NCBI GenBank assembly: GCA_913776885.1
Contig: CAJYQC010000603.1
Location: forward strand, 1 to 55,310
Source of the DNA: an uncultured Variovorax sp.
Lineage (GTDB): Bacteria > Pseudomonadota > Gammaproteobacteria > Burkholderiales > Burkholderiaceae_C
Direction: 5' to 3'
DNA: 55,310 nucleotides
This document shows, in pieces, positions 1 to 55,310 of the stretch. A program made the translations under genes and the position numbers. Each line of letters begins with the position of its first letter. Position 1 is the stretch's first letter. The notes under the pieces were generated by a model. That model saw only the letters and a program-made list of their open reading frames with translations. It had not been told where the DNA came from and ran no database searches.

Positions 1-2248
<2,248 letters not shown>

Positions 2249-2276
2249 TCAATTCGCCGCCTCTTGAAAGCGCAAA

Positions 2277-2294
2277 CCCGCGGAGGGCCGCGGG
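2277..2294. other. GC-rich hairpin between dnaN and gyrB
   Basis: A perfect 7-bp inverted repeat (CCCGCGG / CCGCGGG) with a 4-base loop lies in the 135-bp gap between dnaN and gyrB. There is no adjacent T-run, so it is unlikely to be an intrinsic terminator. It may mark an mRNA processing or pausing site, which is inference. Confidence 0.3.
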
Positions 2295-2326
2295 TCGTGT
2301 GCGCAAGGCGCTGTGGTCCGTGTCTT

Positions 2327-3433
2327 CTAGATCCGCATCGGCATCACGACGTACTTGAAGGATGCGTTCTCGGGGATGGTCAGCAGCGCCGAACTGTTGG
2401 AGTCGGCAAGGTCGATCTTGACCATGTCCTGGTCCATGTTGGACAGCGCGTCGATCAGGTAGGTCACGTTGAAGCCGATCTCGATCGTGTCGCCGCCGTA
2501 GTCGATGTCGAGCTCGTCCTGGGCCTCTTCCTGCTCGGCGTTGTTCGACGCGATGCGCAGCGTGCCCGGCTCGATGTTCAGGCGAACGCCCTTGAACTTC
2601 TCGCTGGTCAGGATGGCGGTGCGCTGCAGGCTGGCCAGCAAAGGCGCGCGGCCCAGCGTGACGGTGTTCTTGTGGTTCTTCGGGATGACGCGGTTGTAGT
2701 CGGGGAACTTGCCCTCGACCAGCTTGGTGACGAACTCCATGCCGCCGAAGCTGAACTTGGCCTGGTTGTTCGCGAACTGCATCTCGATGGCGCCTTCGGC
2801 GTCGGACAGGAGGCGCTGCATCTCGAGCACGGTCTTGCGCGGCAGGATCACTTCCTGGCGCGGCACTTCGACGTCGAGCGTGGCGGAAGAGAAGGCCAGG
2901 CGGTGGCCGTCGGTGGCGACCAGGCTCAGCTGCTTGCCCTCGGCCACGAAGAGGATGCCGTTGAGGTAGTAGCGGATGTCGTGCACGGCCATTGCGAACG
3001 AGACCTGCGAGAGCAGGTCCTTCAGCGTCTTCTGCGGCACGCTGAAGACGGGACCGAAGTTGGCGGCCTCCTGCACCAGCGGGAAGTCTTCCGCAGGCAG
3101 CGACTGCAGCGTGAAGCGGCTCTTGCCGCCCTTGAGCACCAGCTTGCTCGCGCTCGATTCGAGACTCACGGTCTGGTCGGCCGGCATGGTGCGCAGGATG
3201 TCGATCAGCTTGCGCGCGCCGATGGTGGTGGTGAAGTTGCCGTCGTCGCCGCCCAGCTCGGCGGTGGTGCGGATCTGGATCTCGAGGTCGCTGGTGGTCA
3301 GCTGCAGCTGGCCGCCGGTCTTGCGGATCAGCACGTTCGCCAGGATCGGCAATGTGTGACGCCGCTCCACGATGCCCGCCACCGACTGCAGCGCGGCGAG
3401 GACCTTGTCCTGGGTTGCCTTCAAAACGATCAT
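2327..3433 (-). CDS. dnaN: DNA polymerase III sliding clamp (beta subunit)
   Basis: The beta clamp is a ring-shaped dimer that tethers DNA polymerase III to the template and recruits Hda, MutS and other partners. The protein has 368 residues, close to the E. coli length of 366. It begins MIVLKATQDKVLAALQSVAG and ends in KYVVMPMRI, the characteristic C-terminal end of clamps with the V-M-P-M-R motif that closes the peptide-binding pocket. It follows dnaA by 96 bp on the same strand and precedes gyrB, the usual order next to the replication origin. The start ATG lies just after a purine-rich AGGAAGAAGA stretch on the minus strand. Confidence 0.97.
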   Translation of the reverse strand: MIVLKATQDKVLAALQSVAGIVERRHTLPILANVLIRKTGGQLQLTTSDLEIQIRTTAELGGDDGNFTTTIGARKLIDILRTMPADQTVSLESSASKLVLKGGKSRFTLQSLPAEDFPLVQEAANFGPVFSVPQKTLKDLLSQVSFAMAVHDIRYYLNGILFVAEGKQLSLVATDGHRLAFSSATLDVEVPRQEVILPRKTVLEMQRLLSDAEGAIEMQFANNQAKFSFGGMEFVTKLVEGKFPDYNRVIPKNHKNTVTLGRAPLLASLQRTAILTSEKFKGVRLNIEPGTLRIASNNAEQEEAQDELDIDYGGDTIEIGFNVTYLIDALSNMDQDMVKIDLADSNSSALLTIPENASFKYVVMPMRI

Positions 3434-3529
3434 GTCTTCTTCCTCTTCCTATCTCTTTGAATCAGCTTGCAGGGCGCCATTCTCCGCTGTCGCGGGGAGC
3501 TTCCTGGACGACATCCGATTTCTTTCCGG

Positions 3530-4909
<1,380 letters not shown>

Positions 4910-5060
4910 GGGCGTGGGGAATAGTGAAGGGACCCTCGGGCATTTTTTGGTATAGGTATTGTGGATATTCTCTGCTGGAAGGCGCCCGGCATTCTAACTT
5001 GTCAAAACCTTATCCACACGCCGGGGAGTGTGTCGAAAGGCCCGCAAATCTGCTCGAAGA
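4910..5060. other. Candidate oriC / dnaA regulatory region with two DnaA boxes
   Basis: The dnaA-rpmH divergent gap is the usual origin-proximal site in betaproteobacteria. A perfect TTATCCACA box lies at 5010-5018 on the plus strand. An 8/9 match (ATATCCACA on the minus strand) lies at 4960-4968 in the opposite orientation, 41 bp away. The stretch is more AT-rich than the flanking genes. Only two boxes are clear, fewer than in a full E. coli-type origin, so this may be the dnaA autoregulatory region with the origin elsewhere. Confidence 0.5.
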
Positions 5061-5089
5061 TTGTTCAGGGCCCCAATGTTTGCGATAAT
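5061..5089 (+). promoter_or_regulatory. Sigma-70-type promoter for the rpmH operon
   Basis: TTGTTC at 5061-5066 and GATAAT at 5084-5089 are separated by an ideal 17 bp. They match the -35 and -10 consensus 4/6 and 5/6. Transcription would start near 5096 and leave an rpmH leader of about 140 bases. No other gene is nearby on this strand. Confidence 0.6.
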
Positions 5090-5236
5090 TGCGGGTTTCC
5101 CTGAAAACCTCTTTGCGTCTTTCGGGGGCCATCCGAAACACGCCCGCCCCGGCGCCCCGCAGGAACTTCGTGCTTTCAGTACGTTTCAGTACGAAAGCGC
5201 GAAGGGCCAGCGCGAACAGGGAATTAGGAAATCACC

Positions 5237-5371
5237 ATGAAACGCACCTACCAAGCATCCAAAGTCCGCCGCGCCCGTACCCACGGCTTCCTGGTCCGCA
5301 TGAAGACCCGCGGTGGCCGCGCCGTCATCAACGCACGCCGCGCCAAGGGCCGCAAGCGCCTGGCCGTCTGA
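5237..5371 (+). CDS. rpmH: 50S ribosomal protein L34
   Basis: L34 is a small basic protein of the large ribosomal subunit. The 44-residue product starts [18 protein letters not shown], contains the invariant [15 protein letters not shown] segment and ends GRKRLAV, an exact fit to the bacterial L34 family in sequence and length. It is the first gene of the rpmH-rnpA-yidD-yidC series. The ATG at 5237 is preceded by AGGAA at 5226-5230, a good ribosome-binding site. Confidence 0.98.
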
Positions 5372-5472
5372 CGGCAGCCCGCCTGCCGTTGCCAGCAGCC
5401 GACCCGTCAGCGCCAACTCGAACAGCCAGCGTGCCTGGCCCGAGCAGGTGCGACGCGGGCGGCCCGGCTTCC

Positions 5473-5898
5473 ATGCAGCGGCTCAAGACCCGCGCGCAAT
5501 TCCAGGCCGTCCTCGCAGGTGCCACTGTGGCGCGCACTGCTCATTTCGCATTGCACCGCTGTGCGCTCGATCTCGCATCGAGCGCACAGCCGTTGTTCGC
5601 GTCCGACGACATCTGGCTGGGCGCCATGGTGCCCAAGCGCTGGGCGCGCCGCGCCGTCACGCGCAACGCCATAAAGCGCCAGATCTATTCCGTGAGCGCC
5701 GAATCAGGCGCTGGCCTTACGCGTGCCGCGCACGTTGTGCGCCTGCGCGCAGGCTTCGACCGCAAGGAGTTCGTGAGCGCCTCCTCGGACAAGCTCAAGG
5801 CCGCCGTACGCGCCGAACTCCAGCAATTGCTCGCACGGGCCGCGCGCGCTCCGGCTGCGCAGGCGCCGGCCCCCTCTCCGGCTCCCTTCTCGTCATGA
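5473..5898 (+). CDS. rnpA: Ribonuclease P protein component
   Basis: RnpA is the protein cofactor of RNase P, which matures tRNA 5' ends together with the RnpB RNA. The product has 141 residues. It begins MQRLKTRAQFQAVL and carries the RNA-binding signature AVTRNAIKRQIYSV, equivalent to the R-N-x-x-K-R family motif. The C-terminal Ala/Pro tail is a lineage-specific extension. The start at 5473 was chosen because homology begins there; the frame is open further upstream but overlaps the end of rpmH. Its stop overlaps the yidD start as ATGA, so the two are translationally coupled. Confidence 0.95.
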   Translation: MQRLKTRAQFQAVLAGATVARTAHFALHRCALDLASSAQPLFASDDIWLGAMVPKRWARRAVTRNAIKRQIYSVSAESGAGLTRAAHVVRLRAGFDRKEFVSASSDKLKAAVRAELQQLLARAARAPAAQAPAPSPAPFSS

Positions 5899-6182
5899 AA
5901 CGCCTGCTGATCGGCATCGTGAAGGCCTACCGGCTGTTGCTGAGCCCCTGGCTCGGCCAGTCGTGCCGCTTCACGCCGACATGCTCCGTGTATTCGATCG
6001 AGGCGCTGGAAGTGCACGGCGCGCTCAAGGGCAGCTATCTCACCCTACACCGCATCGCGCGATGCCAGCCCTGGTGCCAGGGCGGCCACGATCCGGTCCC
6101 GCCGAAATCGCAGCGTCGCACTGACCGGTCAGGATCGCTGTTTTCGTCTCTTCTCTCTTCCGACAAGAAGTCTTCGTCATGA
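5895..6182 (+). CDS. yidD: Membrane protein insertion efficiency factor YidD
   Basis: YidD is a small membrane-associated protein that assists insertion of inner-membrane proteins alongside YidC. The 95-residue product has the family core: LLIGIVKAYRLLLSPWLGQSCRF followed by the cysteine-rich TPTCSVYSIEAL, then RIARCQPWCQGGHDPVP. The cysteine pattern is complete. The gene overlaps rnpA upstream (ATGA) and yidC downstream (ATGA). That is the usual arrangement and explains why the short gene is reliable. Confidence 0.95.
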   Translation: MKRLLIGIVKAYRLLLSPWLGQSCRFTPTCSVYSIEALEVHGALKGSYLTLHRIARCQPWCQGGHDPVPPKSQRRTDRSGSLFSSLLSSDKKSSS

Positions 6183-7876
6183 ACGATATCCGCCGCACGA
6201 TACTGTGGGTGATTTTTGGTTTCTCGCTGGTGCTGCTGTGGGACCAATGGCAGGTCTTCAACGGCAACAAGCCGACCTTCCTGCCGTCGACCAAGCCGGC
6301 CGCCACCGCCGCCGCTCCCGCCAATGCCACTCCCGCGGCCAACAACGGCGTGCCGACCGCGTCCGGCGCTTCCAGCGGCAACGCGGGCGCAGTGCCGACG
6401 CAGCCCGTCGCGGCCACGCCGCGCGAGCAGATCAAGGTGACCACCGACCTGTTCAAGGCCACGATCGACAGCGAAGGCGCCACCGTCAACTACCTCGAGC
6501 TGCTGAAGTACGACGAGGCCGACCGCACCAAGCACGTGGTCCTGTTCGAAAATGGCTCACCCGCCACCCGCTACGTCGCGCAGACCGGCCTGCTCAACCA
6601 GGTCGACACCGGTGAGCGCTACCCCAATCACCTGACGCAGATGACGCCCAGGCCCGGCCCGCGCGAGATGGCCGACGGCCAGAACACGCTGGAAGTGAGC
6701 TTCGAGAGCGCCCCCGTCGGCGGCCTGAAGTACGTCAAGACCTACGTGTTCCACCGCGGCGACTACGTCATCGGCGTGCGACACGAAGTGGTCAACGTGA
6801 GCGACCAGCCGCGCGACGCGCAGCTGTACCTGCAGCTGCTGCGCCATGGCACGGTGGCCGCCGGCACCATGTTCGGCACCAACACCTTCACCGGCCCGGC
6901 CGCCTACACCAACGAGAAGAAATTCCACAAGCTCGACTTCAAGGACATCGCCAAGGGCAAGATCGAACCGCCGCCGCCTGCCAACGACGGCTGGATCGCG
7001 ATGGTGCAGCACTACTTCGCATCGGCTTGGCTGCTCAAGGGCGACCCGGCCAGCGAGCAGCTGCGCCGCGAGTTCCGCGTGAAGGACCTGGGCGACAACC
7101 AGTTCTCCATCGCCATGGTGGCTACGCTGCCGAAGATCGCTCCGGGTGCCACGCAGGTCGTGAACAGTGCGCTGTTCGCAGGCCCTGAAGAAGAGAAGAA
7201 GCTCGAAGCCATCGCCCCCGGCCTGGACCTGGTGAAGGACTACGGCATCTTCGCGATCATCTCCAAGCCGCTGTACTGGCTGCTCACCCAGCTGCACGGC
7301 CTCCTGGGCAACTGGGGCTGGTCGATCGTCGCGCTGGTGGTGCTGCTGAAGGCGGCCTTCTACTGGCTCAACGCCAAGGCCTACGCCAGCATGGCCAAGA
7401 TGAAGGCCATCAACCCGAAGATCATGGAAATGCGCGAGCGGCTGAAGGACAAGCCGCAAGAGATGCAGCAGGAGATGATGCGGATCTACAAGACCGAGAA
7501 GGTCAACCCGATGGGCGGCTGCTTCCCGATCCTGATCCAGATCCCCGTGTTCATCGCGCTCTACTGGGTGCTGCTGTCGTCGGTCGAGATGCGCCACGCG
7601 CCGTGGATCGGCTGGATCACCGACCTGTCGGCACCCGACCCCTGGTACATCCTGCCGATCGTGATGACGGCCACGTCGCTCTTCCAGACCTGGCTCAACC
7701 CGACGCCGCCCGATCCGATGCAGGCCAAGCTGATGTGGATCATGCCGCTGGCCTTCAGCGTGATGTTCATCTTCTTCCCGGCCGGTCTGGTGCTGTACTG
7801 GATCACGAACAACGTGCTGTCGATCGCGCAGCAGTGGTTCATCAACAAGCGGCTGGGCGTGCTCGGCACCAAGTGA
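6179..7876 (+). CDS. yidC: Membrane protein insertase YidC
   Basis: YidC inserts and folds inner-membrane proteins, alone or with SecYEG. The 565-residue protein (E. coli 548) has a first membrane segment at about residues 5-22. A Pro/Ala-rich linker and a large periplasmic beta domain follow (about 80-350). The conserved five-helix core comes last (YGIFAIISKPLYWLLTQLHG, then MAKMKAINPKIMEMRERL, VNPMGGCFPILIQIPVFIALY and GLVLYWITNNVLSI). The groove basic residue is a lysine (VVLLKAAFYW) where E. coli has arginine, as I recall for other betaproteobacteria. It starts inside the yidD stop codon. Confidence 0.97.
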   Translation: MNDIRRTILWVIFGFSLVLLWDQWQVFNGNKPTFLPSTKPAATAAAPANATPAANNGVPTASGASSGNAGAVPTQPVAATPREQIKVTTDLFKATIDSEGATVNYLELLKYDEADRTKHVVLFENGSPATRYVAQTGLLNQVDTGERYPNHLTQMTPRPGPREMADGQNTLEVSFESAPVGGLKYVKTYVFHRGDYVIGVRHEVVNVSDQPRDAQLYLQLLRHGTVAAGTMFGTNTFTGPAAYTNEKKFHKLDFKDIAKGKIEPPPPANDGWIAMVQHYFASAWLLKGDPASEQLRREFRVKDLGDNQFSIAMVATLPKIAPGATQVVNSALFAGPEEEKKLEAIAPGLDLVKDYGIFAIISKPLYWLLTQLHGLLGNWGWSIVALVVLLKAAFYWLNAKAYASMAKMKAINPKIMEMRERLKDKPQEMQQEMMRIYKTEKVNPMGGCFPILIQIPVFIALYWVLLSSVEMRHAPWIGWITDLSAPDPWYILPIVMTATSLFQTWLNPTPPDPMQAKLMWIMPLAFSVMFIFFPAGLVLYWITNNVLSIAQQWFINKRLGVLGTK

Positions 7877-7914
7877 CGGCGGCAGTAGCCGCACGGCACT
7901 CCAGCCATCCTTCG

Positions 7915-7939
7915 AAGGGCCGCGTCAGCGGCCCTTTTT
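7915..7939 (+). terminator. Intrinsic terminator after yidC
   Basis: A 9-bp perfect stem (AAGGGCCGC / GCGGCCCTT) with a GTCA loop is followed by a T-run at 7935-7939. It sits in the 84-bp gap between yidC and mnmE and probably closes the rpmH-yidC operon, making mnmE a separate unit. Confidence 0.85.
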
Positions 7940-7960
7940 GCTGAAAGAATCCGCACAACC

Positions 7961-9367
7961 ATGCTCGCCCGCACTTCCGATCCCATCGTCGCCATCGCCA
8001 CCGCCTCGGGGCGCGGCGCGGTCGGCATCGTGCGCGTGTCGGGCGCGAGGCTGGCGCCGCTGGTCGACGCGATCTGCGGCCGCGCGCTCAAGCCGCGCGA
8101 GGCCACCTACCTGCCGTTCCGCGGCGCCGACGGCGAGCCCGTCGACCACGGCCTCGCCATCCACTTTCCCTCGCCCAACTCCTTCACCGGCGAGGACGTG
8201 CTCGAGCTGCAGGCGCATGGCGGATCGGTGGTGCTTCAGCTGCTGCTGGCGCGCTGCCTCGAAGCGGCGGCCGAGCCCGATCCGGTCACCGGCCGGGCGC
8301 GCCTGCCCGGGCTGCGTGTGGCGGAGCCCGGCGAATTCAGCCAGCGCGCCTTCCTCAACGGCAAGATCGACCTGGCGCAGGCCGAGGCCATCGCCGACCT
8401 GATCGACGCCAGCACCGAGGCGGCCGCGCGCAGCGCTGGGCGCTCGCTGTCGGGCGCCTTCTCGCGCGAGATCCATACGCTGCGCGACGCGCTGATCCAC
8501 CTGCGCATGCTGGTGGAGGCCACGCTCGACTTCCCCGAGGAGGAGATCGACTTCCTGCAGAAGGCCGACGCGGCCGGGCAGCTGGCGAAGCTGCAGTCGC
8601 AGCTGGCCGCCGTGCAGCAGCGTGCGCGCCAGGGCGCCCTGCTGCGCGAGGGCATCAAGGTCGTGATCGCGGGACAGCCCAACGCGGGCAAGAGCTCGCT
8701 GCTCAATGCGCTGGCCGGCGCCGAGCTGGCCATCGTGAGCGCGGTGGCGGGCACCACGCGCGACGTGGTCTCGCAGACCATCCAGATCCACGGCGTGCCG
8801 CTGCACGTGGCCGACACCGCCGGCCTGCGCGAGAGCAGCGACGAGGTCGAACAGATCGGCGTGGCGCGCGCCTGGGGGCAGATCGAGAGCGCCGATGCGG
8901 TGCTGTTCCTGCACGACCTGACGCGCGCCGACCAGCCCGACTACGCCGCCGCCGACGCCGAGATCCTGGCCGGCCTCCAGCGCAAGCTGCCCGCGAGCGT
9001 GCCGGTGCTCGACGTCTGGAACAAGCAGGATGCGGCACCCGCCGCCAGTCCGGCGCAGGGCATCGCTCTGTCTGCCAAGACCGGCCTGGGCATCGAGCCC
9101 CTGCGCGAGCAGCTGCTGGCCATGGCCGGCTGGCAGGCCGTGCCCGAGGGCGTGTACCTCGCACGTGCGCGCCATGTGCAGGCGCTGGCGCGGGTCGAAA
9201 CACACCTGGCGCTTGCCGCCGACCACCTCGGGGCGCAGGCGCAGCTGCTCGACCTGCTGGCCGAAGAACTTCGCCTTGCGCAGAACGCGCTGAACGAGAT
9301 CACCGGCGAGTTCGGCGCGGACGACCTGCTGGGCGTCATCTTCTCGCGCTTCTGCATTGGCAAATAG
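7961..9367 (+). CDS. mnmE: tRNA uridine-5-carboxymethylaminomethyl(34) synthesis GTPase MnmE
   Basis: MnmE works with MnmG to modify U34 of certain tRNAs in a GTP- and folate-dependent reaction. The 468-residue protein has the N-terminal folate-binding domain ([22 protein letters not shown]), the helical domain, an inserted G domain with P-loop [14 protein letters not shown] and DTAGLRES, and the C-terminal FCIGK with the catalytic cysteine. Length and order are normal. Its partner mnmG is not in the window. Confidence 0.97.
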
Positions 9368-9469
9368 CCACATATGGCGGCGGCCGCTGCCCAAAAAACG
9401 TAAACAGTTGTAGCCGAATAACACGGCCATCGCGGATACTTCAGCCCACATGCGGGGGCCGAGAAACAC

Positions 9470-9931
9470 ATGTCCATCCAGAACCTGAGCCGCGCCATCG
9501 CGGAGAACATCAACACCGACGCCTTCGCGTTGACGTTCAGCGTCCAGCAATGGGAAACGCTGGCGGGTTACCTGCAGCCGATCGACACCGGCATCGGCGA
9601 CGTGCTGATCGAACAGGGCACGCCCGACCGCTCGGTATTCTTCGTCGAGAGCGGTGCCATCAGCGTGCACCGCGTCAGCAGCAAGGAACAGATGAAGCTG
9701 GCCGTGCTCACCGCGGGGTCGGTGGTCGGCGAAGGCTCGTTCTTCTCGCGGCAGCCGCATTCGGCGAACGTGGTGGTCACCGGCGCGGGCCGCGTCTGGC
9801 GGCTCACCGCGATCCGCTTCGCAGAGATGTCCAACCGCCAGCCCAATATGGCGCTGGAGATCGCTATGGCGCTCGGCGGCGTGATCGCCAAGCGCATGGC
9901 GCACCGCTCCAAGCGCGTCGCGGTGACCTGA
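9470..9931 (+). CDS. Stand-alone cyclic nucleotide-binding domain protein
   Basis: The 153-residue protein is essentially one cyclic nucleotide-binding beta-barrel (about residues 25-135) with short flanking helices and no DNA-binding or catalytic domain. The phosphate-binding cassette reads VVGEGSFFSRQPHSANVVV. The Gly-Glu is present, but the position that normally holds Arg in P-R-[ST]-A is His (P-H-S-A). That suggests altered or lost cAMP/cGMP binding. A second His/Arg-rich tail ends AHRSKRVAVT. It lies 106 bp upstream of the zinc-ribbon membrane protein on the same strand, possibly one transcript. The function is unknown. Confidence 0.8.
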   Translation: MSIQNLSRAIAENINTDAFALTFSVQQWETLAGYLQPIDTGIGDVLIEQGTPDRSVFFVESGAISVHRVSSKEQMKLAVLTAGSVVGEGSFFSRQPHSANVVVTGAGRVWRLTAIRFAEMSNRQPNMALEIAMALGGVIAKRMAHRSKRVAVT

Positions 9932-10037
9932 ACTGGAAGCTTCCGCCACCGCTCGCCGCCGCGCCGATCCGGCGGATGCAGGCCGGCCGTCTCCGTTCAG
10001 GACCCCTGAAAAACAAGAAGTAGTCAGCAAGCAATCC

Positions 10038-11033
10038 ATGGCCTCGATCTGTCCGGTCTGCAGCACGGAGAACCGTGAGGGAGCGAAGTTCTGCAGGAGC
10101 TGCGGCATCAAGCTGTCCGCCGCGGGAGACCGGATCCCGCCGCCGCCCACGCCCGAGCGCGAATGGGCCACAACCGCACCCGCCCAGCTTCGCGCACCGA
10201 CCATTCCCGCCCCGCTCGAGGAGATCGCGCCCGCGCCGACGCCGGCCCGCCAGTCGTTCTTCAGCAGGTCGCCGGCCTCCGCGCCGCGGCACGACGACGA
10301 CGAGCAGACCGTGCTCATGCTGCACGACGATGGTTCGCTGCGCATGCCGGCGCCGGCCGCCGCGCCGCAGGGGCTGGAATCGAGCTGGGCGTCGTCGCGC
10401 GAGAGATCGAGGAAAGACCGGGCCGGGCTGCGCAAGCCAGCTGCGGTCGACCAGCCGCCGCGCCGGCGGGCCATCCTGCTGTGGGTCGGCCTGCTGCTGG
10501 TAGCGGTGGCGATGATTGTGGCGGGCTGGTCCGGCTACGGCACGCGCAAGACCGCTCCCGCTGCCGATGAAGCCGCGCCGCCGGCCGCCGAAGCGCCAGC
10601 GCCCGTGGCTGCGCCGCTCGTGGCCGAGCCGCCGGCGCCGCCGCCAGCTGCCGAGCCCCCCGCGGCGGATGCGCAGGCTGCCGATCAGGCGCCAGCGGCG
10701 ATATCGGCCGCTCCGGCGGAAGCCGCGCCGACGGCGTCCACGCCGCCCAAGCCCTCCGCCGCCAGGCAGGCGCGCAAGCAGCCGGCCGCTGCTGCCGCGC
10801 CGCAGCCCGCCGCCGAGGCGCCGCCTCCCGTGGCAGCCGCCGCCCCACCGCCCGTACCGGCGGCTCCGGCCGAGCCCTCAGCGATGTGCGGCGACCGCAA
10901 CTTCATCGCCAGGGCGCAATGCATGGCGGCCCAGTGCCTGAAGCCCGAATACAAGGCCCATGCGCAGTGCGAGGCGGTGCGGCGCCAGCAGCGCATCGAC
11001 GAAGAGAAGCGCAACCCGACGCTCGTCAACTGA
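10038..11033 (+). CDS. Zinc-ribbon, single-pass membrane protein with a C-terminal cysteine motif
   Basis: No named function is recognised. The 331-residue protein begins with a zinc ribbon (C5-x2-C8 and C20-x2-C23, in CPVC...CRSC). A Pro/Ala linker, one membrane helix at about 145-167 and a long low-complexity Pro/Ala segment (about 170-282) follow. The protein ends with a second cysteine set (C284, C295, C300, C311) in CGDRNFIARAQC / CLKPEYKAHAQC. The cytoplasmic ribbon and the probably periplasmic cysteine set would lie on opposite sides of the membrane. I recall similar C-terminal motifs in other Burkholderiales membrane proteins, including some kinases. ATG start. Confidence 0.8.
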   Translation: MASICPVCSTENREGAKFCRSCGIKLSAAGDRIPPPPTPEREWATTAPAQLRAPTIPAPLEEIAPAPTPARQSFFSRSPASAPRHDDDEQTVLMLHDDGSLRMPAPAAAPQGLESSWASSRERSRKDRAGLRKPAAVDQPPRRRAILLWVGLLLVAVAMIVAGWSGYGTRKTAPAADEAAPPAAEAPAPVAAPLVAEPPAPPPAAEPPAADAQAADQAPAAISAAPAEAAPTASTPPKPSAARQARKQPAAAAAPQPAAEAPPPVAAAAPPPVPAAPAEPSAMCGDRNFIARAQCMAAQCLKPEYKAHAQCEAVRRQQRIDEEKRNPTLVN

Positions 11034-11073
11034 GCGCGGCGGCGAAAAAGGGCGGGGAACGGCGCGCTGCCGC

Positions 11074-13059
11074 TCAGCCCTTCTGCAGCCGCTCGACGGC
11101 CATCGCCAGGGCGGCAGGCTTGCCGGAAAGCACCAGGGTGTCGCCGTCCGACAGCACCGTGTCGTCGGCCACCGAGCGCGGGTGGCCGTCGTGTCGGCGC
11201 AGGCTGGCGATGCGCACGCCCAGCGCGTGCAGCCCCAGGCCCGACAGCGTCTGCCCCACGGCGCGTGCGCGGGCATCCAGCGTGAAGCTGTTGAGCCGCT
11301 CGTGATCGATCTCGTCGGCGTTGTCGTCGTCGGCGCCGTGGAAGTAGCCGCGCAGCAGGTTGTAGCGGGCATCGCGCTGGTCCTGCACCACGCGGATCAC
11401 GCGCCGCATCGGCACGCCGACCAGCGCCAGCGCATGGCTCGCGAGCATCAGCGAGCCCTCGATGGCCTCGGGCACCACCTCGGTCGCGCCGGCGGCCTGC
11501 AGCTTTTCCAGGTCGTGGTCGTCCTGCGTGCGCACGATCACCGGCACGTGTGCCGCGTGGGCGCGGGTGTTGGCCAGCACCTTCATCGCGCCGGGCACGT
11601 CGAGGTAGGTGACCACCACCGCGCTGGCGCGTGCCAGGCCCGCGGCCATCAGCGCCTGCAGCCGGGCCGCATCGCCGAACACCACCGAGTCGCCGGCGGC
11701 GGCGGCCTGGCGCACGCGGTCGGGGTCGAGGTCGAGCGCCATGTAGGGGATGCCCTCGCGCTCCAGGATGCGCGCCAGGTTCTGGCCGCAGCGCCCGTAG
11801 CCGCAGATGATCACGTGCTGCGCCGTGTTGATTGTCTTGCGCGCGATGGTCGTCATCTGCAGCGACTGCTGCATCCAGTCGCTGGCCACCAGCTTCCGCA
11901 CGATGGCGTTGCTGTACATGATGATGAAGGGCGTCGCCAGCATCGACAGCACCATCGACGCCAGCACCGGGTTGGCCAGCCATTGCGGCAGCAGGCTGCG
12001 CTCCTGCGCCAGCGTCAGCAGCACGAAGCCGAACTCGCCGGCCTGCGCGAGGTAAAGGCCGGTGCGCAGCGACACGCCGGACGTGGCGCCCAGCACCCGC
12101 GCCAGCACCGTCACCAGCGCCAGCTTGAAGGCCAGCGGCAACAGCAGCAGCACACCCACCAGCACCCAGCGTTCCACCACGATGTGCCAGTCGAGCGACA
12201 TGCCCACGGTGATGAAGAACAGCCCCAGCAGCACGTCGTGGAAGGGGCGGATGTCGGTCTCGACCTGGTGCTTGTATTCGGTCTCCGACACCAGCATGCC
12301 CGCGATGAAGGCGCCCAGCGCCAGGCTCAGTCCGGCCAGTTCGGTGAGCCAGGCCAGCCCCAGCGTGACCAGCAGCACGTTCAGGATGAAGAGCTCCTCG
12401 CTGCGGCGCCGCGCCACCAGCGTGAGCCACCAGCGCATCACGCGCGGGCCGCCGTACAGCAACACACCGATCAGGAAGCTCGCCTTCAGCAGCGCCAGCC
12501 CCAGCGCCTTGGCCAGCGCCTCGGGCGGTGCGCCCAGGGCGGGAATCAGCACCAGCAGCGGCACCACCGCCAGGTCCTGGAAAAGCAGCACGCCCATCAC
12601 GCGCTTGCCGTGCTCGCTCTCAAGCTCGAGCCGCTCGGCCATCAGCTTGACCACGATGGCGGTGCTGCTCATGGTGAGCGCGCCCGACAGCGCCAGCGCC
12701 GTCTGCCAGCCCAGGTGCCATGCAGGCGGCAGCAGCCGTGCCAGCAGCAGCGCGCCGGCGGTGGCCAGGGCCATGGTCAGCAGCACCTGCAGCATGCCCA
12801 GGCCGAACACGTGCTTTCGCATCGCGCGCAGCTTGGGCAGGCTGAATTCCAGCCCGATCACGAACATCAGGAACACCACGCCGAACTCGCCGAGGTGCTG
12901 GATGCCCTCGGTGTTCTGGGCCAGCGCGAAGGCGTGCGGCCCGATCAGCACGCCGGCCGAGAGATAGCCCAGCATTGGCGGCAGCTTGAGGGAGCGGCAC
13001 GCCACCACGCCGATCACCGCGGCCAGCAAATACAACAGCGTGAGATCGAACGAAGACAT
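11074..13059 (-). CDS. Kef-type monovalent cation:proton antiporter with RCK domains
   Basis: This CPA2-family antiporter probably exchanges K+ (or Na+) for protons at the inner membrane. The 661-residue protein has an N-terminal transporter domain of about 12 helices (about 1-390) with motifs such as LGEFGVVFLMFVIGLEFS and LAQAGEFGFVLLTLA. A TrkA-N nucleotide-binding domain follows (HVIICGYGRCGQNLARIL, about 415-530), then a TrkA-C domain ending TLVLSGKPAALAMAVERLQKG. It resembles KefB/KefC and E. coli YbaL; no KefF/KefG partner gene is adjacent. The ATG at 13059 fits the family start MSSFDLTLLYLLAAVIGVVAC. It is divergent from kdsD. Confidence 0.92.
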   Translation of the reverse strand: MSSFDLTLLYLLAAVIGVVACRSLKLPPMLGYLSAGVLIGPHAFALAQNTEGIQHLGEFGVVFLMFVIGLEFSLPKLRAMRKHVFGLGMLQVLLTMALATAGALLLARLLPPAWHLGWQTALALSGALTMSSTAIVVKLMAERLELESEHGKRVMGVLLFQDLAVVPLLVLIPALGAPPEALAKALGLALLKASFLIGVLLYGGPRVMRWWLTLVARRRSEELFILNVLLVTLGLAWLTELAGLSLALGAFIAGMLVSETEYKHQVETDIRPFHDVLLGLFFITVGMSLDWHIVVERWVLVGVLLLLPLAFKLALVTVLARVLGATSGVSLRTGLYLAQAGEFGFVLLTLAQERSLLPQWLANPVLASMVLSMLATPFIIMYSNAIVRKLVASDWMQQSLQMTTIARKTINTAQHVIICGYGRCGQNLARILEREGIPYMALDLDPDRVRQAAAAGDSVVFGDAARLQALMAAGLARASAVVVTYLDVPGAMKVLANTRAHAAHVPVIVRTQDDHDLEKLQAAGATEVVPEAIEGSLMLASHALALVGVPMRRVIRVVQDQRDARYNLLRGYFHGADDDNADEIDHERLNSFTLDARARAVGQTLSGLGLHALGVRIASLRRHDGHPRSVADDTVLSDGDTLVLSGKPAALAMAVERLQKG

Positions 13060-13100
13060 AGACGCCGATGCTAGAGCAAGAGCCGTGCGCGGCGCTTCAG

Positions 13101-13127
13101 GGAGGACCAGGGAGGACCAGGTAGGAC
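13101..13127. repeat. Short 10-bp tandem repeat
   Basis: GGAGGACCAG occurs twice head to tail (13101-13120), followed by a diverged partial copy (GTAGGAC). It lies in the 162-bp divergent gap between the antiporter and kdsD. Confidence 0.6.
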
Positions 13128-13209
13128 ACCGGGCCCCGCGCAGCGCAGGCCCGCCAACGGGCCCGTACCGCGAGGGGCCCGCGGGCCGCGGGGGCAAGCC
13201 GCTGGCCCG

Positions 13210-13215
13210 TAAAAT
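13210..13215 (+). promoter_or_regulatory. Candidate -10 box directly before kdsD
   Basis: TAAAAT ends 6 bases before the kdsD ATG. If used, transcription would start at or next to the start codon and give a leaderless message. No good -35 box is seen 17 bp upstream, so this is tentative. Confidence 0.35.
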
Positions 13216-13221
13216 CCGGCG

Positions 13222-14223
13222 ATGAGCTCCCGTCCCGCCCCGGCCCCCGTGGCCGACCCCGAAGCCATCCTGGCCCGGGCACGCCTCACCTTCGACATCG
13301 AAGCCGAAGCCGTCGCCGGCCTGAAGAGCCGCGTCGGCCCGAGCTTCGTCGAGGCCGTGCGCAAGATCCTCGAAGTGCGCGGCCGCGTGGTCGTGATGGG
13401 CATGGGCAAAAGCGGCCATGTCGGCCGCAAGATCGCCGCCACTCTCGCCTCCACCGGCACGCCCGCGATGTTCGTGCACCCGGCCGAGGCCAGCCATGGC
13501 GACCTCGGCATGATCAAGTCGGTCGACCTGGTGCTCGCCATCTCCAACAGCGGCGAGGTCGACGAGCTCACCGTCATCCTGCCGGTCGTCAAGCGCCAGG
13601 GCGTGCCCCTGATCGCCATGACTGGCCGCCCCGAATCCACCCTCGCCCGCCACGCCGACATCGTCATCGACGCGGGCGTCTCCAAGGAAGCCTGCCCGCT
13701 CAACCTCGCCCCCACCGCCAGCACCACCGCCCAGATGGCGATGGGCGACGCGCTGGCCGTGGCGCTGCTGGACGCACGCGGCTTCGGCTCTGAAGACTTC
13801 GCGCGCTCGCACCCGGGCGGTGCGCTCGGGCGCAAGCTGCTCACCCACGTGAGCGACGTCATGCGCTCGGGCGACGACGTCCCGCGCGTGGCGCCGGACG
13901 CCAACATCAGCGAGCTGATGCGCGCCATGAGCAACAAGGGCTTCGGCGCCGCCGCGGTGGTGGAGTCCGACGGGCGCGCTTCGGGCATCTTCACCGACGG
14001 CGACCTGCGCCGGCTGATCGAGGCCGGCGCCGACCTGCGCAGCCCCAGGGCGGCCGAGGTCATGCACCGCAACCCGCGCACCATCCGCGTCGATGCGCTG
14101 GCGGTGGAAGCCGCCGAACTCATGGAGCAGTGCGGCATCACGCGTCTGTTCGTGATCGACGGCGAAGGCGTGGTCGTCGGCGCGATCAACACCAACGACC
14201 TGATGCGGGCGAAAGTCATCTGA
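13222..14223 (+). CDS. kdsD: D-arabinose 5-phosphate isomerase (KpsF/GutQ family)
   Basis: KdsD converts ribulose 5-phosphate to arabinose 5-phosphate, the first step of Kdo synthesis for LPS. The 333-residue protein has an N-terminal SIS domain (MGMGKSGHVGRKIAATLASTG, then HGDLGMI and ISNSGEVDEL) and a C-terminal pair of CBS domains (from about residue 210, VMRSGDDVPRV and EVMHRNPRTIRVDAL). Length is standard. It is followed by kdsC with a 1-base overlap (TGATG) and then lptC, a classical Kdo/LPS cluster. LptA and LptB, which usually follow lptC, are absent here. Confidence 0.95.
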   Translation: MSSRPAPAPVADPEAILARARLTFDIEAEAVAGLKSRVGPSFVEAVRKILEVRGRVVVMGMGKSGHVGRKIAATLASTGTPAMFVHPAEASHGDLGMIKSVDLVLAISNSGEVDELTVILPVVKRQGVPLIAMTGRPESTLARHADIVIDAGVSKEACPLNLAPTASTTAQMAMGDALAVALLDARGFGSEDFARSHPGGALGRKLLTHVSDVMRSGDDVPRVAPDANISELMRAMSNKGFGAAAVVESDGRASGIFTDGDLRRLIEAGADLRSPRAAEVMHRNPRTIRVDALAVEAAELMEQCGITRLFVIDGEGVVVGAINTNDLMRAKVI

Positions 14224-14771
14224 TGCCGCTCGACTTCCAGGCCGAGACACTGCTCGCCGCGCAGGACGTGCGCATCGCCTTCTTCGACATCGACGGCGTC
14301 CTGACCGACGGCGGCGTGTACTTCACCGAGCACGGCGAGACGCTCAAGCGCTTCAGCATCCTCGACGGCTACGGCCTGAAGCTCCTGCGCAAGGCGGGCA
14401 TCGTGCCGGCGGTGATCACCGGCCGCGATTCCAAGCCGCTGCGCGTGCGCCTGGAGGCGCTGGGCATCGAGCACGTGCGCTACGGCACCGAGGACAAGCT
14501 TCCTGCCGCGCAGGCCATGCTCGACCAGCTCGGCTTCACATGGACGCAGGCCGCGGCCATCGGCGACGACTGGCCCGACCTGCCGGTGCTCTCGCGCGTC
14601 GGCTTTTCTGCGGCGCCGGCCAATGCCCATGCGGAAGTGCGCGGCATCGCGCGCTACGTGACAGAGGCCCGCGGCGGCGAAGGCGCGGCGCGGGAGTTCT
14701 GCGACCTGCTGGTCACGGCCTGCGGCCAGTACCGCGTCCTGCTCGACGCTGCGAAGGGACCCGGCGCATGA
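14223..14771 (+). CDS. kdsC: 3-deoxy-D-manno-octulosonate-8-phosphate phosphatase
   Basis: KdsC removes the phosphate from Kdo-8-phosphate. The 182-residue HAD-family protein has the nucleophile motif FFDIDGVLTDGGVYF (Asp22 and Asp24), ITGRDSKPLRVR for motif II and GDDWPDLPVL for the metal-binding motif near 118-127. There is no cap domain, as expected for this type. The start ATG lies in the TGATG junction with kdsD, and its own stop overlaps lptC by ATGA, so the three genes are coupled. Confidence 0.95.
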   Translation: MPLDFQAETLLAAQDVRIAFFDIDGVLTDGGVYFTEHGETLKRFSILDGYGLKLLRKAGIVPAVITGRDSKPLRVRLEALGIEHVRYGTEDKLPAAQAMLDQLGFTWTQAAAIGDDWPDLPVLSRVGFSAAPANAHAEVRGIARYVTEARGGEGAAREFCDLLVTACGQYRVLLDAAKGPGA

Positions 14772-15433
14772 GCGGCATGAAACGCGCATGGAACATGCTG
14801 CGCGACGGCCTCGACCGCGCCACGATCTACCTGCCGATCATCCTGACGGCCGCCGTCGCGCTGGGCACCTACTGGCTGGTGCGCAATGCGCCCAAGCTGC
14901 TGGAGCCCGCTGCCAAGGTCGCGCCCACGCATGAGCCCGACTACTTCATGCGCGACTTCGTCATCAAGAACTTCCTGCCCAACGGCGACCTGCGCAGCGA
15001 GCTGCACGGCGTCGAAGGCCGTCACTACCCCGACACCGACACCATCGAGATCGACAAGGTGCGCATGCGCTCGGTGTCGCCCGAGGGGCTCGTGACGCGC
15101 GGCAGCGCCGACCGGGGGCTGTCGAATTCCGACGGCAGCGAGATCCAGCTCTTCGGCAACGCGATCGTCATCCGCGATCCGTCGGTGGGGCCGAACGGCA
15201 AGCCCACACCGCGGCTCGAGTTCCGCGGCGACTTCCTGCACGCCTACGTCGACACCGAGCGCGTCACCTCGAACAAGCCGGTCACGCTCATCCGCGGCAC
15301 CGACCAGTTCACCGGCGACACGCTCGACTACGACAACCTGAGCGGCGTGGCCAACCTCAACGGCCGGGTGCGCGGGGTGCTGATCCCGTCGGCGGCAGCG
15401 GCCGCGGCTCCCGCGCCGGCCAGGAAGCGCTGA
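14768..15433 (+). CDS. lptC: LPS export ABC transporter periplasmic protein LptC
   Basis: LptC is the bitopic inner-membrane protein that passes LPS from LptB2FG to LptA. The 221-residue product has one N-terminal membrane helix (about 18-38, TIYLPIILTAAVALGTYWLV) and a beta-jellyroll periplasmic domain (PDYFMRDFVIKNF onwards, with LRSELHGVEGRHYPDTDTIEI and the late GDTLDYDNLSGVANLNGRVRG). An Ala-rich tail ends it. It overlaps kdsC by 4 bases. Downstream comes a dehydrogenase rather than lptA/lptB. Confidence 0.93.
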   Translation: MSGMKRAWNMLRDGLDRATIYLPIILTAAVALGTYWLVRNAPKLLEPAAKVAPTHEPDYFMRDFVIKNFLPNGDLRSELHGVEGRHYPDTDTIEIDKVRMRSVSPEGLVTRGSADRGLSNSDGSEIQLFGNAIVIRDPSVGPNGKPTPRLEFRGDFLHAYVDTERVTSNKPVTLIRGTDQFTGDTLDYDNLSGVANLNGRVRGVLIPSAAAAAAPAPARKR

Positions 15434-15447
15434 GGAAGATTCGTCGC

Positions 15448-16233
15448 ATGGCCAACGGCTCCCCGCTCGTCTTCATCACCGGCGCGTCCAGCGGCATCGG
15501 CCAGGCGCTGGCCGCGAGCTTCTACGACGCGGGCTACCGGCTGGCGCTGGTCGCGCGCCGCACGGGTGAGATCGAATCGTGGGCGAGCGACCGCCGGCTG
15601 AGCCCCGACCGCTACCGGGTCTACGGCGCCGACGTGGCGCTGACCGACAGCATCGTCGCCGCCGGCAAGGCCTGCATCGAACAGCAGGGGCTGCCCGACG
15701 TGGTGATCGCCAATGCGGGCATCAGCGTCGGCATCGACACGGGGGAGCGCGATGACATCGACGTGATGGCGCGCACCTTCGCGACCAACAACGTGGGCCT
15801 GATGGCCACCTTCCACCCGTTCGTGCGGGCGATGGTCGAGCGCGGCAGCGGGCGGCTCGTGGGCATCGGCAGCGTGGCATCCATTCGAGGGCTGCCAGGG
15901 CACGGTGCCTACTGCGCCAGCAAGGCCGGCGTGGTGGCGTACTGCGAGAGCCTGCGCGGCGAACTGCACAACAGCGGCGTCAAGGTCGTCACCCTGTGCC
16001 CGGGCTACATCGACACGCCGCTCACGCAGGGCAACCGCTATGGCATGCCCTTCCTCATGAAGGCGGAAGACTTCGCAGCCCAGGCGCTGCGTGCCATCGA
16101 GGCCGGCACCAGCTATCGCGTGATCCCTTGGCAGATGGGTGTGGTCGCGAAGATCATGCGCATGCTGCCGAACGCCCTGCTGGACCGCGCAGTGCAGGGG
16201 CGCGAGCGGAAGAAGCGAAGCGGCGAGGCCTGA
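15448..16233 (+). CDS. Short-chain dehydrogenase/reductase
   Basis: This NAD(P)-dependent oxidoreductase has an unknown substrate. The 261-residue protein shows the Rossmann motif TGASSGIG (11-18), NAG in IANAGIS, the active-site pattern with Ser in GSVASIRG and YCASK, and PG in LCPGYIDTP. It is 14 bp after lptC with a GAGGAAG ribosome-binding site, so it is probably co-transcribed with kdsD-kdsC-lptC, although a role in LPS synthesis is only inferred from position. A bidirectional terminator follows. Confidence 0.9.
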   Translation: MANGSPLVFITGASSGIGQALAASFYDAGYRLALVARRTGEIESWASDRRLSPDRYRVYGADVALTDSIVAAGKACIEQQGLPDVVIANAGISVGIDTGERDDIDVMARTFATNNVGLMATFHPFVRAMVERGSGRLVGIGSVASIRGLPGHGAYCASKAGVVAYCESLRGELHNSGVKVVTLCPGYIDTPLTQGNRYGMPFLMKAEDFAAQALRAIEAGTSYRVIPWQMGVVAKIMRMLPNALLDRAVQGRERKKRSGEA

Positions 16234-16323
16234 AGGGTCGGGTCGACCCGATCGCATCCAACCGGATGCCTATCTGCAGGCAAGCGAAAAAGCAGGTGGA
16301 TAGGCAAATCAGACAGGCAAAGA

Positions 16324-16347
16324 AAAAGGCTCCCGAGGGAGCCTTTT
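16324..16347. terminator. Bidirectional intrinsic terminator
   Basis: A 10-bp perfect stem (AAAAGGCTCC / GGAGCCTTTT) with a 4-base loop carries A-runs on one side and T-runs on the other. It lies between the convergent dehydrogenase and RRM genes and can serve both strands. Confidence 0.85.
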
Positions 16348-16380
16348 CAGTCTGAGTGTTCTTTGGAGGAGTCGCAGGGT

Positions 16381-16896
16381 TCAGTAGCCGCTGTTGCCGC
16401 CGCCGTAACCACCGCCGCCGCCCGAGCGGCCGCCGCCGCGGGGGCCTGCGCCGTAGGGGCTGCGGAAACCGCCATCGCCACCACCGCCGCCGCCACTGCG
16501 GCCACCGCCGCCGTAACCGCCGCCGCCGCCGGAGCGACCGCCACCACCGTAGCCGCCACCACCGCCGCCGTAGCCACCGCCACCACCGCCGCCATAACCA
16601 CCACCACCGCCGCCGCCGCCGTAGCCGCCGCTGCGCGGGGGACGCGCTTCCATCGGGCGTGCTTCGTTGACGACGACGCTGCGGCCACCCAGAGGCTGGC
16701 CGTTCATGCCGTTGATCGCAGCCTGCGCTTCCGCGTCACTGCCCATCTCGACGAAGCCGAAGCCCTTCGAGCGGCCGGTGTCACGTTCCATCATGACCTT
16801 GGCGCTGGTCACGGCGCCGAACTGCCCGAAGGCTTGTTCGAGATCTCCGTCGCGCACCGAGTAAGGCAGGTTGCCGACGTACAGTTTGTTGCCCAT
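16381..16896 (-). CDS. Glycine-rich RNA-binding (RRM) protein
   Basis: A single RRM domain occupies residues 1-80, with RNP2 LYVGNL and RNP1 KGFGFVEM, both with the RNA-contacting aromatics. It is followed by a low-complexity tail of about 85 residues made of tyrosine/arginine-spaced poly-glycine (GGYGGGG and RSGGGGG units). The total is 171 residues. Such proteins are usually cold- or stress-induced RNA chaperones. The ATG at 16896 was chosen because AGGAG lies 7 bases before it. A TTG directly upstream is in frame but too close to that site. The tail explains the strongly repetitive DNA at about 16390-16640. Confidence 0.93.
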   Translation of the reverse strand: MGNKLYVGNLPYSVRDGDLEQAFGQFGAVTSAKVMMERDTGRSKGFGFVEMGSDAEAQAAINGMNGQPLGGRSVVVNEARPMEARPPRSGGYGGGGGGGGYGGGGGGGYGGGGGGYGGGGRSGGGGGYGGGGRSGGGGGGDGGFRSPYGAGPRGGGRSGGGGGYGGGNSGY

Positions 16897-17161
16897 CAAG
16901 GGACTCCTATAAACACATCAAGAAAAGCGATGGAGTCCCGAAAGCATCACTCAAACGAGAGCGTCGAGTCGCGCGAAACTGGCCGATCACCGAACTGCCC
17001 CCCGACCAAATTGAAGAGGGAGGCTCGTGCATTATGGGTGAAATATCCGAATTGCAAGCGGGAAATTGCTTCTTGAGGTAGCACCTGTCAAAACAATTCG
17101 AAAGTTAGCGCCTACTGGCATGGCAAAGCGAAATCCTTCGCCCTACATCTGCGCGCGCATG
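16897..17161. other. Divergent intergenic region upstream of the RRM and GDT1 genes
   Basis: This stretch has no convincing ORF. It is more AT-rich than its surroundings. On the minus strand a TTGCAA and a CATAAT lie 15 bp apart at about 17037-17063, a possible promoter for the RRM gene with suboptimal spacing. Nothing else is recognised before the riboswitch promoter at 17162. Confidence 0.4.
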
Positions 17162-17167
17162 TAGAAT
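17162..17167 (+). promoter_or_regulatory. -10 box for the riboswitch-GDT1 transcript
   Basis: TAGAAT matches the -10 consensus 5/6 and would place the transcript start near 17174, just before the conserved 5' part of the aptamer. The -35 region is weak. Confidence 0.5.
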
Positions 17168-17173
17168 TCCGCT

Positions 17174-17288
17174 CGTCATTGGGGAGTAGCCGCCTTCCGA
17201 TCTGCGAGAAGGGCCCGCGTCAACAGACTTGTCCTGTCCCACCAGGATATGGCGCGTGCAGTGAAAACACCTGGCGAGACCTTTGACT
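17174..17288 (+). ncRNA. yybP-ykoY (manganese) riboswitch aptamer
   Basis: The two conserved halves of this Mn2+-sensing RNA are recognisable. They are GGGGAGTAGCC at 17181-17191 and CTGGCGAGACCTTTGAC at 17271-17287, with the family core GAGACCTTTG. The segment between them would form the variable helices. It lies directly upstream of a GDT1/TMEM165-family transporter, one of the gene families this riboswitch class regulates. That match of RNA and gene makes the call strong. High Mn2+ would be expected to raise transporter expression. Confidence 0.85.
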
Positions 17289-17350
17289 GTGCAACTTCGG
17301 GAATATGGCCGAAGGTGTTGCACGGTCAATTGCGTCCTTCGGCCCAAGGA
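17289..17350 (+). promoter_or_regulatory. Candidate expression platform of the manganese riboswitch
   Basis: Three segments compete for pairing. CTTCGG (17295-17300) pairs with CCGAAG (17309-17314) inside a longer GTGCAAC/GTTGCAC stem (17289-17323). GGCCGAAGG (17307-17315) can instead pair perfectly over 9 bp with CCTTCGGCC (17336-17344), next to the AAGGA ribosome-binding site at 17346-17350. No T-run is present, so control is probably at translation. The mechanism is inferred from complementarity. Confidence 0.55.
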
Positions 17351-17364
17351 ACCCCACGTTCATC

Positions 17365-17928
17365 ATGGAAGCTTTTCTCGTAGCAACGGGCGTCGTCGCG
17401 CTCGCGGAAATGGGCGACAAGACCCAGCTCCTGGCCCTTCTCCTGGCCGCGCGTTTCAGGAAACCCTGGCCCATCGTCCTCGGCATCTTCGCCGCCACCG
17501 TCATCAACCACGCGCTCGCGGGCGCGGTCGGCAACTACCTCACGCGCTGGCTCGGGCCGGAAGTGCTGCGCTGGATACTGGGCGGCTCGTTCATCGCGAT
17601 GGCCGTCTGGATGCTGATCCCCGACAAGCTCGACGACGACGATGCCCCCGGCAAGTCGAAGTTCGGCGTCTTCGGCACCACGGTCGTCGCGTTCTTCCTC
17701 GCCGAGATGGGCGACAAGACCCAAATCGCCACCGTCATGCTCGCCGCGCGCTTCACGCACGACTACTTCTGGGTGGTCGTGGGCACCACGCTGGGCATGA
17801 TGCTGGCGAACGCGCCTGTGGTGTGGCTCGGCGAGAAGATCGTGCGGCGTGTGCCGATCAAGCTCGTGCACGGCATCTCGGCGGCGATCTTCCTGGTGCT
17901 CGGCGTTCTCATGATCGTCGGCATATAA
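17365..17928 (+). CDS. TMEM165/GDT1 (UPF0016) family transporter, probable Mn2+ exporter
   Basis: The 187-residue membrane protein has the duplicated family signature E-x-G-D-K-T: EMGDKTQ at 15-21 and again at 114-120. Each lies in a helical repeat of about three membrane segments, separated by an acidic linker ([12 protein letters not shown]). Members move Mn2+ or Ca2+ out of the cytoplasm; the upstream manganese riboswitch supports Mn2+. The ATG at 17365 gives the family start [20 protein letters not shown]. An in-frame ATG at 17305 would add 20 residues, but it falls inside the regulatory hairpin and has no ribosome-binding site. AAGGA lies 14 bases before 17365, rather far. Confidence 0.92.
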
Positions 17929-17943
17929 AAAACACCGTCCCCC

Positions 17944-18041
17944 TTCCAGGAACACCGCGGAACCGGCTGTGCCGGGCCGCAGGTGTTGCCCCCTTCCCAA
18001 GGGGGTTGGCGAAGCGACACGCAGTGCGCGAAGCCTGGGGG
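17944..18041 (-). repeat. Dispersed intergenic repeat, type I copy 1 (reverse orientation)
   Basis: Read on the minus strand, this about 98-bp element is nearly identical to the copy at 47141-47237. It has the same left end (CCCCCAGGCTTCGCGCACT), a central C5/G5 hairpin, and a right hairpin with AACACC and GGTGTT arms and inner CCGGC/GCCGG-type pairing. It starts 16 bp after the GDT1 stop and abuts the metX promoter. It is the only type I copy in reverse orientation to its upstream gene. Confidence 0.8.
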
Positions 18042-18042
18042 A

Positions 18043-18048
18043 TATACT
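18043..18048 (+). promoter_or_regulatory. -10 box for metX
   Basis: TATACT matches the -10 consensus 5/6. Seven bases later the SAM-II aptamer begins at 18055, so the start site fits. The -35 region falls inside the repeat at 17944-18041 and matches the consensus poorly. Confidence 0.55.
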
Positions 18049-18053
18049 CCCCC

Positions 18054-18102
18054 TGCGCCGATTTGCTTCAGCTTGCGGGCGCTTGATAAATGCAGCTAAA
18101 GA
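18054..18102 (+). ncRNA. SAM-II riboswitch
   Basis: The segment follows the compact SAM-II pseudoknot. P1 is formed by GCGCC (18055-18059) and GGCGC (18078-18082). The loop begins GATTT (18060-18064). The conserved 3' part TTGATAAATGCAGCTAAAG is at 18083-18101, and an AGCT/AGCT pairing (18070-18073 with 18094-18097) is consistent with P2. SAM-II is known from proteobacterial metX/metA leaders, and metX follows here. SAM binding should lower metX-metW expression, probably through the terminator that follows. Confidence 0.85.
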
Positions 18103-18118
18103 CAGTCAGTTGGCGAAC

Positions 18119-18152
18119 AACCCGGCTCGTTTTTGGCGAGGCCGGGTTTTTT
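18119..18152 (+). terminator. Intrinsic terminator in the metX leader
   Basis: AACCCGGC and GCCGGGTT form an 8-bp stem, extended by TCG/CGA, and a T-run covers 18147-18152. It ends only 5 bases before the metX ATG and directly follows the SAM-II aptamer, so it is likely the regulated attenuator. It also occupies the position where a ribosome-binding site would be. Confidence 0.8.
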
Positions 18153-18157
18153 CATTC

Positions 18158-19333
18158 ATGTCTTCGTCGCCACCTTTGGTCGTCACTCCGCAGTCGATGC
18201 AGTTCGCAGGTCCGCTGGCCCTGCGCAGCGGCGCATCGATCAGCGACTACACGCTCGCCTTCGAAACCTACGGCACCCTGAACGCCGACCGCAGCAACGC
18301 CGTGCTCGTGTGCCATGCGCTCAACGCATCGCACCACGTCGCGGGCGTCTACCAGGGGCAGGCCCGCTCCGAGGGCTGGTGGGACAACATGGTGGGCCCG
18401 GGCAAACCACTCGACACCGACCGCTTCTTCGTGATCGGCGTCAACAACCTCGGCTCCTGCTTCGGCTCTACCGGACCGATGCACGTCAACCCTGCCACCG
18501 GCCGCGTCTACGGCGCCGACTTCCCGGTGGTGACGGTCGAGGACTGGGTCGACGCCCAGGCGGCGCTGCTCGACGCGCTCGGCATCGAGACGCTCGCCGC
18601 CGTGATGGGCGGGAGCCTGGGTGGCATGCAGGCGCTTTCTTGGACGCTGCAGTACCCCGAGCGCGTGCGCCACGCCGTGGTGGTGGCCAGCGCGCCCAAC
18701 CTCACGGCCGAGAACATCGCCTTCAACGAGGTGGCTCGCCGCGCCATCGTGACCGACCCCGACTTCCACGGCGGCCATTTCTACGAGCACGGCGTGGTGC
18801 CCAAGCGCGGCCTGCGCATCGCGCGGATGATCGGCCACATCACCTACCTCAGCGACGACGTGATGAACGCCAAGTTCGGCCGCATCCTGCGCAGCGCGGT
18901 GGAGGGCGAGAACAAGGGCGAGGTGGCGGGCGCCGATTACCGCTATTCCACGCAGGACGTCGAGTTCCAGATCGAGAGCTACCTGCGCTACCAGGGCGAC
19001 AAGTTCAGCGAGTACTTCGACGCCAACACCTACCTTCTGATCACCCGTGCGCTCGACTACTTCGACCCCGCGCGCAACCACGGCGGCAAGCTCAGCGCCG
19101 CGCTCGCACAGGCGCGCGCCAAGTTCCTGCTCGTGAGCTTCAAGACCGACTGGCGCTTCTCGCCCGCGCGCAGCCGCGAGATCGTCAAGGCACTGCTCGA
19201 CAACAGCCGCAACGTGAGCTACGCCGAGATCGACGCGCCGCACGGCCACGACGCCTTCCTGCTGGACGACGTGCGCTACATGGGCGTGGTGCGCTCCTAC
19301 TTCGAGCGTGTCGCCAAGGAGTTCCAGCAATGA
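18158..19333 (+). CDS. metX: Homoserine O-acyltransferase (acetyl- or succinyltransferase)
   Basis: MetX acylates homoserine to commit it to methionine. The 391-residue alpha/beta-hydrolase-fold protein has the nucleophile elbow GGSLGGMQ (Ser153), the acid Asp in KTDWRFSP and the His in DAPHGHDAF. It also has the family motif [12 protein letters not shown]. Whether the acyl group is acetyl or succinyl cannot be decided by eye. The ATG at 18158 has no ribosome-binding site because the terminator stem lies there; the next in-frame ATG (codon 14) also lacks one. It is followed by metW with an ATGA overlap, the standard metXW operon, controlled by the SAM-II element upstream. Confidence 0.95.
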
Positions 19334-19920
19334 GCGACCTCGAACACCAACGCCTCATCGCCGAACTCGTGCCGCAGGGCTCGCGCGTGCTCGACCTCGG
19401 CTGCGGCGACGGCGCCCTGCTCGACCTGCTGCAGCGCGAACGCGGCTGCACCGGCTACGGCGTGGAGATCGCCGACGGCAACGTGCTGCAGTGCATCCGC
19501 CGCGGCGTCGACGTGATCCAGCTCAACCTCGACGAAGGACTGGCGATGTTCGACGACGCCTCCTTCGACGTGGTGCTGCAGATCGACACGCTGCAGCACC
19601 TGCGCAATGCAGAGGTCATGCTGCGCGAGACCGCGCGCGTGGGCCGCATCGGCATCGTCGCCTTCCCCAACTTCGCGCACTGGCCCAACCGCCTGAGCGT
19701 GGCGCGCGGGCGCATGCCCGTCACGCGCCGCCTGCCCTACCAGTGGTACGACACGCCCAACATCCGCGTCGGCACCTTCAAGGACTTCGAGGTGCTGGCC
19801 GGCAAGAACAACCTTCGCATCCTCGACGCCTTCGGGCTGCAGAACGGCCGCGGCGTGCGCTGGCTGCCCAACGCGCGCGCCAGCACGGCGGTCTTCAAGT
19901 TCGAGCGCGGCGGCGGCTGA
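19330..19920 (+). CDS. metW: Methionine biosynthesis protein MetW
   Basis: The 196-residue protein has a class I SAM-dependent methyltransferase fold with motif [16 protein letters not shown] and the MetW-typical [22 protein letters not shown] and [11 protein letters not shown]. MetW is needed with MetX for full homoserine acylation in several bacteria. The gene starts inside the metX stop (ATGA), so their products are made together. Confidence 0.95.
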
Positions 19921-19927
19921 TCGCGCG

Positions 19928-20515
19928 ATGAGCTTCACGCTCGCACAGCCGGTCCACAGCGAGCTCGTCATCAAGAAGAGCCGTTTCATCGGCTGCGTGC
20001 AGCCGGTGGCCGACCGCGCGGCGGCACTGGCCGTGGTCGCCTCGCTGCGTGCCGAGCATCCCGCGGCGGCGCACGTGTGCTGGGCCCTCATGGCGGGCGG
20101 GCAGTCGGCCGCGAACGACGACGGCGAGCCCGGCGGCACCGCAGGACGTCCGATGCTGGAAGTGCTGCGCCACCAGCAGGTCGAGGGGGCGCTCGCGACC
20201 GTGGTGCGCTACTTCGGCGGCGTAAAGCTGGGCGCAGGCGGCCTCGTGCGGGCCTACACCGATGCGGTCGCGCAGGCCCTGCTCGGCGCCACGCTGGTGC
20301 CGCTCCTGCGCCAGCGCAGCCTGCGCTGCTCGGTGCCCTATGCGCTCGAAGGGCTGGTGCGGCGCGAACTCGCCGCAGCAGGCGCGACGCTCGAGGCCGT
20401 GCAGCACGGCGACGACGTGGCCTTCGCCTTCTCGCTGCCGGAGCCCGAGGCCGATGCCTTCATCGCGCGCCTCGGCGATGCTGCGCAAGGGCGCGTCGCC
20501 TGGCCGAAGGAGTGA
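19928..20515 (+). CDS. YigZ / IMPACT family protein
   Basis: The 195-residue protein has the IMPACT N-terminal domain with SRFIGCVQPV, the signature DDGEPGGTAGRPML and VRYFGGVKLGAGGLVRAY, then a small C-terminal ferredoxin-like domain. The biochemical role of the family is poorly defined; translation-related roles have been proposed. It lies 7 bp after metW and may share its transcript. Its last 56 bases overlap the end of the convergent ion-channel gene. Confidence 0.9.
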   Translation: MSFTLAQPVHSELVIKKSRFIGCVQPVADRAAALAVVASLRAEHPAAAHVCWALMAGGQSAANDDGEPGGTAGRPMLEVLRHQQVEGALATVVRYFGGVKLGAGGLVRAYTDAVAQALLGATLVPLLRQRSLRCSVPYALEGLVRRELAAAGATLEAVQHGDDVAFAFSLPEPEADAFIARLGDAAQGRVAWPKE

Positions 20516-21416
20516 GCCTCTTCGAGGGCACCGCAGGCATGGGTGCCGCGGGCTGCGCCATCGCGAGAATGCCGCGAGCCGCCACCGGCACCGCGTCGTC
20601 GTCGCTGCCCCGCCGCGCCATCTCGGCGGTCACGATGCCCGTCGGCACCGCGAGCACGCCCCAGCCCACCAGCATCATCACCGAGGCGATCGCGCGGCCC
20701 AGGTCTGTCTTGGGCACGAGGTCGCCGAATCCCACGGTGGCCATCGTCGAGATCGCCCAGTAGACCGCCACCGGAATGCTGGTGAAGCCGTGCTGCGGCC
20801 CCTCGACCACGTACATCAGCGTGCCCATGACCAGCACCACCAGCATCACGAAGCCGACGAACACGGTGATCTTCCGCCGGCTCGCCGCCACCGCCGAGAC
20901 CAGCGCGCGGTACTCGACCGAGTAGCGCGATAGTTTGAAGATCCGGAACACGCGCAGCAGGCGCAGGATGCGCACGTCGATGAGATAGCCCAGCCCCATC
21001 TCGGGCGCGAAGACCACGAGGAAGGTCGGCAGCAGCGCGAGCAGGTCGATCACGCCGTAGAAGCTCGTGGCGTAGCGCAGCGGCCTGTTCACGCAGCTCA
21101 GCCGCGCGATGTACTCCAGCGTGAAGAGGGCAGTGAACACCCACTCGAGCACGTTGAACACCGAGCGCCACTGCTCGCGGATGGACTGCACGCTGTCGAG
21201 GATCACCACCAGCACGCTGGCCACGATCACCGCGATCAGCGCGAGGTCGAACATGAGGCCCGCGCGCGTGTCGGCCTCGAAGATCACCGAGAAGAGCTTG
21301 CGGCGCCACCCGCGCGCGGGCTTGTCGAAGCGCGAGTCCGAAGAGGCGGACATGGCGCGCGATGCGGGCGTGGTGGAAGACGTGGCTGCGTCGGCTGCAG
21401 TGTTCGGGCGGGTCAT
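20460..21416 (-). CDS. Voltage-gated-type ion channel (probable K+ channel)
   Basis: The 318-residue protein has six membrane helices (about residues 50-265). The S4-like helix carries spaced arginines (DVRILRLLRVFRIFKLSRYS). The pore loop has filter STMATVGFGD; GFGD in place of GYGD is common in bacterial K+ channels. It is followed by helix S6 GWGVLAVPTGIVTAEM. N- and C-terminal tails are Ala/Ser- and Arg-rich. The start at 21416 is tentative because no ribosome-binding site is visible; a start at codon 22 is also possible. The 3' end overlaps yigZ antisense by 56 bp. Confidence 0.9.
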   Translation of the reverse strand: MTRPNTAADAATSSTTPASRAMSASSDSRFDKPARGWRRKLFSVIFEADTRAGLMFDLALIAVIVASVLVVILDSVQSIREQWRSVFNVLEWVFTALFTLEYIARLSCVNRPLRYATSFYGVIDLLALLPTFLVVFAPEMGLGYLIDVRILRLLRVFRIFKLSRYSVEYRALVSAVAASRRKITVFVGFVMLVVLVMGTLMYVVEGPQHGFTSIPVAVYWAISTMATVGFGDLVPKTDLGRAIASVMMLVGWGVLAVPTGIVTAEMARRGSDDDAVPVAARGILAMAQPAAPMPAVPSKRLTPSARRRALAQHRRGAR

Positions 21417-21530
21417 GGCGACACATTGTCGTGCGCGCAATCGACTTATTCAGTTACGCTTATTGCGCAATGAAGTGCTGCAGGCCGCGGGTGCGTTCTT
21501 ACGATAGTCCCTTTCATGAGGAGCTCCCCT

Positions 21531-22052
21531 TTGGCTACACAGTCCCCCTTCTTCGGCAAGCGTGATCGTGACACCGATTCGTTGACATCGCGCCCCGCGC
21601 CGCTCGTCGGCTCGGGCACCAACCTCTCCGGAAGCCCCGTCAATCCTTCTTCGCTCACCGCACAGCAAGGCGGCCTGAACACTCCCGCGACCGCGCCGGC
21701 CAAGGAAGGCGGCAGCAAGCTGACCGTCGGTCCCAACATCAAGCTCAAGGGCGTGGAGATCACCGATTGCGACACGCTCGTGGTCGAAGGCCTGGTCGAA
21801 GCCACCATGGACTCGCGCCTGATGCAGATCGCCGAACAGGGCGCGTTCAAGGGCTCCGCCGAGATCGACATCGCCGAGATCCGCGGCGTGTTCGACGGCA
21901 GCCTCACCGTGCGCGAGAAGCTCGTCATCCACTCGACCGGCAAGGTCACGGGCAAGATCCGCTACGGCAAGATCGTGATCGAGGAAGGCGGCCAGATCTC
22001 CGGCGAGATCAGCTTCGGCGCCGCCAAGCCCTCGCTGCAGGCTGCGGCCTGA
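21531..22052 (+). CDS. Bactofilin family (polymer-forming cytoskeletal) protein
   Basis: Bactofilins polymerise into filaments that scaffold envelope processes. A disordered Ser/Pro-rich N-terminus of about 55 residues precedes the right-handed beta-helix core (LTVGPNIKLKGVEITDCDTL, then IAEIRGVFDGSLTVREKL, GKVTGKIRYGKIVIEEGG). It totals about 173 residues from a TTG start at 21531. GAGGAG ends 7 bases before this TTG, an ideal spacing. The in-frame ATG at 21516 overlaps that ribosome-binding site and would add five residues. A type II repeat follows the stop by 7 bp. Confidence 0.88.
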   Translation: MATQSPFFGKRDRDTDSLTSRPAPLVGSGTNLSGSPVNPSSLTAQQGGLNTPATAPAKEGGSKLTVGPNIKLKGVEITDCDTLVVEGLVEATMDSRLMQIAEQGAFKGSAEIDIAEIRGVFDGSLTVREKLVIHSTGKVTGKIRYGKIVIEEGGQISGEISFGAAKPSLQAAA

Positions 22053-22059
22053 AGTCGGT

Positions 22060-22147
22060 CCCCCGGCTTTTCACTTCGCTTCGCTGCGTGTAAATCCATC
22101 CCTCGAGGGGGATGGCGCGGATCGCCTGGGGAGCGGCCCGGAGGCGC
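22060..22147 (+). repeat. Dispersed intergenic repeat, type II copy 1
   Basis: The about 88-bp element starts CCCCCGGCTTTTCACTTCG, has a central CCCTCGAGGGGG-type hairpin and ends in GAGCGGCCCGGAGGCG. It aligns along its length with 45487-45578. It begins 8 bp after the bactofilin stop, between convergent genes. Confidence 0.7.
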
Positions 22148-22163
22148 CCACGGGCGCCTTTCA
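22142..22163 (+). terminator. Possible terminator after the bactofilin gene
   Basis: GGCGCC and GGCGCC arms around a CACG loop are followed by TTTC. The T-run is short, and the 3' edge touches the end of the convergent DUF72 gene, so this is only a candidate. Confidence 0.35.
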
Positions 22164-22931
22164 CGTGGCAGGCGCGGTCCATCCAAGACGCTCCAGCAAG
22201 GCACCGGCAGCAGCCGGTGCCTTTTCCTTTGCGCCGTTGATGAAGTAGACGAACACGTCGCGCTTCTTCGGCGACGTGGCCCACCCCTGCGCGCGCTCGG
22301 CCCATGTGTCGAGGGCCTTCGGCGCATAACCCAGCTTCAGCTTGGCGTCGGCCATCATCAGCCGCGCGTAGGCGATGTCGCCCTCGGGCTCTTCGAAGGA
22401 CGGAAACTTGTCGGCGTCGGTGAACACCGTCGACACCTTGTACTTCTTCGCGAGCGCCTTGTAGGCGGGCACGATGAAGCTCTCGTGCCGCACGTCCATC
22501 ACGTGGCGCAGCGCGCGGCTGCCCTCCTTCTTCGGCAGCAGCGCGAGAAAAGCCTCGAAGTCTTCCGCGTCGAACTGCTTGGTCGGCATGAACTGCCACA
22601 CGATCGGCCCGAGCTTGTCGCCGAGCTCGGCCACGCCGCTGTCGATGAAGCGCTTGATGGAATCGCCCGCGCCCGACAGCAGCTTGCGGTTGGTCGCGAA
22701 GCGCGAGGCCTTCATCGAGAAGATGAAGTCGTCGGGCGTGTCGTCGTGCCACTTGCGGAAGGTCTCGGGCTTGAAGGTGCTGTAGTAGGTGCCGTTGATC
22801 TCGATGGCGCTGACCTTGCGGCTCGCGTAGTTGAGTTCCTTCGCGTGCGCGAGCCCCTTGGGATAGAAGTTGTCGCGCCAGGGCTCGTAGGTCCAGCCGC
22901 CAATGCCCACCTTGATGTTTGCCTTGCTCAC
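22161..22931 (-). CDS. DUF72 domain-containing protein (YecE family)
   Basis: The 256-residue protein has the DUF72 TIM-barrel features: IGGWTYEPWRDNFYP near the start, EINGTYYSTFKPETFRKW, FIFSMKASRFATN, WQFMPTKQF and VMDVRHESFIV. The function of the family is not established. The start is a GTG at 22931 with GGAGGG four bases upstream on the minus strand. It is divergent from the M20 dipeptidase. Confidence 0.92.
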   Translation of the reverse strand: MSKANIKVGIGGWTYEPWRDNFYPKGLAHAKELNYASRKVSAIEINGTYYSTFKPETFRKWHDDTPDDFIFSMKASRFATNRKLLSGAGDSIKRFIDSGVAELGDKLGPIVWQFMPTKQFDAEDFEAFLALLPKKEGSRALRHVMDVRHESFIVPAYKALAKKYKVSTVFTDADKFPSFEEPEGDIAYARLMMADAKLKLGYAPKALDTWAERAQGWATSPKKRDVFVYFINGAKEKAPAAAGALLERLGWTAPAT

Positions 22932-23026
22932 GTGGCCCTCCGGGTTGAGATCGCCCGCACTCTACGCGCGGTCGCTCCAGGGCGCAAAATGCGTCCTTTC
23001 TTTCGTCACCCGCGGAGAACCCACCG

Positions 23027-24534
<1,508 letters not shown>

Positions 24535-24538
<4 letters not shown>

Positions 24539-25392
24539 GCGAGGCGCTGCCTCTGCCGCAGCGCGTTTCGCTGTCCACGCCCGGTGGCGAGACGCTCGCA
24601 TTGCGCCGGCTGCCGGCGCCCGGCCCGGTGCGCGCCGTGGTCGTCGTGGTCCACGGGCTCGGCGAGCATGCGGGCCGCTACCACGGCCTGGCCGAGTACC
24701 TGCACGAATGGGGCTTCGCGGTGTGTGCGCACGACCACTACGGGCACGGCGAATCCAGCGGCCCGCGCGGCGGCCTGCCGAGCGAACTGCGGCTGGTGGA
24801 CGACCTCGCGCTGGTGATCGACGACGCGCGCCGCGAGAACCCCGGCCTGCCGCTGGTGCTGCTGGGCCACGGCCTCGGCGGCCTGGTGGCGGCGAGCCTG
24901 GTCGCGCGCGGCATACGGCAGGTCGATGCGCTGGTGCTCTCCTCGCCGGGGCTCGACCCGGGGCTGAGCGGCTTCCAGAAGATGCTGCTCGCGGTGCTGC
25001 CGCGCGTCGCGCCCAACCTGCGCGTGGGCAACGGGCTCGACGACAACTACCTCTCGCACGATGCGGCCGTGGTGCAGGCCTACCGCGACGATCCGCTCAC
25101 GCACGACCGCATCGGCGGGCGCCTCGCGCGCTTCCTCGCGTACGAGGGGCAGGCCGTGCTGCAGCGCGCGGCGACCTGGCCCGTGCCCACGCTGCTGCTC
25201 TACGCGGGCGACGACCGCCTCGTGCGCCCCGCGGCCAGCCGCGCTTTCGCCTCGGCGGCGGCGCCTGGCGGAAAGGTCGAGGCGCACTGCTTCGACAGCC
25301 TGTACCACGAGATCTTCAACGAGCTCGAAGCCGAGCCGGTCTTCGAGGCCCTGCAGCGCTGGCTCAACCGGCGCTTTCCGCCGCGGACCTGA
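24535..25392 (+). CDS. Alpha/beta hydrolase-fold protein lacking the nucleophile serine
   Basis: The 285-residue protein resembles monoacylglycerol lipases (hydrolase_4 type): HGLGEHAGRYHGLAEYL for the oxyanion region, AHDHYGHGESSGPRG, and conserved acid and His in LLLYAGDDRLV (about Asp227) and FDSLYHEIFNE (His258). The nucleophile elbow, normally G-x-S-x-G, reads GHGLGG, with Gly113 in place of Ser (codon GGC). It is therefore probably not a conventional esterase. No ATG or GTG fits; the TTG at 24535 in the TTGA junction with the dipeptidase is the only start near the N-terminus. The last 29 bases overlap the convergent MFS gene. Confidence 0.85.
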
Positions 25393-26548
25393 AGGCGCGC
25401 TTGCGGCGCGCCAGCCAGAGCAGCGCCGCACCGGTCAGCACCACCGGCACCAGCGAGCCGACGTTCAGCAGTTGCCAGCCCTGTGTGGTCACCAGCACGC
25501 CCGAGGCGAACGAGGTCAGCGCCAGCGTGGCGAACACGCAGAAGTTGAGCGCGCCCTGGGCGCGGTCGCGCTCCTCGGGCGCGTAGGCGGTGAGCGAGAG
25601 CGTGGTGCTGCCGGTGAACAGGAAATTCCAGCCCACGCCCAGCAGGAACAGCGCCGTGATGAAGTGGTGCAGCTCCACGCCCGAGAGCGCGACGGCGATG
25701 CAGCCGAGGTTCAGCAGCAGCCCCGCGCCCATCACCGGCAGCGCGCCGAAGCGGCGGATCAGGTGCCCGGTGAAGAAGCCCGGCGCGAACATGCCGATCA
25801 CGTGCCATTCGAGCACCAGCGCGGCATCGGAGAACGGCAGGCTGCAGATCTGCATCGCGATGGGCGTCGCGGCCATCAGCAGGTTCATCACGCCATAGCC
25901 CAGCGCGCCGGCTGCGGCCGCCACGATGAACACGGGCTGCCGCGCGATCTCCGACAGCGAGCGTCCGCCGCCCGATTCCTTGCGCGCGGGCGCCGGCGGG
26001 AATTCGATGAAGTGCATCACCACCATCGACAGCAGCGCCACCGCGGCGAGCGCGATGTAGGCGCCCGCGAAAGGCACCGCGAAGGCCTCGCGCGTGGCCT
26101 TCGCGAGGTTGGGCCCGGCCACCGCGCCGATCAGCCCGCCGGCCATCACCATCGACACCGCCTTCTCGCGCCATTCCGGCGCCGCGAGTTCTGCCGCGGC
26201 GAAGCGGTAGAGCCCGGCGTTGGCGTTGTAGTAGCCCGCGATGATGGTGGCGAAGCACAGCAGCCAGAAGTTGCGGGTGACCGCCGCGAAGCAGCACAGC
26301 AGCGCCGACACCAGCGCCACCGCCAGCCCGGTCTGGAACGAGCCGCGCCGGCCGAAGCGCTGCTGCGTGCGCGCCACCAGCCCGGTGGAGAGCGCGCCGC
26401 CGATCACGTAGCTCATCACCGGCAGCGTCGCCATCCAGCCGCGCGGCGCGATCGCCAGGCCCACCAGGCCGTTGATGGCGATGAAGGTGACGTTGTTCGT
26501 CAGCAGCAGGCCCTGGCAGATGGCGAGCAGCCAGAGGTTGCGGTTCAT
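25364..26548 (-). CDS. MFS transporter
   Basis: The 394-residue protein has about 12 membrane helices. It starts MNRNLWLLAICQGLLLTNNV, has the loop QQRFGRRGSFQTG between helices 2 and 3 (MFS motif A-like), and FTGHLIRRFGALPVMG at the equivalent position of the second half. The substrate is unknown. Its ATG overlaps the stop of the DUF4132 gene (ATGA), so both are made from one message. Confidence 0.92.
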   Translation of the reverse strand: MNRNLWLLAICQGLLLTNNVTFIAINGLVGLAIAPRGWMATLPVMSYVIGGALSTGLVARTQQRFGRRGSFQTGLAVALVSALLCCFAAVTRNFWLLCFATIIAGYYNANAGLYRFAAAELAAPEWREKAVSMVMAGGLIGAVAGPNLAKATREAFAVPFAGAYIALAAVALLSMVVMHFIEFPPAPARKESGGGRSLSEIARQPVFIVAAAAGALGYGVMNLLMAATPIAMQICSLPFSDAALVLEWHVIGMFAPGFFTGHLIRRFGALPVMGAGLLLNLGCIAVALSGVELHHFITALFLLGVGWNFLFTGSTTLSLTAYAPEERDRAQGALNFCVFATLALTSFASGVLVTTQGWQLLNVGSLVPVVLTGAALLWLARRKRAFRSAAESAG

Positions 26549-29478
26549 GGTGCGGTCTCTCGTATCGCGCGCTGCAGGTCGCGCTCGATCTCGCTGAAGG
26601 CGATGGCGGGCAGGTCGCCCAGCGTGCGCTCGGTGCCGGTGAGCGCCACGCCGAGCACGGTCTGGAGCGTCTTGCCCTCGGGGCTGTCCTGCACGAACCA
26701 GCCTTCCTCCAGCTGCAGGCGGACCTGGCCCTCTCCGGGCACGCCCTTGTTGAAGGCGTTGACCATGCCGCCGTCGCCGATCTCGCGCACCCAGCCGCGG
26801 GTCTCCAGGCCCAGGAGCGCGGCGTTCGACACCGCGCGGCCGGCCCATTGCGGCAGCTCGCGGCTGGCGCGCAGCGCATCGTCGAGCACGAAGGACTGGC
26901 GCGAGAGCTGCTCGAAGGGCTGCAGCAGCTCGTAGTCGGCCAGCACCTGGCCCCATGCGGCCGCGAGCGAGGCATCGAGCGCTGCGAAGTCCAGCGGATG
27001 CGGCAGGCCGATGCGCGCGTCGTCGGCCAGTTTCACAGGGTCGTCGTGCAGGTCGGCCAGCTCGCCTTCGGCGGTGACGCGGAAGGTGGCCCGCAGCCTG
27101 TCGGCGGCATCGAACAGGCCCCAGACCAGCGGCCGGCTGAACACGCGCAGCACCGGATGGTTGGCGAAGAAGGGCATGAATTCGTCGGGGCCCCAGCGGC
27201 GCTGCGCGCACATCGCGGCTTCGAGCCGCCTGATCTGCGTGGTGGCGACGGTCTTCGCGAGCTTGCGCAGTTCCTTGAGCTGGGTCGTTGCGGCGGCCGC
27301 CTTGCCGGCGTCGTCGTTCGCGCCCGGCTTGGGCAGCGTCTTGAGCGCCTTGCCCTTCGCATCGTGCACCACGGGCTGGAAGCTGTCGTCCATGCGTACC
27401 TCGAAGCTGCGCGAGCCGAAGTCCAGCACGAGGCGCGCGCGCACGTCGAGTCCGAGCTCGGGCACGGTGCGGTCGGCCAGCTGGTCGAGGCTGAGGCCGC
27501 GCTGCTCGGCCACTTCGCCGAGCATGCGGTCGGCGCGGGTGCGCAGGTCGTCGTAGCGGGTCTGGCGCGAGAGTTCGGCCAGGTGCATCAGCGCGGCGTC
27601 GCTGCCGATCTCGCCGAGCATCGCCATGGCATCGTAGGCGCGCACGCGGTCCAGCGCTGCGCGCCACTGGCGCAGCAGGCCGTAGAGCTGGCGCGCGGTC
27701 TCGCCGTCGCCCAGGCGGCCCTGCAGCGCGAACATCCACCGCTCCTTGGGCGGGCGGCCGTTGCCGATCCACCAGGCCAGCAGCGCGCGGCCGAAGCGTG
27801 CGAGGGAATCGGGCGTGATCGCCTCCAGCAGGTCGGCAAGCCCCGGATAGGGCGCGTCGGCCTTGCCGAGCATCATCGCCATCAGCACGTCGGGCACGAC
27901 GGACTGCGGCAGCGCGAGGCCGTTCCTGGCGATGATCAGCCGGGGCAGCGTCGGCAGGGGCAGCGTCTTCGGTACCGCGGGCAGGCTGTCGGGCAGCACA
28001 TCCTCGGGCGCGATGGACAGCAGCTGCGCCACCGCGCCGGCGGCCTCGGCGCCATAGGCCTGCGCTTGGGCGCGCACCGCGCCTTCATGGCCGTTGTCGT
28101 GCAGCCAGCGCAGCGCGGCCTGCGCCGATTCGTGCGCGGCGCCGGGCTCGCCCAGCGCAATGGGCACGAGGCCGCGCGCGGCGGTGTCGGGGTAGCGTTC
28201 CAGCCATGCGGCCGCCTCGCGCCGCACCCAGCGGTTGGTGTGGAAGCCCCTGGCGATCCAGCCGGCAAGCGGGTCCCACTCGATGACCGAGGCCAGTTCG
28301 AACATCGCGCGCGAACCCTGCTTGAGAAATCGCGGCAGGCCCGGCAGCGCGTCCGCGCCGAGCGCATGGAGGATGGGCCGCACGCGCGCCACGTCGCCCA
28401 TGAAGTGATCGACGGCCGGCCCGTGCGTGAACGCCGCCACCGCCAGCGGCGCGGGCAGCTGCCAGATGTATTCGGCCACGCCCCAGCGCGAGCCCGGTAG
28501 CGGGCCGAAATCTTCGGGGCCGGCGATCTCGCGGCGCCCGGCGGTCACGTCGTCGATGAGCTCGGGGCGCAGGCCCAGCATCCACAGCGCCTTGCGCACG
28601 CTGCCGCCTTCGCGGATGGCGGCCGGCGCATCGGGCTGGTGGCGCGGGAACTCGGCCATCCACTGATTCGAGCGATCGCGCGAGACGCGCACCTCGCGCG
28701 CCAGCCAGTCGGACAGGTCGCCCGTGGCCTGCAGATATTGCGGCGGCTGCAGGTCGGCCCAGTGCAGCCGCGCCGTCGGCGGCAGCGGTTGCAGTGCGAG
28801 CACCGGGATGACGGGCAGCGCCTGCCGGTTCTTCCACGGCGGGCGGCGCAGCAGCGCGGGCCAGTCGTCGGCGGGGGCGTCGGCCACGCCGGGGGAGCCG
28901 TCTTCCTGCAGGCGCGCGAGCGTCTTGCGCTGGGCCTCGTCGCAGGAGGCCTCGAGCGGCTTGTGCCAGTCGGGGTTGGCCGCAAGCAATTCCAGGATCA
29001 GCGCCGCGCCGGCCTGGTGCCGCGCCGGGTTCGCCGACAGCAGTTCGCGCAGCACGAAGAGCGGCCAGCGCGCCGCCTGCTTCACCAGCGCGTTCTTGCA
29101 GTCGATCTGCTTGACCTGCGCGACGAAGAAGCGCACCACCTCCGCGTCATGGATGGCAAGCAGGTCGGTGACGGCTTCCTTGTGCGGCGAGGGCTCGAAG
29201 AGCAGCTCGGCTGCCGCGGCGCCGTGCATCTCGAGCATGCGCAGCCGCGCGGCGCGCGGCGGGTAGAAGCTCGAGCGGTGGCGGCGGAAGAAGTCGAGGC
29301 TGTCGGCCAGGCTGCGCTCGTCGGAGAGCGAGCCGCCGCAGTGGCCGCAGGGCCGGTCGTTGAACCGCGCGAGCGCCTCGCGCATGCTCTTGGTCCAGCG
29401 CACCTTGCCGTCGGGCCGCGCGTCGAGGGCGGCCACTTTCTTCTCGTCTTCTCCCTGCGACTTGCGACTGCTCGCCAT
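26545..29478 (-). CDS. DUF4132 domain-containing protein (MolR-like)
   Basis: The 977-residue cytoplasmic protein has a central helical, HEAT-like repeat part and a C-terminal DUF4132 domain (about 700-960: QIRRLEAAMCAQRRWGPDEFMPFFANHPVLRVFSRPLVWGLFD region, then FEQLSRQSF). E. coli MolR is a distant relative. An N-terminal PCGHCGG pair of cysteines stands alone. The molecular role is unknown. The ATG at 29478 has GGAGAG 8 bases upstream; an in-frame start further upstream is not supported. It is coupled to the MFS transporter by ATGA. Confidence 0.88.
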   Translation of the reverse strand: MASSRKSQGEDEKKVAALDARPDGKVRWTKSMREALARFNDRPCGHCGGSLSDERSLADSLDFFRRHRSSFYPPRAARLRMLEMHGAAAAELLFEPSPHKEAVTDLLAIHDAEVVRFFVAQVKQIDCKNALVKQAARWPLFVLRELLSANPARHQAGAALILELLAANPDWHKPLEASCDEAQRKTLARLQEDGSPGVADAPADDWPALLRRPPWKNRQALPVIPVLALQPLPPTARLHWADLQPPQYLQATGDLSDWLAREVRVSRDRSNQWMAEFPRHQPDAPAAIREGGSVRKALWMLGLRPELIDDVTAGRREIAGPEDFGPLPGSRWGVAEYIWQLPAPLAVAAFTHGPAVDHFMGDVARVRPILHALGADALPGLPRFLKQGSRAMFELASVIEWDPLAGWIARGFHTNRWVRREAAAWLERYPDTAARGLVPIALGEPGAAHESAQAALRWLHDNGHEGAVRAQAQAYGAEAAGAVAQLLSIAPEDVLPDSLPAVPKTLPLPTLPRLIIARNGLALPQSVVPDVLMAMMLGKADAPYPGLADLLEAITPDSLARFGRALLAWWIGNGRPPKERWMFALQGRLGDGETARQLYGLLRQWRAALDRVRAYDAMAMLGEIGSDAALMHLAELSRQTRYDDLRTRADRMLGEVAEQRGLSLDQLADRTVPELGLDVRARLVLDFGSRSFEVRMDDSFQPVVHDAKGKALKTLPKPGANDDAGKAAAATTQLKELRKLAKTVATTQIRRLEAAMCAQRRWGPDEFMPFFANHPVLRVFSRPLVWGLFDAADRLRATFRVTAEGELADLHDDPVKLADDARIGLPHPLDFAALDASLAAAWGQVLADYELLQPFEQLSRQSFVLDDALRASRELPQWAGRAVSNAALLGLETRGWVREIGDGGMVNAFNKGVPGEGQVRLQLEEGWFVQDSPEGKTLQTVLGVALTGTERTLGDLPAIAFSEIERDLQRAIRETAP

Positions 29479-29530
29479 GCCATTGCTCTCCGTTGATGCC
29501 GCAGGGATTGTCGGCCAACACGCGCGGGCC

Positions 29531-29555
29531 AAAAAAAAGCGCCCTCGCGGGCGCT
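29531..29555 (-). terminator. Intrinsic terminator after the YidB-like gene
   Basis: On the minus strand AGCGCCC / GGGCGCT forms a 7-bp stem with a 4-base loop, followed by eight T residues. It separates the YidB-like gene from the DUF4132 operon. Confidence 0.88.
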
Positions 29556-29580
29556 CGAACGCTGGAGAAGGCAGTCGGTG

Positions 29581-30042
29581 TCAGGACTGCCTGCCTTGCA
29601 GCAGACCGCTGAGCGAGCCCAGCAGGTCGTCATGGTTGCCCAGCCCCTGGTCGGGGATCTTGCCGTGCGGCGTGAGCTGGTCGATGAGCGCCGGCAGCAT
29701 GGTGGCCAGCATCGGCAGCAGCGTCTGCGCATTGATGCCGAGCCTGGACGCGATGCTCGCGATGGTGTCGCTGCCCAGCGCGTTCTGCAGCTGGTCGCCC
29801 GAGACGGGCTGGTTTTCTCCCTTGCCGATCCACGAGCCGATGACGTCGCCCATGCCGGCCTGCTCGAACTTCGAGACCAGGCCGCCGAGGCCGCCCACGC
29901 TGCCGTTGTTGGCGAGCAGGCCACCCAGTGCACCGGCCAGGCCGCCCAGATCACCCAGACCGCCGAGACCTCCACCTTGCGGCTGCTGCTGTTGCGCAGC
30001 GCCTCCGAGAACCTGGCCGAGTACCGAATCGAGCAATCCCAT
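29581..30042 (-). CDS. YidB family (DUF937) protein
   Basis: The 153-residue protein begins MGLLDSVLGQVLGG, has a Gln/Gly-rich spacer (GGLGGLGDLGGLAGALGG), then the YidB core (GMGDVIGSWIGKGENQPVSG, ALGSDTIASIASRLGI, LLPMLATMLPALIDQLTPHG and GLLQGRQS). Function in the family is not settled. The ATG at 30042 has AAGGAA 7 bases upstream. It is single and closed by a strong terminator. Confidence 0.92.
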   Translation of the reverse strand: MGLLDSVLGQVLGGAAQQQQPQGGGLGGLGDLGGLAGALGGLLANNGSVGGLGGLVSKFEQAGMGDVIGSWIGKGENQPVSGDQLQNALGSDTIASIASRLGINAQTLLPMLATMLPALIDQLTPHGKIPDQGLGNHDDLLGSLSGLLQGRQS

Positions 30043-30144
30043 GGCTGTTTCCTTGTGGTGTGTGACAGAACCGCCAACATTGTTAAATGCGGCGGACCTT
30101 GGGCCGAAAGCGGCATCGCACTTTCGAATTGGCAACGTGACAAA

Positions 30145-31506
30145 TTACTTGATACGCGCCGGCCGTTTCGCAAGCAAGGCGGGGGAGACCCCCTGCACGC
30201 CCACCAGCCCGAGCACGGTGACGAGCGAATTCTGCGCGCCTTTCCATGCCTCCGTCATGTCGATGGACTCGCTCAGCGAATGAAATCCCGAGGCCTTGCC
30301 GCCGCCGCCCACGATGATCGCCGGCACGCCCAGCGAGATCGGCACGTTGGCGTCGGTGCTGCCGCCGCGCAGCAGCGTCCTGTTGCCGAAGGCGGCGTTC
30401 GCGCGGATCGCGGCCTCGACGATCGGCGAGTCGGGCGGCGTACGGCCGCCGGGGCGCTCGCCGATGAGCCTCATGCTCACGCTCAGCGTGCTGACGTTCC
30501 AGCGCCTGTTCTCCTCGGCCACGGCCTCGTCGATGGCCGCAAGGATCTTCTTCTCGGTCTCCAGCAGCGAGGCCATGTCGTCCGAACGGATGTCGATGGC
30601 CATGCGCGCATCGGGCGCGATGGTGTTGACCGAGGTGCCGCCGCCCACGGTGCCGACGGTGAAGGTCGTCTTCGGGAAGCTCGGCGTGCGGATGTCGGCG
30701 ATCTTCGCGATGGCACGGCCCATGCCGTGGATCGCGCTGGGCACCTGCCCGAACGCGCCGAAGCTGTGCCCGCCCGGCCCCTGGAAGCTGACCTCGTAGC
30801 GGTGGCTCGCGGTGCCCAGCACCAGCACCGAGCCCGGCGCCGAGGGCTCCAGCCCCACCATGCCGTCGATGTCGAGGTGGTCGCGGAAGATCGCCTTCAT
30901 GCCGCGCAGGTTGCCGAGCTCTTCCTCGCCCACGTTGGCGACGAACATTAGGTCGCCCACCGTCTGCACCTTGTTGTCGTTCAGCACCTTGAGCCACGAC
31001 AGCAGCACCGCGAGCCCGCGCGTGTCGTCGGCGATGCCCGGCGCGTAGAGGCGGCCGTCGCGCTCCTTGACCCTCACGTCGGTGCCGGCGGGGAACACGG
31101 TGTCGAGGTGGGCCGAGACCAGCAGCTTGGGGCCGTGGCCCGTGCCCTTGCGCAGGCCGACCACGTTGCCCTCGGCATCGATCTTCGCGCTCGTCAGCCC
31201 GAATGCCTTCGCGCGGGCGAGGAAGGCTTCGGCGCGCCTGTGTTCCTTGAACGGCGGGGCCTCGATCTCGGTGAGCATCCTGAGGTCTTCGATCGAGCGC
31301 TCGTGGTCGGCCTTCACCGCGTCCAGCAGCTTCTGGATGGCAGGCGACGCCATCAGCTGGGTGAAGGCCTGGTCGACCTCGGGGCCGACCTGCGCGGGCG
31401 TCGGGGCGACGGCCTGGGGCTGGGCGGGCGCGCCTTGCGCCGCGCAGAGCAGCGTGGCGGCGACGAGCACAGGGGCAAGGCGCAGCGGGCCGGGCAACTT
31501 CAACAT
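30145..31506 (-). CDS. Secreted M20/M25/M40 family metallo-hydrolase
   Basis: The 453-residue protein has a clear signal peptide (hydrophobic APVLVAATLLCAAQ, cleavage near APAQ). Zinc-peptidase motifs include VSAHLDTVFPAGTDV, APGIADDTRG, VANVGEEELGNLRG and a late DANVPISLG. It differs from the cytoplasmic dipeptidase at 23027 in being exported. The substrate is not predictable. ATG at 31506; upstream is a 106-bp gap with a GC palindrome, downstream the YidB gene. Confidence 0.9.
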   Translation of the reverse strand: MLKLPGPLRLAPVLVAATLLCAAQGAPAQPQAVAPTPAQVGPEVDQAFTQLMASPAIQKLLDAVKADHERSIEDLRMLTEIEAPPFKEHRRAEAFLARAKAFGLTSAKIDAEGNVVGLRKGTGHGPKLLVSAHLDTVFPAGTDVRVKERDGRLYAPGIADDTRGLAVLLSWLKVLNDNKVQTVGDLMFVANVGEEELGNLRGMKAIFRDHLDIDGMVGLEPSAPGSVLVLGTASHRYEVSFQGPGGHSFGAFGQVPSAIHGMGRAIAKIADIRTPSFPKTTFTVGTVGGGTSVNTIAPDARMAIDIRSDDMASLLETEKKILAAIDEAVAEENRRWNVSTLSVSMRLIGERPGGRTPPDSPIVEAAIRANAAFGNRTLLRGGSTDANVPISLGVPAIIVGGGGKASGFHSLSESIDMTEAWKGAQNSLVTVLGLVGVQGVSPALLAKRPARIK

Positions 31507-31583
31507 GGGCGCGGAAGTCCTTCTTTTGTCTTAAAGAAGTAACGATTGTTTCTCAGGCCTTACGCGCGCGCGTCGCGGAAAAC

Positions 31584-31599
31584 ACCCCCCGGCCGGGGG
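31584..31599. other. 16-bp GC palindrome
   Basis: A perfect C6GGCCG6-type palindrome lies between rsmE and the secreted M20 gene, with no T-run. The position is given to within a few bases. It may be an mRNA 3'-end structure for rsmE. Confidence 0.35.
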
Positions 31600-31612
31600 G
31601 CAGGCCGCCTGT

Positions 31613-32326
31613 TCAGAGTCCGGCCAATGCCACCAGCGCAGCAAGCGCCGCGGTCTCGGCGCGCAGCACTCGCGCGCCCAGGGTGACGGGCGCGAAGCCA
31701 CAGGCGATGGCCTGCTGCTCCTCGCTTCCGCTCAGGCCGCCTTCGGGGCCGCTCAGCACGGTCACGCCCCGGTCGTCCGGCGCGAGGGCGGCGATGCTGC
31801 GCGTGCCCTCTGCCAGGCTCAGGATCAGGCGGGCGCCCGGTCCAGCCGGGGTTTCGAGCCAGTTCGCGAAGGGCCGCACCGGATGGATCGCCGGCACGCG
31901 GTTGCGGCCGCACTGCTCGCAGGCCGCGATCGCGATAGCCTCCCAGTGCGCACGCTTCTTCTCGGCGCGCTCGCCCGCCAGGCGCAGCACGCCGTGGGCG
32001 GTGGCCAGCGGCTGGATGCTGGCCACGCCGAGCTCGGTCGCTTTCTCGACCAGCCAGTCCATGCGTTCGTTGGCCGGCATGCCGACCGCCAGATGCACCG
32101 CGTGCGGCGCCTCGCGCTCCACCGGAAGATGCGAGCCGACCGCCACCGAGACGTCGCTGCGGCCCATGCGCTCGACCGTGGCCGCGTACTCGCCGCCGGT
32201 GCCGTCGAACAGCGTGAGCGTGTCGCCGGGCTGCATCCGCAGCACCTGCACGTGGCGCGCGGCGCCCGCCGGCAGCGCCAGGCTGGCGCCGGCGCTCAGG
32301 GGCACTGGACAGTGGAAACGAGGCAT
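31613..32326 (-). CDS. rsmE: 16S rRNA (uracil1498-N3)-methyltransferase
   Basis: RsmE is a SPOUT-class enzyme that methylates U1498 of 16S rRNA. The 237-residue protein has the N-terminal PUA-like part (HVQVLRMQPGDTLTLFDGTGGEY) and the knotted SAM-binding motif LSGPEGGLSGSEEQQA followed by TLGARVLRAETAAL. Length is typical. It is downstream of amgK with a 69-bp gap. Confidence 0.95.
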   Translation of the reverse strand: MPRFHCPVPLSAGASLALPAGAARHVQVLRMQPGDTLTLFDGTGGEYAATVERMGRSDVSVAVGSHLPVEREAPHAVHLAVGMPANERMDWLVEKATELGVASIQPLATAHGVLRLAGERAEKKRAHWEAIAIAACEQCGRNRVPAIHPVRPFANWLETPAGPGARLILSLAEGTRSIAALAPDDRGVTVLSGPEGGLSGSEEQQAIACGFAPVTLGARVLRAETAALAALVALAGL

Positions 32327-32395
32327 GCTGCGGAATCGATGGCTGCGGCAGGCCGTTGCGCGGGCGCCGCAGGGTGGTGTTTCTTCAGTTCGTCT

Positions 32396-33496
32396 TCAGA
32401 CACGGCCGTAGGCGAAGCCCGTGATGGCCGAGGTGCCCTCGATCTCGTCGATCACGCGCGACAGCGGCGTCAGCTCCGAGTAGCGGCTTGCGGTGGCGCG
32501 GATGTAGGCGATGAAGCGCGGCGTGTCGGCCAGGTAGCGGGGCTTGCCGTCGCGCAGCGTGAGGCGCGCGAAGATGCCGGCGACCTTCAGGTGGCGCTGC
32601 AGGCCCATCCATTCGACCGCGCGGTAGAACGCGCCGAAGTCCTCGTCGACCGGCAGGCCCGCCTTGCGCGCCGCCTGCCAGTAGCGCACGGTGACGTCGA
32701 GCACGAACTCCTCGTCCCAGCTCAGGAAGGCGTCGCGCATCAGGCTGGCGATGTCGTAGGTGATGGGGCCGTAGACGGCGTCCTGGAAGTCGAGCACGCC
32801 GAGGCCCGCCGCACTCCCCGCCATCAGGTTGCGGGGCATGAAGTCGCGGTGCACGTAGACGCTGGGCGACGCGAGGTTGCTCTCGACGATCAGCCTGAAG
32901 CTGCGCTCGAGCCGCTCCTTCAGCTTGCCCTCGACGGCGATGCCGCGGTGGCGGCCGATGTACCACTCGGGAAAGAGGGCCAGTTCGCGCTCCAGCAGCG
33001 CCCTGTCGTAGGGCGGCAGTACGCCGGGCTTCGATGAAAGCTGCCAGCGGACCAGCGCGTCGATGGCCTGGTCGTAGAGCGGGCGGGCGGTTTCGGGACG
33101 GGCCGGATCGATCACGTCCAGCATGGTCTGGCGGCCGAGGTCGTCCAGCAGCAGGAAGCCGTTGGGCTCGTCCCATTCGAGGACCGTGGGGGCCAGCACG
33201 CCGGCGGCGGCCATCAGCCCGGCCACCTGCACGAAGGGGGCGCTGTTCTCCTTGTCGGGCGGGGCGTCCATGACGATGCGCGTGGGGGCGGCAGCGTCGG
33301 TGGTGTCGAGCCGGAAGTAGCGGCGGAAGCTCGCGTCGGCCGAGGCGAGCCGCACGGTTTCGGGCCGCAGTGCGTGGCGCGGCGCGACGGCGGCCAGCCA
33401 GCCCCGGAACGCTTCGGCCCGCTGCGGATTCGTCCAGGCAATGGTTTCGGCGGGGCGGCTTGGGGCCAATGCGGCCGGGGGCGGGGGTGCTGTCAT
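32396..33496 (-). CDS. amgK: Cell-wall recycling sugar kinase AmgK (aminoglycoside phosphotransferase family)
   Basis: The 366-residue APH-fold kinase has the Brenner motif VHRDFMPRNLM and the metal-binding LDFQDAVYGPITYDIASL. In Pseudomonas, AmgK phosphorylates MurNAc and GlcNAc at the anomeric position, and its gene lies divergent from lptD, exactly as here. The partner nucleotidyltransferase MurU is normally the next gene, but here rsmE follows. The product name rests on this family and position. Confidence 0.85.
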   Translation of the reverse strand: MTAPPPPAALAPSRPAETIAWTNPQRAEAFRGWLAAVAPRHALRPETVRLASADASFRRYFRLDTTDAAAPTRIVMDAPPDKENSAPFVQVAGLMAAAGVLAPTVLEWDEPNGFLLLDDLGRQTMLDVIDPARPETARPLYDQAIDALVRWQLSSKPGVLPPYDRALLERELALFPEWYIGRHRGIAVEGKLKERLERSFRLIVESNLASPSVYVHRDFMPRNLMAGSAAGLGVLDFQDAVYGPITYDIASLMRDAFLSWDEEFVLDVTVRYWQAARKAGLPVDEDFGAFYRAVEWMGLQRHLKVAGIFARLTLRDGKPRYLADTPRFIAYIRATASRYSELTPLSRVIDEIEGTSAITGFAYGRV

Positions 33497-33731
33497 GGAT
33501 AATCGATTCTACAAATCCGCCTGGCGCGGCAATCCCCCTTGGCCGGCTTGCGGCCGATGCGGATCGCCACCGGCCCCTGCAACCCGCCGGCCTGCCGCGC
33601 CGTCCCCCGACGACCTTTCGTTCCGAACCGATGCCTACGACCCAACGCCCTCACGCTTGGCACCTTGTGCGCTCGCTGCTCTCCACGGGAGAGTCGCCGG
33701 CTTTCCTCGGAACGGCCGGGCGGGAGGCCTG
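33497..33731. promoter_or_regulatory. amgK-lptD divergent control region
   Basis: The 235-bp gap has an AT-rich patch right next to the amgK start (GATAAT on the plus strand and TAGAAT on the minus strand, about 33499-33513), suggesting back-to-back -10 boxes. A 33-codon ORF runs from ATG 33631 and ends in TGATG at the lptD start. Nothing else is recognised. Confidence 0.4.
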
Positions 33732-36329
33732 ATGAGCCGACGTCGTGCCGCCGCCCCGCGTCCGCGGCGCCCGGGCGTGCCGCCCCTGCCCCTGGCCGTG
33801 CTCTCGCTGGCGCTGATCCACGTGCACGGCGCCTCGGCCCAGACGGCCGGCAATATCGCCGACGCCCCGCTCACGCTGAAGCGCACGCCGCAGCTCACCG
33901 AGACCCTCACGCCCGCCGACCGCGGCCAGATGCCCAGCCTGGTCACCGGCGACCGCATCTCCGGCCGGCCCGACCTAGAGACCGTGGTCGAGGGCAACGC
34001 CACGCTGCGCCGCGGCGCGGTGTCCATCACCGCCGACCGGCTCGAGTACTACCAGCCCGACGACCGCGCCAAGGCCACCGGCAACGTGCGGGTCAACCAG
34101 GCCGGCAACGTCTACGAAGGCCCCGAGCTGCAGCTCAAGCTCGAGACCTTCGAGGGCTTCTTCAACAACGTGCGCTACCAGTTCCTCGCGAACGAGGCGC
34201 ACGGCGAGGCCAAGCGCATCGACTTCGTCGACGCCAACGTGTCCATCGCCCGCGAAGCCACCTACACCACCTGCCGCCGCGAGGACTTCCCCGGCTGGAT
34301 GCCCGCCTGGCTGCTGACCGCCACCTCGATCACCACCGACACCGAGGAGAACGAGGGCGTGGCGAAGAATGCTCGCCTGAGCTTCATGGGCATCAGCACG
34401 CCGCCGATCCCGAGCGTGAGCTTCCCGCTGTCGAACGACCGCAAGAGCGGCCTGCTGCCGCCCACCATCGGCATCGACAACACCAACGGCATCGAGATCG
34501 CGCAGCCGTACTACTGGAACATCGCGCCCAACCGCGACGCCACGTTCACGCCGACGCTCATGAGCAAGCGCGGCATCAACTTCAGCAACGAGTTCCGCTA
34601 CCTCGAGAAGGAATACAAGGGCGAGATCCGTCTCGACCTGATGGGCAGCGACCGCCTCGTGGGCGACCGCTACAACGAGCTGCGCGCCAGCCAGCTCCAG
34701 CAGCTGGCCAACGGGCAGATCACCGCCAGCAGCCTGACCAATCCGCCGAAGAACACCCGTCGCTGGGGCCTGTGGCTCACGCACCACCAGGACTTCGACG
34801 CCAAGGCGCTGGGCCTGGATTCGCTCTCGGCCAACATCGCCATCAACCGGGTGAGCGACGACGACTACTGGCGCGACTTCACCCGCACGCCGTCGCTCGC
34901 GCAGCGCCAGCTGCCCAACGACGCCTCGCTCAACTGGAGCAAGGGCGACTGGAGCGGCATGGTCCGCACGCTCAAGTACCAGAACCTGCAGTACAACCTG
35001 TCGCCGATCACGCCGTCGTACGACCGCATGCCGCAGATCACGGCCAACTACAACAAGTACGACTGGCACGGCTTCGACGTCGCGCTGAACCTCGACTACA
35101 CGCGCTTCCGCGTGAACCGCCTCACGCCGACGCAGCTCGGCTACGACGCCACACAGCAGTCGCAGCCCGACGGCGAGCGCGCCATGGCCGTGGCGACGAT
35201 CAGCCGGCCCTTCATCACGCCGAGCACGTACGTCACCCCGAAGCTGACCCTGAACGCGGCCTCGTACAACTACTACCTGCCGCAGTCCTCCCTTCCGGTG
35301 GTCACGGTCAACGGCAGCCAGTATCTGAACGGCGTGCCCTACAGCCCGACCTCGCTGTACTTCTATCCGACGTCCAGCAACCGGGTGGTGCCGACCTTCA
35401 GCCTCGACAGCGGCATGACCTTCGAGCGCGACGCCAGCTATTTCGGCCGCGCCTTCCGCCAGACGCTGGAGCCGCGCGCGTACTACGTGTACACGCCCTA
35501 CCGCAACCAGAGCATGCTGCCGAACTACGACTCGGCGGCCAACGACTTCAGCTTCGCGACCATCTACACCGAGAACGCGTTCTCGGGCGGCGACCGCATC
35601 TCGGACACCAATGCGCTCACGCTGGGCGTGACCTCCCGCCTGATCGATCCGGACACCGGCGTCGAGGCTGCGCGCTTCGGCGTCGCACAGCGCCTGCGCT
35701 TCAGCGACCAGAAGGTCACGCTGCCGGGCGGCACGCCGGTGACCGACCGCGCGAGCGACCTGCTGCTGGGCGCCACGATCAACTGGACGCCCAAGTGGAG
35801 CCTGGACACGCTGGTCCAGTACAACCCCGACACGCGCCGGTCCGAGCGCTCGGCCGTCAGCGCGCGCTACAACCCCGAGCCCTACCACAACCTGAGCGCG
35901 GCCTTCCGCTACCAGGCGCCCAGCACCCCGACCGCGACCGACGGCAACAAGTCGATCGACGTGGGCTGGCAGTGGCCGCTGAACGACCTGTGGGGCGACA
36001 AGGGCAAGAACCTCGGCCCCGGCAAGGGCCAGGGCGGCGGGCGCTGGTACGCCGTCGGCCGGCTCAACTACAGCCTGCAGGACAAGAAACTCACCGACGG
36101 CGTGCTCGGCTTCGAGTACGACGGCTGCTGCTGGATCGGTCGCGTGGTGATGCAGCGCATCACCACCGGCCAGGTGACGGCGAACACGCGCATCATGTTC
36201 CAGCTCGAATTCGTCGGCTTCTCCAGCATCGGATCGAGCCCCATGCAGACGCTGCGGCAGAACATCCAGCGCTACGAGCCCCTGCGCCAACCGGGTGAAG
36301 CGCCCAGCCGCTTCACCAACTACGACTGA
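33732..36329 (+). CDS. lptD: LPS-assembly protein LptD
   Basis: LptD is the outer-membrane beta-barrel that, with LptE, inserts LPS into the outer leaflet. The 865-residue protein has a signal peptide (PPLPLAVLSLALIHVHGASAQ) and an N-terminal jellyroll domain (LVTGDRISGRPDLETVVEGNATLRRGAVSITADRLEYY). A large C-terminal barrel ends with FEYDGCCWIGRVVMQR, which carries the paired cysteines. The ATG at 33732 has GGGAGG four bases upstream. Start of the lptD-surA-rsmA cluster. Confidence 0.95.
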   Translation: MSRRRAAAPRPRRPGVPPLPLAVLSLALIHVHGASAQTAGNIADAPLTLKRTPQLTETLTPADRGQMPSLVTGDRISGRPDLETVVEGNATLRRGAVSITADRLEYYQPDDRAKATGNVRVNQAGNVYEGPELQLKLETFEGFFNNVRYQFLANEAHGEAKRIDFVDANVSIAREATYTTCRREDFPGWMPAWLLTATSITTDTEENEGVAKNARLSFMGISTPPIPSVSFPLSNDRKSGLLPPTIGIDNTNGIEIAQPYYWNIAPNRDATFTPTLMSKRGINFSNEFRYLEKEYKGEIRLDLMGSDRLVGDRYNELRASQLQQLANGQITASSLTNPPKNTRRWGLWLTHHQDFDAKALGLDSLSANIAINRVSDDDYWRDFTRTPSLAQRQLPNDASLNWSKGDWSGMVRTLKYQNLQYNLSPITPSYDRMPQITANYNKYDWHGFDVALNLDYTRFRVNRLTPTQLGYDATQQSQPDGERAMAVATISRPFITPSTYVTPKLTLNAASYNYYLPQSSLPVVTVNGSQYLNGVPYSPTSLYFYPTSSNRVVPTFSLDSGMTFERDASYFGRAFRQTLEPRAYYVYTPYRNQSMLPNYDSAANDFSFATIYTENAFSGGDRISDTNALTLGVTSRLIDPDTGVEAARFGVAQRLRFSDQKVTLPGGTPVTDRASDLLLGATINWTPKWSLDTLVQYNPDTRRSERSAVSARYNPEPYHNLSAAFRYQAPSTPTATDGNKSIDVGWQWPLNDLWGDKGKNLGPGKGQGGGRWYAVGRLNYSLQDKKLTDGVLGFEYDGCCWIGRVVMQRITTGQVTANTRIMFQLEFVGFSSIGSSPMQTLRQNIQRYEPLRQPGEAPSRFTNYD

Positions 36330-36364
36330 GACGATTGACTCTGACTGAGCGAGCGAGCGACGCC

Positions 36365-37771
36365 ATGAAAAACATCCGTTCCATCATCACCCTGGGCTGC
36401 CTCGCGGCAATCGCCGCCACGGCGGGGGCACAGGGCTACCGTCCCGGTACCGGCATCACGGACATCATGCGCGCCGGCCCGCGCCTGGGCCCGCCGCCGG
36501 CGCGTCCGTCCACGGCGCCCGCGGCGGCGCCGGTGCAGCGCTCCGCCGAATTCATCGTCGCGCTGGTCAACTCGGAGCCGATCACCAACACCGACGTGCA
36601 GTCGCGCGTGACGCGGCTCATCAAGGAGAACCCCGACGCCGAGCGCGTGCCCCGCGGCGAGCTCACGAGGCTCGTGCTGGAGCGCCTGATCACCGAGCGC
36701 GCGCAACTGCAGCTCGCGAAGGAAAACGGCATCAAGGTCGACGAGGTTGCCATCGACCAGGCCGAGCAGACCGTGGCGCGCCAGAACGAGATCAGCCTGG
36801 TCGAACTGCGCCGCCGCGTGGCTGCCGAGGGCATCGCGCAGCAGGACTTCCGCAACGACCTGCGCGACCAGCTGCTGCTCACCCGACTGCGCGACCGCGA
36901 GGTCGAGTCGAAGGTCAAGGTCAGCGACGCCGAGGCCGACGAATACCTGCGCGACCAGCGCAACCAGTCGGTGAAGAACGTCGCGCTCGAGAACCTCAAC
37001 CTCGCGCAGGTGCTGGTGGCCGTTCCCGAGAACGCCACCGACGCACAGATCGCCGCCGCCCAGAAGAAGGCGCAGGACATCGCCCAGCGCGCCCGTGCCG
37101 GCGAAGACTTCGCCAAGCTGGTGCAGGAGAACTCCGACTCGCCCGACCGCGCCAACGGCGGCGCCATCGGCATGCGAAGCGCCGACCGCTACCCCCCGCT
37201 GTTCGTCGAGGCGACGCAGTCGACCGCGGTGAACGGCATCGCCGGGCCGGTGCGTTCGAGCGCCGGCTTCCACGTGCTGAAGGTGCTGGCCAAGGCCCAG
37301 ATCGGTTCGGGCGACGCCACCGTCACGCAGACCCAGGTGCGCCACATCCTGCTGCTCAACGATCCCAAGCGCACGACCGCTCAGGCGGTTGCGCAACTGG
37401 CCGAGTTCAAGCGCCGCATCCAGGCCGGCACGGCCGACTTCGCCAGCCTCGCCCGCGACAACTCGCAGGACGGCAGCGCCAAGCAGGGCGGCGACCTCGG
37501 CTGGTCGCGCCCCGGCCAGTTCGTGCCCGAATTCGAGGAGGCCATGGACCGCCTCTCGCCGGGCCAGATCAGCGACCCCGTGGTCTCGCGCTTCGGCGTG
37601 CACCTGATCCAGGTGGTGGGCCGCCGCGATTCCAAGCTCAGCCAGTCGGAGCAGCGCGAAGCCGCGCGCGCCGCACTGCGCGAGCAGCGCGTGGAGGAGG
37701 CCTTCACCACCTGGGTGCAGGAAGTGCGCGCCCGCGCCTACGTCGAATACCGCGATCCGCCGCAGTCCTGA
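36365..37771 (+). CDS. surA: Periplasmic chaperone/peptidyl-prolyl isomerase SurA
   Basis: SurA escorts outer-membrane proteins, including LptD, across the periplasm. The 468-residue protein has a signal peptide (MKNIRSIITLGCLAAIAATAGAQ) and the SurA N-domain (IVALVNSEPITNTDVQSRV). Two parvulin domains follow (about 180-280 with ARAGEDFAKLVQENSDSP; about 300-400 with VRHILLLNDPKRTT and GDLGWSRPGQFVPEFEEAM), and a C-terminal helix. The ATG at 36365 begins the signal peptide; an in-frame TTG upstream is less likely. A type I repeat follows the stop. Confidence 0.95.
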   Translation: MKNIRSIITLGCLAAIAATAGAQGYRPGTGITDIMRAGPRLGPPPARPSTAPAAAPVQRSAEFIVALVNSEPITNTDVQSRVTRLIKENPDAERVPRGELTRLVLERLITERAQLQLAKENGIKVDEVAIDQAEQTVARQNEISLVELRRRVAAEGIAQQDFRNDLRDQLLLTRLRDREVESKVKVSDAEADEYLRDQRNQSVKNVALENLNLAQVLVAVPENATDAQIAAAQKKAQDIAQRARAGEDFAKLVQENSDSPDRANGGAIGMRSADRYPPLFVEATQSTAVNGIAGPVRSSAGFHVLKVLAKAQIGSGDATVTQTQVRHILLLNDPKRTTAQAVAQLAEFKRRIQAGTADFASLARDNSQDGSAKQGGDLGWSRPGQFVPEFEEAMDRLSPGQISDPVVSRFGVHLIQVVGRRDSKLSQSEQREAARAALREQRVEEAFTTWVQEVRARAYVEYRDPPQS

Positions 37772-37778
37772 TGGCACA

Positions 37779-37872
37779 CCCACAGGCTGCGCGCACTCCG
37801 GGCCGCTTCGCCAACCCCCTCGCAGGGGGCAACGCCAGCGGCACGCCAAATCCGGTTCCGCGGTGTTCCCGG
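37779..37872 (+). repeat. Dispersed intergenic repeat, type I copy 2
   Basis: This about 94-bp copy, more diverged at its left end, shares CGCTTCGCCAACCCCCTCGC, the C5/G5 hairpin and the right end TTCCGCGGTGTTCC with the copies at 17944 and 47141. It starts 8 bp after the surA stop and fills most of the gap to rsmA. Confidence 0.75.
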
Positions 37873-37909
37873 CGCAGCATCCCCTTCACGTCGCCGGTGG
37901 TCTGACGGC

Positions 37910-38680
37910 ATGGCTCAGCACATCGCGAGGAAGCGGTTCGGCCAGCATTTCCTGTCCGACGGCGGGATCATCGATGCGATCGTGCGCGAGATCGCGCCGC
38001 AGCCCGGTGACGCCATGGTCGAGATCGGCCCGGGGCTCGCCGCGCTGACCCAGCCGCTGGTGGAGCGTCTGGGCCGGCTCACCGTGATCGAGCTCGACCG
38101 CGACCTGGCGAAGCGCCTGCGCGAGCATCCCCAGCTCGACGTGGTCGAGTCGGACGTGCTCAAGGTCGACTTCGCCGAGCTGGCCGCGAGGTTTCCGGCC
38201 GGCAAGCCGCTGCGCGTGGTGGGCAACCTGCCTTACAACATCTCCACGCCCATCCTCTTCCATCTGCTGGGCTGCGCCCATCTGGTCGCCGACCAGCACT
38301 TCATGCTGCAGAAGGAAGTGATCGACCGCATGGTGGCCAGCCCCGCCACGTCCGACTACAGCCGCCTGAGCGTGATGCTGCAGTGGCGCTACGAGATGCA
38401 GAACGTGCTGTTCGTGCCGCCGGAGAGCTTCGATCCGCCGCCGCGCGTCGACAGCGCCGTGGTGCGGATGGTGCCGCTGGCGACGCCGCCTGCCGTCGAT
38501 GAGCGCCGCCTGGGCGAGATCGTGCAGGTCGCTTTCAGCCAGCGCCGCAAGCTGCTGCGCCACACGCTGGGCAAATGGCTCCAGGAGCACGGCTTTTCCG
38601 GCGACTTCGACACGCAGCGGCGGGCCGAGGAGGTGCCGGTGGCCGACTACGTGGCACTGGCCCAGGCAGTGCCCCAATGA
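37910..38680 (+). CDS. rsmA: 16S rRNA (adenine1518/1519-N6)-dimethyltransferase
   Basis: RsmA (KsgA) dimethylates two adjacent adenines at the 3' end of 16S rRNA. The 256-residue protein has [21 protein letters not shown] motif [17 protein letters not shown], the catalytic NLPYNIS and the C-terminal [16 protein letters not shown]. The lptD-surA-rsmA order is usual; pdxA, found between surA and rsmA in enterics, is absent. A strong terminator begins at its stop codon. Confidence 0.96.
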
Positions 38681-38706
38681 AAAAGCGCGCCGATGGCGCG
38701 CTTTTT
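38680..38706. terminator. Bidirectional intrinsic terminator after rsmA
   Basis: AAAAAGCGCGCC / GGCGCGCTTTTT forms a 12-bp perfect stem with a 3-base loop. It can end both rsmA and the convergent barstar-side transcript. Confidence 0.9.
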
Positions 38707-38750
38707 CCATTCACCTGTCGTCGTCGGCAAGCTTGGCCGACTTTTTCCGG

Positions 38751-38978
38751 TCAGGCGGCGGCGAGCCAGTAACCTGCGTTGAAGGGGCTGCTCATGCGCA
38801 GCGCCAGCGGCGAGACGTCGACCAGCTTGTCGGTCGGCATCTTTTCGCCGGCCGGTTCGGCTGCTGCCGTGGAGTTCACTTCGATGCCATCGAGGGTTTC
38901 AACGTTGGGTTGAGCCTCGTTCGCCCGTTCTGCTTGGCTGGTGGATGCAGAACGGGCTACAGAAAAGAATAGAAGCAC
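38751..38978 (-). CDS. Hypothetical small protein downstream of barstar
   Basis: This is a possible 75-residue product from a GTG at 38978, overlapping the barstar 3' end by 22 bases; a shorter product could start at an internal ATG (about residue 47, MPTDKLVDVSPLALRMSS). The second half uses high-GC3 codons like its neighbours and ends SSPFNAGYWLAAA. No signal peptide, metal site or known domain is seen. It would be the third gene of the RNase-barstar unit. Evidence for translation is moderate. Confidence 0.4.
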   Translation of the reverse strand: MLLFFSVARSASTSQAERANEAQPNVETLDGIEVNSTAAAEPAGEKMPTDKLVDVSPLALRMSSPFNAGYWLAAA

Positions 38979-39436
38979 CGGAACGGGACCTTGCGGTCGC
39001 CCCAGTAGTCCGAGGCGTCGCGGAAGATGTCGAGCAACTGCTCGCGGGCTTCCTTGTCGAACTTGGCATTGGCCGGAATCTGCTCCAGCACGATGACGAA
39101 TCCCGGCTGCGGGCCCGATTTATGCAACGGGTCGGTCATGCAGTCGTACAGCGCGTCGAAGTTCTTCCCGAAGTGGGCCGGGAACGTGAACTGCTGGGCG
39201 ATCAGGTCGAGCACGTCCTGCTTGGTCTGCGCGTTGCCCAGGTTGGCGTACAGGAAGTGCTGGCCAGCCGCATTGGCTGCGTCCTGCAGGTCGTTCACGC
39301 GGAACGCGCGGATCGATTGCACGATGTTCGGGCGTACGGCACGAAGGGATAAGGTCATCTCCGCTGGTCTTTCCATAGTCATCATCATTTCTTCGGGGCG
39401 CTTCGAGGCGCCACTCAGGTCGTTTTCATCGCTCAT
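38957..39436 (-). CDS. Barstar family RNase inhibitor
   Basis: The 159-residue protein has the barstar core in its C-terminal 100 residues (about 60-155), with the hallmark HFGKNFDALYDCMTD and the later DASDYWGDRKVPFRCFYSFL. The N-terminal 30 residues, with a short run of methionines, are an extension beyond the usual 90-residue inhibitor. The ATG at 39436 overlaps the RNase stop codon (ATGA), so toxin and inhibitor are coupled. It should stay in the cytoplasm and neutralise the RNase before export. Confidence 0.92.
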   Translation of the reverse strand: MSDENDLSGASKRPEEMMMTMERPAEMTLSLRAVRPNIVQSIRAFRVNDLQDAANAAGQHFLYANLGNAQTKQDVLDLIAQQFTFPAHFGKNFDALYDCMTDPLHKSGPQPGFVIVLEQIPANAKFDKEAREQLLDIFRDASDYWGDRKVPFRCFYSFL

Positions 39437-39846
39437 GGCGCAATCCGTCTGAAGCTCGCGTAGTGGTCTGCGGTGTACCAGCAGGCCTCGGGCGCGGTGC
39501 GCTGTTCGCCGCCGCAGACGATCCGCCGTGCGCCGCGGTCGCGCGACCCGGGCGTCGCTACCGTGTACTCACGGTAGTGGCCACGGCGGGCGGGTGGCAA
39601 CAGACGTTCGCGATTGCCGAATACCGAGCCGTCCTTGTCATACCGGAAGGGGCCGCCGCTGAGGATGGCCTGGTAGGTCCACTGACCCTGCACCGGCAGC
39701 TCTGCCAGTGCGATGGTTTCATCGGCGGAAGTCTTGCCGGCGCCGAACCATCCGCGGGCCTCGGCCCCCGTCGTCAACGTCACCAGCATCAGACTGGTGA
39801 GCGCAAACTTTGTGACAGAGGACGTGATCGAGGCGTAAGCCGCCAT
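39433..39846 (-). CDS. Secreted barnase/N1-type ribonuclease
   Basis: The 137-residue protein begins with a signal peptide (hydrophobic FALTSLMLVTLTTGAEA, cleavage near 30). The mature part is a microbial RNase of the barnase/RNase Sa group. The catalytic residues appear intact: Glu93 in HYREYTV, arginines 102-108 in TPGSRDRGARRIV, and His128 in TADHYASFRRI. Two cysteines, 111 and 122, could form a disulfide outside the cell. ATG at 39846; an in-frame TTG four codons upstream is possible. It is coupled to barstar. The role may be competition or nutrient scavenging. Confidence 0.9.
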   Translation of the reverse strand: MAAYASITSSVTKFALTSLMLVTLTTGAEARGWFGAGKTSADETIALAELPVQGQWTYQAILSGGPFRYDKDGSVFGNRERLLPPARRGHYREYTVATPGSRDRGARRIVCGGEQRTAPEACWYTADHYASFRRIAP

Positions 39847-40026
39847 GGGGCACCACAAGAAAAGAGCGGGGGGTCGAATCGGCGATCAACGTCGGGGTTA
39901 ACCCGCAAATTCAAGCCCGCGAGTGTGCACCACGCTGGCGAAAATAGCAAGCGACTGCCCAAAGTTTGAGCAGTCGCGAGGCTATCGAATGGCTTTTCAA
40001 GTTGGCGGCCACTCTCGCCAGAGGGC

Positions 40027-42375
40027 TTATCTTTCGGCGTTCGCGTCGGCCACTGTCAAAGCTGTCATATTGACGATGCGCCGAACAGTCGCACTGGCCG
40101 TGAGAATATGCACAGGTTTGGCCGCACCAAGCAGGACCGGGCCGATCGCGATGTTGCCGCCGGCCGCCGTCTTGAGCAGGTTGTAGGAAATGTTGGCCGC
40201 GTCGATGTTCGGGAAAACCAGCAGATTGGCGTCCCCCGCCAGCGCGCTGTGCGGCATGACGACCGCGCGCTGCTTGCTGTCGAGTGCCACGTCGCCGTGC
40301 ATTTCACCGTCCACCTCGAGCCAGGGCGCCTGCACGCGCAGCAGGTCGAGCGTCTTGCGCATCTTGATGGCGCTGGGGCCGTTGCTGGTGCCGAAGTTGG
40401 AATGCGACAGCAGCGCCGCCTTCGGCTTGAGGCCGAAGCGCATCATCTCTTCGGCCGCCATGGTGGTGATCTCGGCCAGTTCCTCGGGCGAGGGGTCGTA
40501 GTTGACGTGCGTGTCGACCAGGAACACCTGGCGGTCGGGCAGCAGCAGGCCATTCATGCAAGCGTACACCGGCACGTCCTGCGGGGTGCTCTCGCAGCCG
40601 CCGGGGCGCTTTCCGATGACCTGGTCGATGTAGTGCAGGTGGTTGGCGGTGGTGCCCCAGGTGCCGCAGATCAGGCCGTCGACCTCGCCCTTGTGCAGCA
40701 GCATCGAGCCGATCAGCGTCAGGCGCCGGCGCATCTCGATCTTGGCGACCTGCACCGTCACACCCTTGCGCTCGGTCATGCGGTGGTAGGTCTGCCAGAA
40801 CTCGCGGTAGCGGTGGTCCTGCTCGACGTTGACCACGTCGTAATCCAGCTCCTCCTTCAGGCGCAGGCCGAATTTCTCGATGCGCTGGGCGATGATGGCC
40901 GGCCGGCCGATCAGCGTCGGGCGCGCCACGCCCTCGTCGACCACGATCTGCGCCGCGCGCAGCACGCGCTCTTCCTCGCCTTCCGAGTAGGCCACGCGCT
41001 TCTTGCTCGCGCGCCGGGCGGCGTCGAAGATGGGTTTCATCGTGGTGCCCGAGGCGTAGACGAAGCTCTGCAGCTTGTCGCGATAGGCGTCCATGTCCTT
41101 GATGGGGCGCTGCGCCACGCCGCTTTCCTCGGCCGCCTTGGCCACCGCTGGCGCGATCTTCATCATCAGGCGCGGGTCGAAGGGCTTGGGGATCAGGTAT
41201 TCGGGGCCGAAGCTGAGCTTTTCACCGACGTAGGCGGCGGCCACGCGCTCGCTCTGCTCGGCCTGGGCCAGGTCGGCGATGGCGTGCACCGCGGCGATCT
41301 CCATCTCGTCGGTGATCGTCGTCGCGCCGCAGTCGAGCGCGCCGCGGAAGATGTACGGGAAGCACAGGACGTTGTTGACCTGGTTCGGGTAGTCGGTGCG
41401 GCCGGTGGCCATGATCACGTCGCTGCGCACCGCGTGGGCGTCTTCCGGCGCGATCTCGGGATTGGGGTTGGCCAGCGCGAAGATCACCGGGCGCTGGGCC
41501 ATCTTGGCCACCATGGCGGGCTTGAGCACGCCGCCTGCGGACAGGCCCAGGAACACGTCGGCGCCTTCGATCACCTCGCCGAGCGTGCGCGCTTCGGTCT
41601 TCTGCATGAACTGGCGCTTGTCGTCGTCCATCAGCTCGGTGCGGCCCTCGTAGACCACACCGGCCAGGTCGGTGACGAACACGTTCTCGCGCTTCAGGCC
41701 GACCTTGAGCAGCAGGTTCAGGCAGGCCAGCGCCGCGGCGCCCGCGCCGGAGGCGACCAGCTTGACTTCCTCGATCTTCTTGCCGGCCACCTTCAGGCCG
41801 TTGACCATTGCAGCCGCCACGGTGATGGCCGTGCCGTGCTGGTCGTCGTGGAAGACCGGGATCTTCATGCGCTTGCGCAGCTCGCGCTCGACGTAGAAGC
41901 AGTCGGGGGCCTTGATGTCTTCCAGGTTGACGGCGCCGAAGGTGGGCTCGAGCGAAGCGATGATGTCCACCAGCTTGGCCGGGTCCTTCTCGTCGATCTC
42001 GATGTCGAACACGTCGACACCCGCGAACTTCTTGAAGAGGACGCCCTTGCCTTCCATCACCGGCTTGGAGGCCAGCGGGCCGATGTCGCCCAGGCCCAGC
42101 ACGGCGGTGCCGTTGCTGATGACGGCCACGAGGTTGCCCCTGGAGGTGTACTTGAAGGCGTTGGCCGGGTCCTTGACGATCTCCTCGCAGGGGGCGGCCA
42201 CGCCGGGGGAGTAGGCCAGCGACAGGTCGCGCTGGTTGACCATCTGCTTCGTCGCCGCGATGGCGATCTTGCCGGGAACGGGAAACTCGTGGTACTCGAG
42301 GGCGGCACGGCGCAGTTCTGCGCGCTTGTCTTCGGGCGTGGGAGTCGAGGGGGTCGAGGTGGTCGAATCTGACAT
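40027..42375 (-). CDS. maeB: NADP-dependent malic enzyme (hybrid MaeB type)
   Basis: This enzyme decarboxylates malate to pyruvate with NADP reduction, linking the TCA cycle to NADPH supply. The 782-residue protein has a malic N-domain ([16 protein letters not shown], then [16 protein letters not shown]), the NAD-binding domain ([18 protein letters not shown]) and a C-terminal phosphotransacetylase-like domain from about residue 430 ([22 protein letters not shown]), which is regulatory in this type. Start ATG at 42375 with AGGAG 8 bases upstream. It is divergent from the SPFH gene. Confidence 0.96.
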
Positions 42376-42555
42376 GTGCCGTAGCTCCTGGTGGCGCTTC
42401 TTCTGGGGGCGCCGATTGTAGACCTCGCGCATGACGCCCTAGGCCGCATGGCCAGGGCCTCCCATGACCAATAGCACGGGTGTTTTCCCGGGCCCGTGTG
42501 GCAATATGCACGGTTCGGACAGAACCTGAAAAAACCCCAAGAGGAGCGACCGACC

Positions 42556-43605
42556 ATGGCCCTGATGGATTTCATCAAGAAGCAGTTCATCGACATCATC
42601 CAGTGGACCGAGACCGGCGACGGCACGCTGGCCTGGCGCTTCCCGATGGCGGAGATGGAAATCCAGAACGGCGCCTCGCTCACGGTGCGCGAATCGCAGG
42701 TCGCCGTCTTCGTCAACGAAGGCAAGGTGGCCGACGTGTTCGGCCCGGGCATGTACAAGCTCACGACGCAGACGCTGCCCGTGCTCACGTACCTGAAGAA
42801 CTGGGACAAGCTCTTCGAGTCCCCCTTCAAGAGCGACGTCTACTTCTTCAGCACCCGGCAGCAGGTCGACCAGAAGTGGGGCACGCCCCAGCCGATCACC
42901 ATCCGCGACAAGGACTTCGGCGCCGTGCGCCTGCGCGCCTTCGGCAACTACTCCTTCCGCATCGGCGATGCCAGGGCCTTCCACACCGAGATCTCCGGCA
43001 CGCGCGACACCTACACCGTGGCCGACCTCGACGGCCAGCTGCGCGGCCTGGTGCTGCAGAACATCAGCAACGCCATCGCCTCCAGCGGCGTGCCCTTCCT
43101 CGACCTCGCGGCCAACCAGATCCAGTTCGCGCAGGCGCTCGCCGCCCAGCTGGTGCCCGAGTTCGAGAAGATCGGCATCAAGCTCGAGAACATCACGGTC
43201 CAGAACGTCTCGCTGCCCGAGGAGCTGCAGAAGATCCTCGACCAGAAGATCGGCATGGGCATGGTCGGCAACGACATGGGCAAGTTCATGCAGTACCAGA
43301 CCGCGCAGGCGATTCCCAAGTTCGCCGAGGGCGCGGCCGGCGGCGGCGGTGTCGCTGGCGACGCGATGGGACTTGGCGCGGGCGTGGCGCTCGGCCAGGT
43401 GCTGGCGCAGAACCTCGCGCAGGGCCTGAGCCCCAACGCCGCGGCTGCCGCTGCAGCCCAGCAGCAGCAACCGTCGGTGGCCGTGGTGAGCGCTGCCGAC
43501 GTGATGACCACGCTCGAGAAGCTCGGCGAACTCAAGACCAAGGGCATCCTCACCCAGGAAGAGTTCGACGCCAAGAAGGCCGAACTGCTCAAGAAGCTGG
43601 TCTGA
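42556..43605 (+). CDS. SPFH domain protein with C-terminal SHOCT domain (YdjI-like)
   Basis: The 349-residue protein carries an SPFH/band-7 domain (about 30-270, with LTVRESQVAVFVNEGKVADVFGPGMYKL and IKLENITVQNVSLPEELQK). A Gly/Ala- and Gln-rich linker and a SHOCT module at the end follow (TLEKLGELKTKGILTQEEFDAKKAELLKKL). There is no transmembrane segment, so it likely assembles at the membrane surface. It is first in a five-gene co-directional run with DUF4178, DUF350 and a polyamine synthase. GAGGAG precedes the ATG at 42556 by 9 bases. Confidence 0.9.
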   Translation: MALMDFIKKQFIDIIQWTETGDGTLAWRFPMAEMEIQNGASLTVRESQVAVFVNEGKVADVFGPGMYKLTTQTLPVLTYLKNWDKLFESPFKSDVYFFSTRQQVDQKWGTPQPITIRDKDFGAVRLRAFGNYSFRIGDARAFHTEISGTRDTYTVADLDGQLRGLVLQNISNAIASSGVPFLDLAANQIQFAQALAAQLVPEFEKIGIKLENITVQNVSLPEELQKILDQKIGMGMVGNDMGKFMQYQTAQAIPKFAEGAAGGGGVAGDAMGLGAGVALGQVLAQNLAQGLSPNAAAAAAAQQQQPSVAVVSAADVMTTLEKLGELKTKGILTQEEFDAKKAELLKKLV

Positions 43606-43697
43606 CCCCAGGCTTCGCGCACTTCGTGTCGCCCTCTCTCGTCCCTTGCAGGGGGCGATGCCAGCAGCCGGGCATAGCCGGCTGCGCGGTATCTCCC
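43606..43697 (+). repeat. Dispersed intergenic repeat, type I copy 3 (diverged)
   Basis: The left end CCCCAGGCTTCGCGCACTTCGTGTCGC is shared with the 47141 copy. The right half has diverged but keeps an inverted-repeat layout (GCAGCCGGGC...AGCCGGCTGC). It begins directly after the SPFH stop codon. Confidence 0.7.
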
Positions 43698-43728
43698 GCC
43701 TCGTGCGTCGTGTCTTCAGCCGCGTGCC

Positions 43729-45213
43729 ATGGCTGAGGAAAACGGCAACCAACGCTACTACCGGGCGCCCTGCCCCGGCTGCGGCGCGCCGGTCGAATTC
43801 CGCTCGGCGCAGTCGACCCATGCGGTCTGCCCCTACTGCCAGAGCACCGTCGTGCGCCAGGGCGACACGCTCGCGCGCACCGGCAAGATGGCGGAGCTGT
43901 TCGACGACTTCAGCCCGCTGCAGCTGTTCGCCGCCGGCCGCATCCAGGACAAGCCCTTCACGCTGATCGGCCGGCTGCAGTACACCTACCCCGGTGGCCG
44001 CTGGACCGAATGGATCGCCGCGCTCGACGGCGACCGCACCGCCATCCTCAGTGAGGACAACGGCGCCTACGTCTTCGCCCTGCCCTTCGACCTGCAGCGC
44101 GCGGCGCCGCCGCCCGGCGACCTGCGCGTGGGCGCCACCAGCGCCTTCGCCGGCCAGAGCTACACCGTCACCTCGAACGAGCAGGTGGCGCTGACCTCGG
44201 CGCAGGGCGAGCTGCCGCACCTGCCCGAGCTCGGCCGGCCCTTCGCGATGGTCGAGCTGCGCAACGACCGCGGGCTGGTGCTCAGCATCGACTACGGCAC
44301 CGCCAGGCCCAGCGCCTACCTCGGCCGCTCGGTACAGCTGGAAGACCTGCAGCTGACCGGCCTGCGCGCCGAGTCCGCCAAGGACGAAAAAGGCCGCAGC
44401 TTCAACTGCCCCAACTGCGGCTCGCCCGTCACCGTCAACCTCGCCGACAGCAAGAGCATCACCTGCGGCTCGTGCCACAGCATCATCGACCTGTCGCAGG
44501 GCATCGGTGGCGAGCTCAAGCACGCTACTCAGGACGAGCCCGTGCGCCCGCTCATCGCGCTAGGCAGCATGGGCCAGCTGCAGGGCGCGCAGTGGCAGGT
44601 GGTGGGCTTCCAGCACCGCATGGGCAGCGAGCCCGGCGACGACGAGCACTTCGGCTGGGACGAATACCTGCTCTACAACAACAAGCGCGGCTTCAGCTTC
44701 CTGGTGGACGCCGAGGACGGCTGGAGCATGGTCAAGCCGACCACCGGCGCGCCGGTGATGGCCGAGAACGGCACGAGCGCCACCTACCTCGGCAAGCGCT
44801 ACCAGCAGCAGTACGCCTACAACGCCGAGACCACCTACGTGGCGGGCGAGTTCTACTGGCAGGTCGAGCGCGGCCAGAAGACCTTCAACCGCGACTTCGC
44901 CAGCGGCGGCGCGCTGCTGTCGATGGAGCGCTCGGCCAACGAGCTCACCTGGTCCGCGGGCAGCAAGATCGACAGTGGCGCGGTGGCCACTGCCTTCAAG
45001 CTCGACGCGAAGAAGGACATGTTCAAGCGCACCGACGCGCTGCCGGTGAGCGCGGCCTCGGGGCTGGGCTGCGGCACCATCATCCTCATCATCGTCGTGA
45101 TCATCATCGTGCTGATCATCCTGAGCACCTGCAGCAGCGGCGGATCGTCCAGCGGCTACCGCAGCTCGGGCGGCTCCTACGGCGGCTATTCCAGTGGCGG
45201 CGGCCACAAATGA
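43729..45213 (+). CDS. DUF4178 domain-containing zinc-ribbon membrane protein
   Basis: The 494-residue protein has two zinc ribbons (C15/C18/C34/C37 and C227/C230/C246/C249). Each is followed by a DUF4178 beta-rich domain (about 50-205 and 270-420, the second with GWDEYLLYNNKRGFSFLV). A single C-terminal membrane helix (450-468, TIILIIVVIIIVLIILSTC) and a Ser/Gly/Tyr tail end it. The molecular role is unknown; DUF4178 genes tend to sit with DUF350 and polyamine-synthase genes, as here. The bulk of the protein would be cytoplasmic. Confidence 0.9.
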   Translation: MAEENGNQRYYRAPCPGCGAPVEFRSAQSTHAVCPYCQSTVVRQGDTLARTGKMAELFDDFSPLQLFAAGRIQDKPFTLIGRLQYTYPGGRWTEWIAALDGDRTAILSEDNGAYVFALPFDLQRAAPPPGDLRVGATSAFAGQSYTVTSNEQVALTSAQGELPHLPELGRPFAMVELRNDRGLVLSIDYGTARPSAYLGRSVQLEDLQLTGLRAESAKDEKGRSFNCPNCGSPVTVNLADSKSITCGSCHSIIDLSQGIGGELKHATQDEPVRPLIALGSMGQLQGAQWQVVGFQHRMGSEPGDDEHFGWDEYLLYNNKRGFSFLVDAEDGWSMVKPTTGAPVMAENGTSATYLGKRYQQQYAYNAETTYVAGEFYWQVERGQKTFNRDFASGGALLSMERSANELTWSAGSKIDSGAVATAFKLDAKKDMFKRTDALPVSAASGLGCGTIILIIVVIIIVLIILSTCSSGGSSSGYRSSGGSYGGYSSGGGHK

Positions 45214-45267
45214 CGGCGACGATGTGCGCGATGCTCTCTCTAACTACTGCTACGACTGGAGGTCCCC

Positions 45268-45486
45268 ATGGGATTTGAATGGCTGAAACCGGGCGTGGTC
45301 CTCGGATCGCTCGTGTACGCGCTGATCGGCGTCGTGATCTTCTGGCTCTGCTTCCTGATCATCGACAAGATCACGCCCTACGACCTGTGGGGCGAGATCG
45401 TCGAGAAGCAGAACGTGGCGTTGGGCCTGGTGGTCGCCGCGATGAGCCTCGGCATCAGCATCATCGTCGCGGCAGCGATCCATTAG
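45268..45486 (+). CDS. DUF350 domain-containing membrane protein
   Basis: The 72-residue protein has two membrane helices (about 10-32 and 48-70) separated by the short DUF350 loop KITPYDLWGEIVEKQNVALG. E. coli YjfL belongs to the same family. It could partner the DUF4178 protein in the membrane. GGAGG lies 7-8 bases before the ATG. A type II repeat begins at the base after the stop. Confidence 0.92.
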   Translation: MGFEWLKPGVVLGSLVYALIGVVIFWLCFLIIDKITPYDLWGEIVEKQNVALGLVVAAMSLGISIIVAAAIH

Positions 45487-45578
45487 CCCCCCGGCCTTGC
45501 ACTTCGCTTCGCTACGCGTCGTTCGCCGCCCCCCGCGGGGGAGGCGCGTTCCGCCTCGGGGCGGCCCGGCGGCGACCG
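45487..45578 (+). repeat. Dispersed intergenic repeat, type II copy 2
   Basis: The about 92-bp element starts CCCCCCGGCCTTGCACTTCG, has a central CCCCCGCGGGGG hairpin and ends GGGGCGGCCCGGCGGCG. It aligns with the copy at 22060-22147. It fills almost all of the gap between the DUF350 gene and the polyamine synthase. Confidence 0.7.
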
Positions 45579-45586
45579 CCTGATCC

Positions 45587-47134
45587 ATGGATACCCCTGA
45601 CAGTCCGCTGCCGGCCAAAGGCCCGCAGCCCGTGGAGATCGCGCTGCTCGCCAGCGTGTTCGTGGTCGCCGCCTGCGGGCTGGTCTACGAGCTCACCGCG
45701 GCCGCCCTCAGCTCCTACCTGCTGGGCGACTCGGTGCTGCAGTTCAGCACCATCATCGGCACCTACCTGTTTGCCATGGGCGTGGGCTCGTGGCTTTCAC
45801 GCTACTTCGAGCGGCAGCTGCCCGCGCACTTCCTTCGCATCGAACTGCTGGTGGCGCTGATCGGCGGTGCGCTGCCGGCGGTCCTGTTCCTGGCCAACGC
45901 CTACGTGCCCGGCGCGTTCCGGCTGCTGCTGTACGGGCTGGTGATGGTCGTGGGCACGCTGGTGGGGCTCGAGATCCCGCTGGTGATGCGCATCCTGAAG
46001 CGCAACATCGTGCTGAAGAACCTGGTGTCGCAGGTGCTCACCTTCGACTACCTCGGCGCGCTGGCGGTGTCGGTGGCGTTCCCGCTGATCCTGGTGCCGC
46101 AGCTCGGCATGATCCGCACCGGCCTGCTGTTCGGCTTCATGAACGCGGCGGTGGCGGTGTGGGCGCTGTGGCTCTTCCGCCATGAGCTGCGCCGCGTGGG
46201 CGCGCATGTCGTCGCGTGCGTTCTCGCGCTGGGGGCGCTGGTGGGGGCTTTCGTCGGCGCCGACCACATCACCACACTGGCTGAAGACAAGTTCTACCAG
46301 GACCGCATCGTCTTCAGCGCCACCTCGCCCTACCAGCGCATCGTGGTCACGCGCGGGCTGCTGGGGCATCGGCTCTTCCTCAACGGCAACCTGCAGTTCG
46401 CCGAGCGCGACGAATATCGCTATCACGAGGCGCTCGTGCATCCGGTGATGGCCGCCCAGGGCGCGCCGAAGAAGGTGGCGGTGCTCGGCGGCGGCGACGG
46501 CATGGCGGTGCGCGAGATCCTCAAGTACCCGTCGGTCGAATCGATCACGCTGGTGGAGCTCGACCCGAACATGACCAGGCTCTTCACGGAGCACGAGACG
46601 CTGGCCGCGCTGAACGGGCATTCGCTCTCGTCGCCGAAGGTGAAGATCGTCAACACCGATGCCTTCCAGTGGCTGCAGCAGCCTGGCGACATGTACGACG
46701 TGATCGTGGTCGACTTTCCCGATCCCACCAACTTCGCCATCGGCAAGCTCTACACCAACAGCTTCTACGCGCTGCTCGAGAAGCGCCTGTCGGCCAGCGG
46801 CTATGCGGTGATCCAGACCACCTCGCCGCTCGTGGCGCGCAAGAGCTTCTGGACCGTGGCGACCACCATCGAGTCGGTGGGCCTGCGCGCCACGCCGTAC
46901 CACGCGCATGTGCCCAGCTTCGGCGAGTGGGGCTACATCATCGCCAGCCGCAGACCCTACCGCATGCCCGATGCGCTGCCGCCGGGCCTGCGCTTTCTCT
47001 CGCCGACCACCCTGCCGCTGATGTTCGACTTTCCGCTGGACATGGCGCGCGTGCCGGCCGAAGTGAATCGGCTCTCGAACCAGGTCCTCGTCACCACCTA
47101 CGAGCAGGAGTGGGGCAAGGTCATGGCGCATTAA
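45587..47134 (+). CDS. Membrane-fused polyamine aminopropyltransferase (spermidine synthase-like)
   Basis: The first about 225 of 515 residues form about seven membrane helices (from ALLASVFVVAACGLVYELTAAALSSYLLG on). The rest is a spermidine synthase-type domain: YQRIVVTRG, NLQFAERDEYRYHE, VAVLGGGDGMAVREIL for binding decarboxylated SAM (about 300) and VDFPDPTNFAIGKLY with the catalytic Asp. It should transfer aminopropyl groups to a polyamine at the inner membrane. No SAM decarboxylase is in the window. Confidence 0.92.
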   Translation: MDTPDSPLPAKGPQPVEIALLASVFVVAACGLVYELTAAALSSYLLGDSVLQFSTIIGTYLFAMGVGSWLSRYFERQLPAHFLRIELLVALIGGALPAVLFLANAYVPGAFRLLLYGLVMVVGTLVGLEIPLVMRILKRNIVLKNLVSQVLTFDYLGALAVSVAFPLILVPQLGMIRTGLLFGFMNAAVAVWALWLFRHELRRVGAHVVACVLALGALVGAFVGADHITTLAEDKFYQDRIVFSATSPYQRIVVTRGLLGHRLFLNGNLQFAERDEYRYHEALVHPVMAAQGAPKKVAVLGGGDGMAVREILKYPSVESITLVELDPNMTRLFTEHETLAALNGHSLSSPKVKIVNTDAFQWLQQPGDMYDVIVVDFPDPTNFAIGKLYTNSFYALLEKRLSASGYAVIQTTSPLVARKSFWTVATTIESVGLRATPYHAHVPSFGEWGYIIASRRPYRMPDALPPGLRFLSPTTLPLMFDFPLDMARVPAEVNRLSNQVLVTTYEQEWGKVMAH

Positions 47135-47140
47135 ATGCTC

Positions 47141-47237
47141 TCCCCCAGGCTTCGCGCACTTCGTGTCGCTTCGCCAACCCCCTCGCCGGGGGCAACACCT
47201 GCGGCCCGCCGGAGCCGGTTCCGCGGTGTTCCTGGAA
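47141..47237 (+). repeat. Dispersed intergenic repeat, type I copy 4 (reference copy)
   Basis: This about 97-bp copy is the clearest: left end TCCCCCAGGCTTCGCGCAC, CTTCGCCAACCCCCTCGCC with the C5/G5 hairpin, then AACACC...GGTGTT and GCGG...CCGC arms around GCCGG. It starts 7 bp after the aminopropyltransferase stop and ends 13 bp before the next start codon. Confidence 0.8.
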
Positions 47238-47250
47238 CAGGCAGGTGCGT

Positions 47251-48894
47251 ATGAGGCGGCGTGGGTTTCTTGGGGCTGCCGCGGGGGCTGCTGGTGCATT
47301 CGCGCTCACCGGCTGCGAGGCGCCTCCGCCGCCCATCGAGGGTGGCTTCACCGGCATTGACGTCGCGCGTGGCCATGCGATGCGCGACCGCACTCTCGGG
47401 AGCACGGCGCCTGCCGTGGTGAAGCGCGCGCGCGTGGTCATCGCGGGCGGCGGCGTGGCAGGCCTCGCGGCGGCGCGTGCACTGCGGCTTTCGGGCGTCG
47501 ACGACTTCGCGCTGCTCGAGCTGGAAGACACGGCCGGCGGCAATGCGCGCGGCGGCATGGTCAACGGCATCGCCTGCCCGCTCGGTGCGCACTACCTGCC
47601 GGTGCCGGGCGACGACGCGCGCGAGGTGCAGGACCTGCTGGAAGAGCTCGGCCTGCGCCGCCGCGTGGCCGGCCGCTGGGAATACGACGAGGTCACGCTG
47701 TGCCACAGCCCGCAGGAGCGCCTGTTCTTCCAGGGCGAGTGGCAGGACGGCCTGTTGCCTGTGCATGGCGTGAGCGCAGCCACCCTCGCGCAGTACCGCA
47801 AGTTCGCGCAGCGCATCGACGCGCTGCAGCATGCCGCGCACTTCGCGATTCCCACGCTCAAGGTCGCCATCACGCCCGAGTTGCTGGCGCTCGATGCGGT
47901 CAGCTTCCAGCAGTGGCTCGACGCCGAAGGCTTCAGCGACGCGCAGCTGCGCTGGTACCTCGACTACTGCTGCCGCGACGACTACGGCGCCGGCATCGGG
48001 CAGGTGTCGGCCTGGGCCGGCATCCACTACTTCGCGAGCCGCCACGGCTTCCACGCGCCCGGCGATCCGACGGGCAGCATCAACGATTCGAGCCCCGAGC
48101 GCGACGGCATCCTGACCTGGCCCGAGGGCAACGGCTGGCTCACCAGGCAGCTCGCCAGGCCGCTCGGCGAGCGCCTGCGCACCGGCAGCGTCGTCACGCG
48201 CATCGCGGAAGGGCGCGATGGCGTGGAGGTCGACACGTGGAATGCGGCATCGAAATCCATCGTGCGCTGGCAGGCCGAGCGCTGCATCGTCGCGCTGCCC
48301 GTGTTCATCGCCGCACGCGTGGTCGAGAACCCGCCCGAGCTGCTGAAGAACGCCGCCGCGCACGTGCGCTATGCGCCCTGGCTGGTGGCCAACATCCACC
48401 TGCGCGGCCCGCTGGCCGACCGCGTGGGCGCTGCGCCGAGCTGGGACAACGTGATCTACGGCACCAGGGGCCTCGGCTACGTGGATGCGCGCCACCAGGC
48501 GCTGGACCCCACGCCGCGCGGCACCGTGCTGAGCTGGTACCGCCCGCTGGGCCCGAGCGGCTACGACGCCGCCGACGGCCGCAAGCTTCTGCTGGAGCGC
48601 TCCTGGACCGGCTGGCGCGACGACCTGCTCGCCGAGCTGTCGGTGCCGCACCCCGACCTGCCGTCGCTGGTCTCGCGCATCGAGATCACGCGTTATGGGC
48701 ACGCCATGTCCATTCCGAAGCCCGGCCTGCTGGCGCAGATCGGCCCGCAGCGCAGCGCGCCCGACGCCGGGCATCGCGGCAGCGTGGTGGCGGGGCGGCT
48801 GTCGTTCGCGCACGCGGACTGGTCGGGCTATTCGATCTTCGAAGAGGCGTTCACGCGCGGGCACGTCGCGGGAACGGAGGCGGCGGCGGCATGA
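47251..48894 (+). CDS. Tat-exported lipoprotein FAD/NAD(P)-binding amine-oxidase-like protein
   Basis: The 547-residue protein starts with a twin-arginine signal and lipobox (MRRRGFLGAAAGAAGAFALTGC, lipidated Cys22). It then has an FAD-binding Rossmann motif (IAGGGVAGLAAARALRLSG, about 66-84) and a flavin oxidoreductase fold of the amine-oxidase/protoporphyrinogen-oxidase type (GGNARGGMVNGIACPLGAHYLPVPG). Export folded through Tat fits a cofactor-loaded enzyme. The position after the aminopropyltransferase suggests a polyamine substrate, which is inference. An in-frame GTG at 47245 is an alternative start. Confidence 0.9.
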   Translation: MRRRGFLGAAAGAAGAFALTGCEAPPPPIEGGFTGIDVARGHAMRDRTLGSTAPAVVKRARVVIAGGGVAGLAAARALRLSGVDDFALLELEDTAGGNARGGMVNGIACPLGAHYLPVPGDDAREVQDLLEELGLRRRVAGRWEYDEVTLCHSPQERLFFQGEWQDGLLPVHGVSAATLAQYRKFAQRIDALQHAAHFAIPTLKVAITPELLALDAVSFQQWLDAEGFSDAQLRWYLDYCCRDDYGAGIGQVSAWAGIHYFASRHGFHAPGDPTGSINDSSPERDGILTWPEGNGWLTRQLARPLGERLRTGSVVTRIAEGRDGVEVDTWNAASKSIVRWQAERCIVALPVFIAARVVENPPELLKNAAAHVRYAPWLVANIHLRGPLADRVGAAPSWDNVIYGTRGLGYVDARHQALDPTPRGTVLSWYRPLGPSGYDAADGRKLLLERSWTGWRDDLLAELSVPHPDLPSLVSRIEITRYGHAMSIPKPGLLAQIGPQRSAPDAGHRGSVVAGRLSFAHADWSGYSIFEEAFTRGHVAGTEAAAA

Positions 48895-49079
48895 AGACAC
48901 TGGTGCCTGGTGTCATCCGCACGCGCTCCGGAAAACAGCTGCCCGAGCGACCTGTCATGAACCATTGAAAGGCCCCGGCGCGGGCCGTGCGGTTTTCACC
49001 AAGACTTCACACACAGCGCGATTGCTTCACAGATGGCTCGCACACTCGCGGGCGCCAACAAAAACAGTGGGGAGTTTCC

Positions 49080-52000
49080 ATGCTTCAAGTCGCCAACAGA
49101 AAACTCGCGTCCATCAGCGACGTGTTCTTCTCCGGGCTGGGCCGCGCGCTCGGCTTCCTGCGTCCGCTGGCCCGCGGACTCATCGGCTCCTGGCGGCCAC
49201 CGGGCTGGCTTCGCATCCTGGGCGCCTTCCTTCTTCTCGGGCTTCAATGGCTGCAGCAGCGGCTCGCATGGGTGGTGCTGCTCGTGCTGCTGGCGCTGGC
49301 GGGCTGGATCGTCCATCCGCACGTGATGAAGTGGTGGCACGGCCTCACGCCAGATCGCGTGGAGCCGGTGGTCGCCACCGCGAAAGCCGAGCCGCCGCAG
49401 CGCACGCAGATTGAATTCGACAAGGGCCCCAATCCCTACGTCATCAATTTCTCAGCCTCCGTCGCGCCCATCGCGCGCGTCGGGCAGGAGGCCACCGGCG
49501 TCACCATCGAGCCCGCCATTGCCGGCCGCTGGACCTGGACAAGCCAGAAACGCCTCGAATTCCTGCCCGCACAGGACTGGCCCGTCGGCCAGCCCTACAA
49601 GGTACAAATCTCCGACAGCGCCCTTGCACCGCACATCGAACTGGCACAGCGCAAGTACGAGTTCACCTCGCCCGAGTTCACCGCGCAGGTCATCGGCGCC
49701 GAGTTCTACCAGGACCCGGTCCAGGCGAACGTGCGCCGCGCTCTGTTCCAGGTGCGCTTCTCGCACCCCGTCAACACGGCCGAATTCGAGAAGCGACTGG
49801 TGCTGACATACGACCAGCCCTGCAGCAGCTCCTTCTTCAGCGTGGGCAAGTGCGCGAGCGAGAAGTTCACCATGAGCTACGACAAGCTGCGCCTCATCGC
49901 CACGCTGCAGTCGGAGCCGTTGCCGATTCCCGAGAAGAACCGGCCCGCGATCCTGAGCCTCACGGCCGGCACGGTCGCCCAGAAGGGCGGGCCGGCACTG
50001 CGCAACGACCTGTCGCGTGCGGTCGACATCCCCGGCCTCTACAGCCTTTCCATCGCCGGCGTCGAGCCCACCATCGTCACCGGCGAGAACGGCGAGCCCG
50101 AGCACGTGCTGCAGGTGAACGCCTCCATGCCGGTGCACGAGCGCGAGATGGTGCGCGTGGTCCAGGCCTGGCTGCTGCCCGTGACGGAAGACGCCAAGGG
50201 CGACCCCGAGGACAAGTTCGACTGGTCCGCCGATCCGTCGAAGGTGACCGACGCCGTGCTGCGCCGCGCGAAGAAGCTCAACCTGCAGCCCATCGCCAGC
50301 GAGCGCGAGGTGACCGACATGGTCAGCTTCCGCATGCCGCAGGCCGAGGGTGGGCGCTACCTGCTGGTGCGCGTGGCAAAGGGCCTGAAGACGCCCGGCG
50401 GCTACCAGCTGGGCGCCGCGTTCCAGGACGTTCGCCAGCTCAAGACCTTCGCGCCCGAGCTCACCATCATGAGCCAGGGCTCGCTGCTCGCGCTCTCCGG
50501 CGAGCGCAAGCTGCCGATCCTGGTGCGCGACCTGCCCGGCATCCGCCTGGAGATCGGCCGGCTGCTGCCGCAGCAGCTGCAGCACCTGGTGACGCAGACC
50601 AGCGGCGACTTCGCGCATCCGCAGTTCTACGGCGGCCTGCAGTCGGACAACCTCGTCGACCGCTTCCAGAAGGAGATTCCGCTGAGCATCCCCGCCGGCA
50701 AGGCGCACTACGAGACCGTCGACTTCGCCGAGTACCTGCGCAGCGACGCGACCGATCGCCGCGGCGTGTTCCTGCTCAAGGTGCAGGGCTACGACCCCAA
50801 GGCGAAGAAGAAGCCCGATGGCGAAGGCCGGCCGGAGGAGGCGCAACAGCAGCAGCCACAGGAAGAGCAGCCCTCCGAAGATGAAGGCAGCAGCGACAAC
50901 GGCGAAGGCACCAGCCCCGAGCAGCAGATCGACCAGCGCTTGGTGCTCGTCACCGACCTGGGCATCGTCGCCAAGAAGTCGCTCGACGGCACGCGCGACG
51001 TGTTCGTGCAGAGCATCGCCAGCGGCCAGCCGGTGGCCGGCGCGATGGTCGAGGTGTGGGGGCGCAACGGCATGATCGTCGCGTCGCAGTCCACCGACGC
51101 GACCGGCGCGGCCAAGCTGCCCAACCTCGCCGGCTACCAGCGCGAGAAGGCGCCGGTAGTGCTGGTGGTGCGCAAGGACGGCGACCTGAGCTTCCTGCCC
51201 TTCAACCGCAGCGACCGCACGCTGGACATCTCGCGCTTCGACGTCGGCGGCCTGCGCGCGGCCGGCGTGCCGAACCAGATGACGGCCTACCTCTTCAGCG
51301 ACCGCGGCATCTACCGCCCCGGCGACACCATGCACATCGCGATGATGGTGAAGGCCGGCAACTGGTCGACCTCGCTGCGCGACCTGCCGCTGGAGGCCGA
51401 GATCATCGATGCGCGCGGCCTCAGCGTGCGGCGCGAGAAGCTCCGGCTCGGCCCCGGTGGCGCGGCCGAGATCGCCCACACCACGCAGGACACCTCGCCC
51501 ACCGGCAACTACGCCGTCAACCTCTATCTGCCGCGACAGTCGTCGCCTGGCACGCCCGACGTCGAAGGCCTGCTGATCGGCAGCACCACGGTGAAGGTGC
51601 AGGAGTTCCTGCCCGACCGCACCAAGGTCACGGCCAAGCTCAGCAGCGAAGTGGCCGAAGGCTGGGTCAGCCCCAAGGACCTGAAGGCGCAGATCGACGT
51701 GCAGAACCTCTTCGGCACGCCCGCGCCCGACCGCAAGGTGGAAGGCACGCTCACGCTGAGCCCGGGCTTCCCGGTGTTCCGCGCATTCACCGACTACGCC
51801 TTCTTCGACCCGCAGCGCGCCACCGAGAAGCAGGTAGACGACCTGGGCAGCGTGCAGACCAGCGCCGAGGGCAAGGCCGAGTTCGACCTGCGCCTGTCGC
51901 GCTTCGACGCCGCCACCTACCAGGTGCACGTGCTTGCCAAGGCTTTCGAGCCGGAGGGCGGGCGCAGCGTGTCGGCCGAGGCCCAGACGCTGGTGAGCGA

Positions 52001-55000
52001 CCTGCCCTACCTCGTCGGCGTGAAGGTCGACGGCGACACCAGCTACGTGAGCAAGGGCGCCGCGCGCAACGCCACGGTGATTGCCATCGACCCGCGCGCG
52101 AAGAAGACGGCCGTGGCCGACCTGAAGATCGAGCGCGTCGAGCGCAAGGTGCTGTCGGTGCTCATCAAGCAGGACAACGGCCTTTACCGCTACGAGTCGC
52201 GCCGCAAGGAGATCGTGCTCGACGAGAAGCCCTTCGCCATCGCGGCGGCGGGCAACAACGTGGCGTTGGACACCGCCGCGCCCGGCAACTTCGCCTACGT
52301 GGTGCGCAACGCGCAGGGGCTGGAGCTCAACCGCGTGGAATACAGCGTGGCCGGCAACGCCAACGTGTCGCGCTCGCTCGACCGCAACGCCGAGCTGCAG
52401 CTCACGCTCGACCGCAAGGACTACGAGCCGGGCCAGGAGATCTCGGTGAGCATCCGCGCGCCGTACGTGGGCGCCGGCCTCATCACCATCGAACGCGACA
52501 AGGTCTACGCCCATGCGTGGTTCAAGACCGACAAGACCGCCTCGGTGCAGAAGATCACGCTGCCCAAGGACTTCGAGGGCACCGGCTACATCAACGTGCA
52601 CTTCGTGCGCGACCCGGCCTCCGACGAGGTCTACATGAGCCCGCTGTCGTACGGCGTGGTGCCCTTCGTCACCGCGCTGACCAGGCGCACCGCCAACCTG
52701 GAGCTCACCAGCAGCGAGCTGGTGAAGCCGGGGCAGACGGTGAAGATGAAGCTCACGAGCGACAAGCCCACGCGCGCCGTGGTGTTCGCGGTGGACGAAG
52801 GCATCCTGCAGGTGGCGCGCTACAAGACGCCCGACCCGCTGAAGCACTTCTTCCAGAAGCGCGCGCTCGAGGTGGGCACGCTGCAGACGCTCGACCTGAT
52901 CCTGCCCGAGTTCAAGAAGCTCATGCAGGGCGCCGCTCCCGGCGGTGACGGCGAAGGCGAGCTCGGCAAGCACCTGAACCCGTTCAAGCGCAAGCGCGAC
53001 AAGCCGGTGGCCTACTGGTCGGGCCTGGTCGACGTGAACGGCAGCCGCGAGTTCAGCTACACGGTGCCCGAGAGCTTCAACGGCAGCCTGCGCGTGATGG
53101 CCGTGGCGGTGAACGACGAGACCACCGCCGCCAAGAGCACCCGCACCGTGGTGCGCGGCGACATGGTGATCCTGCCGAACGCACCGCTGGCGATGGCGCC
53201 CGGCGACACCGTCGAGGTGGGCGTGGGCCTGGCCAACAACATCGCCGGCTCGGGCAAGGAGGCGCCCATCGCGCTCACGCTCACCGCGTCGGGCGGGCTC
53301 GAAGTGGTGGGCGACGCCACGCAGACGCTCAAGGTCAACGAGCGCGGCGAGGCCAGCACGAAGTTCAACGTGCGCGCCAGGCCGGGCGAACAGGCGGTGC
53401 TGGGTTCCTCGGCGCTGGTGTTCACCTCCACGCACAAGAACTACAGCGCGCGCCTGTCGACCGAGGTGAGCGTGCGGCCCGCGTCGCCCTTCGTCACGCT
53501 GGTGCAGGCCGGCAGCTTCCAGCGAGCGGGAGAAATATCGAGCCAGGCCGACCTGTATCCGAACTTCCGCCGAAGCGACCTGGCGGTGTCGGCCGCGCCG
53601 TGGTCGTTCGCGACCGGCCTCATGCAGTACCTGGAGGCGTACCCGCACGGCTGCACCGAGCAGATCACGAGCCAGACCTTCCCGGCCGTGCTGCTGTCGG
53701 GCCGGCCCGAGCTGGTGAAGGAGATGTCGCGCGGCCGCACCGCGGAACAAGGTCCGCTGCCCGAGGCGCGCAAGACCTTCGAGCGCTACCTGGTGCAGCT
53801 GCGTGCGCGGCAGACTGCCGACGGCGGCTTCTCGCTGTGGCCCGGCGCCGGCACCGACCCCTTCGCGACGCTCTATGCGGTGCAGCTGCTCGTCGAGGCC
53901 AAGGACCACAAGCTGCCCGTGCCGCAGGACCTGCTGCAGAAGGCCGACACCTACCTGCAGGGCTGGCTCGGCAGCGGCGACAACACGCTCGACGGCTGGC
54001 GCCAGCGCACGCAGGCGGCCTACCTGCTGACGCGCCAGGGCATCGTCGCGCCGGCCGCGCTCGCCAACCTGCGCGAAGCCCGCCGCAACCAGCTGTCGCG
54101 GCAGGGCGTGGGCTGGGGCGACGACCTCGGCGCCGTGTACCTCGCCGCGAGCTATCAGCTCGTGAAGCAGGAGCAGGTGGCCAACGAGCTGCTCGACCCG
54201 GTGTGGTCCGACCTGCTCGCGCGCACCGAGAAGAAGCAGCGCCGCAACGCCTGGGGCGCCTACTACGACCCGCTGGTGCACGACAGCATGACGCTGCACC
54301 TGGTGGGCCGCCACTTCCCCTCGCGCCTGAAGGCGCTGAAGCCTGCCGTGTGGGAAGGCATGGCCGAGATGGTGCGGGAGGGCTGGTACAACAGCCTGTC
54401 GTCGGCCTCGATGCTGCTGGCGGTCGACGCCTACTTCGAGGCCGTGGGGCAGAACGTGGAGGGCAAGCTCTCGGCGAGCACCGTCAACGCGCAGGGCCAG
54501 GCCGCGGCGCTCGCGCTGGGCTCGGTGAATCCGATCACCCGTGCGGCGGTGCCGGCCGGCACTGCCAGGCTCAAGCTGTCGAACGACAGCGACTTCAACC
54601 TCTACTACAGCTGGGCCGAACAGGGCTTCGAGCGCAACGTGCCCGCCACGCCGGTGAACAGGGGCCTGGAGATCTTCCACGAAGTGCTCGACGCCAAGGG
54701 CAACCCCATCACCAAGGCGAAGCTCGGCGAAGAGGTCACGGTGCGGGTGCGCGTGCGCAGCCTGGAGCGCGCGCAGATCAACGACGTGGCGCTGGTCGAC
54801 GTGCTGCCCGGCGGCCTGGAGCCTGTGCTGCAAGCAGTGGGTGACGACGACGACGCCAATGCCGACGCGCCGATCTGGAAGAAGCGCCTGGGCGGCGGCG
54901 GCTCGTGGAAGGTGCAGTACGCCGACATCCGCGAAGACCGCGTCGTGTTCTACGGCGGCGTCAACAAGGACCTGCTCGAGGTGACGTACAAGGCCCGCGC

Positions 55001-55109
55001 CACCAACGTGGGCGACTACGTGGTGCCGGCGGCGTACGGCGAGGCGATGTACGACCGTCGCGTGTTCTCGCGCTCGGCGGGTGCACGCTTCCAGGTGGTG
55101 GCGAATTGA
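49080..55109 (+). CDS. Membrane-anchored alpha-2-macroglobulin family protein
   Basis: The 2009-residue bacterial alpha-2-macroglobulin has an N-terminal membrane anchor (about 48-80, RILGAFLLLGLQ through VVLLVLLALAGWIV) in place of the lipobox of YfaS. A chain of MG beta domains follows, including YLFSDRGIYRPGDTMHIAMM, with an acidic Gln/Glu linker near 580-620. Then come an A2M domain with AVDEGILQVARYKTPDP and the thioester motif YPHGCTEQITSQ (Cys1525), inside the terpenoid-cyclase-like domain, and a C-terminal receptor-type domain. Such proteins probably trap foreign proteases in the periplasm. The usual partner pbpC would lie beyond the contig end. GGGGAG precedes the ATG at 49080. Confidence 0.93.
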   Translation: MLQVANRKLASISDVFFSGLGRALGFLRPLARGLIGSWRPPGWLRILGAFLLLGLQWLQQRLAWVVLLVLLALAGWIVHPHVMKWWHGLTPDRVEPVVATAKAEPPQRTQIEFDKGPNPYVINFSASVAPIARVGQEATGVTIEPAIAGRWTWTSQKRLEFLPAQDWPVGQPYKVQISDSALAPHIELAQRKYEFTSPEFTAQVIGAEFYQDPVQANVRRALFQVRFSHPVNTAEFEKRLVLTYDQPCSSSFFSVGKCASEKFTMSYDKLRLIATLQSEPLPIPEKNRPAILSLTAGTVAQKGGPALRNDLSRAVDIPGLYSLSIAGVEPTIVTGENGEPEHVLQVNASMPVHEREMVRVVQAWLLPVTEDAKGDPEDKFDWSADPSKVTDAVLRRAKKLNLQPIASEREVTDMVSFRMPQAEGGRYLLVRVAKGLKTPGGYQLGAAFQDVRQLKTFAPELTIMSQGSLLALSGERKLPILVRDLPGIRLEIGRLLPQQLQHLVTQTSGDFAHPQFYGGLQSDNLVDRFQKEIPLSIPAGKAHYETVDFAEYLRSDATDRRGVFLLKVQGYDPKAKKKPDGEGRPEEAQQQQPQEEQPSEDEGSSDNGEGTSPEQQIDQRLVLVTDLGIVAKKSLDGTRDVFVQSIASGQPVAGAMVEVWGRNGMIVASQSTDATGAAKLPNLAGYQREKAPVVLVVRKDGDLSFLPFNRSDRTLDISRFDVGGLRAAGVPNQMTAYLFSDRGIYRPGDTMHIAMMVKAGNWSTSLRDLPLEAEIIDARGLSVRREKLRLGPGGAAEIAHTTQDTSPTGNYAVNLYLPRQSSPGTPDVEGLLIGSTTVKVQEFLPDRTKVTAKLSSEVAEGWVSPKDLKAQIDVQNLFGTPAPDRKVEGTLTLSPGFPVFRAFTDYAFFDPQRATEKQVDDLGSVQTSAEGKAEFDLRLSRFDAATYQVHVLAKAFEPEGGRSVSAEAQTLVSDLPYLVGVKVDGDTSYVSKGAARNATVIAIDPRAKKTAVADLKIERVERKVLSVLIKQDNGLYRYESRRKEIVLDEKPFAIAAAGNNVALDTAAPGNFAYVVRNAQGLELNRVEYSVAGNANVSRSLDRNAELQLTLDRKDYEPGQEISVSIRAPYVGAGLITIERDKVYAHAWFKTDKTASVQKITLPKDFEGTGYINVHFVRDPASDEVYMSPLSYGVVPFVTALTRRTANLELTSSELVKPGQTVKMKLTSDKPTRAVVFAVDEGILQVARYKTPDPLKHFFQKRALEVGTLQTLDLILPEFKKLMQGAAPGGDGEGELGKHLNPFKRKRDKPVAYWSGLVDVNGSREFSYTVPESFNGSLRVMAVAVNDETTAAKSTRTVVRGDMVILPNAPLAMAPGDTVEVGVGLANNIAGSGKEAPIALTLTASGGLEVVGDATQTLKVNERGEASTKFNVRARPGEQAVLGSSALVFTSTHKNYSARLSTEVSVRPASPFVTLVQAGSFQRAGEISSQADLYPNFRRSDLAVSAAPWSFATGLMQYLEAYPHGCTEQITSQTFPAVLLSGRPELVKEMSRGRTAEQGPLPEARKTFERYLVQLRARQTADGGFSLWPGAGTDPFATLYAVQLLVEAKDHKLPVPQDLLQKADTYLQGWLGSGDNTLDGWRQRTQAAYLLTRQGIVAPAALANLREARRNQLSRQGVGWGDDLGAVYLAASYQLVKQEQVANELLDPVWSDLLARTEKKQRRNAWGAYYDPLVHDSMTLHLVGRHFPSRLKALKPAVWEGMAEMVREGWYNSLSSASMLLAVDAYFEAVGQNVEGKLSASTVNAQGQAAALALGSVNPITRAAVPAGTARLKLSNDSDFNLYYSWAEQGFERNVPATPVNRGLEIFHEVLDAKGNPITKAKLGEEVTVRVRVRSLERAQINDVALVDVLPGGLEPVLQAVGDDDDANADAPIWKKRLGGGGSWKVQYADIREDRVVFYGGVNKDLLEVTYKARATNVGDYVVPAAYGEAMYDRRVFSRSAGARFQVVAN

Positions 55110-55132
55110 TCACGTCGCGCGCTTGCCTTGTT

Positions 55133-55242
55133 CCCTCTCCCGGCCGCGGGAGAGGGTTAGGGTGAGGGTGCGGCGCCTCCCATGACCACCGCGCTCAATC
55201 CAACGCCGATGCCCTCACCCCAGCCCTCTCCCCCTGGGAGAG
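55133..55242. repeat. REP-like inverted repeat cut by the contig end
   Basis: A 9-bp perfect hairpin (CCCTCTCCC / GGGAGAGGG, 55133-55156) is followed by TTAGGGTGAGGG. A second, inverted unit appears at about 55212-55242 (CCCTCACCCCAGCCCTCTCC, then CCTGGGAGAG). The second unit is interrupted by adapter. It is a REP/BIME-type arrangement common in high-GC proteobacteria. Confidence 0.7.
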
Positions 55243-55310
55243 AGATCGGAAGAGCACACGTCTGAACTCCAGTCACTGGCACCTATCTCGTATGCCGTCT
55301 TCTGCTTGAA
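55243..55310 (+). other. Illumina adapter contamination (synthetic sequence)
   Basis: The stretch begins AGATCGGAAGAGC at 55243 and runs through the TruSeq read-2 adapter to 55276. An 8-base index (TGGCACCT, 55277-55284) and the P7 end (ATCTCGTATGCCGTCTTC and on, 55285-55308) follow, with two A bases last. It is not biological. Confidence 0.98.

What the first reader, a model, noticed from the sequence alone, without database searches (positions are those of the whole stretch)
17944..47237. Type I dispersed repeat (about 95 bp, at least four copies), placed right beside stop codons
Copies at 17944-18041 (reversed), 37779-37872, 43606-43697 and 47141-47237 share a left end (CCCCAGGCTTCGCGCACTTCG), a central C5/G5 hairpin and a right hairpin with AACACC/GGTGTT arms. 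Each forward copy starts 1-8 bp after a stop codon, and the reversed one lies 16 bp after one. The tight placement and two-hairpin structure suggest an mRNA 3'-end or inter-cistronic RNA element, or a mobile palindromic unit with target preference. I do not know a published name for it.
Basis: seen in the sequence. Interest (0 to 1): 0.7.

Follow-up and report, generated by a model that had tools for sequence, protein, structure and literature searches.

The report
Three-hairpin repeat placed behind stop codons
A roughly 100-base DNA repeat that folds into three hairpins sits, mostly in one direction, directly behind the stop codons of genes in Variovorax and related bacteria, which suggests a spreading element that works in the tail of messenger RNA rather than random repeat DNA.

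Summary
All four window copies are confirmed. The window's genome holds at least 150 copies (a cap). All 61 sampled genomes of the genus match, as do 103 of 141 genera sampled in the family, many only in part. Of 98 own-genome copies examined, 75 start within 15 nt of a same-strand stop codon and 12 sit behind another copy in a head-to-tail array. In 112 copies from named Variovorax contigs it is 94. Background is 3-5%. Random placement of same-strand copies in their own gaps would give 29.7 of 81 and 32.0 of 95; 72 and 91 were observed. Three hairpins covary, across genera too. Orthologous junctions are filled in some species and empty in others. It is probably the Variovorax form of 'BRE' (Hot et al. 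2011), whose BRE section gives no stop-codon rule; sequences could not be compared. By the tests made it is neither a RAYT-linked REP nor an intrinsic terminator. Best reading: a portable stop-proximal RNA element in 3' UTRs and between operon genes. Function is inferred.

The parts
17944..18050 (-). element copy 1, reversed; its 3' end lies 15 nt behind the stop of the GDT1-family gene; leader plus three hairpins
   Evidence: covariance model 113.6 bits; orthologous and also reversed in L196 and L268
37770..37874 (+). element copy 2 (model match, first 2 bases belong to the stop), between surA and ksgA; core CCCACAGG from 37779
   Evidence: 91.4 bits; site filled in some relatives and empty in others
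43596..43700 (+). element copy 3 (model match; 43596-43605 is still coding plus stop), core CCCCAGG from 43606 directly behind the TGA of the Band 7/SHOCT gene
   Evidence: 73.0 bits, most divergent of the four
47133..47237 (+). element copy 4 (model match, first 2 bases belong to the stop), between a spermidine-synthase-family gene and an amine-oxidase-family gene; used as search query
   Evidence: 120.6 bits; filled/empty polymorphism
17926..17928 (+). TAA stop of the GDT1-family gene 17305-17928
37769..37771 (+). TGA stop of surA (36335-37771)
43603..43605 (+). TGA stop of the Band 7/SHOCT gene (42496-43605)
47132..47134 (+). TAA stop of the spermidine-synthase-family gene (45587-47134)
37910..38680 (+). 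ksgA, next gene downstream of copy 2, 35 nt behind the model match

Best explanation
It is a high-copy interspersed repeat that acts as RNA. Each copy is about 100 nt: a C-rich leader (consensus GGCWCNCCCCC) followed by three hairpins. It lies in the sense direction 0-13 nt behind a stop codon, so hairpin 1 stands roughly where the front edge of a terminating ribosome would be (inference). Most likely it works as a portable 3'-UTR/inter-cistronic structure: the hairpins stop 3'-to-5' exonucleases that come in from cleaved or terminated downstream RNA, and they shape ribosome termination or recycling, so that the upstream gene's message is stabilised relative to the genes behind it. Shown: copy number, orientation, stop-codon anchoring, conserved pairing, presence/absence at orthologous sites, sharing of some sites between genera. 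Inferred: the RNA-level role and its direction. Unknown: how it spreads; gene conversion or an unidentified enzyme.
For: Anchoring: 75 of 98 own-genome copies at most 15 nt behind a same-strand stop, 12 behind another copy in an array; apart from arrays none lies behind a same-strand stop at more than 15 nt. Named Variovorax set: 94 of 112. Other genera: 35 of 39 at most 15 nt, all 39 in the direction of the upstream gene. Four families: 31 of 61, plus 19 array members. Random placement in the same gaps gives 29.7 of 81 and 32.0 of 95 against 72 and 91 (same-strand copies with both neighbours called). Structure: 14 of 29 pairs with both-side changes and 86 cells against 11.4 in shuffles; other genera 23 of 29 pairs, 71 cells against 8.0; four families 19 of 29, 127 against 21.2. 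Hairpin 1 changes sequence between genera but keeps pairing. At least four copies, seen by eye in the tails, stand in front of a separate intrinsic terminator. Orthologous copies average 92% identity against 89% for the upstream CDS and 75% for the 3' spacer (62 pairs, not independent). Sites behind guaB-type and sucB-type gene ends recur in several genera. Published context, seen only as passages that cite it: REPs near a stop stall ribosomes (Liang 2015) and REPs block exonucleases (Khemici and Carpousis 2004).
Against: No expression data. Site turnover among close species (24 of 29 readable surA|ksgA junctions lack it) says that no single site strictly needs it. Eight of 98 and 12 of 112 copies have the upstream gene on the other strand, some reversed behind a stop. 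In family f4 genus g207 anchoring is weaker: of 23 copies 4 are anchored, 13 are array members (8 of these behind a first copy that is not anchored) and 6 are neither. Folded alone, sense copies are not strongly better than shuffles (z -0.16 to -2.34), and the antisense strand of the 47141 copy folds more stably than the sense strand (-52.3 against -42.4 kcal/mol). Covariation would also arise if a DNA hairpin were recognised by a recombinase. The identity comparison is biased: copies were found by similarity, pairs under 60% element identity were dropped, and 24 of 62 pairs concern the one site at 47134. The 98 own copies are the better-scoring part of at least 150.
Confidence: 0.5

Rival explanations
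1. Target-choosing mobile repeat without host function: the insertion step itself favours the stop-codon neighbourhood in one orientation, and the hairpins are kept because the mobilising enzyme reads them.
For: Filled/empty orthologous sites, several with the stop at the same place; 15 of 4716 between-locus pairs in the own genome are at least 97% identical and one pair is identical, which fits recent spread or gene conversion. The 27 copies with the highest model scores hold none of the 8 exceptions; Fisher p 0.10, and the cut at 27 was chosen after seeing where the first exception ranks, so this is weak.
Against: No flanking direct repeats beyond chance; no linked transposase found (Y1 type only); I know of no enzyme that reads stop codons in DNA; some sites are shared between genera.
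Confidence: 0.3
2. It is a REP mobilised by a RAYT (Y1 tyrosine transposase), as in Enterobacteriaceae and Pseudomonas.
For: High copy, palindromic, extragenic, near stops; one Y1_Tnp gene in the own genome.
Against: No element within 1.5 kb of the 11 Y1_Tnp loci of element-bearing genomes. Y1_Tnp is found in 10 of 15 element-bearing genomes and in 10 of 15 genomes without a strict-filter element match (one of these under the cut-off), so presence does not follow the element. No GTAG/GTGG head, about 100 nt with three hairpins, arrays head-to-tail.
Confidence: 0.05
3. It is an intrinsic transcription terminator.
For: GC-rich hairpins behind stop codons.
Against: No T-run after hairpin 3 in 87 aligned tails (copies with a canonical right end only); it lies inside gene strings such as surA|ksgA; separate terminators follow it at some places.
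Confidence: 0.04
4. Placement by elimination: random insertions survive only in the narrow room between operon genes.
For: Many gaps are short: median spacer behind the element 37 and 50 nt.
Against: The same-gap null predicts less than half of the observed anchoring; in gaps with 60 nt or more of free room 29 of 38 and 46 of 50 are still anchored; the orientation bias is not explained.
Confidence: 0.05

Closest known systems
BRE, Beta-proteobacterial repeat element (Hot et al. 2011, PMC3110155; abstract, the BRE section in full, other passages by term search)
   Same: about 90 bp, average GC 69%, chromosomal, tandem arrays of variable number, Comamonadaceae plus a few other betaproteobacteria, partial matches of 40-60 bp, a 70-80-nt transcript over one copy in that paper's Northern blots
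   Different: The section lists at most 29 copies per genome and no Variovorax, gives no stop-codon rule and no covarying structure, and says that some copies lie within coding sequences. The sequence is not in the held text, so identity is inferred from description.
REP/BIME with RAYT (E. coli, Pseudomonas; PMC2817692, PMC12306157 and PMC5082802, passages only)
   Same: hundreds of extragenic structured repeats; a share of E. coli REPs within 15 nt of a stop (260 of 496 in an earlier study as quoted in PMC12306157; 446 of 4,072 in that paper's own count)
   Different: REPs in the quoted table are short single palindromes with GTAG/GTGG-type heads and a RAYT; here about 100 nt, three hairpins, one direction, no RAYT link
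MITE-like repeats (ERIC, NEMIS/Correia, RUP; named in PMC3110155, their anatomy recalled)
   Same: short, non-coding, dispersed, between genes
   Different: no target duplication detected here; strict orientation behind stops

Membership tests
BRE (Hot et al. 2011) | sequence match to the published repeat | not testable with these tools
BRE (Hot et al. 2011) | unit of about 75-91 bp, GC about 69%, tandem arrays | tested here: met
   model matches mostly 83-110 nt with leader and tail (one of 65), GC 0.62-0.84; arrays of 2-5
BRE (Hot et al. 2011) | taxonomic spread: Comamonadaceae widely, few other families | tested here: met
   103 of 141 genera in the family of the window's genome; order-wide 11 of 300 genomes, 5 of them outside the family, in 4 genera (strict filters, genomes unnamed)
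BRE (Hot et al. 2011) | copies between a gene and convergent lexA (a Bordetella locus) | tested here: inconclusive
   8 LexA-domain loci from 7 genomes: one element match, about 0.8 kb upstream of the LexA domain on the same strand, not convergent; none known to be Bordetella
REP/RAYT | linked RAYT gene flanked by the repeat | tested here: not met
   0 matches at 11 Y1_Tnp loci; 5 of 15 element-bearing genomes have no Y1_Tnp match
REP/RAYT | short palindrome with GTAG/GTGG-type head | tested here: not met
   alignments, by eye
REP/RAYT | location within 15 nt of a stop codon in a share of copies | tested here: met
   75 of 98, 94 of 112; higher than the quoted E. coli shares
MITE | target-site duplication | tested here: not met
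   leader versus the 18 nt behind the element: mean common string 3.35 observed, 3.45 in shuffled pairs (116 pairs); old copies could have lost it
intrinsic terminator | T-run behind the hairpin | tested here: not met
   tail composition of 87 copies with a canonical right end
Rfam families | match to a curated covariance model | tested here: not met
   window at gathering scores and five loci at E up to 1: no match on the element

The most novel reading that the evidence does not exclude
A stop-codon-homing element: new copies are placed at translation termination sites by an RNA-level process (for example joining to mRNA cut at the ribosome's stop codon, then copying back into DNA), so that a mobile repeat has a target defined by the genetic code and provides a ready-made 3' UTR.
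Probability: 0.1. Interest if true: 0.92.

Novelty: new variant of a known kind. Interest (0 to 1): 0.62.

Why it matters
Interspersed repeats are usually treated as clutter. Here at least 150 copies in one genome, with relatives across much of a family and into other families of the order, follow one rule: sense direction, directly behind a stop codon, three conserved hairpins. That makes the old question of whether REP-like repeats are parasites or mRNA parts testable, because operon junctions with and without the element exist in closely related species. It would also give a ready catalogue of genes whose message tails may be set by a movable part.

Tried and rejected
RAYT/REP filing: rejected. 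Intrinsic terminator: rejected. Tight-gap by-product: not sufficient. Target-site duplication and duplicated start codon (suggested by ATG in the leaders: 33 of 98 against a shuffled mean of 20.5, maximum 31): not supported by the pairwise test. Phage or plasmid carriage: no match in 50,697 phage records, one stretch in the viral contigs for one exact pattern, 7 plasmid records, 5 Variovorax and 2 Comamonadaceae. lexA synteny as a proxy for Bordetella BRE: inconclusive. A 400-kb tract of another Variovorax genome gave one weak match (28 bits), so density is uneven; not followed. Exceptions among the best-scoring copies: 0 of 27 against 8 of 71, p 0.10, with a cut chosen after the fact; not decisive.

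Rows left out or handled: the 98 own copies come from loci picked off the upper part of the hit lists, not from all 150 or more. In one search, 39 of 43 model matches were used (one cut by a contig end and the three weakest left out). In one search, 97 of the 117 loci were used; of the 20 non-Variovorax ones 15 were searched and five (L265, L266, L278, L283, L285) were not. In one search pairs with element identity under 0.6 were dropped and 24 of 62 pairs concern one site. Anchored counts include overlaps of gene call and element: -1, one at -29, L208 (-8) and L050 (-13), L303 (-15). Gene calls are from my own codon-usage predictor trained on the window, not an annotation; starts are less certain than stops. 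The three 'no upstream CDS' copies were inspected: L023 follows a TGA in a frame open to the contig edge, L138 follows an element remnant, L015 is unresolved; the main counts leave them out. In one search the script's label 'empty' also caught neighbouring array copies and local artefacts; I used only junctions checked by eye.

Literature searches behind 'no stop-codon rule in print for this element': and the BRE section read; supplements were not available and most subscription journals are not held.

Full report
Observation. The stop-codon spacings are right. Besides the C5/G5 hairpin and the AACACC/GGTGTT hairpin there is a left hairpin. Rfam has no model that matches it.

Copy number and spread. 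BLAST with the 47141 copy found 52 places in the window's genome (40 candidates scored). A covariance model from 41 copies (R1) found 150, the cap, all with E of 1.1e-15 or lower. All 61 sampled genomes of the genus match. In the family, 153 of 250 genomes and 103 of 141 genera match; distant genera often match only the right two hairpins. With a broader model (R2) the order-wide search found 11 of 300 genomes under strict filters, five of them outside the family. Phage records: none. Plasmids: 7 records. One 400-kb tract of another Variovorax chromosome gave a single weak match.

Placement. I predicted genes with a simple codon-usage caller trained on the window and measured the distance from the upstream stop to the C-run. 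Own genome, 98 copies: 75 within 15 nt behind a same-strand stop (distances -1 to 13), 12 behind another copy in an array, 8 with the upstream gene on the other strand, 3 without an upstream gene in the locus (one search suggests that two of the three fit the rule). Apart from arrays none lies behind a same-strand stop at more than 15 nt. In the window 3.4% of non-coding positions and orientations qualify. Named Variovorax loci, 112 copies: 94 within 15 nt (one an overlap of 29 nt), 12 with the upstream gene on the other strand, 3 same-strand farther away, 2 unknown, 1 array; background 4.7%. Other genera, 39 of 43 matches used: all 39 in the direction of the upstream gene, 35 within 15 nt, 3 at 17-18, 1 at 58. 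Four families, 61 copies: 31 within 15 nt, 19 array members, 5 same-strand farther away, 6 opposite or unknown; in genus g207 eight of the 13 array members stand behind a first copy that is not anchored. Placing each same-strand element at random in its own gap would give 29.7 of 81 and 32.0 of 95; 72 and 91 were observed. In gaps with at least 60 nt of free room it is 29 of 38 and 46 of 50. So short gaps do not explain it.

The exceptions are informative. Of the 12 in the named set, 7 have the element's 3' end 15-36 nt behind a stop of the other strand, and 8 have its 5' end within 13 nt of a predicted start on the other strand (three of the eight are one orthologous site). The antisense leader reads TGGGGGAG, close to a Shine-Dalgarno sequence (by eye). 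Of the 8 own-genome exceptions, 4 are reversed, 15-31 nt behind an opposite-strand stop, the window copy at 17944 among them; that copy's 5' end is 155 nt from the next predicted gene.

Structure. In 98 own copies 97.4% of pair cells form standard pairs; 14 of 29 pairs have both-side changes, and 86 cells carry them against 11.4 in shuffles and at most 34 when partners are slid. In 43 copies, mostly of other genera: 98.1%, 23 of 29 pairs, 71 cells against 8.0 in shuffles and at most 24 slid. In 61 copies of four families (59 distinct): 98.0%, 19 pairs, 127 against 21.2 and at most 30 slid. These alignments were fitted to the model, which leans towards the structure, but the controls stay far below. 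Hairpin 1 has different sequences in different genera and still pairs. Against this, single copies fold only modestly better than shuffles, and the antisense strand of one copy folds more stably than the sense strand. Covariation cannot tell an RNA hairpin from a DNA hairpin read by an enzyme.

Turnover. At surA|ksgA, among the 30 best-matching loci of 100 searched genomes, 4 carry an intact element (own included), 1 a decayed one, 24 have at most 23 nt between the genes, and 1 was unreadable. At the 47134 site 13 are filled (own included), 14 have 6 nt or less, 1 holds a remnant, 1 unrelated sequence, and 1 was unreadable but aligned as filled. Among other held loci I checked five more filled/empty pairs by eye in which the stop is at the same place; in one a terminator follows it in the empty form. 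Genomes at 94-95% flank identity can differ. In the own genome 15 of 4716 between-locus pairs are at least 97% identical and one pair is identical, which fits recent spread or gene conversion. Yet some sites are old: the site behind genes ending NYRA[D/E] is used in four genera; the one tested, L039, is guaB, and three of the four share similar sequence behind the element. The site behind sucB-type ends is used in two other genera and Variovorax. Orthologous copies are more alike (92%) than the upstream coding sequence (89%) and the spacer behind them (75%) in 62 pairs; the element beats the coding sequence in 47 of 62 (with the biases given above).

Mechanism. The element is not a terminator: no T-run, a place between surA and ksgA, and separate terminators behind it in at least four cases. 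It is not RAYT-linked. Its fixed place means that hairpin 1 begins roughly 6-19 nt behind the stop, near the front edge of a terminating ribosome (inference from recalled footprint sizes). Published work on E. coli REPs, seen here only as quoted by others, gives two fitting activities: barrier to 3'-5' exonucleases, and interference with ribosomes when within 15 nt of a stop. I therefore commit to a portable 3'-UTR/inter-cistronic RNA element, at 0.5, with stop-directed insertion without host function as the main rival at 0.3.

What is known. Hot et al. 2011 described BRE, about 90 bp, in Bordetella and several Comamonadaceae, tandem and variable in number, with a 70-80-nt transcript over one copy. 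Size, GC, arrays and taxonomic spread agree; the sequence could not be compared. The section read gives no stop-codon rule and no structure, and in the held library only that paper carried the element's name together with its abbreviation (one search found no other paper on it). Hence 'new variant of a known kind', with the anchoring rule as the new part.

Noticed in passing
17169-17346 (+): Mn2+ riboswitch (yybP-ykoY, RF00080, 63.4 bits) in front of a GDT1-family cation antiporter gene whose stop is followed by the reversed element.
   Followed up: partly
L039 2102-3577 (-), and the same gene end in L042, L043, L046: The element sits directly behind guaB (shown for L039, inferred from the C-terminus for the others) in four genera, and behind sucB in L033, with the same gene end in L044.
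   Followed up: partly
L152-L171 (G041 1.0-1.4 Mb): 400 kb of another Variovorax chromosome with only one weak element match: uneven distribution along the chromosome.
   Followed up: no
16378-16650: Dense short coding repeats (start-to-start 9-21 nt) in a predicted minus-strand gene.
   Followed up: no
L295 985-1587 (-): Five near-identical element copies head to tail at a 129-nt period in a genome of another family; the first is 20 nt behind a stop.
   Followed up: no
element copies, sense strand: 179 of 210 copies hold no stop triplet in any sense frame (mean 0.16 against 1.45 in a mononucleotide shuffle of one consensus); the copies are related, so this may be one inherited trait.
   Followed up: partly
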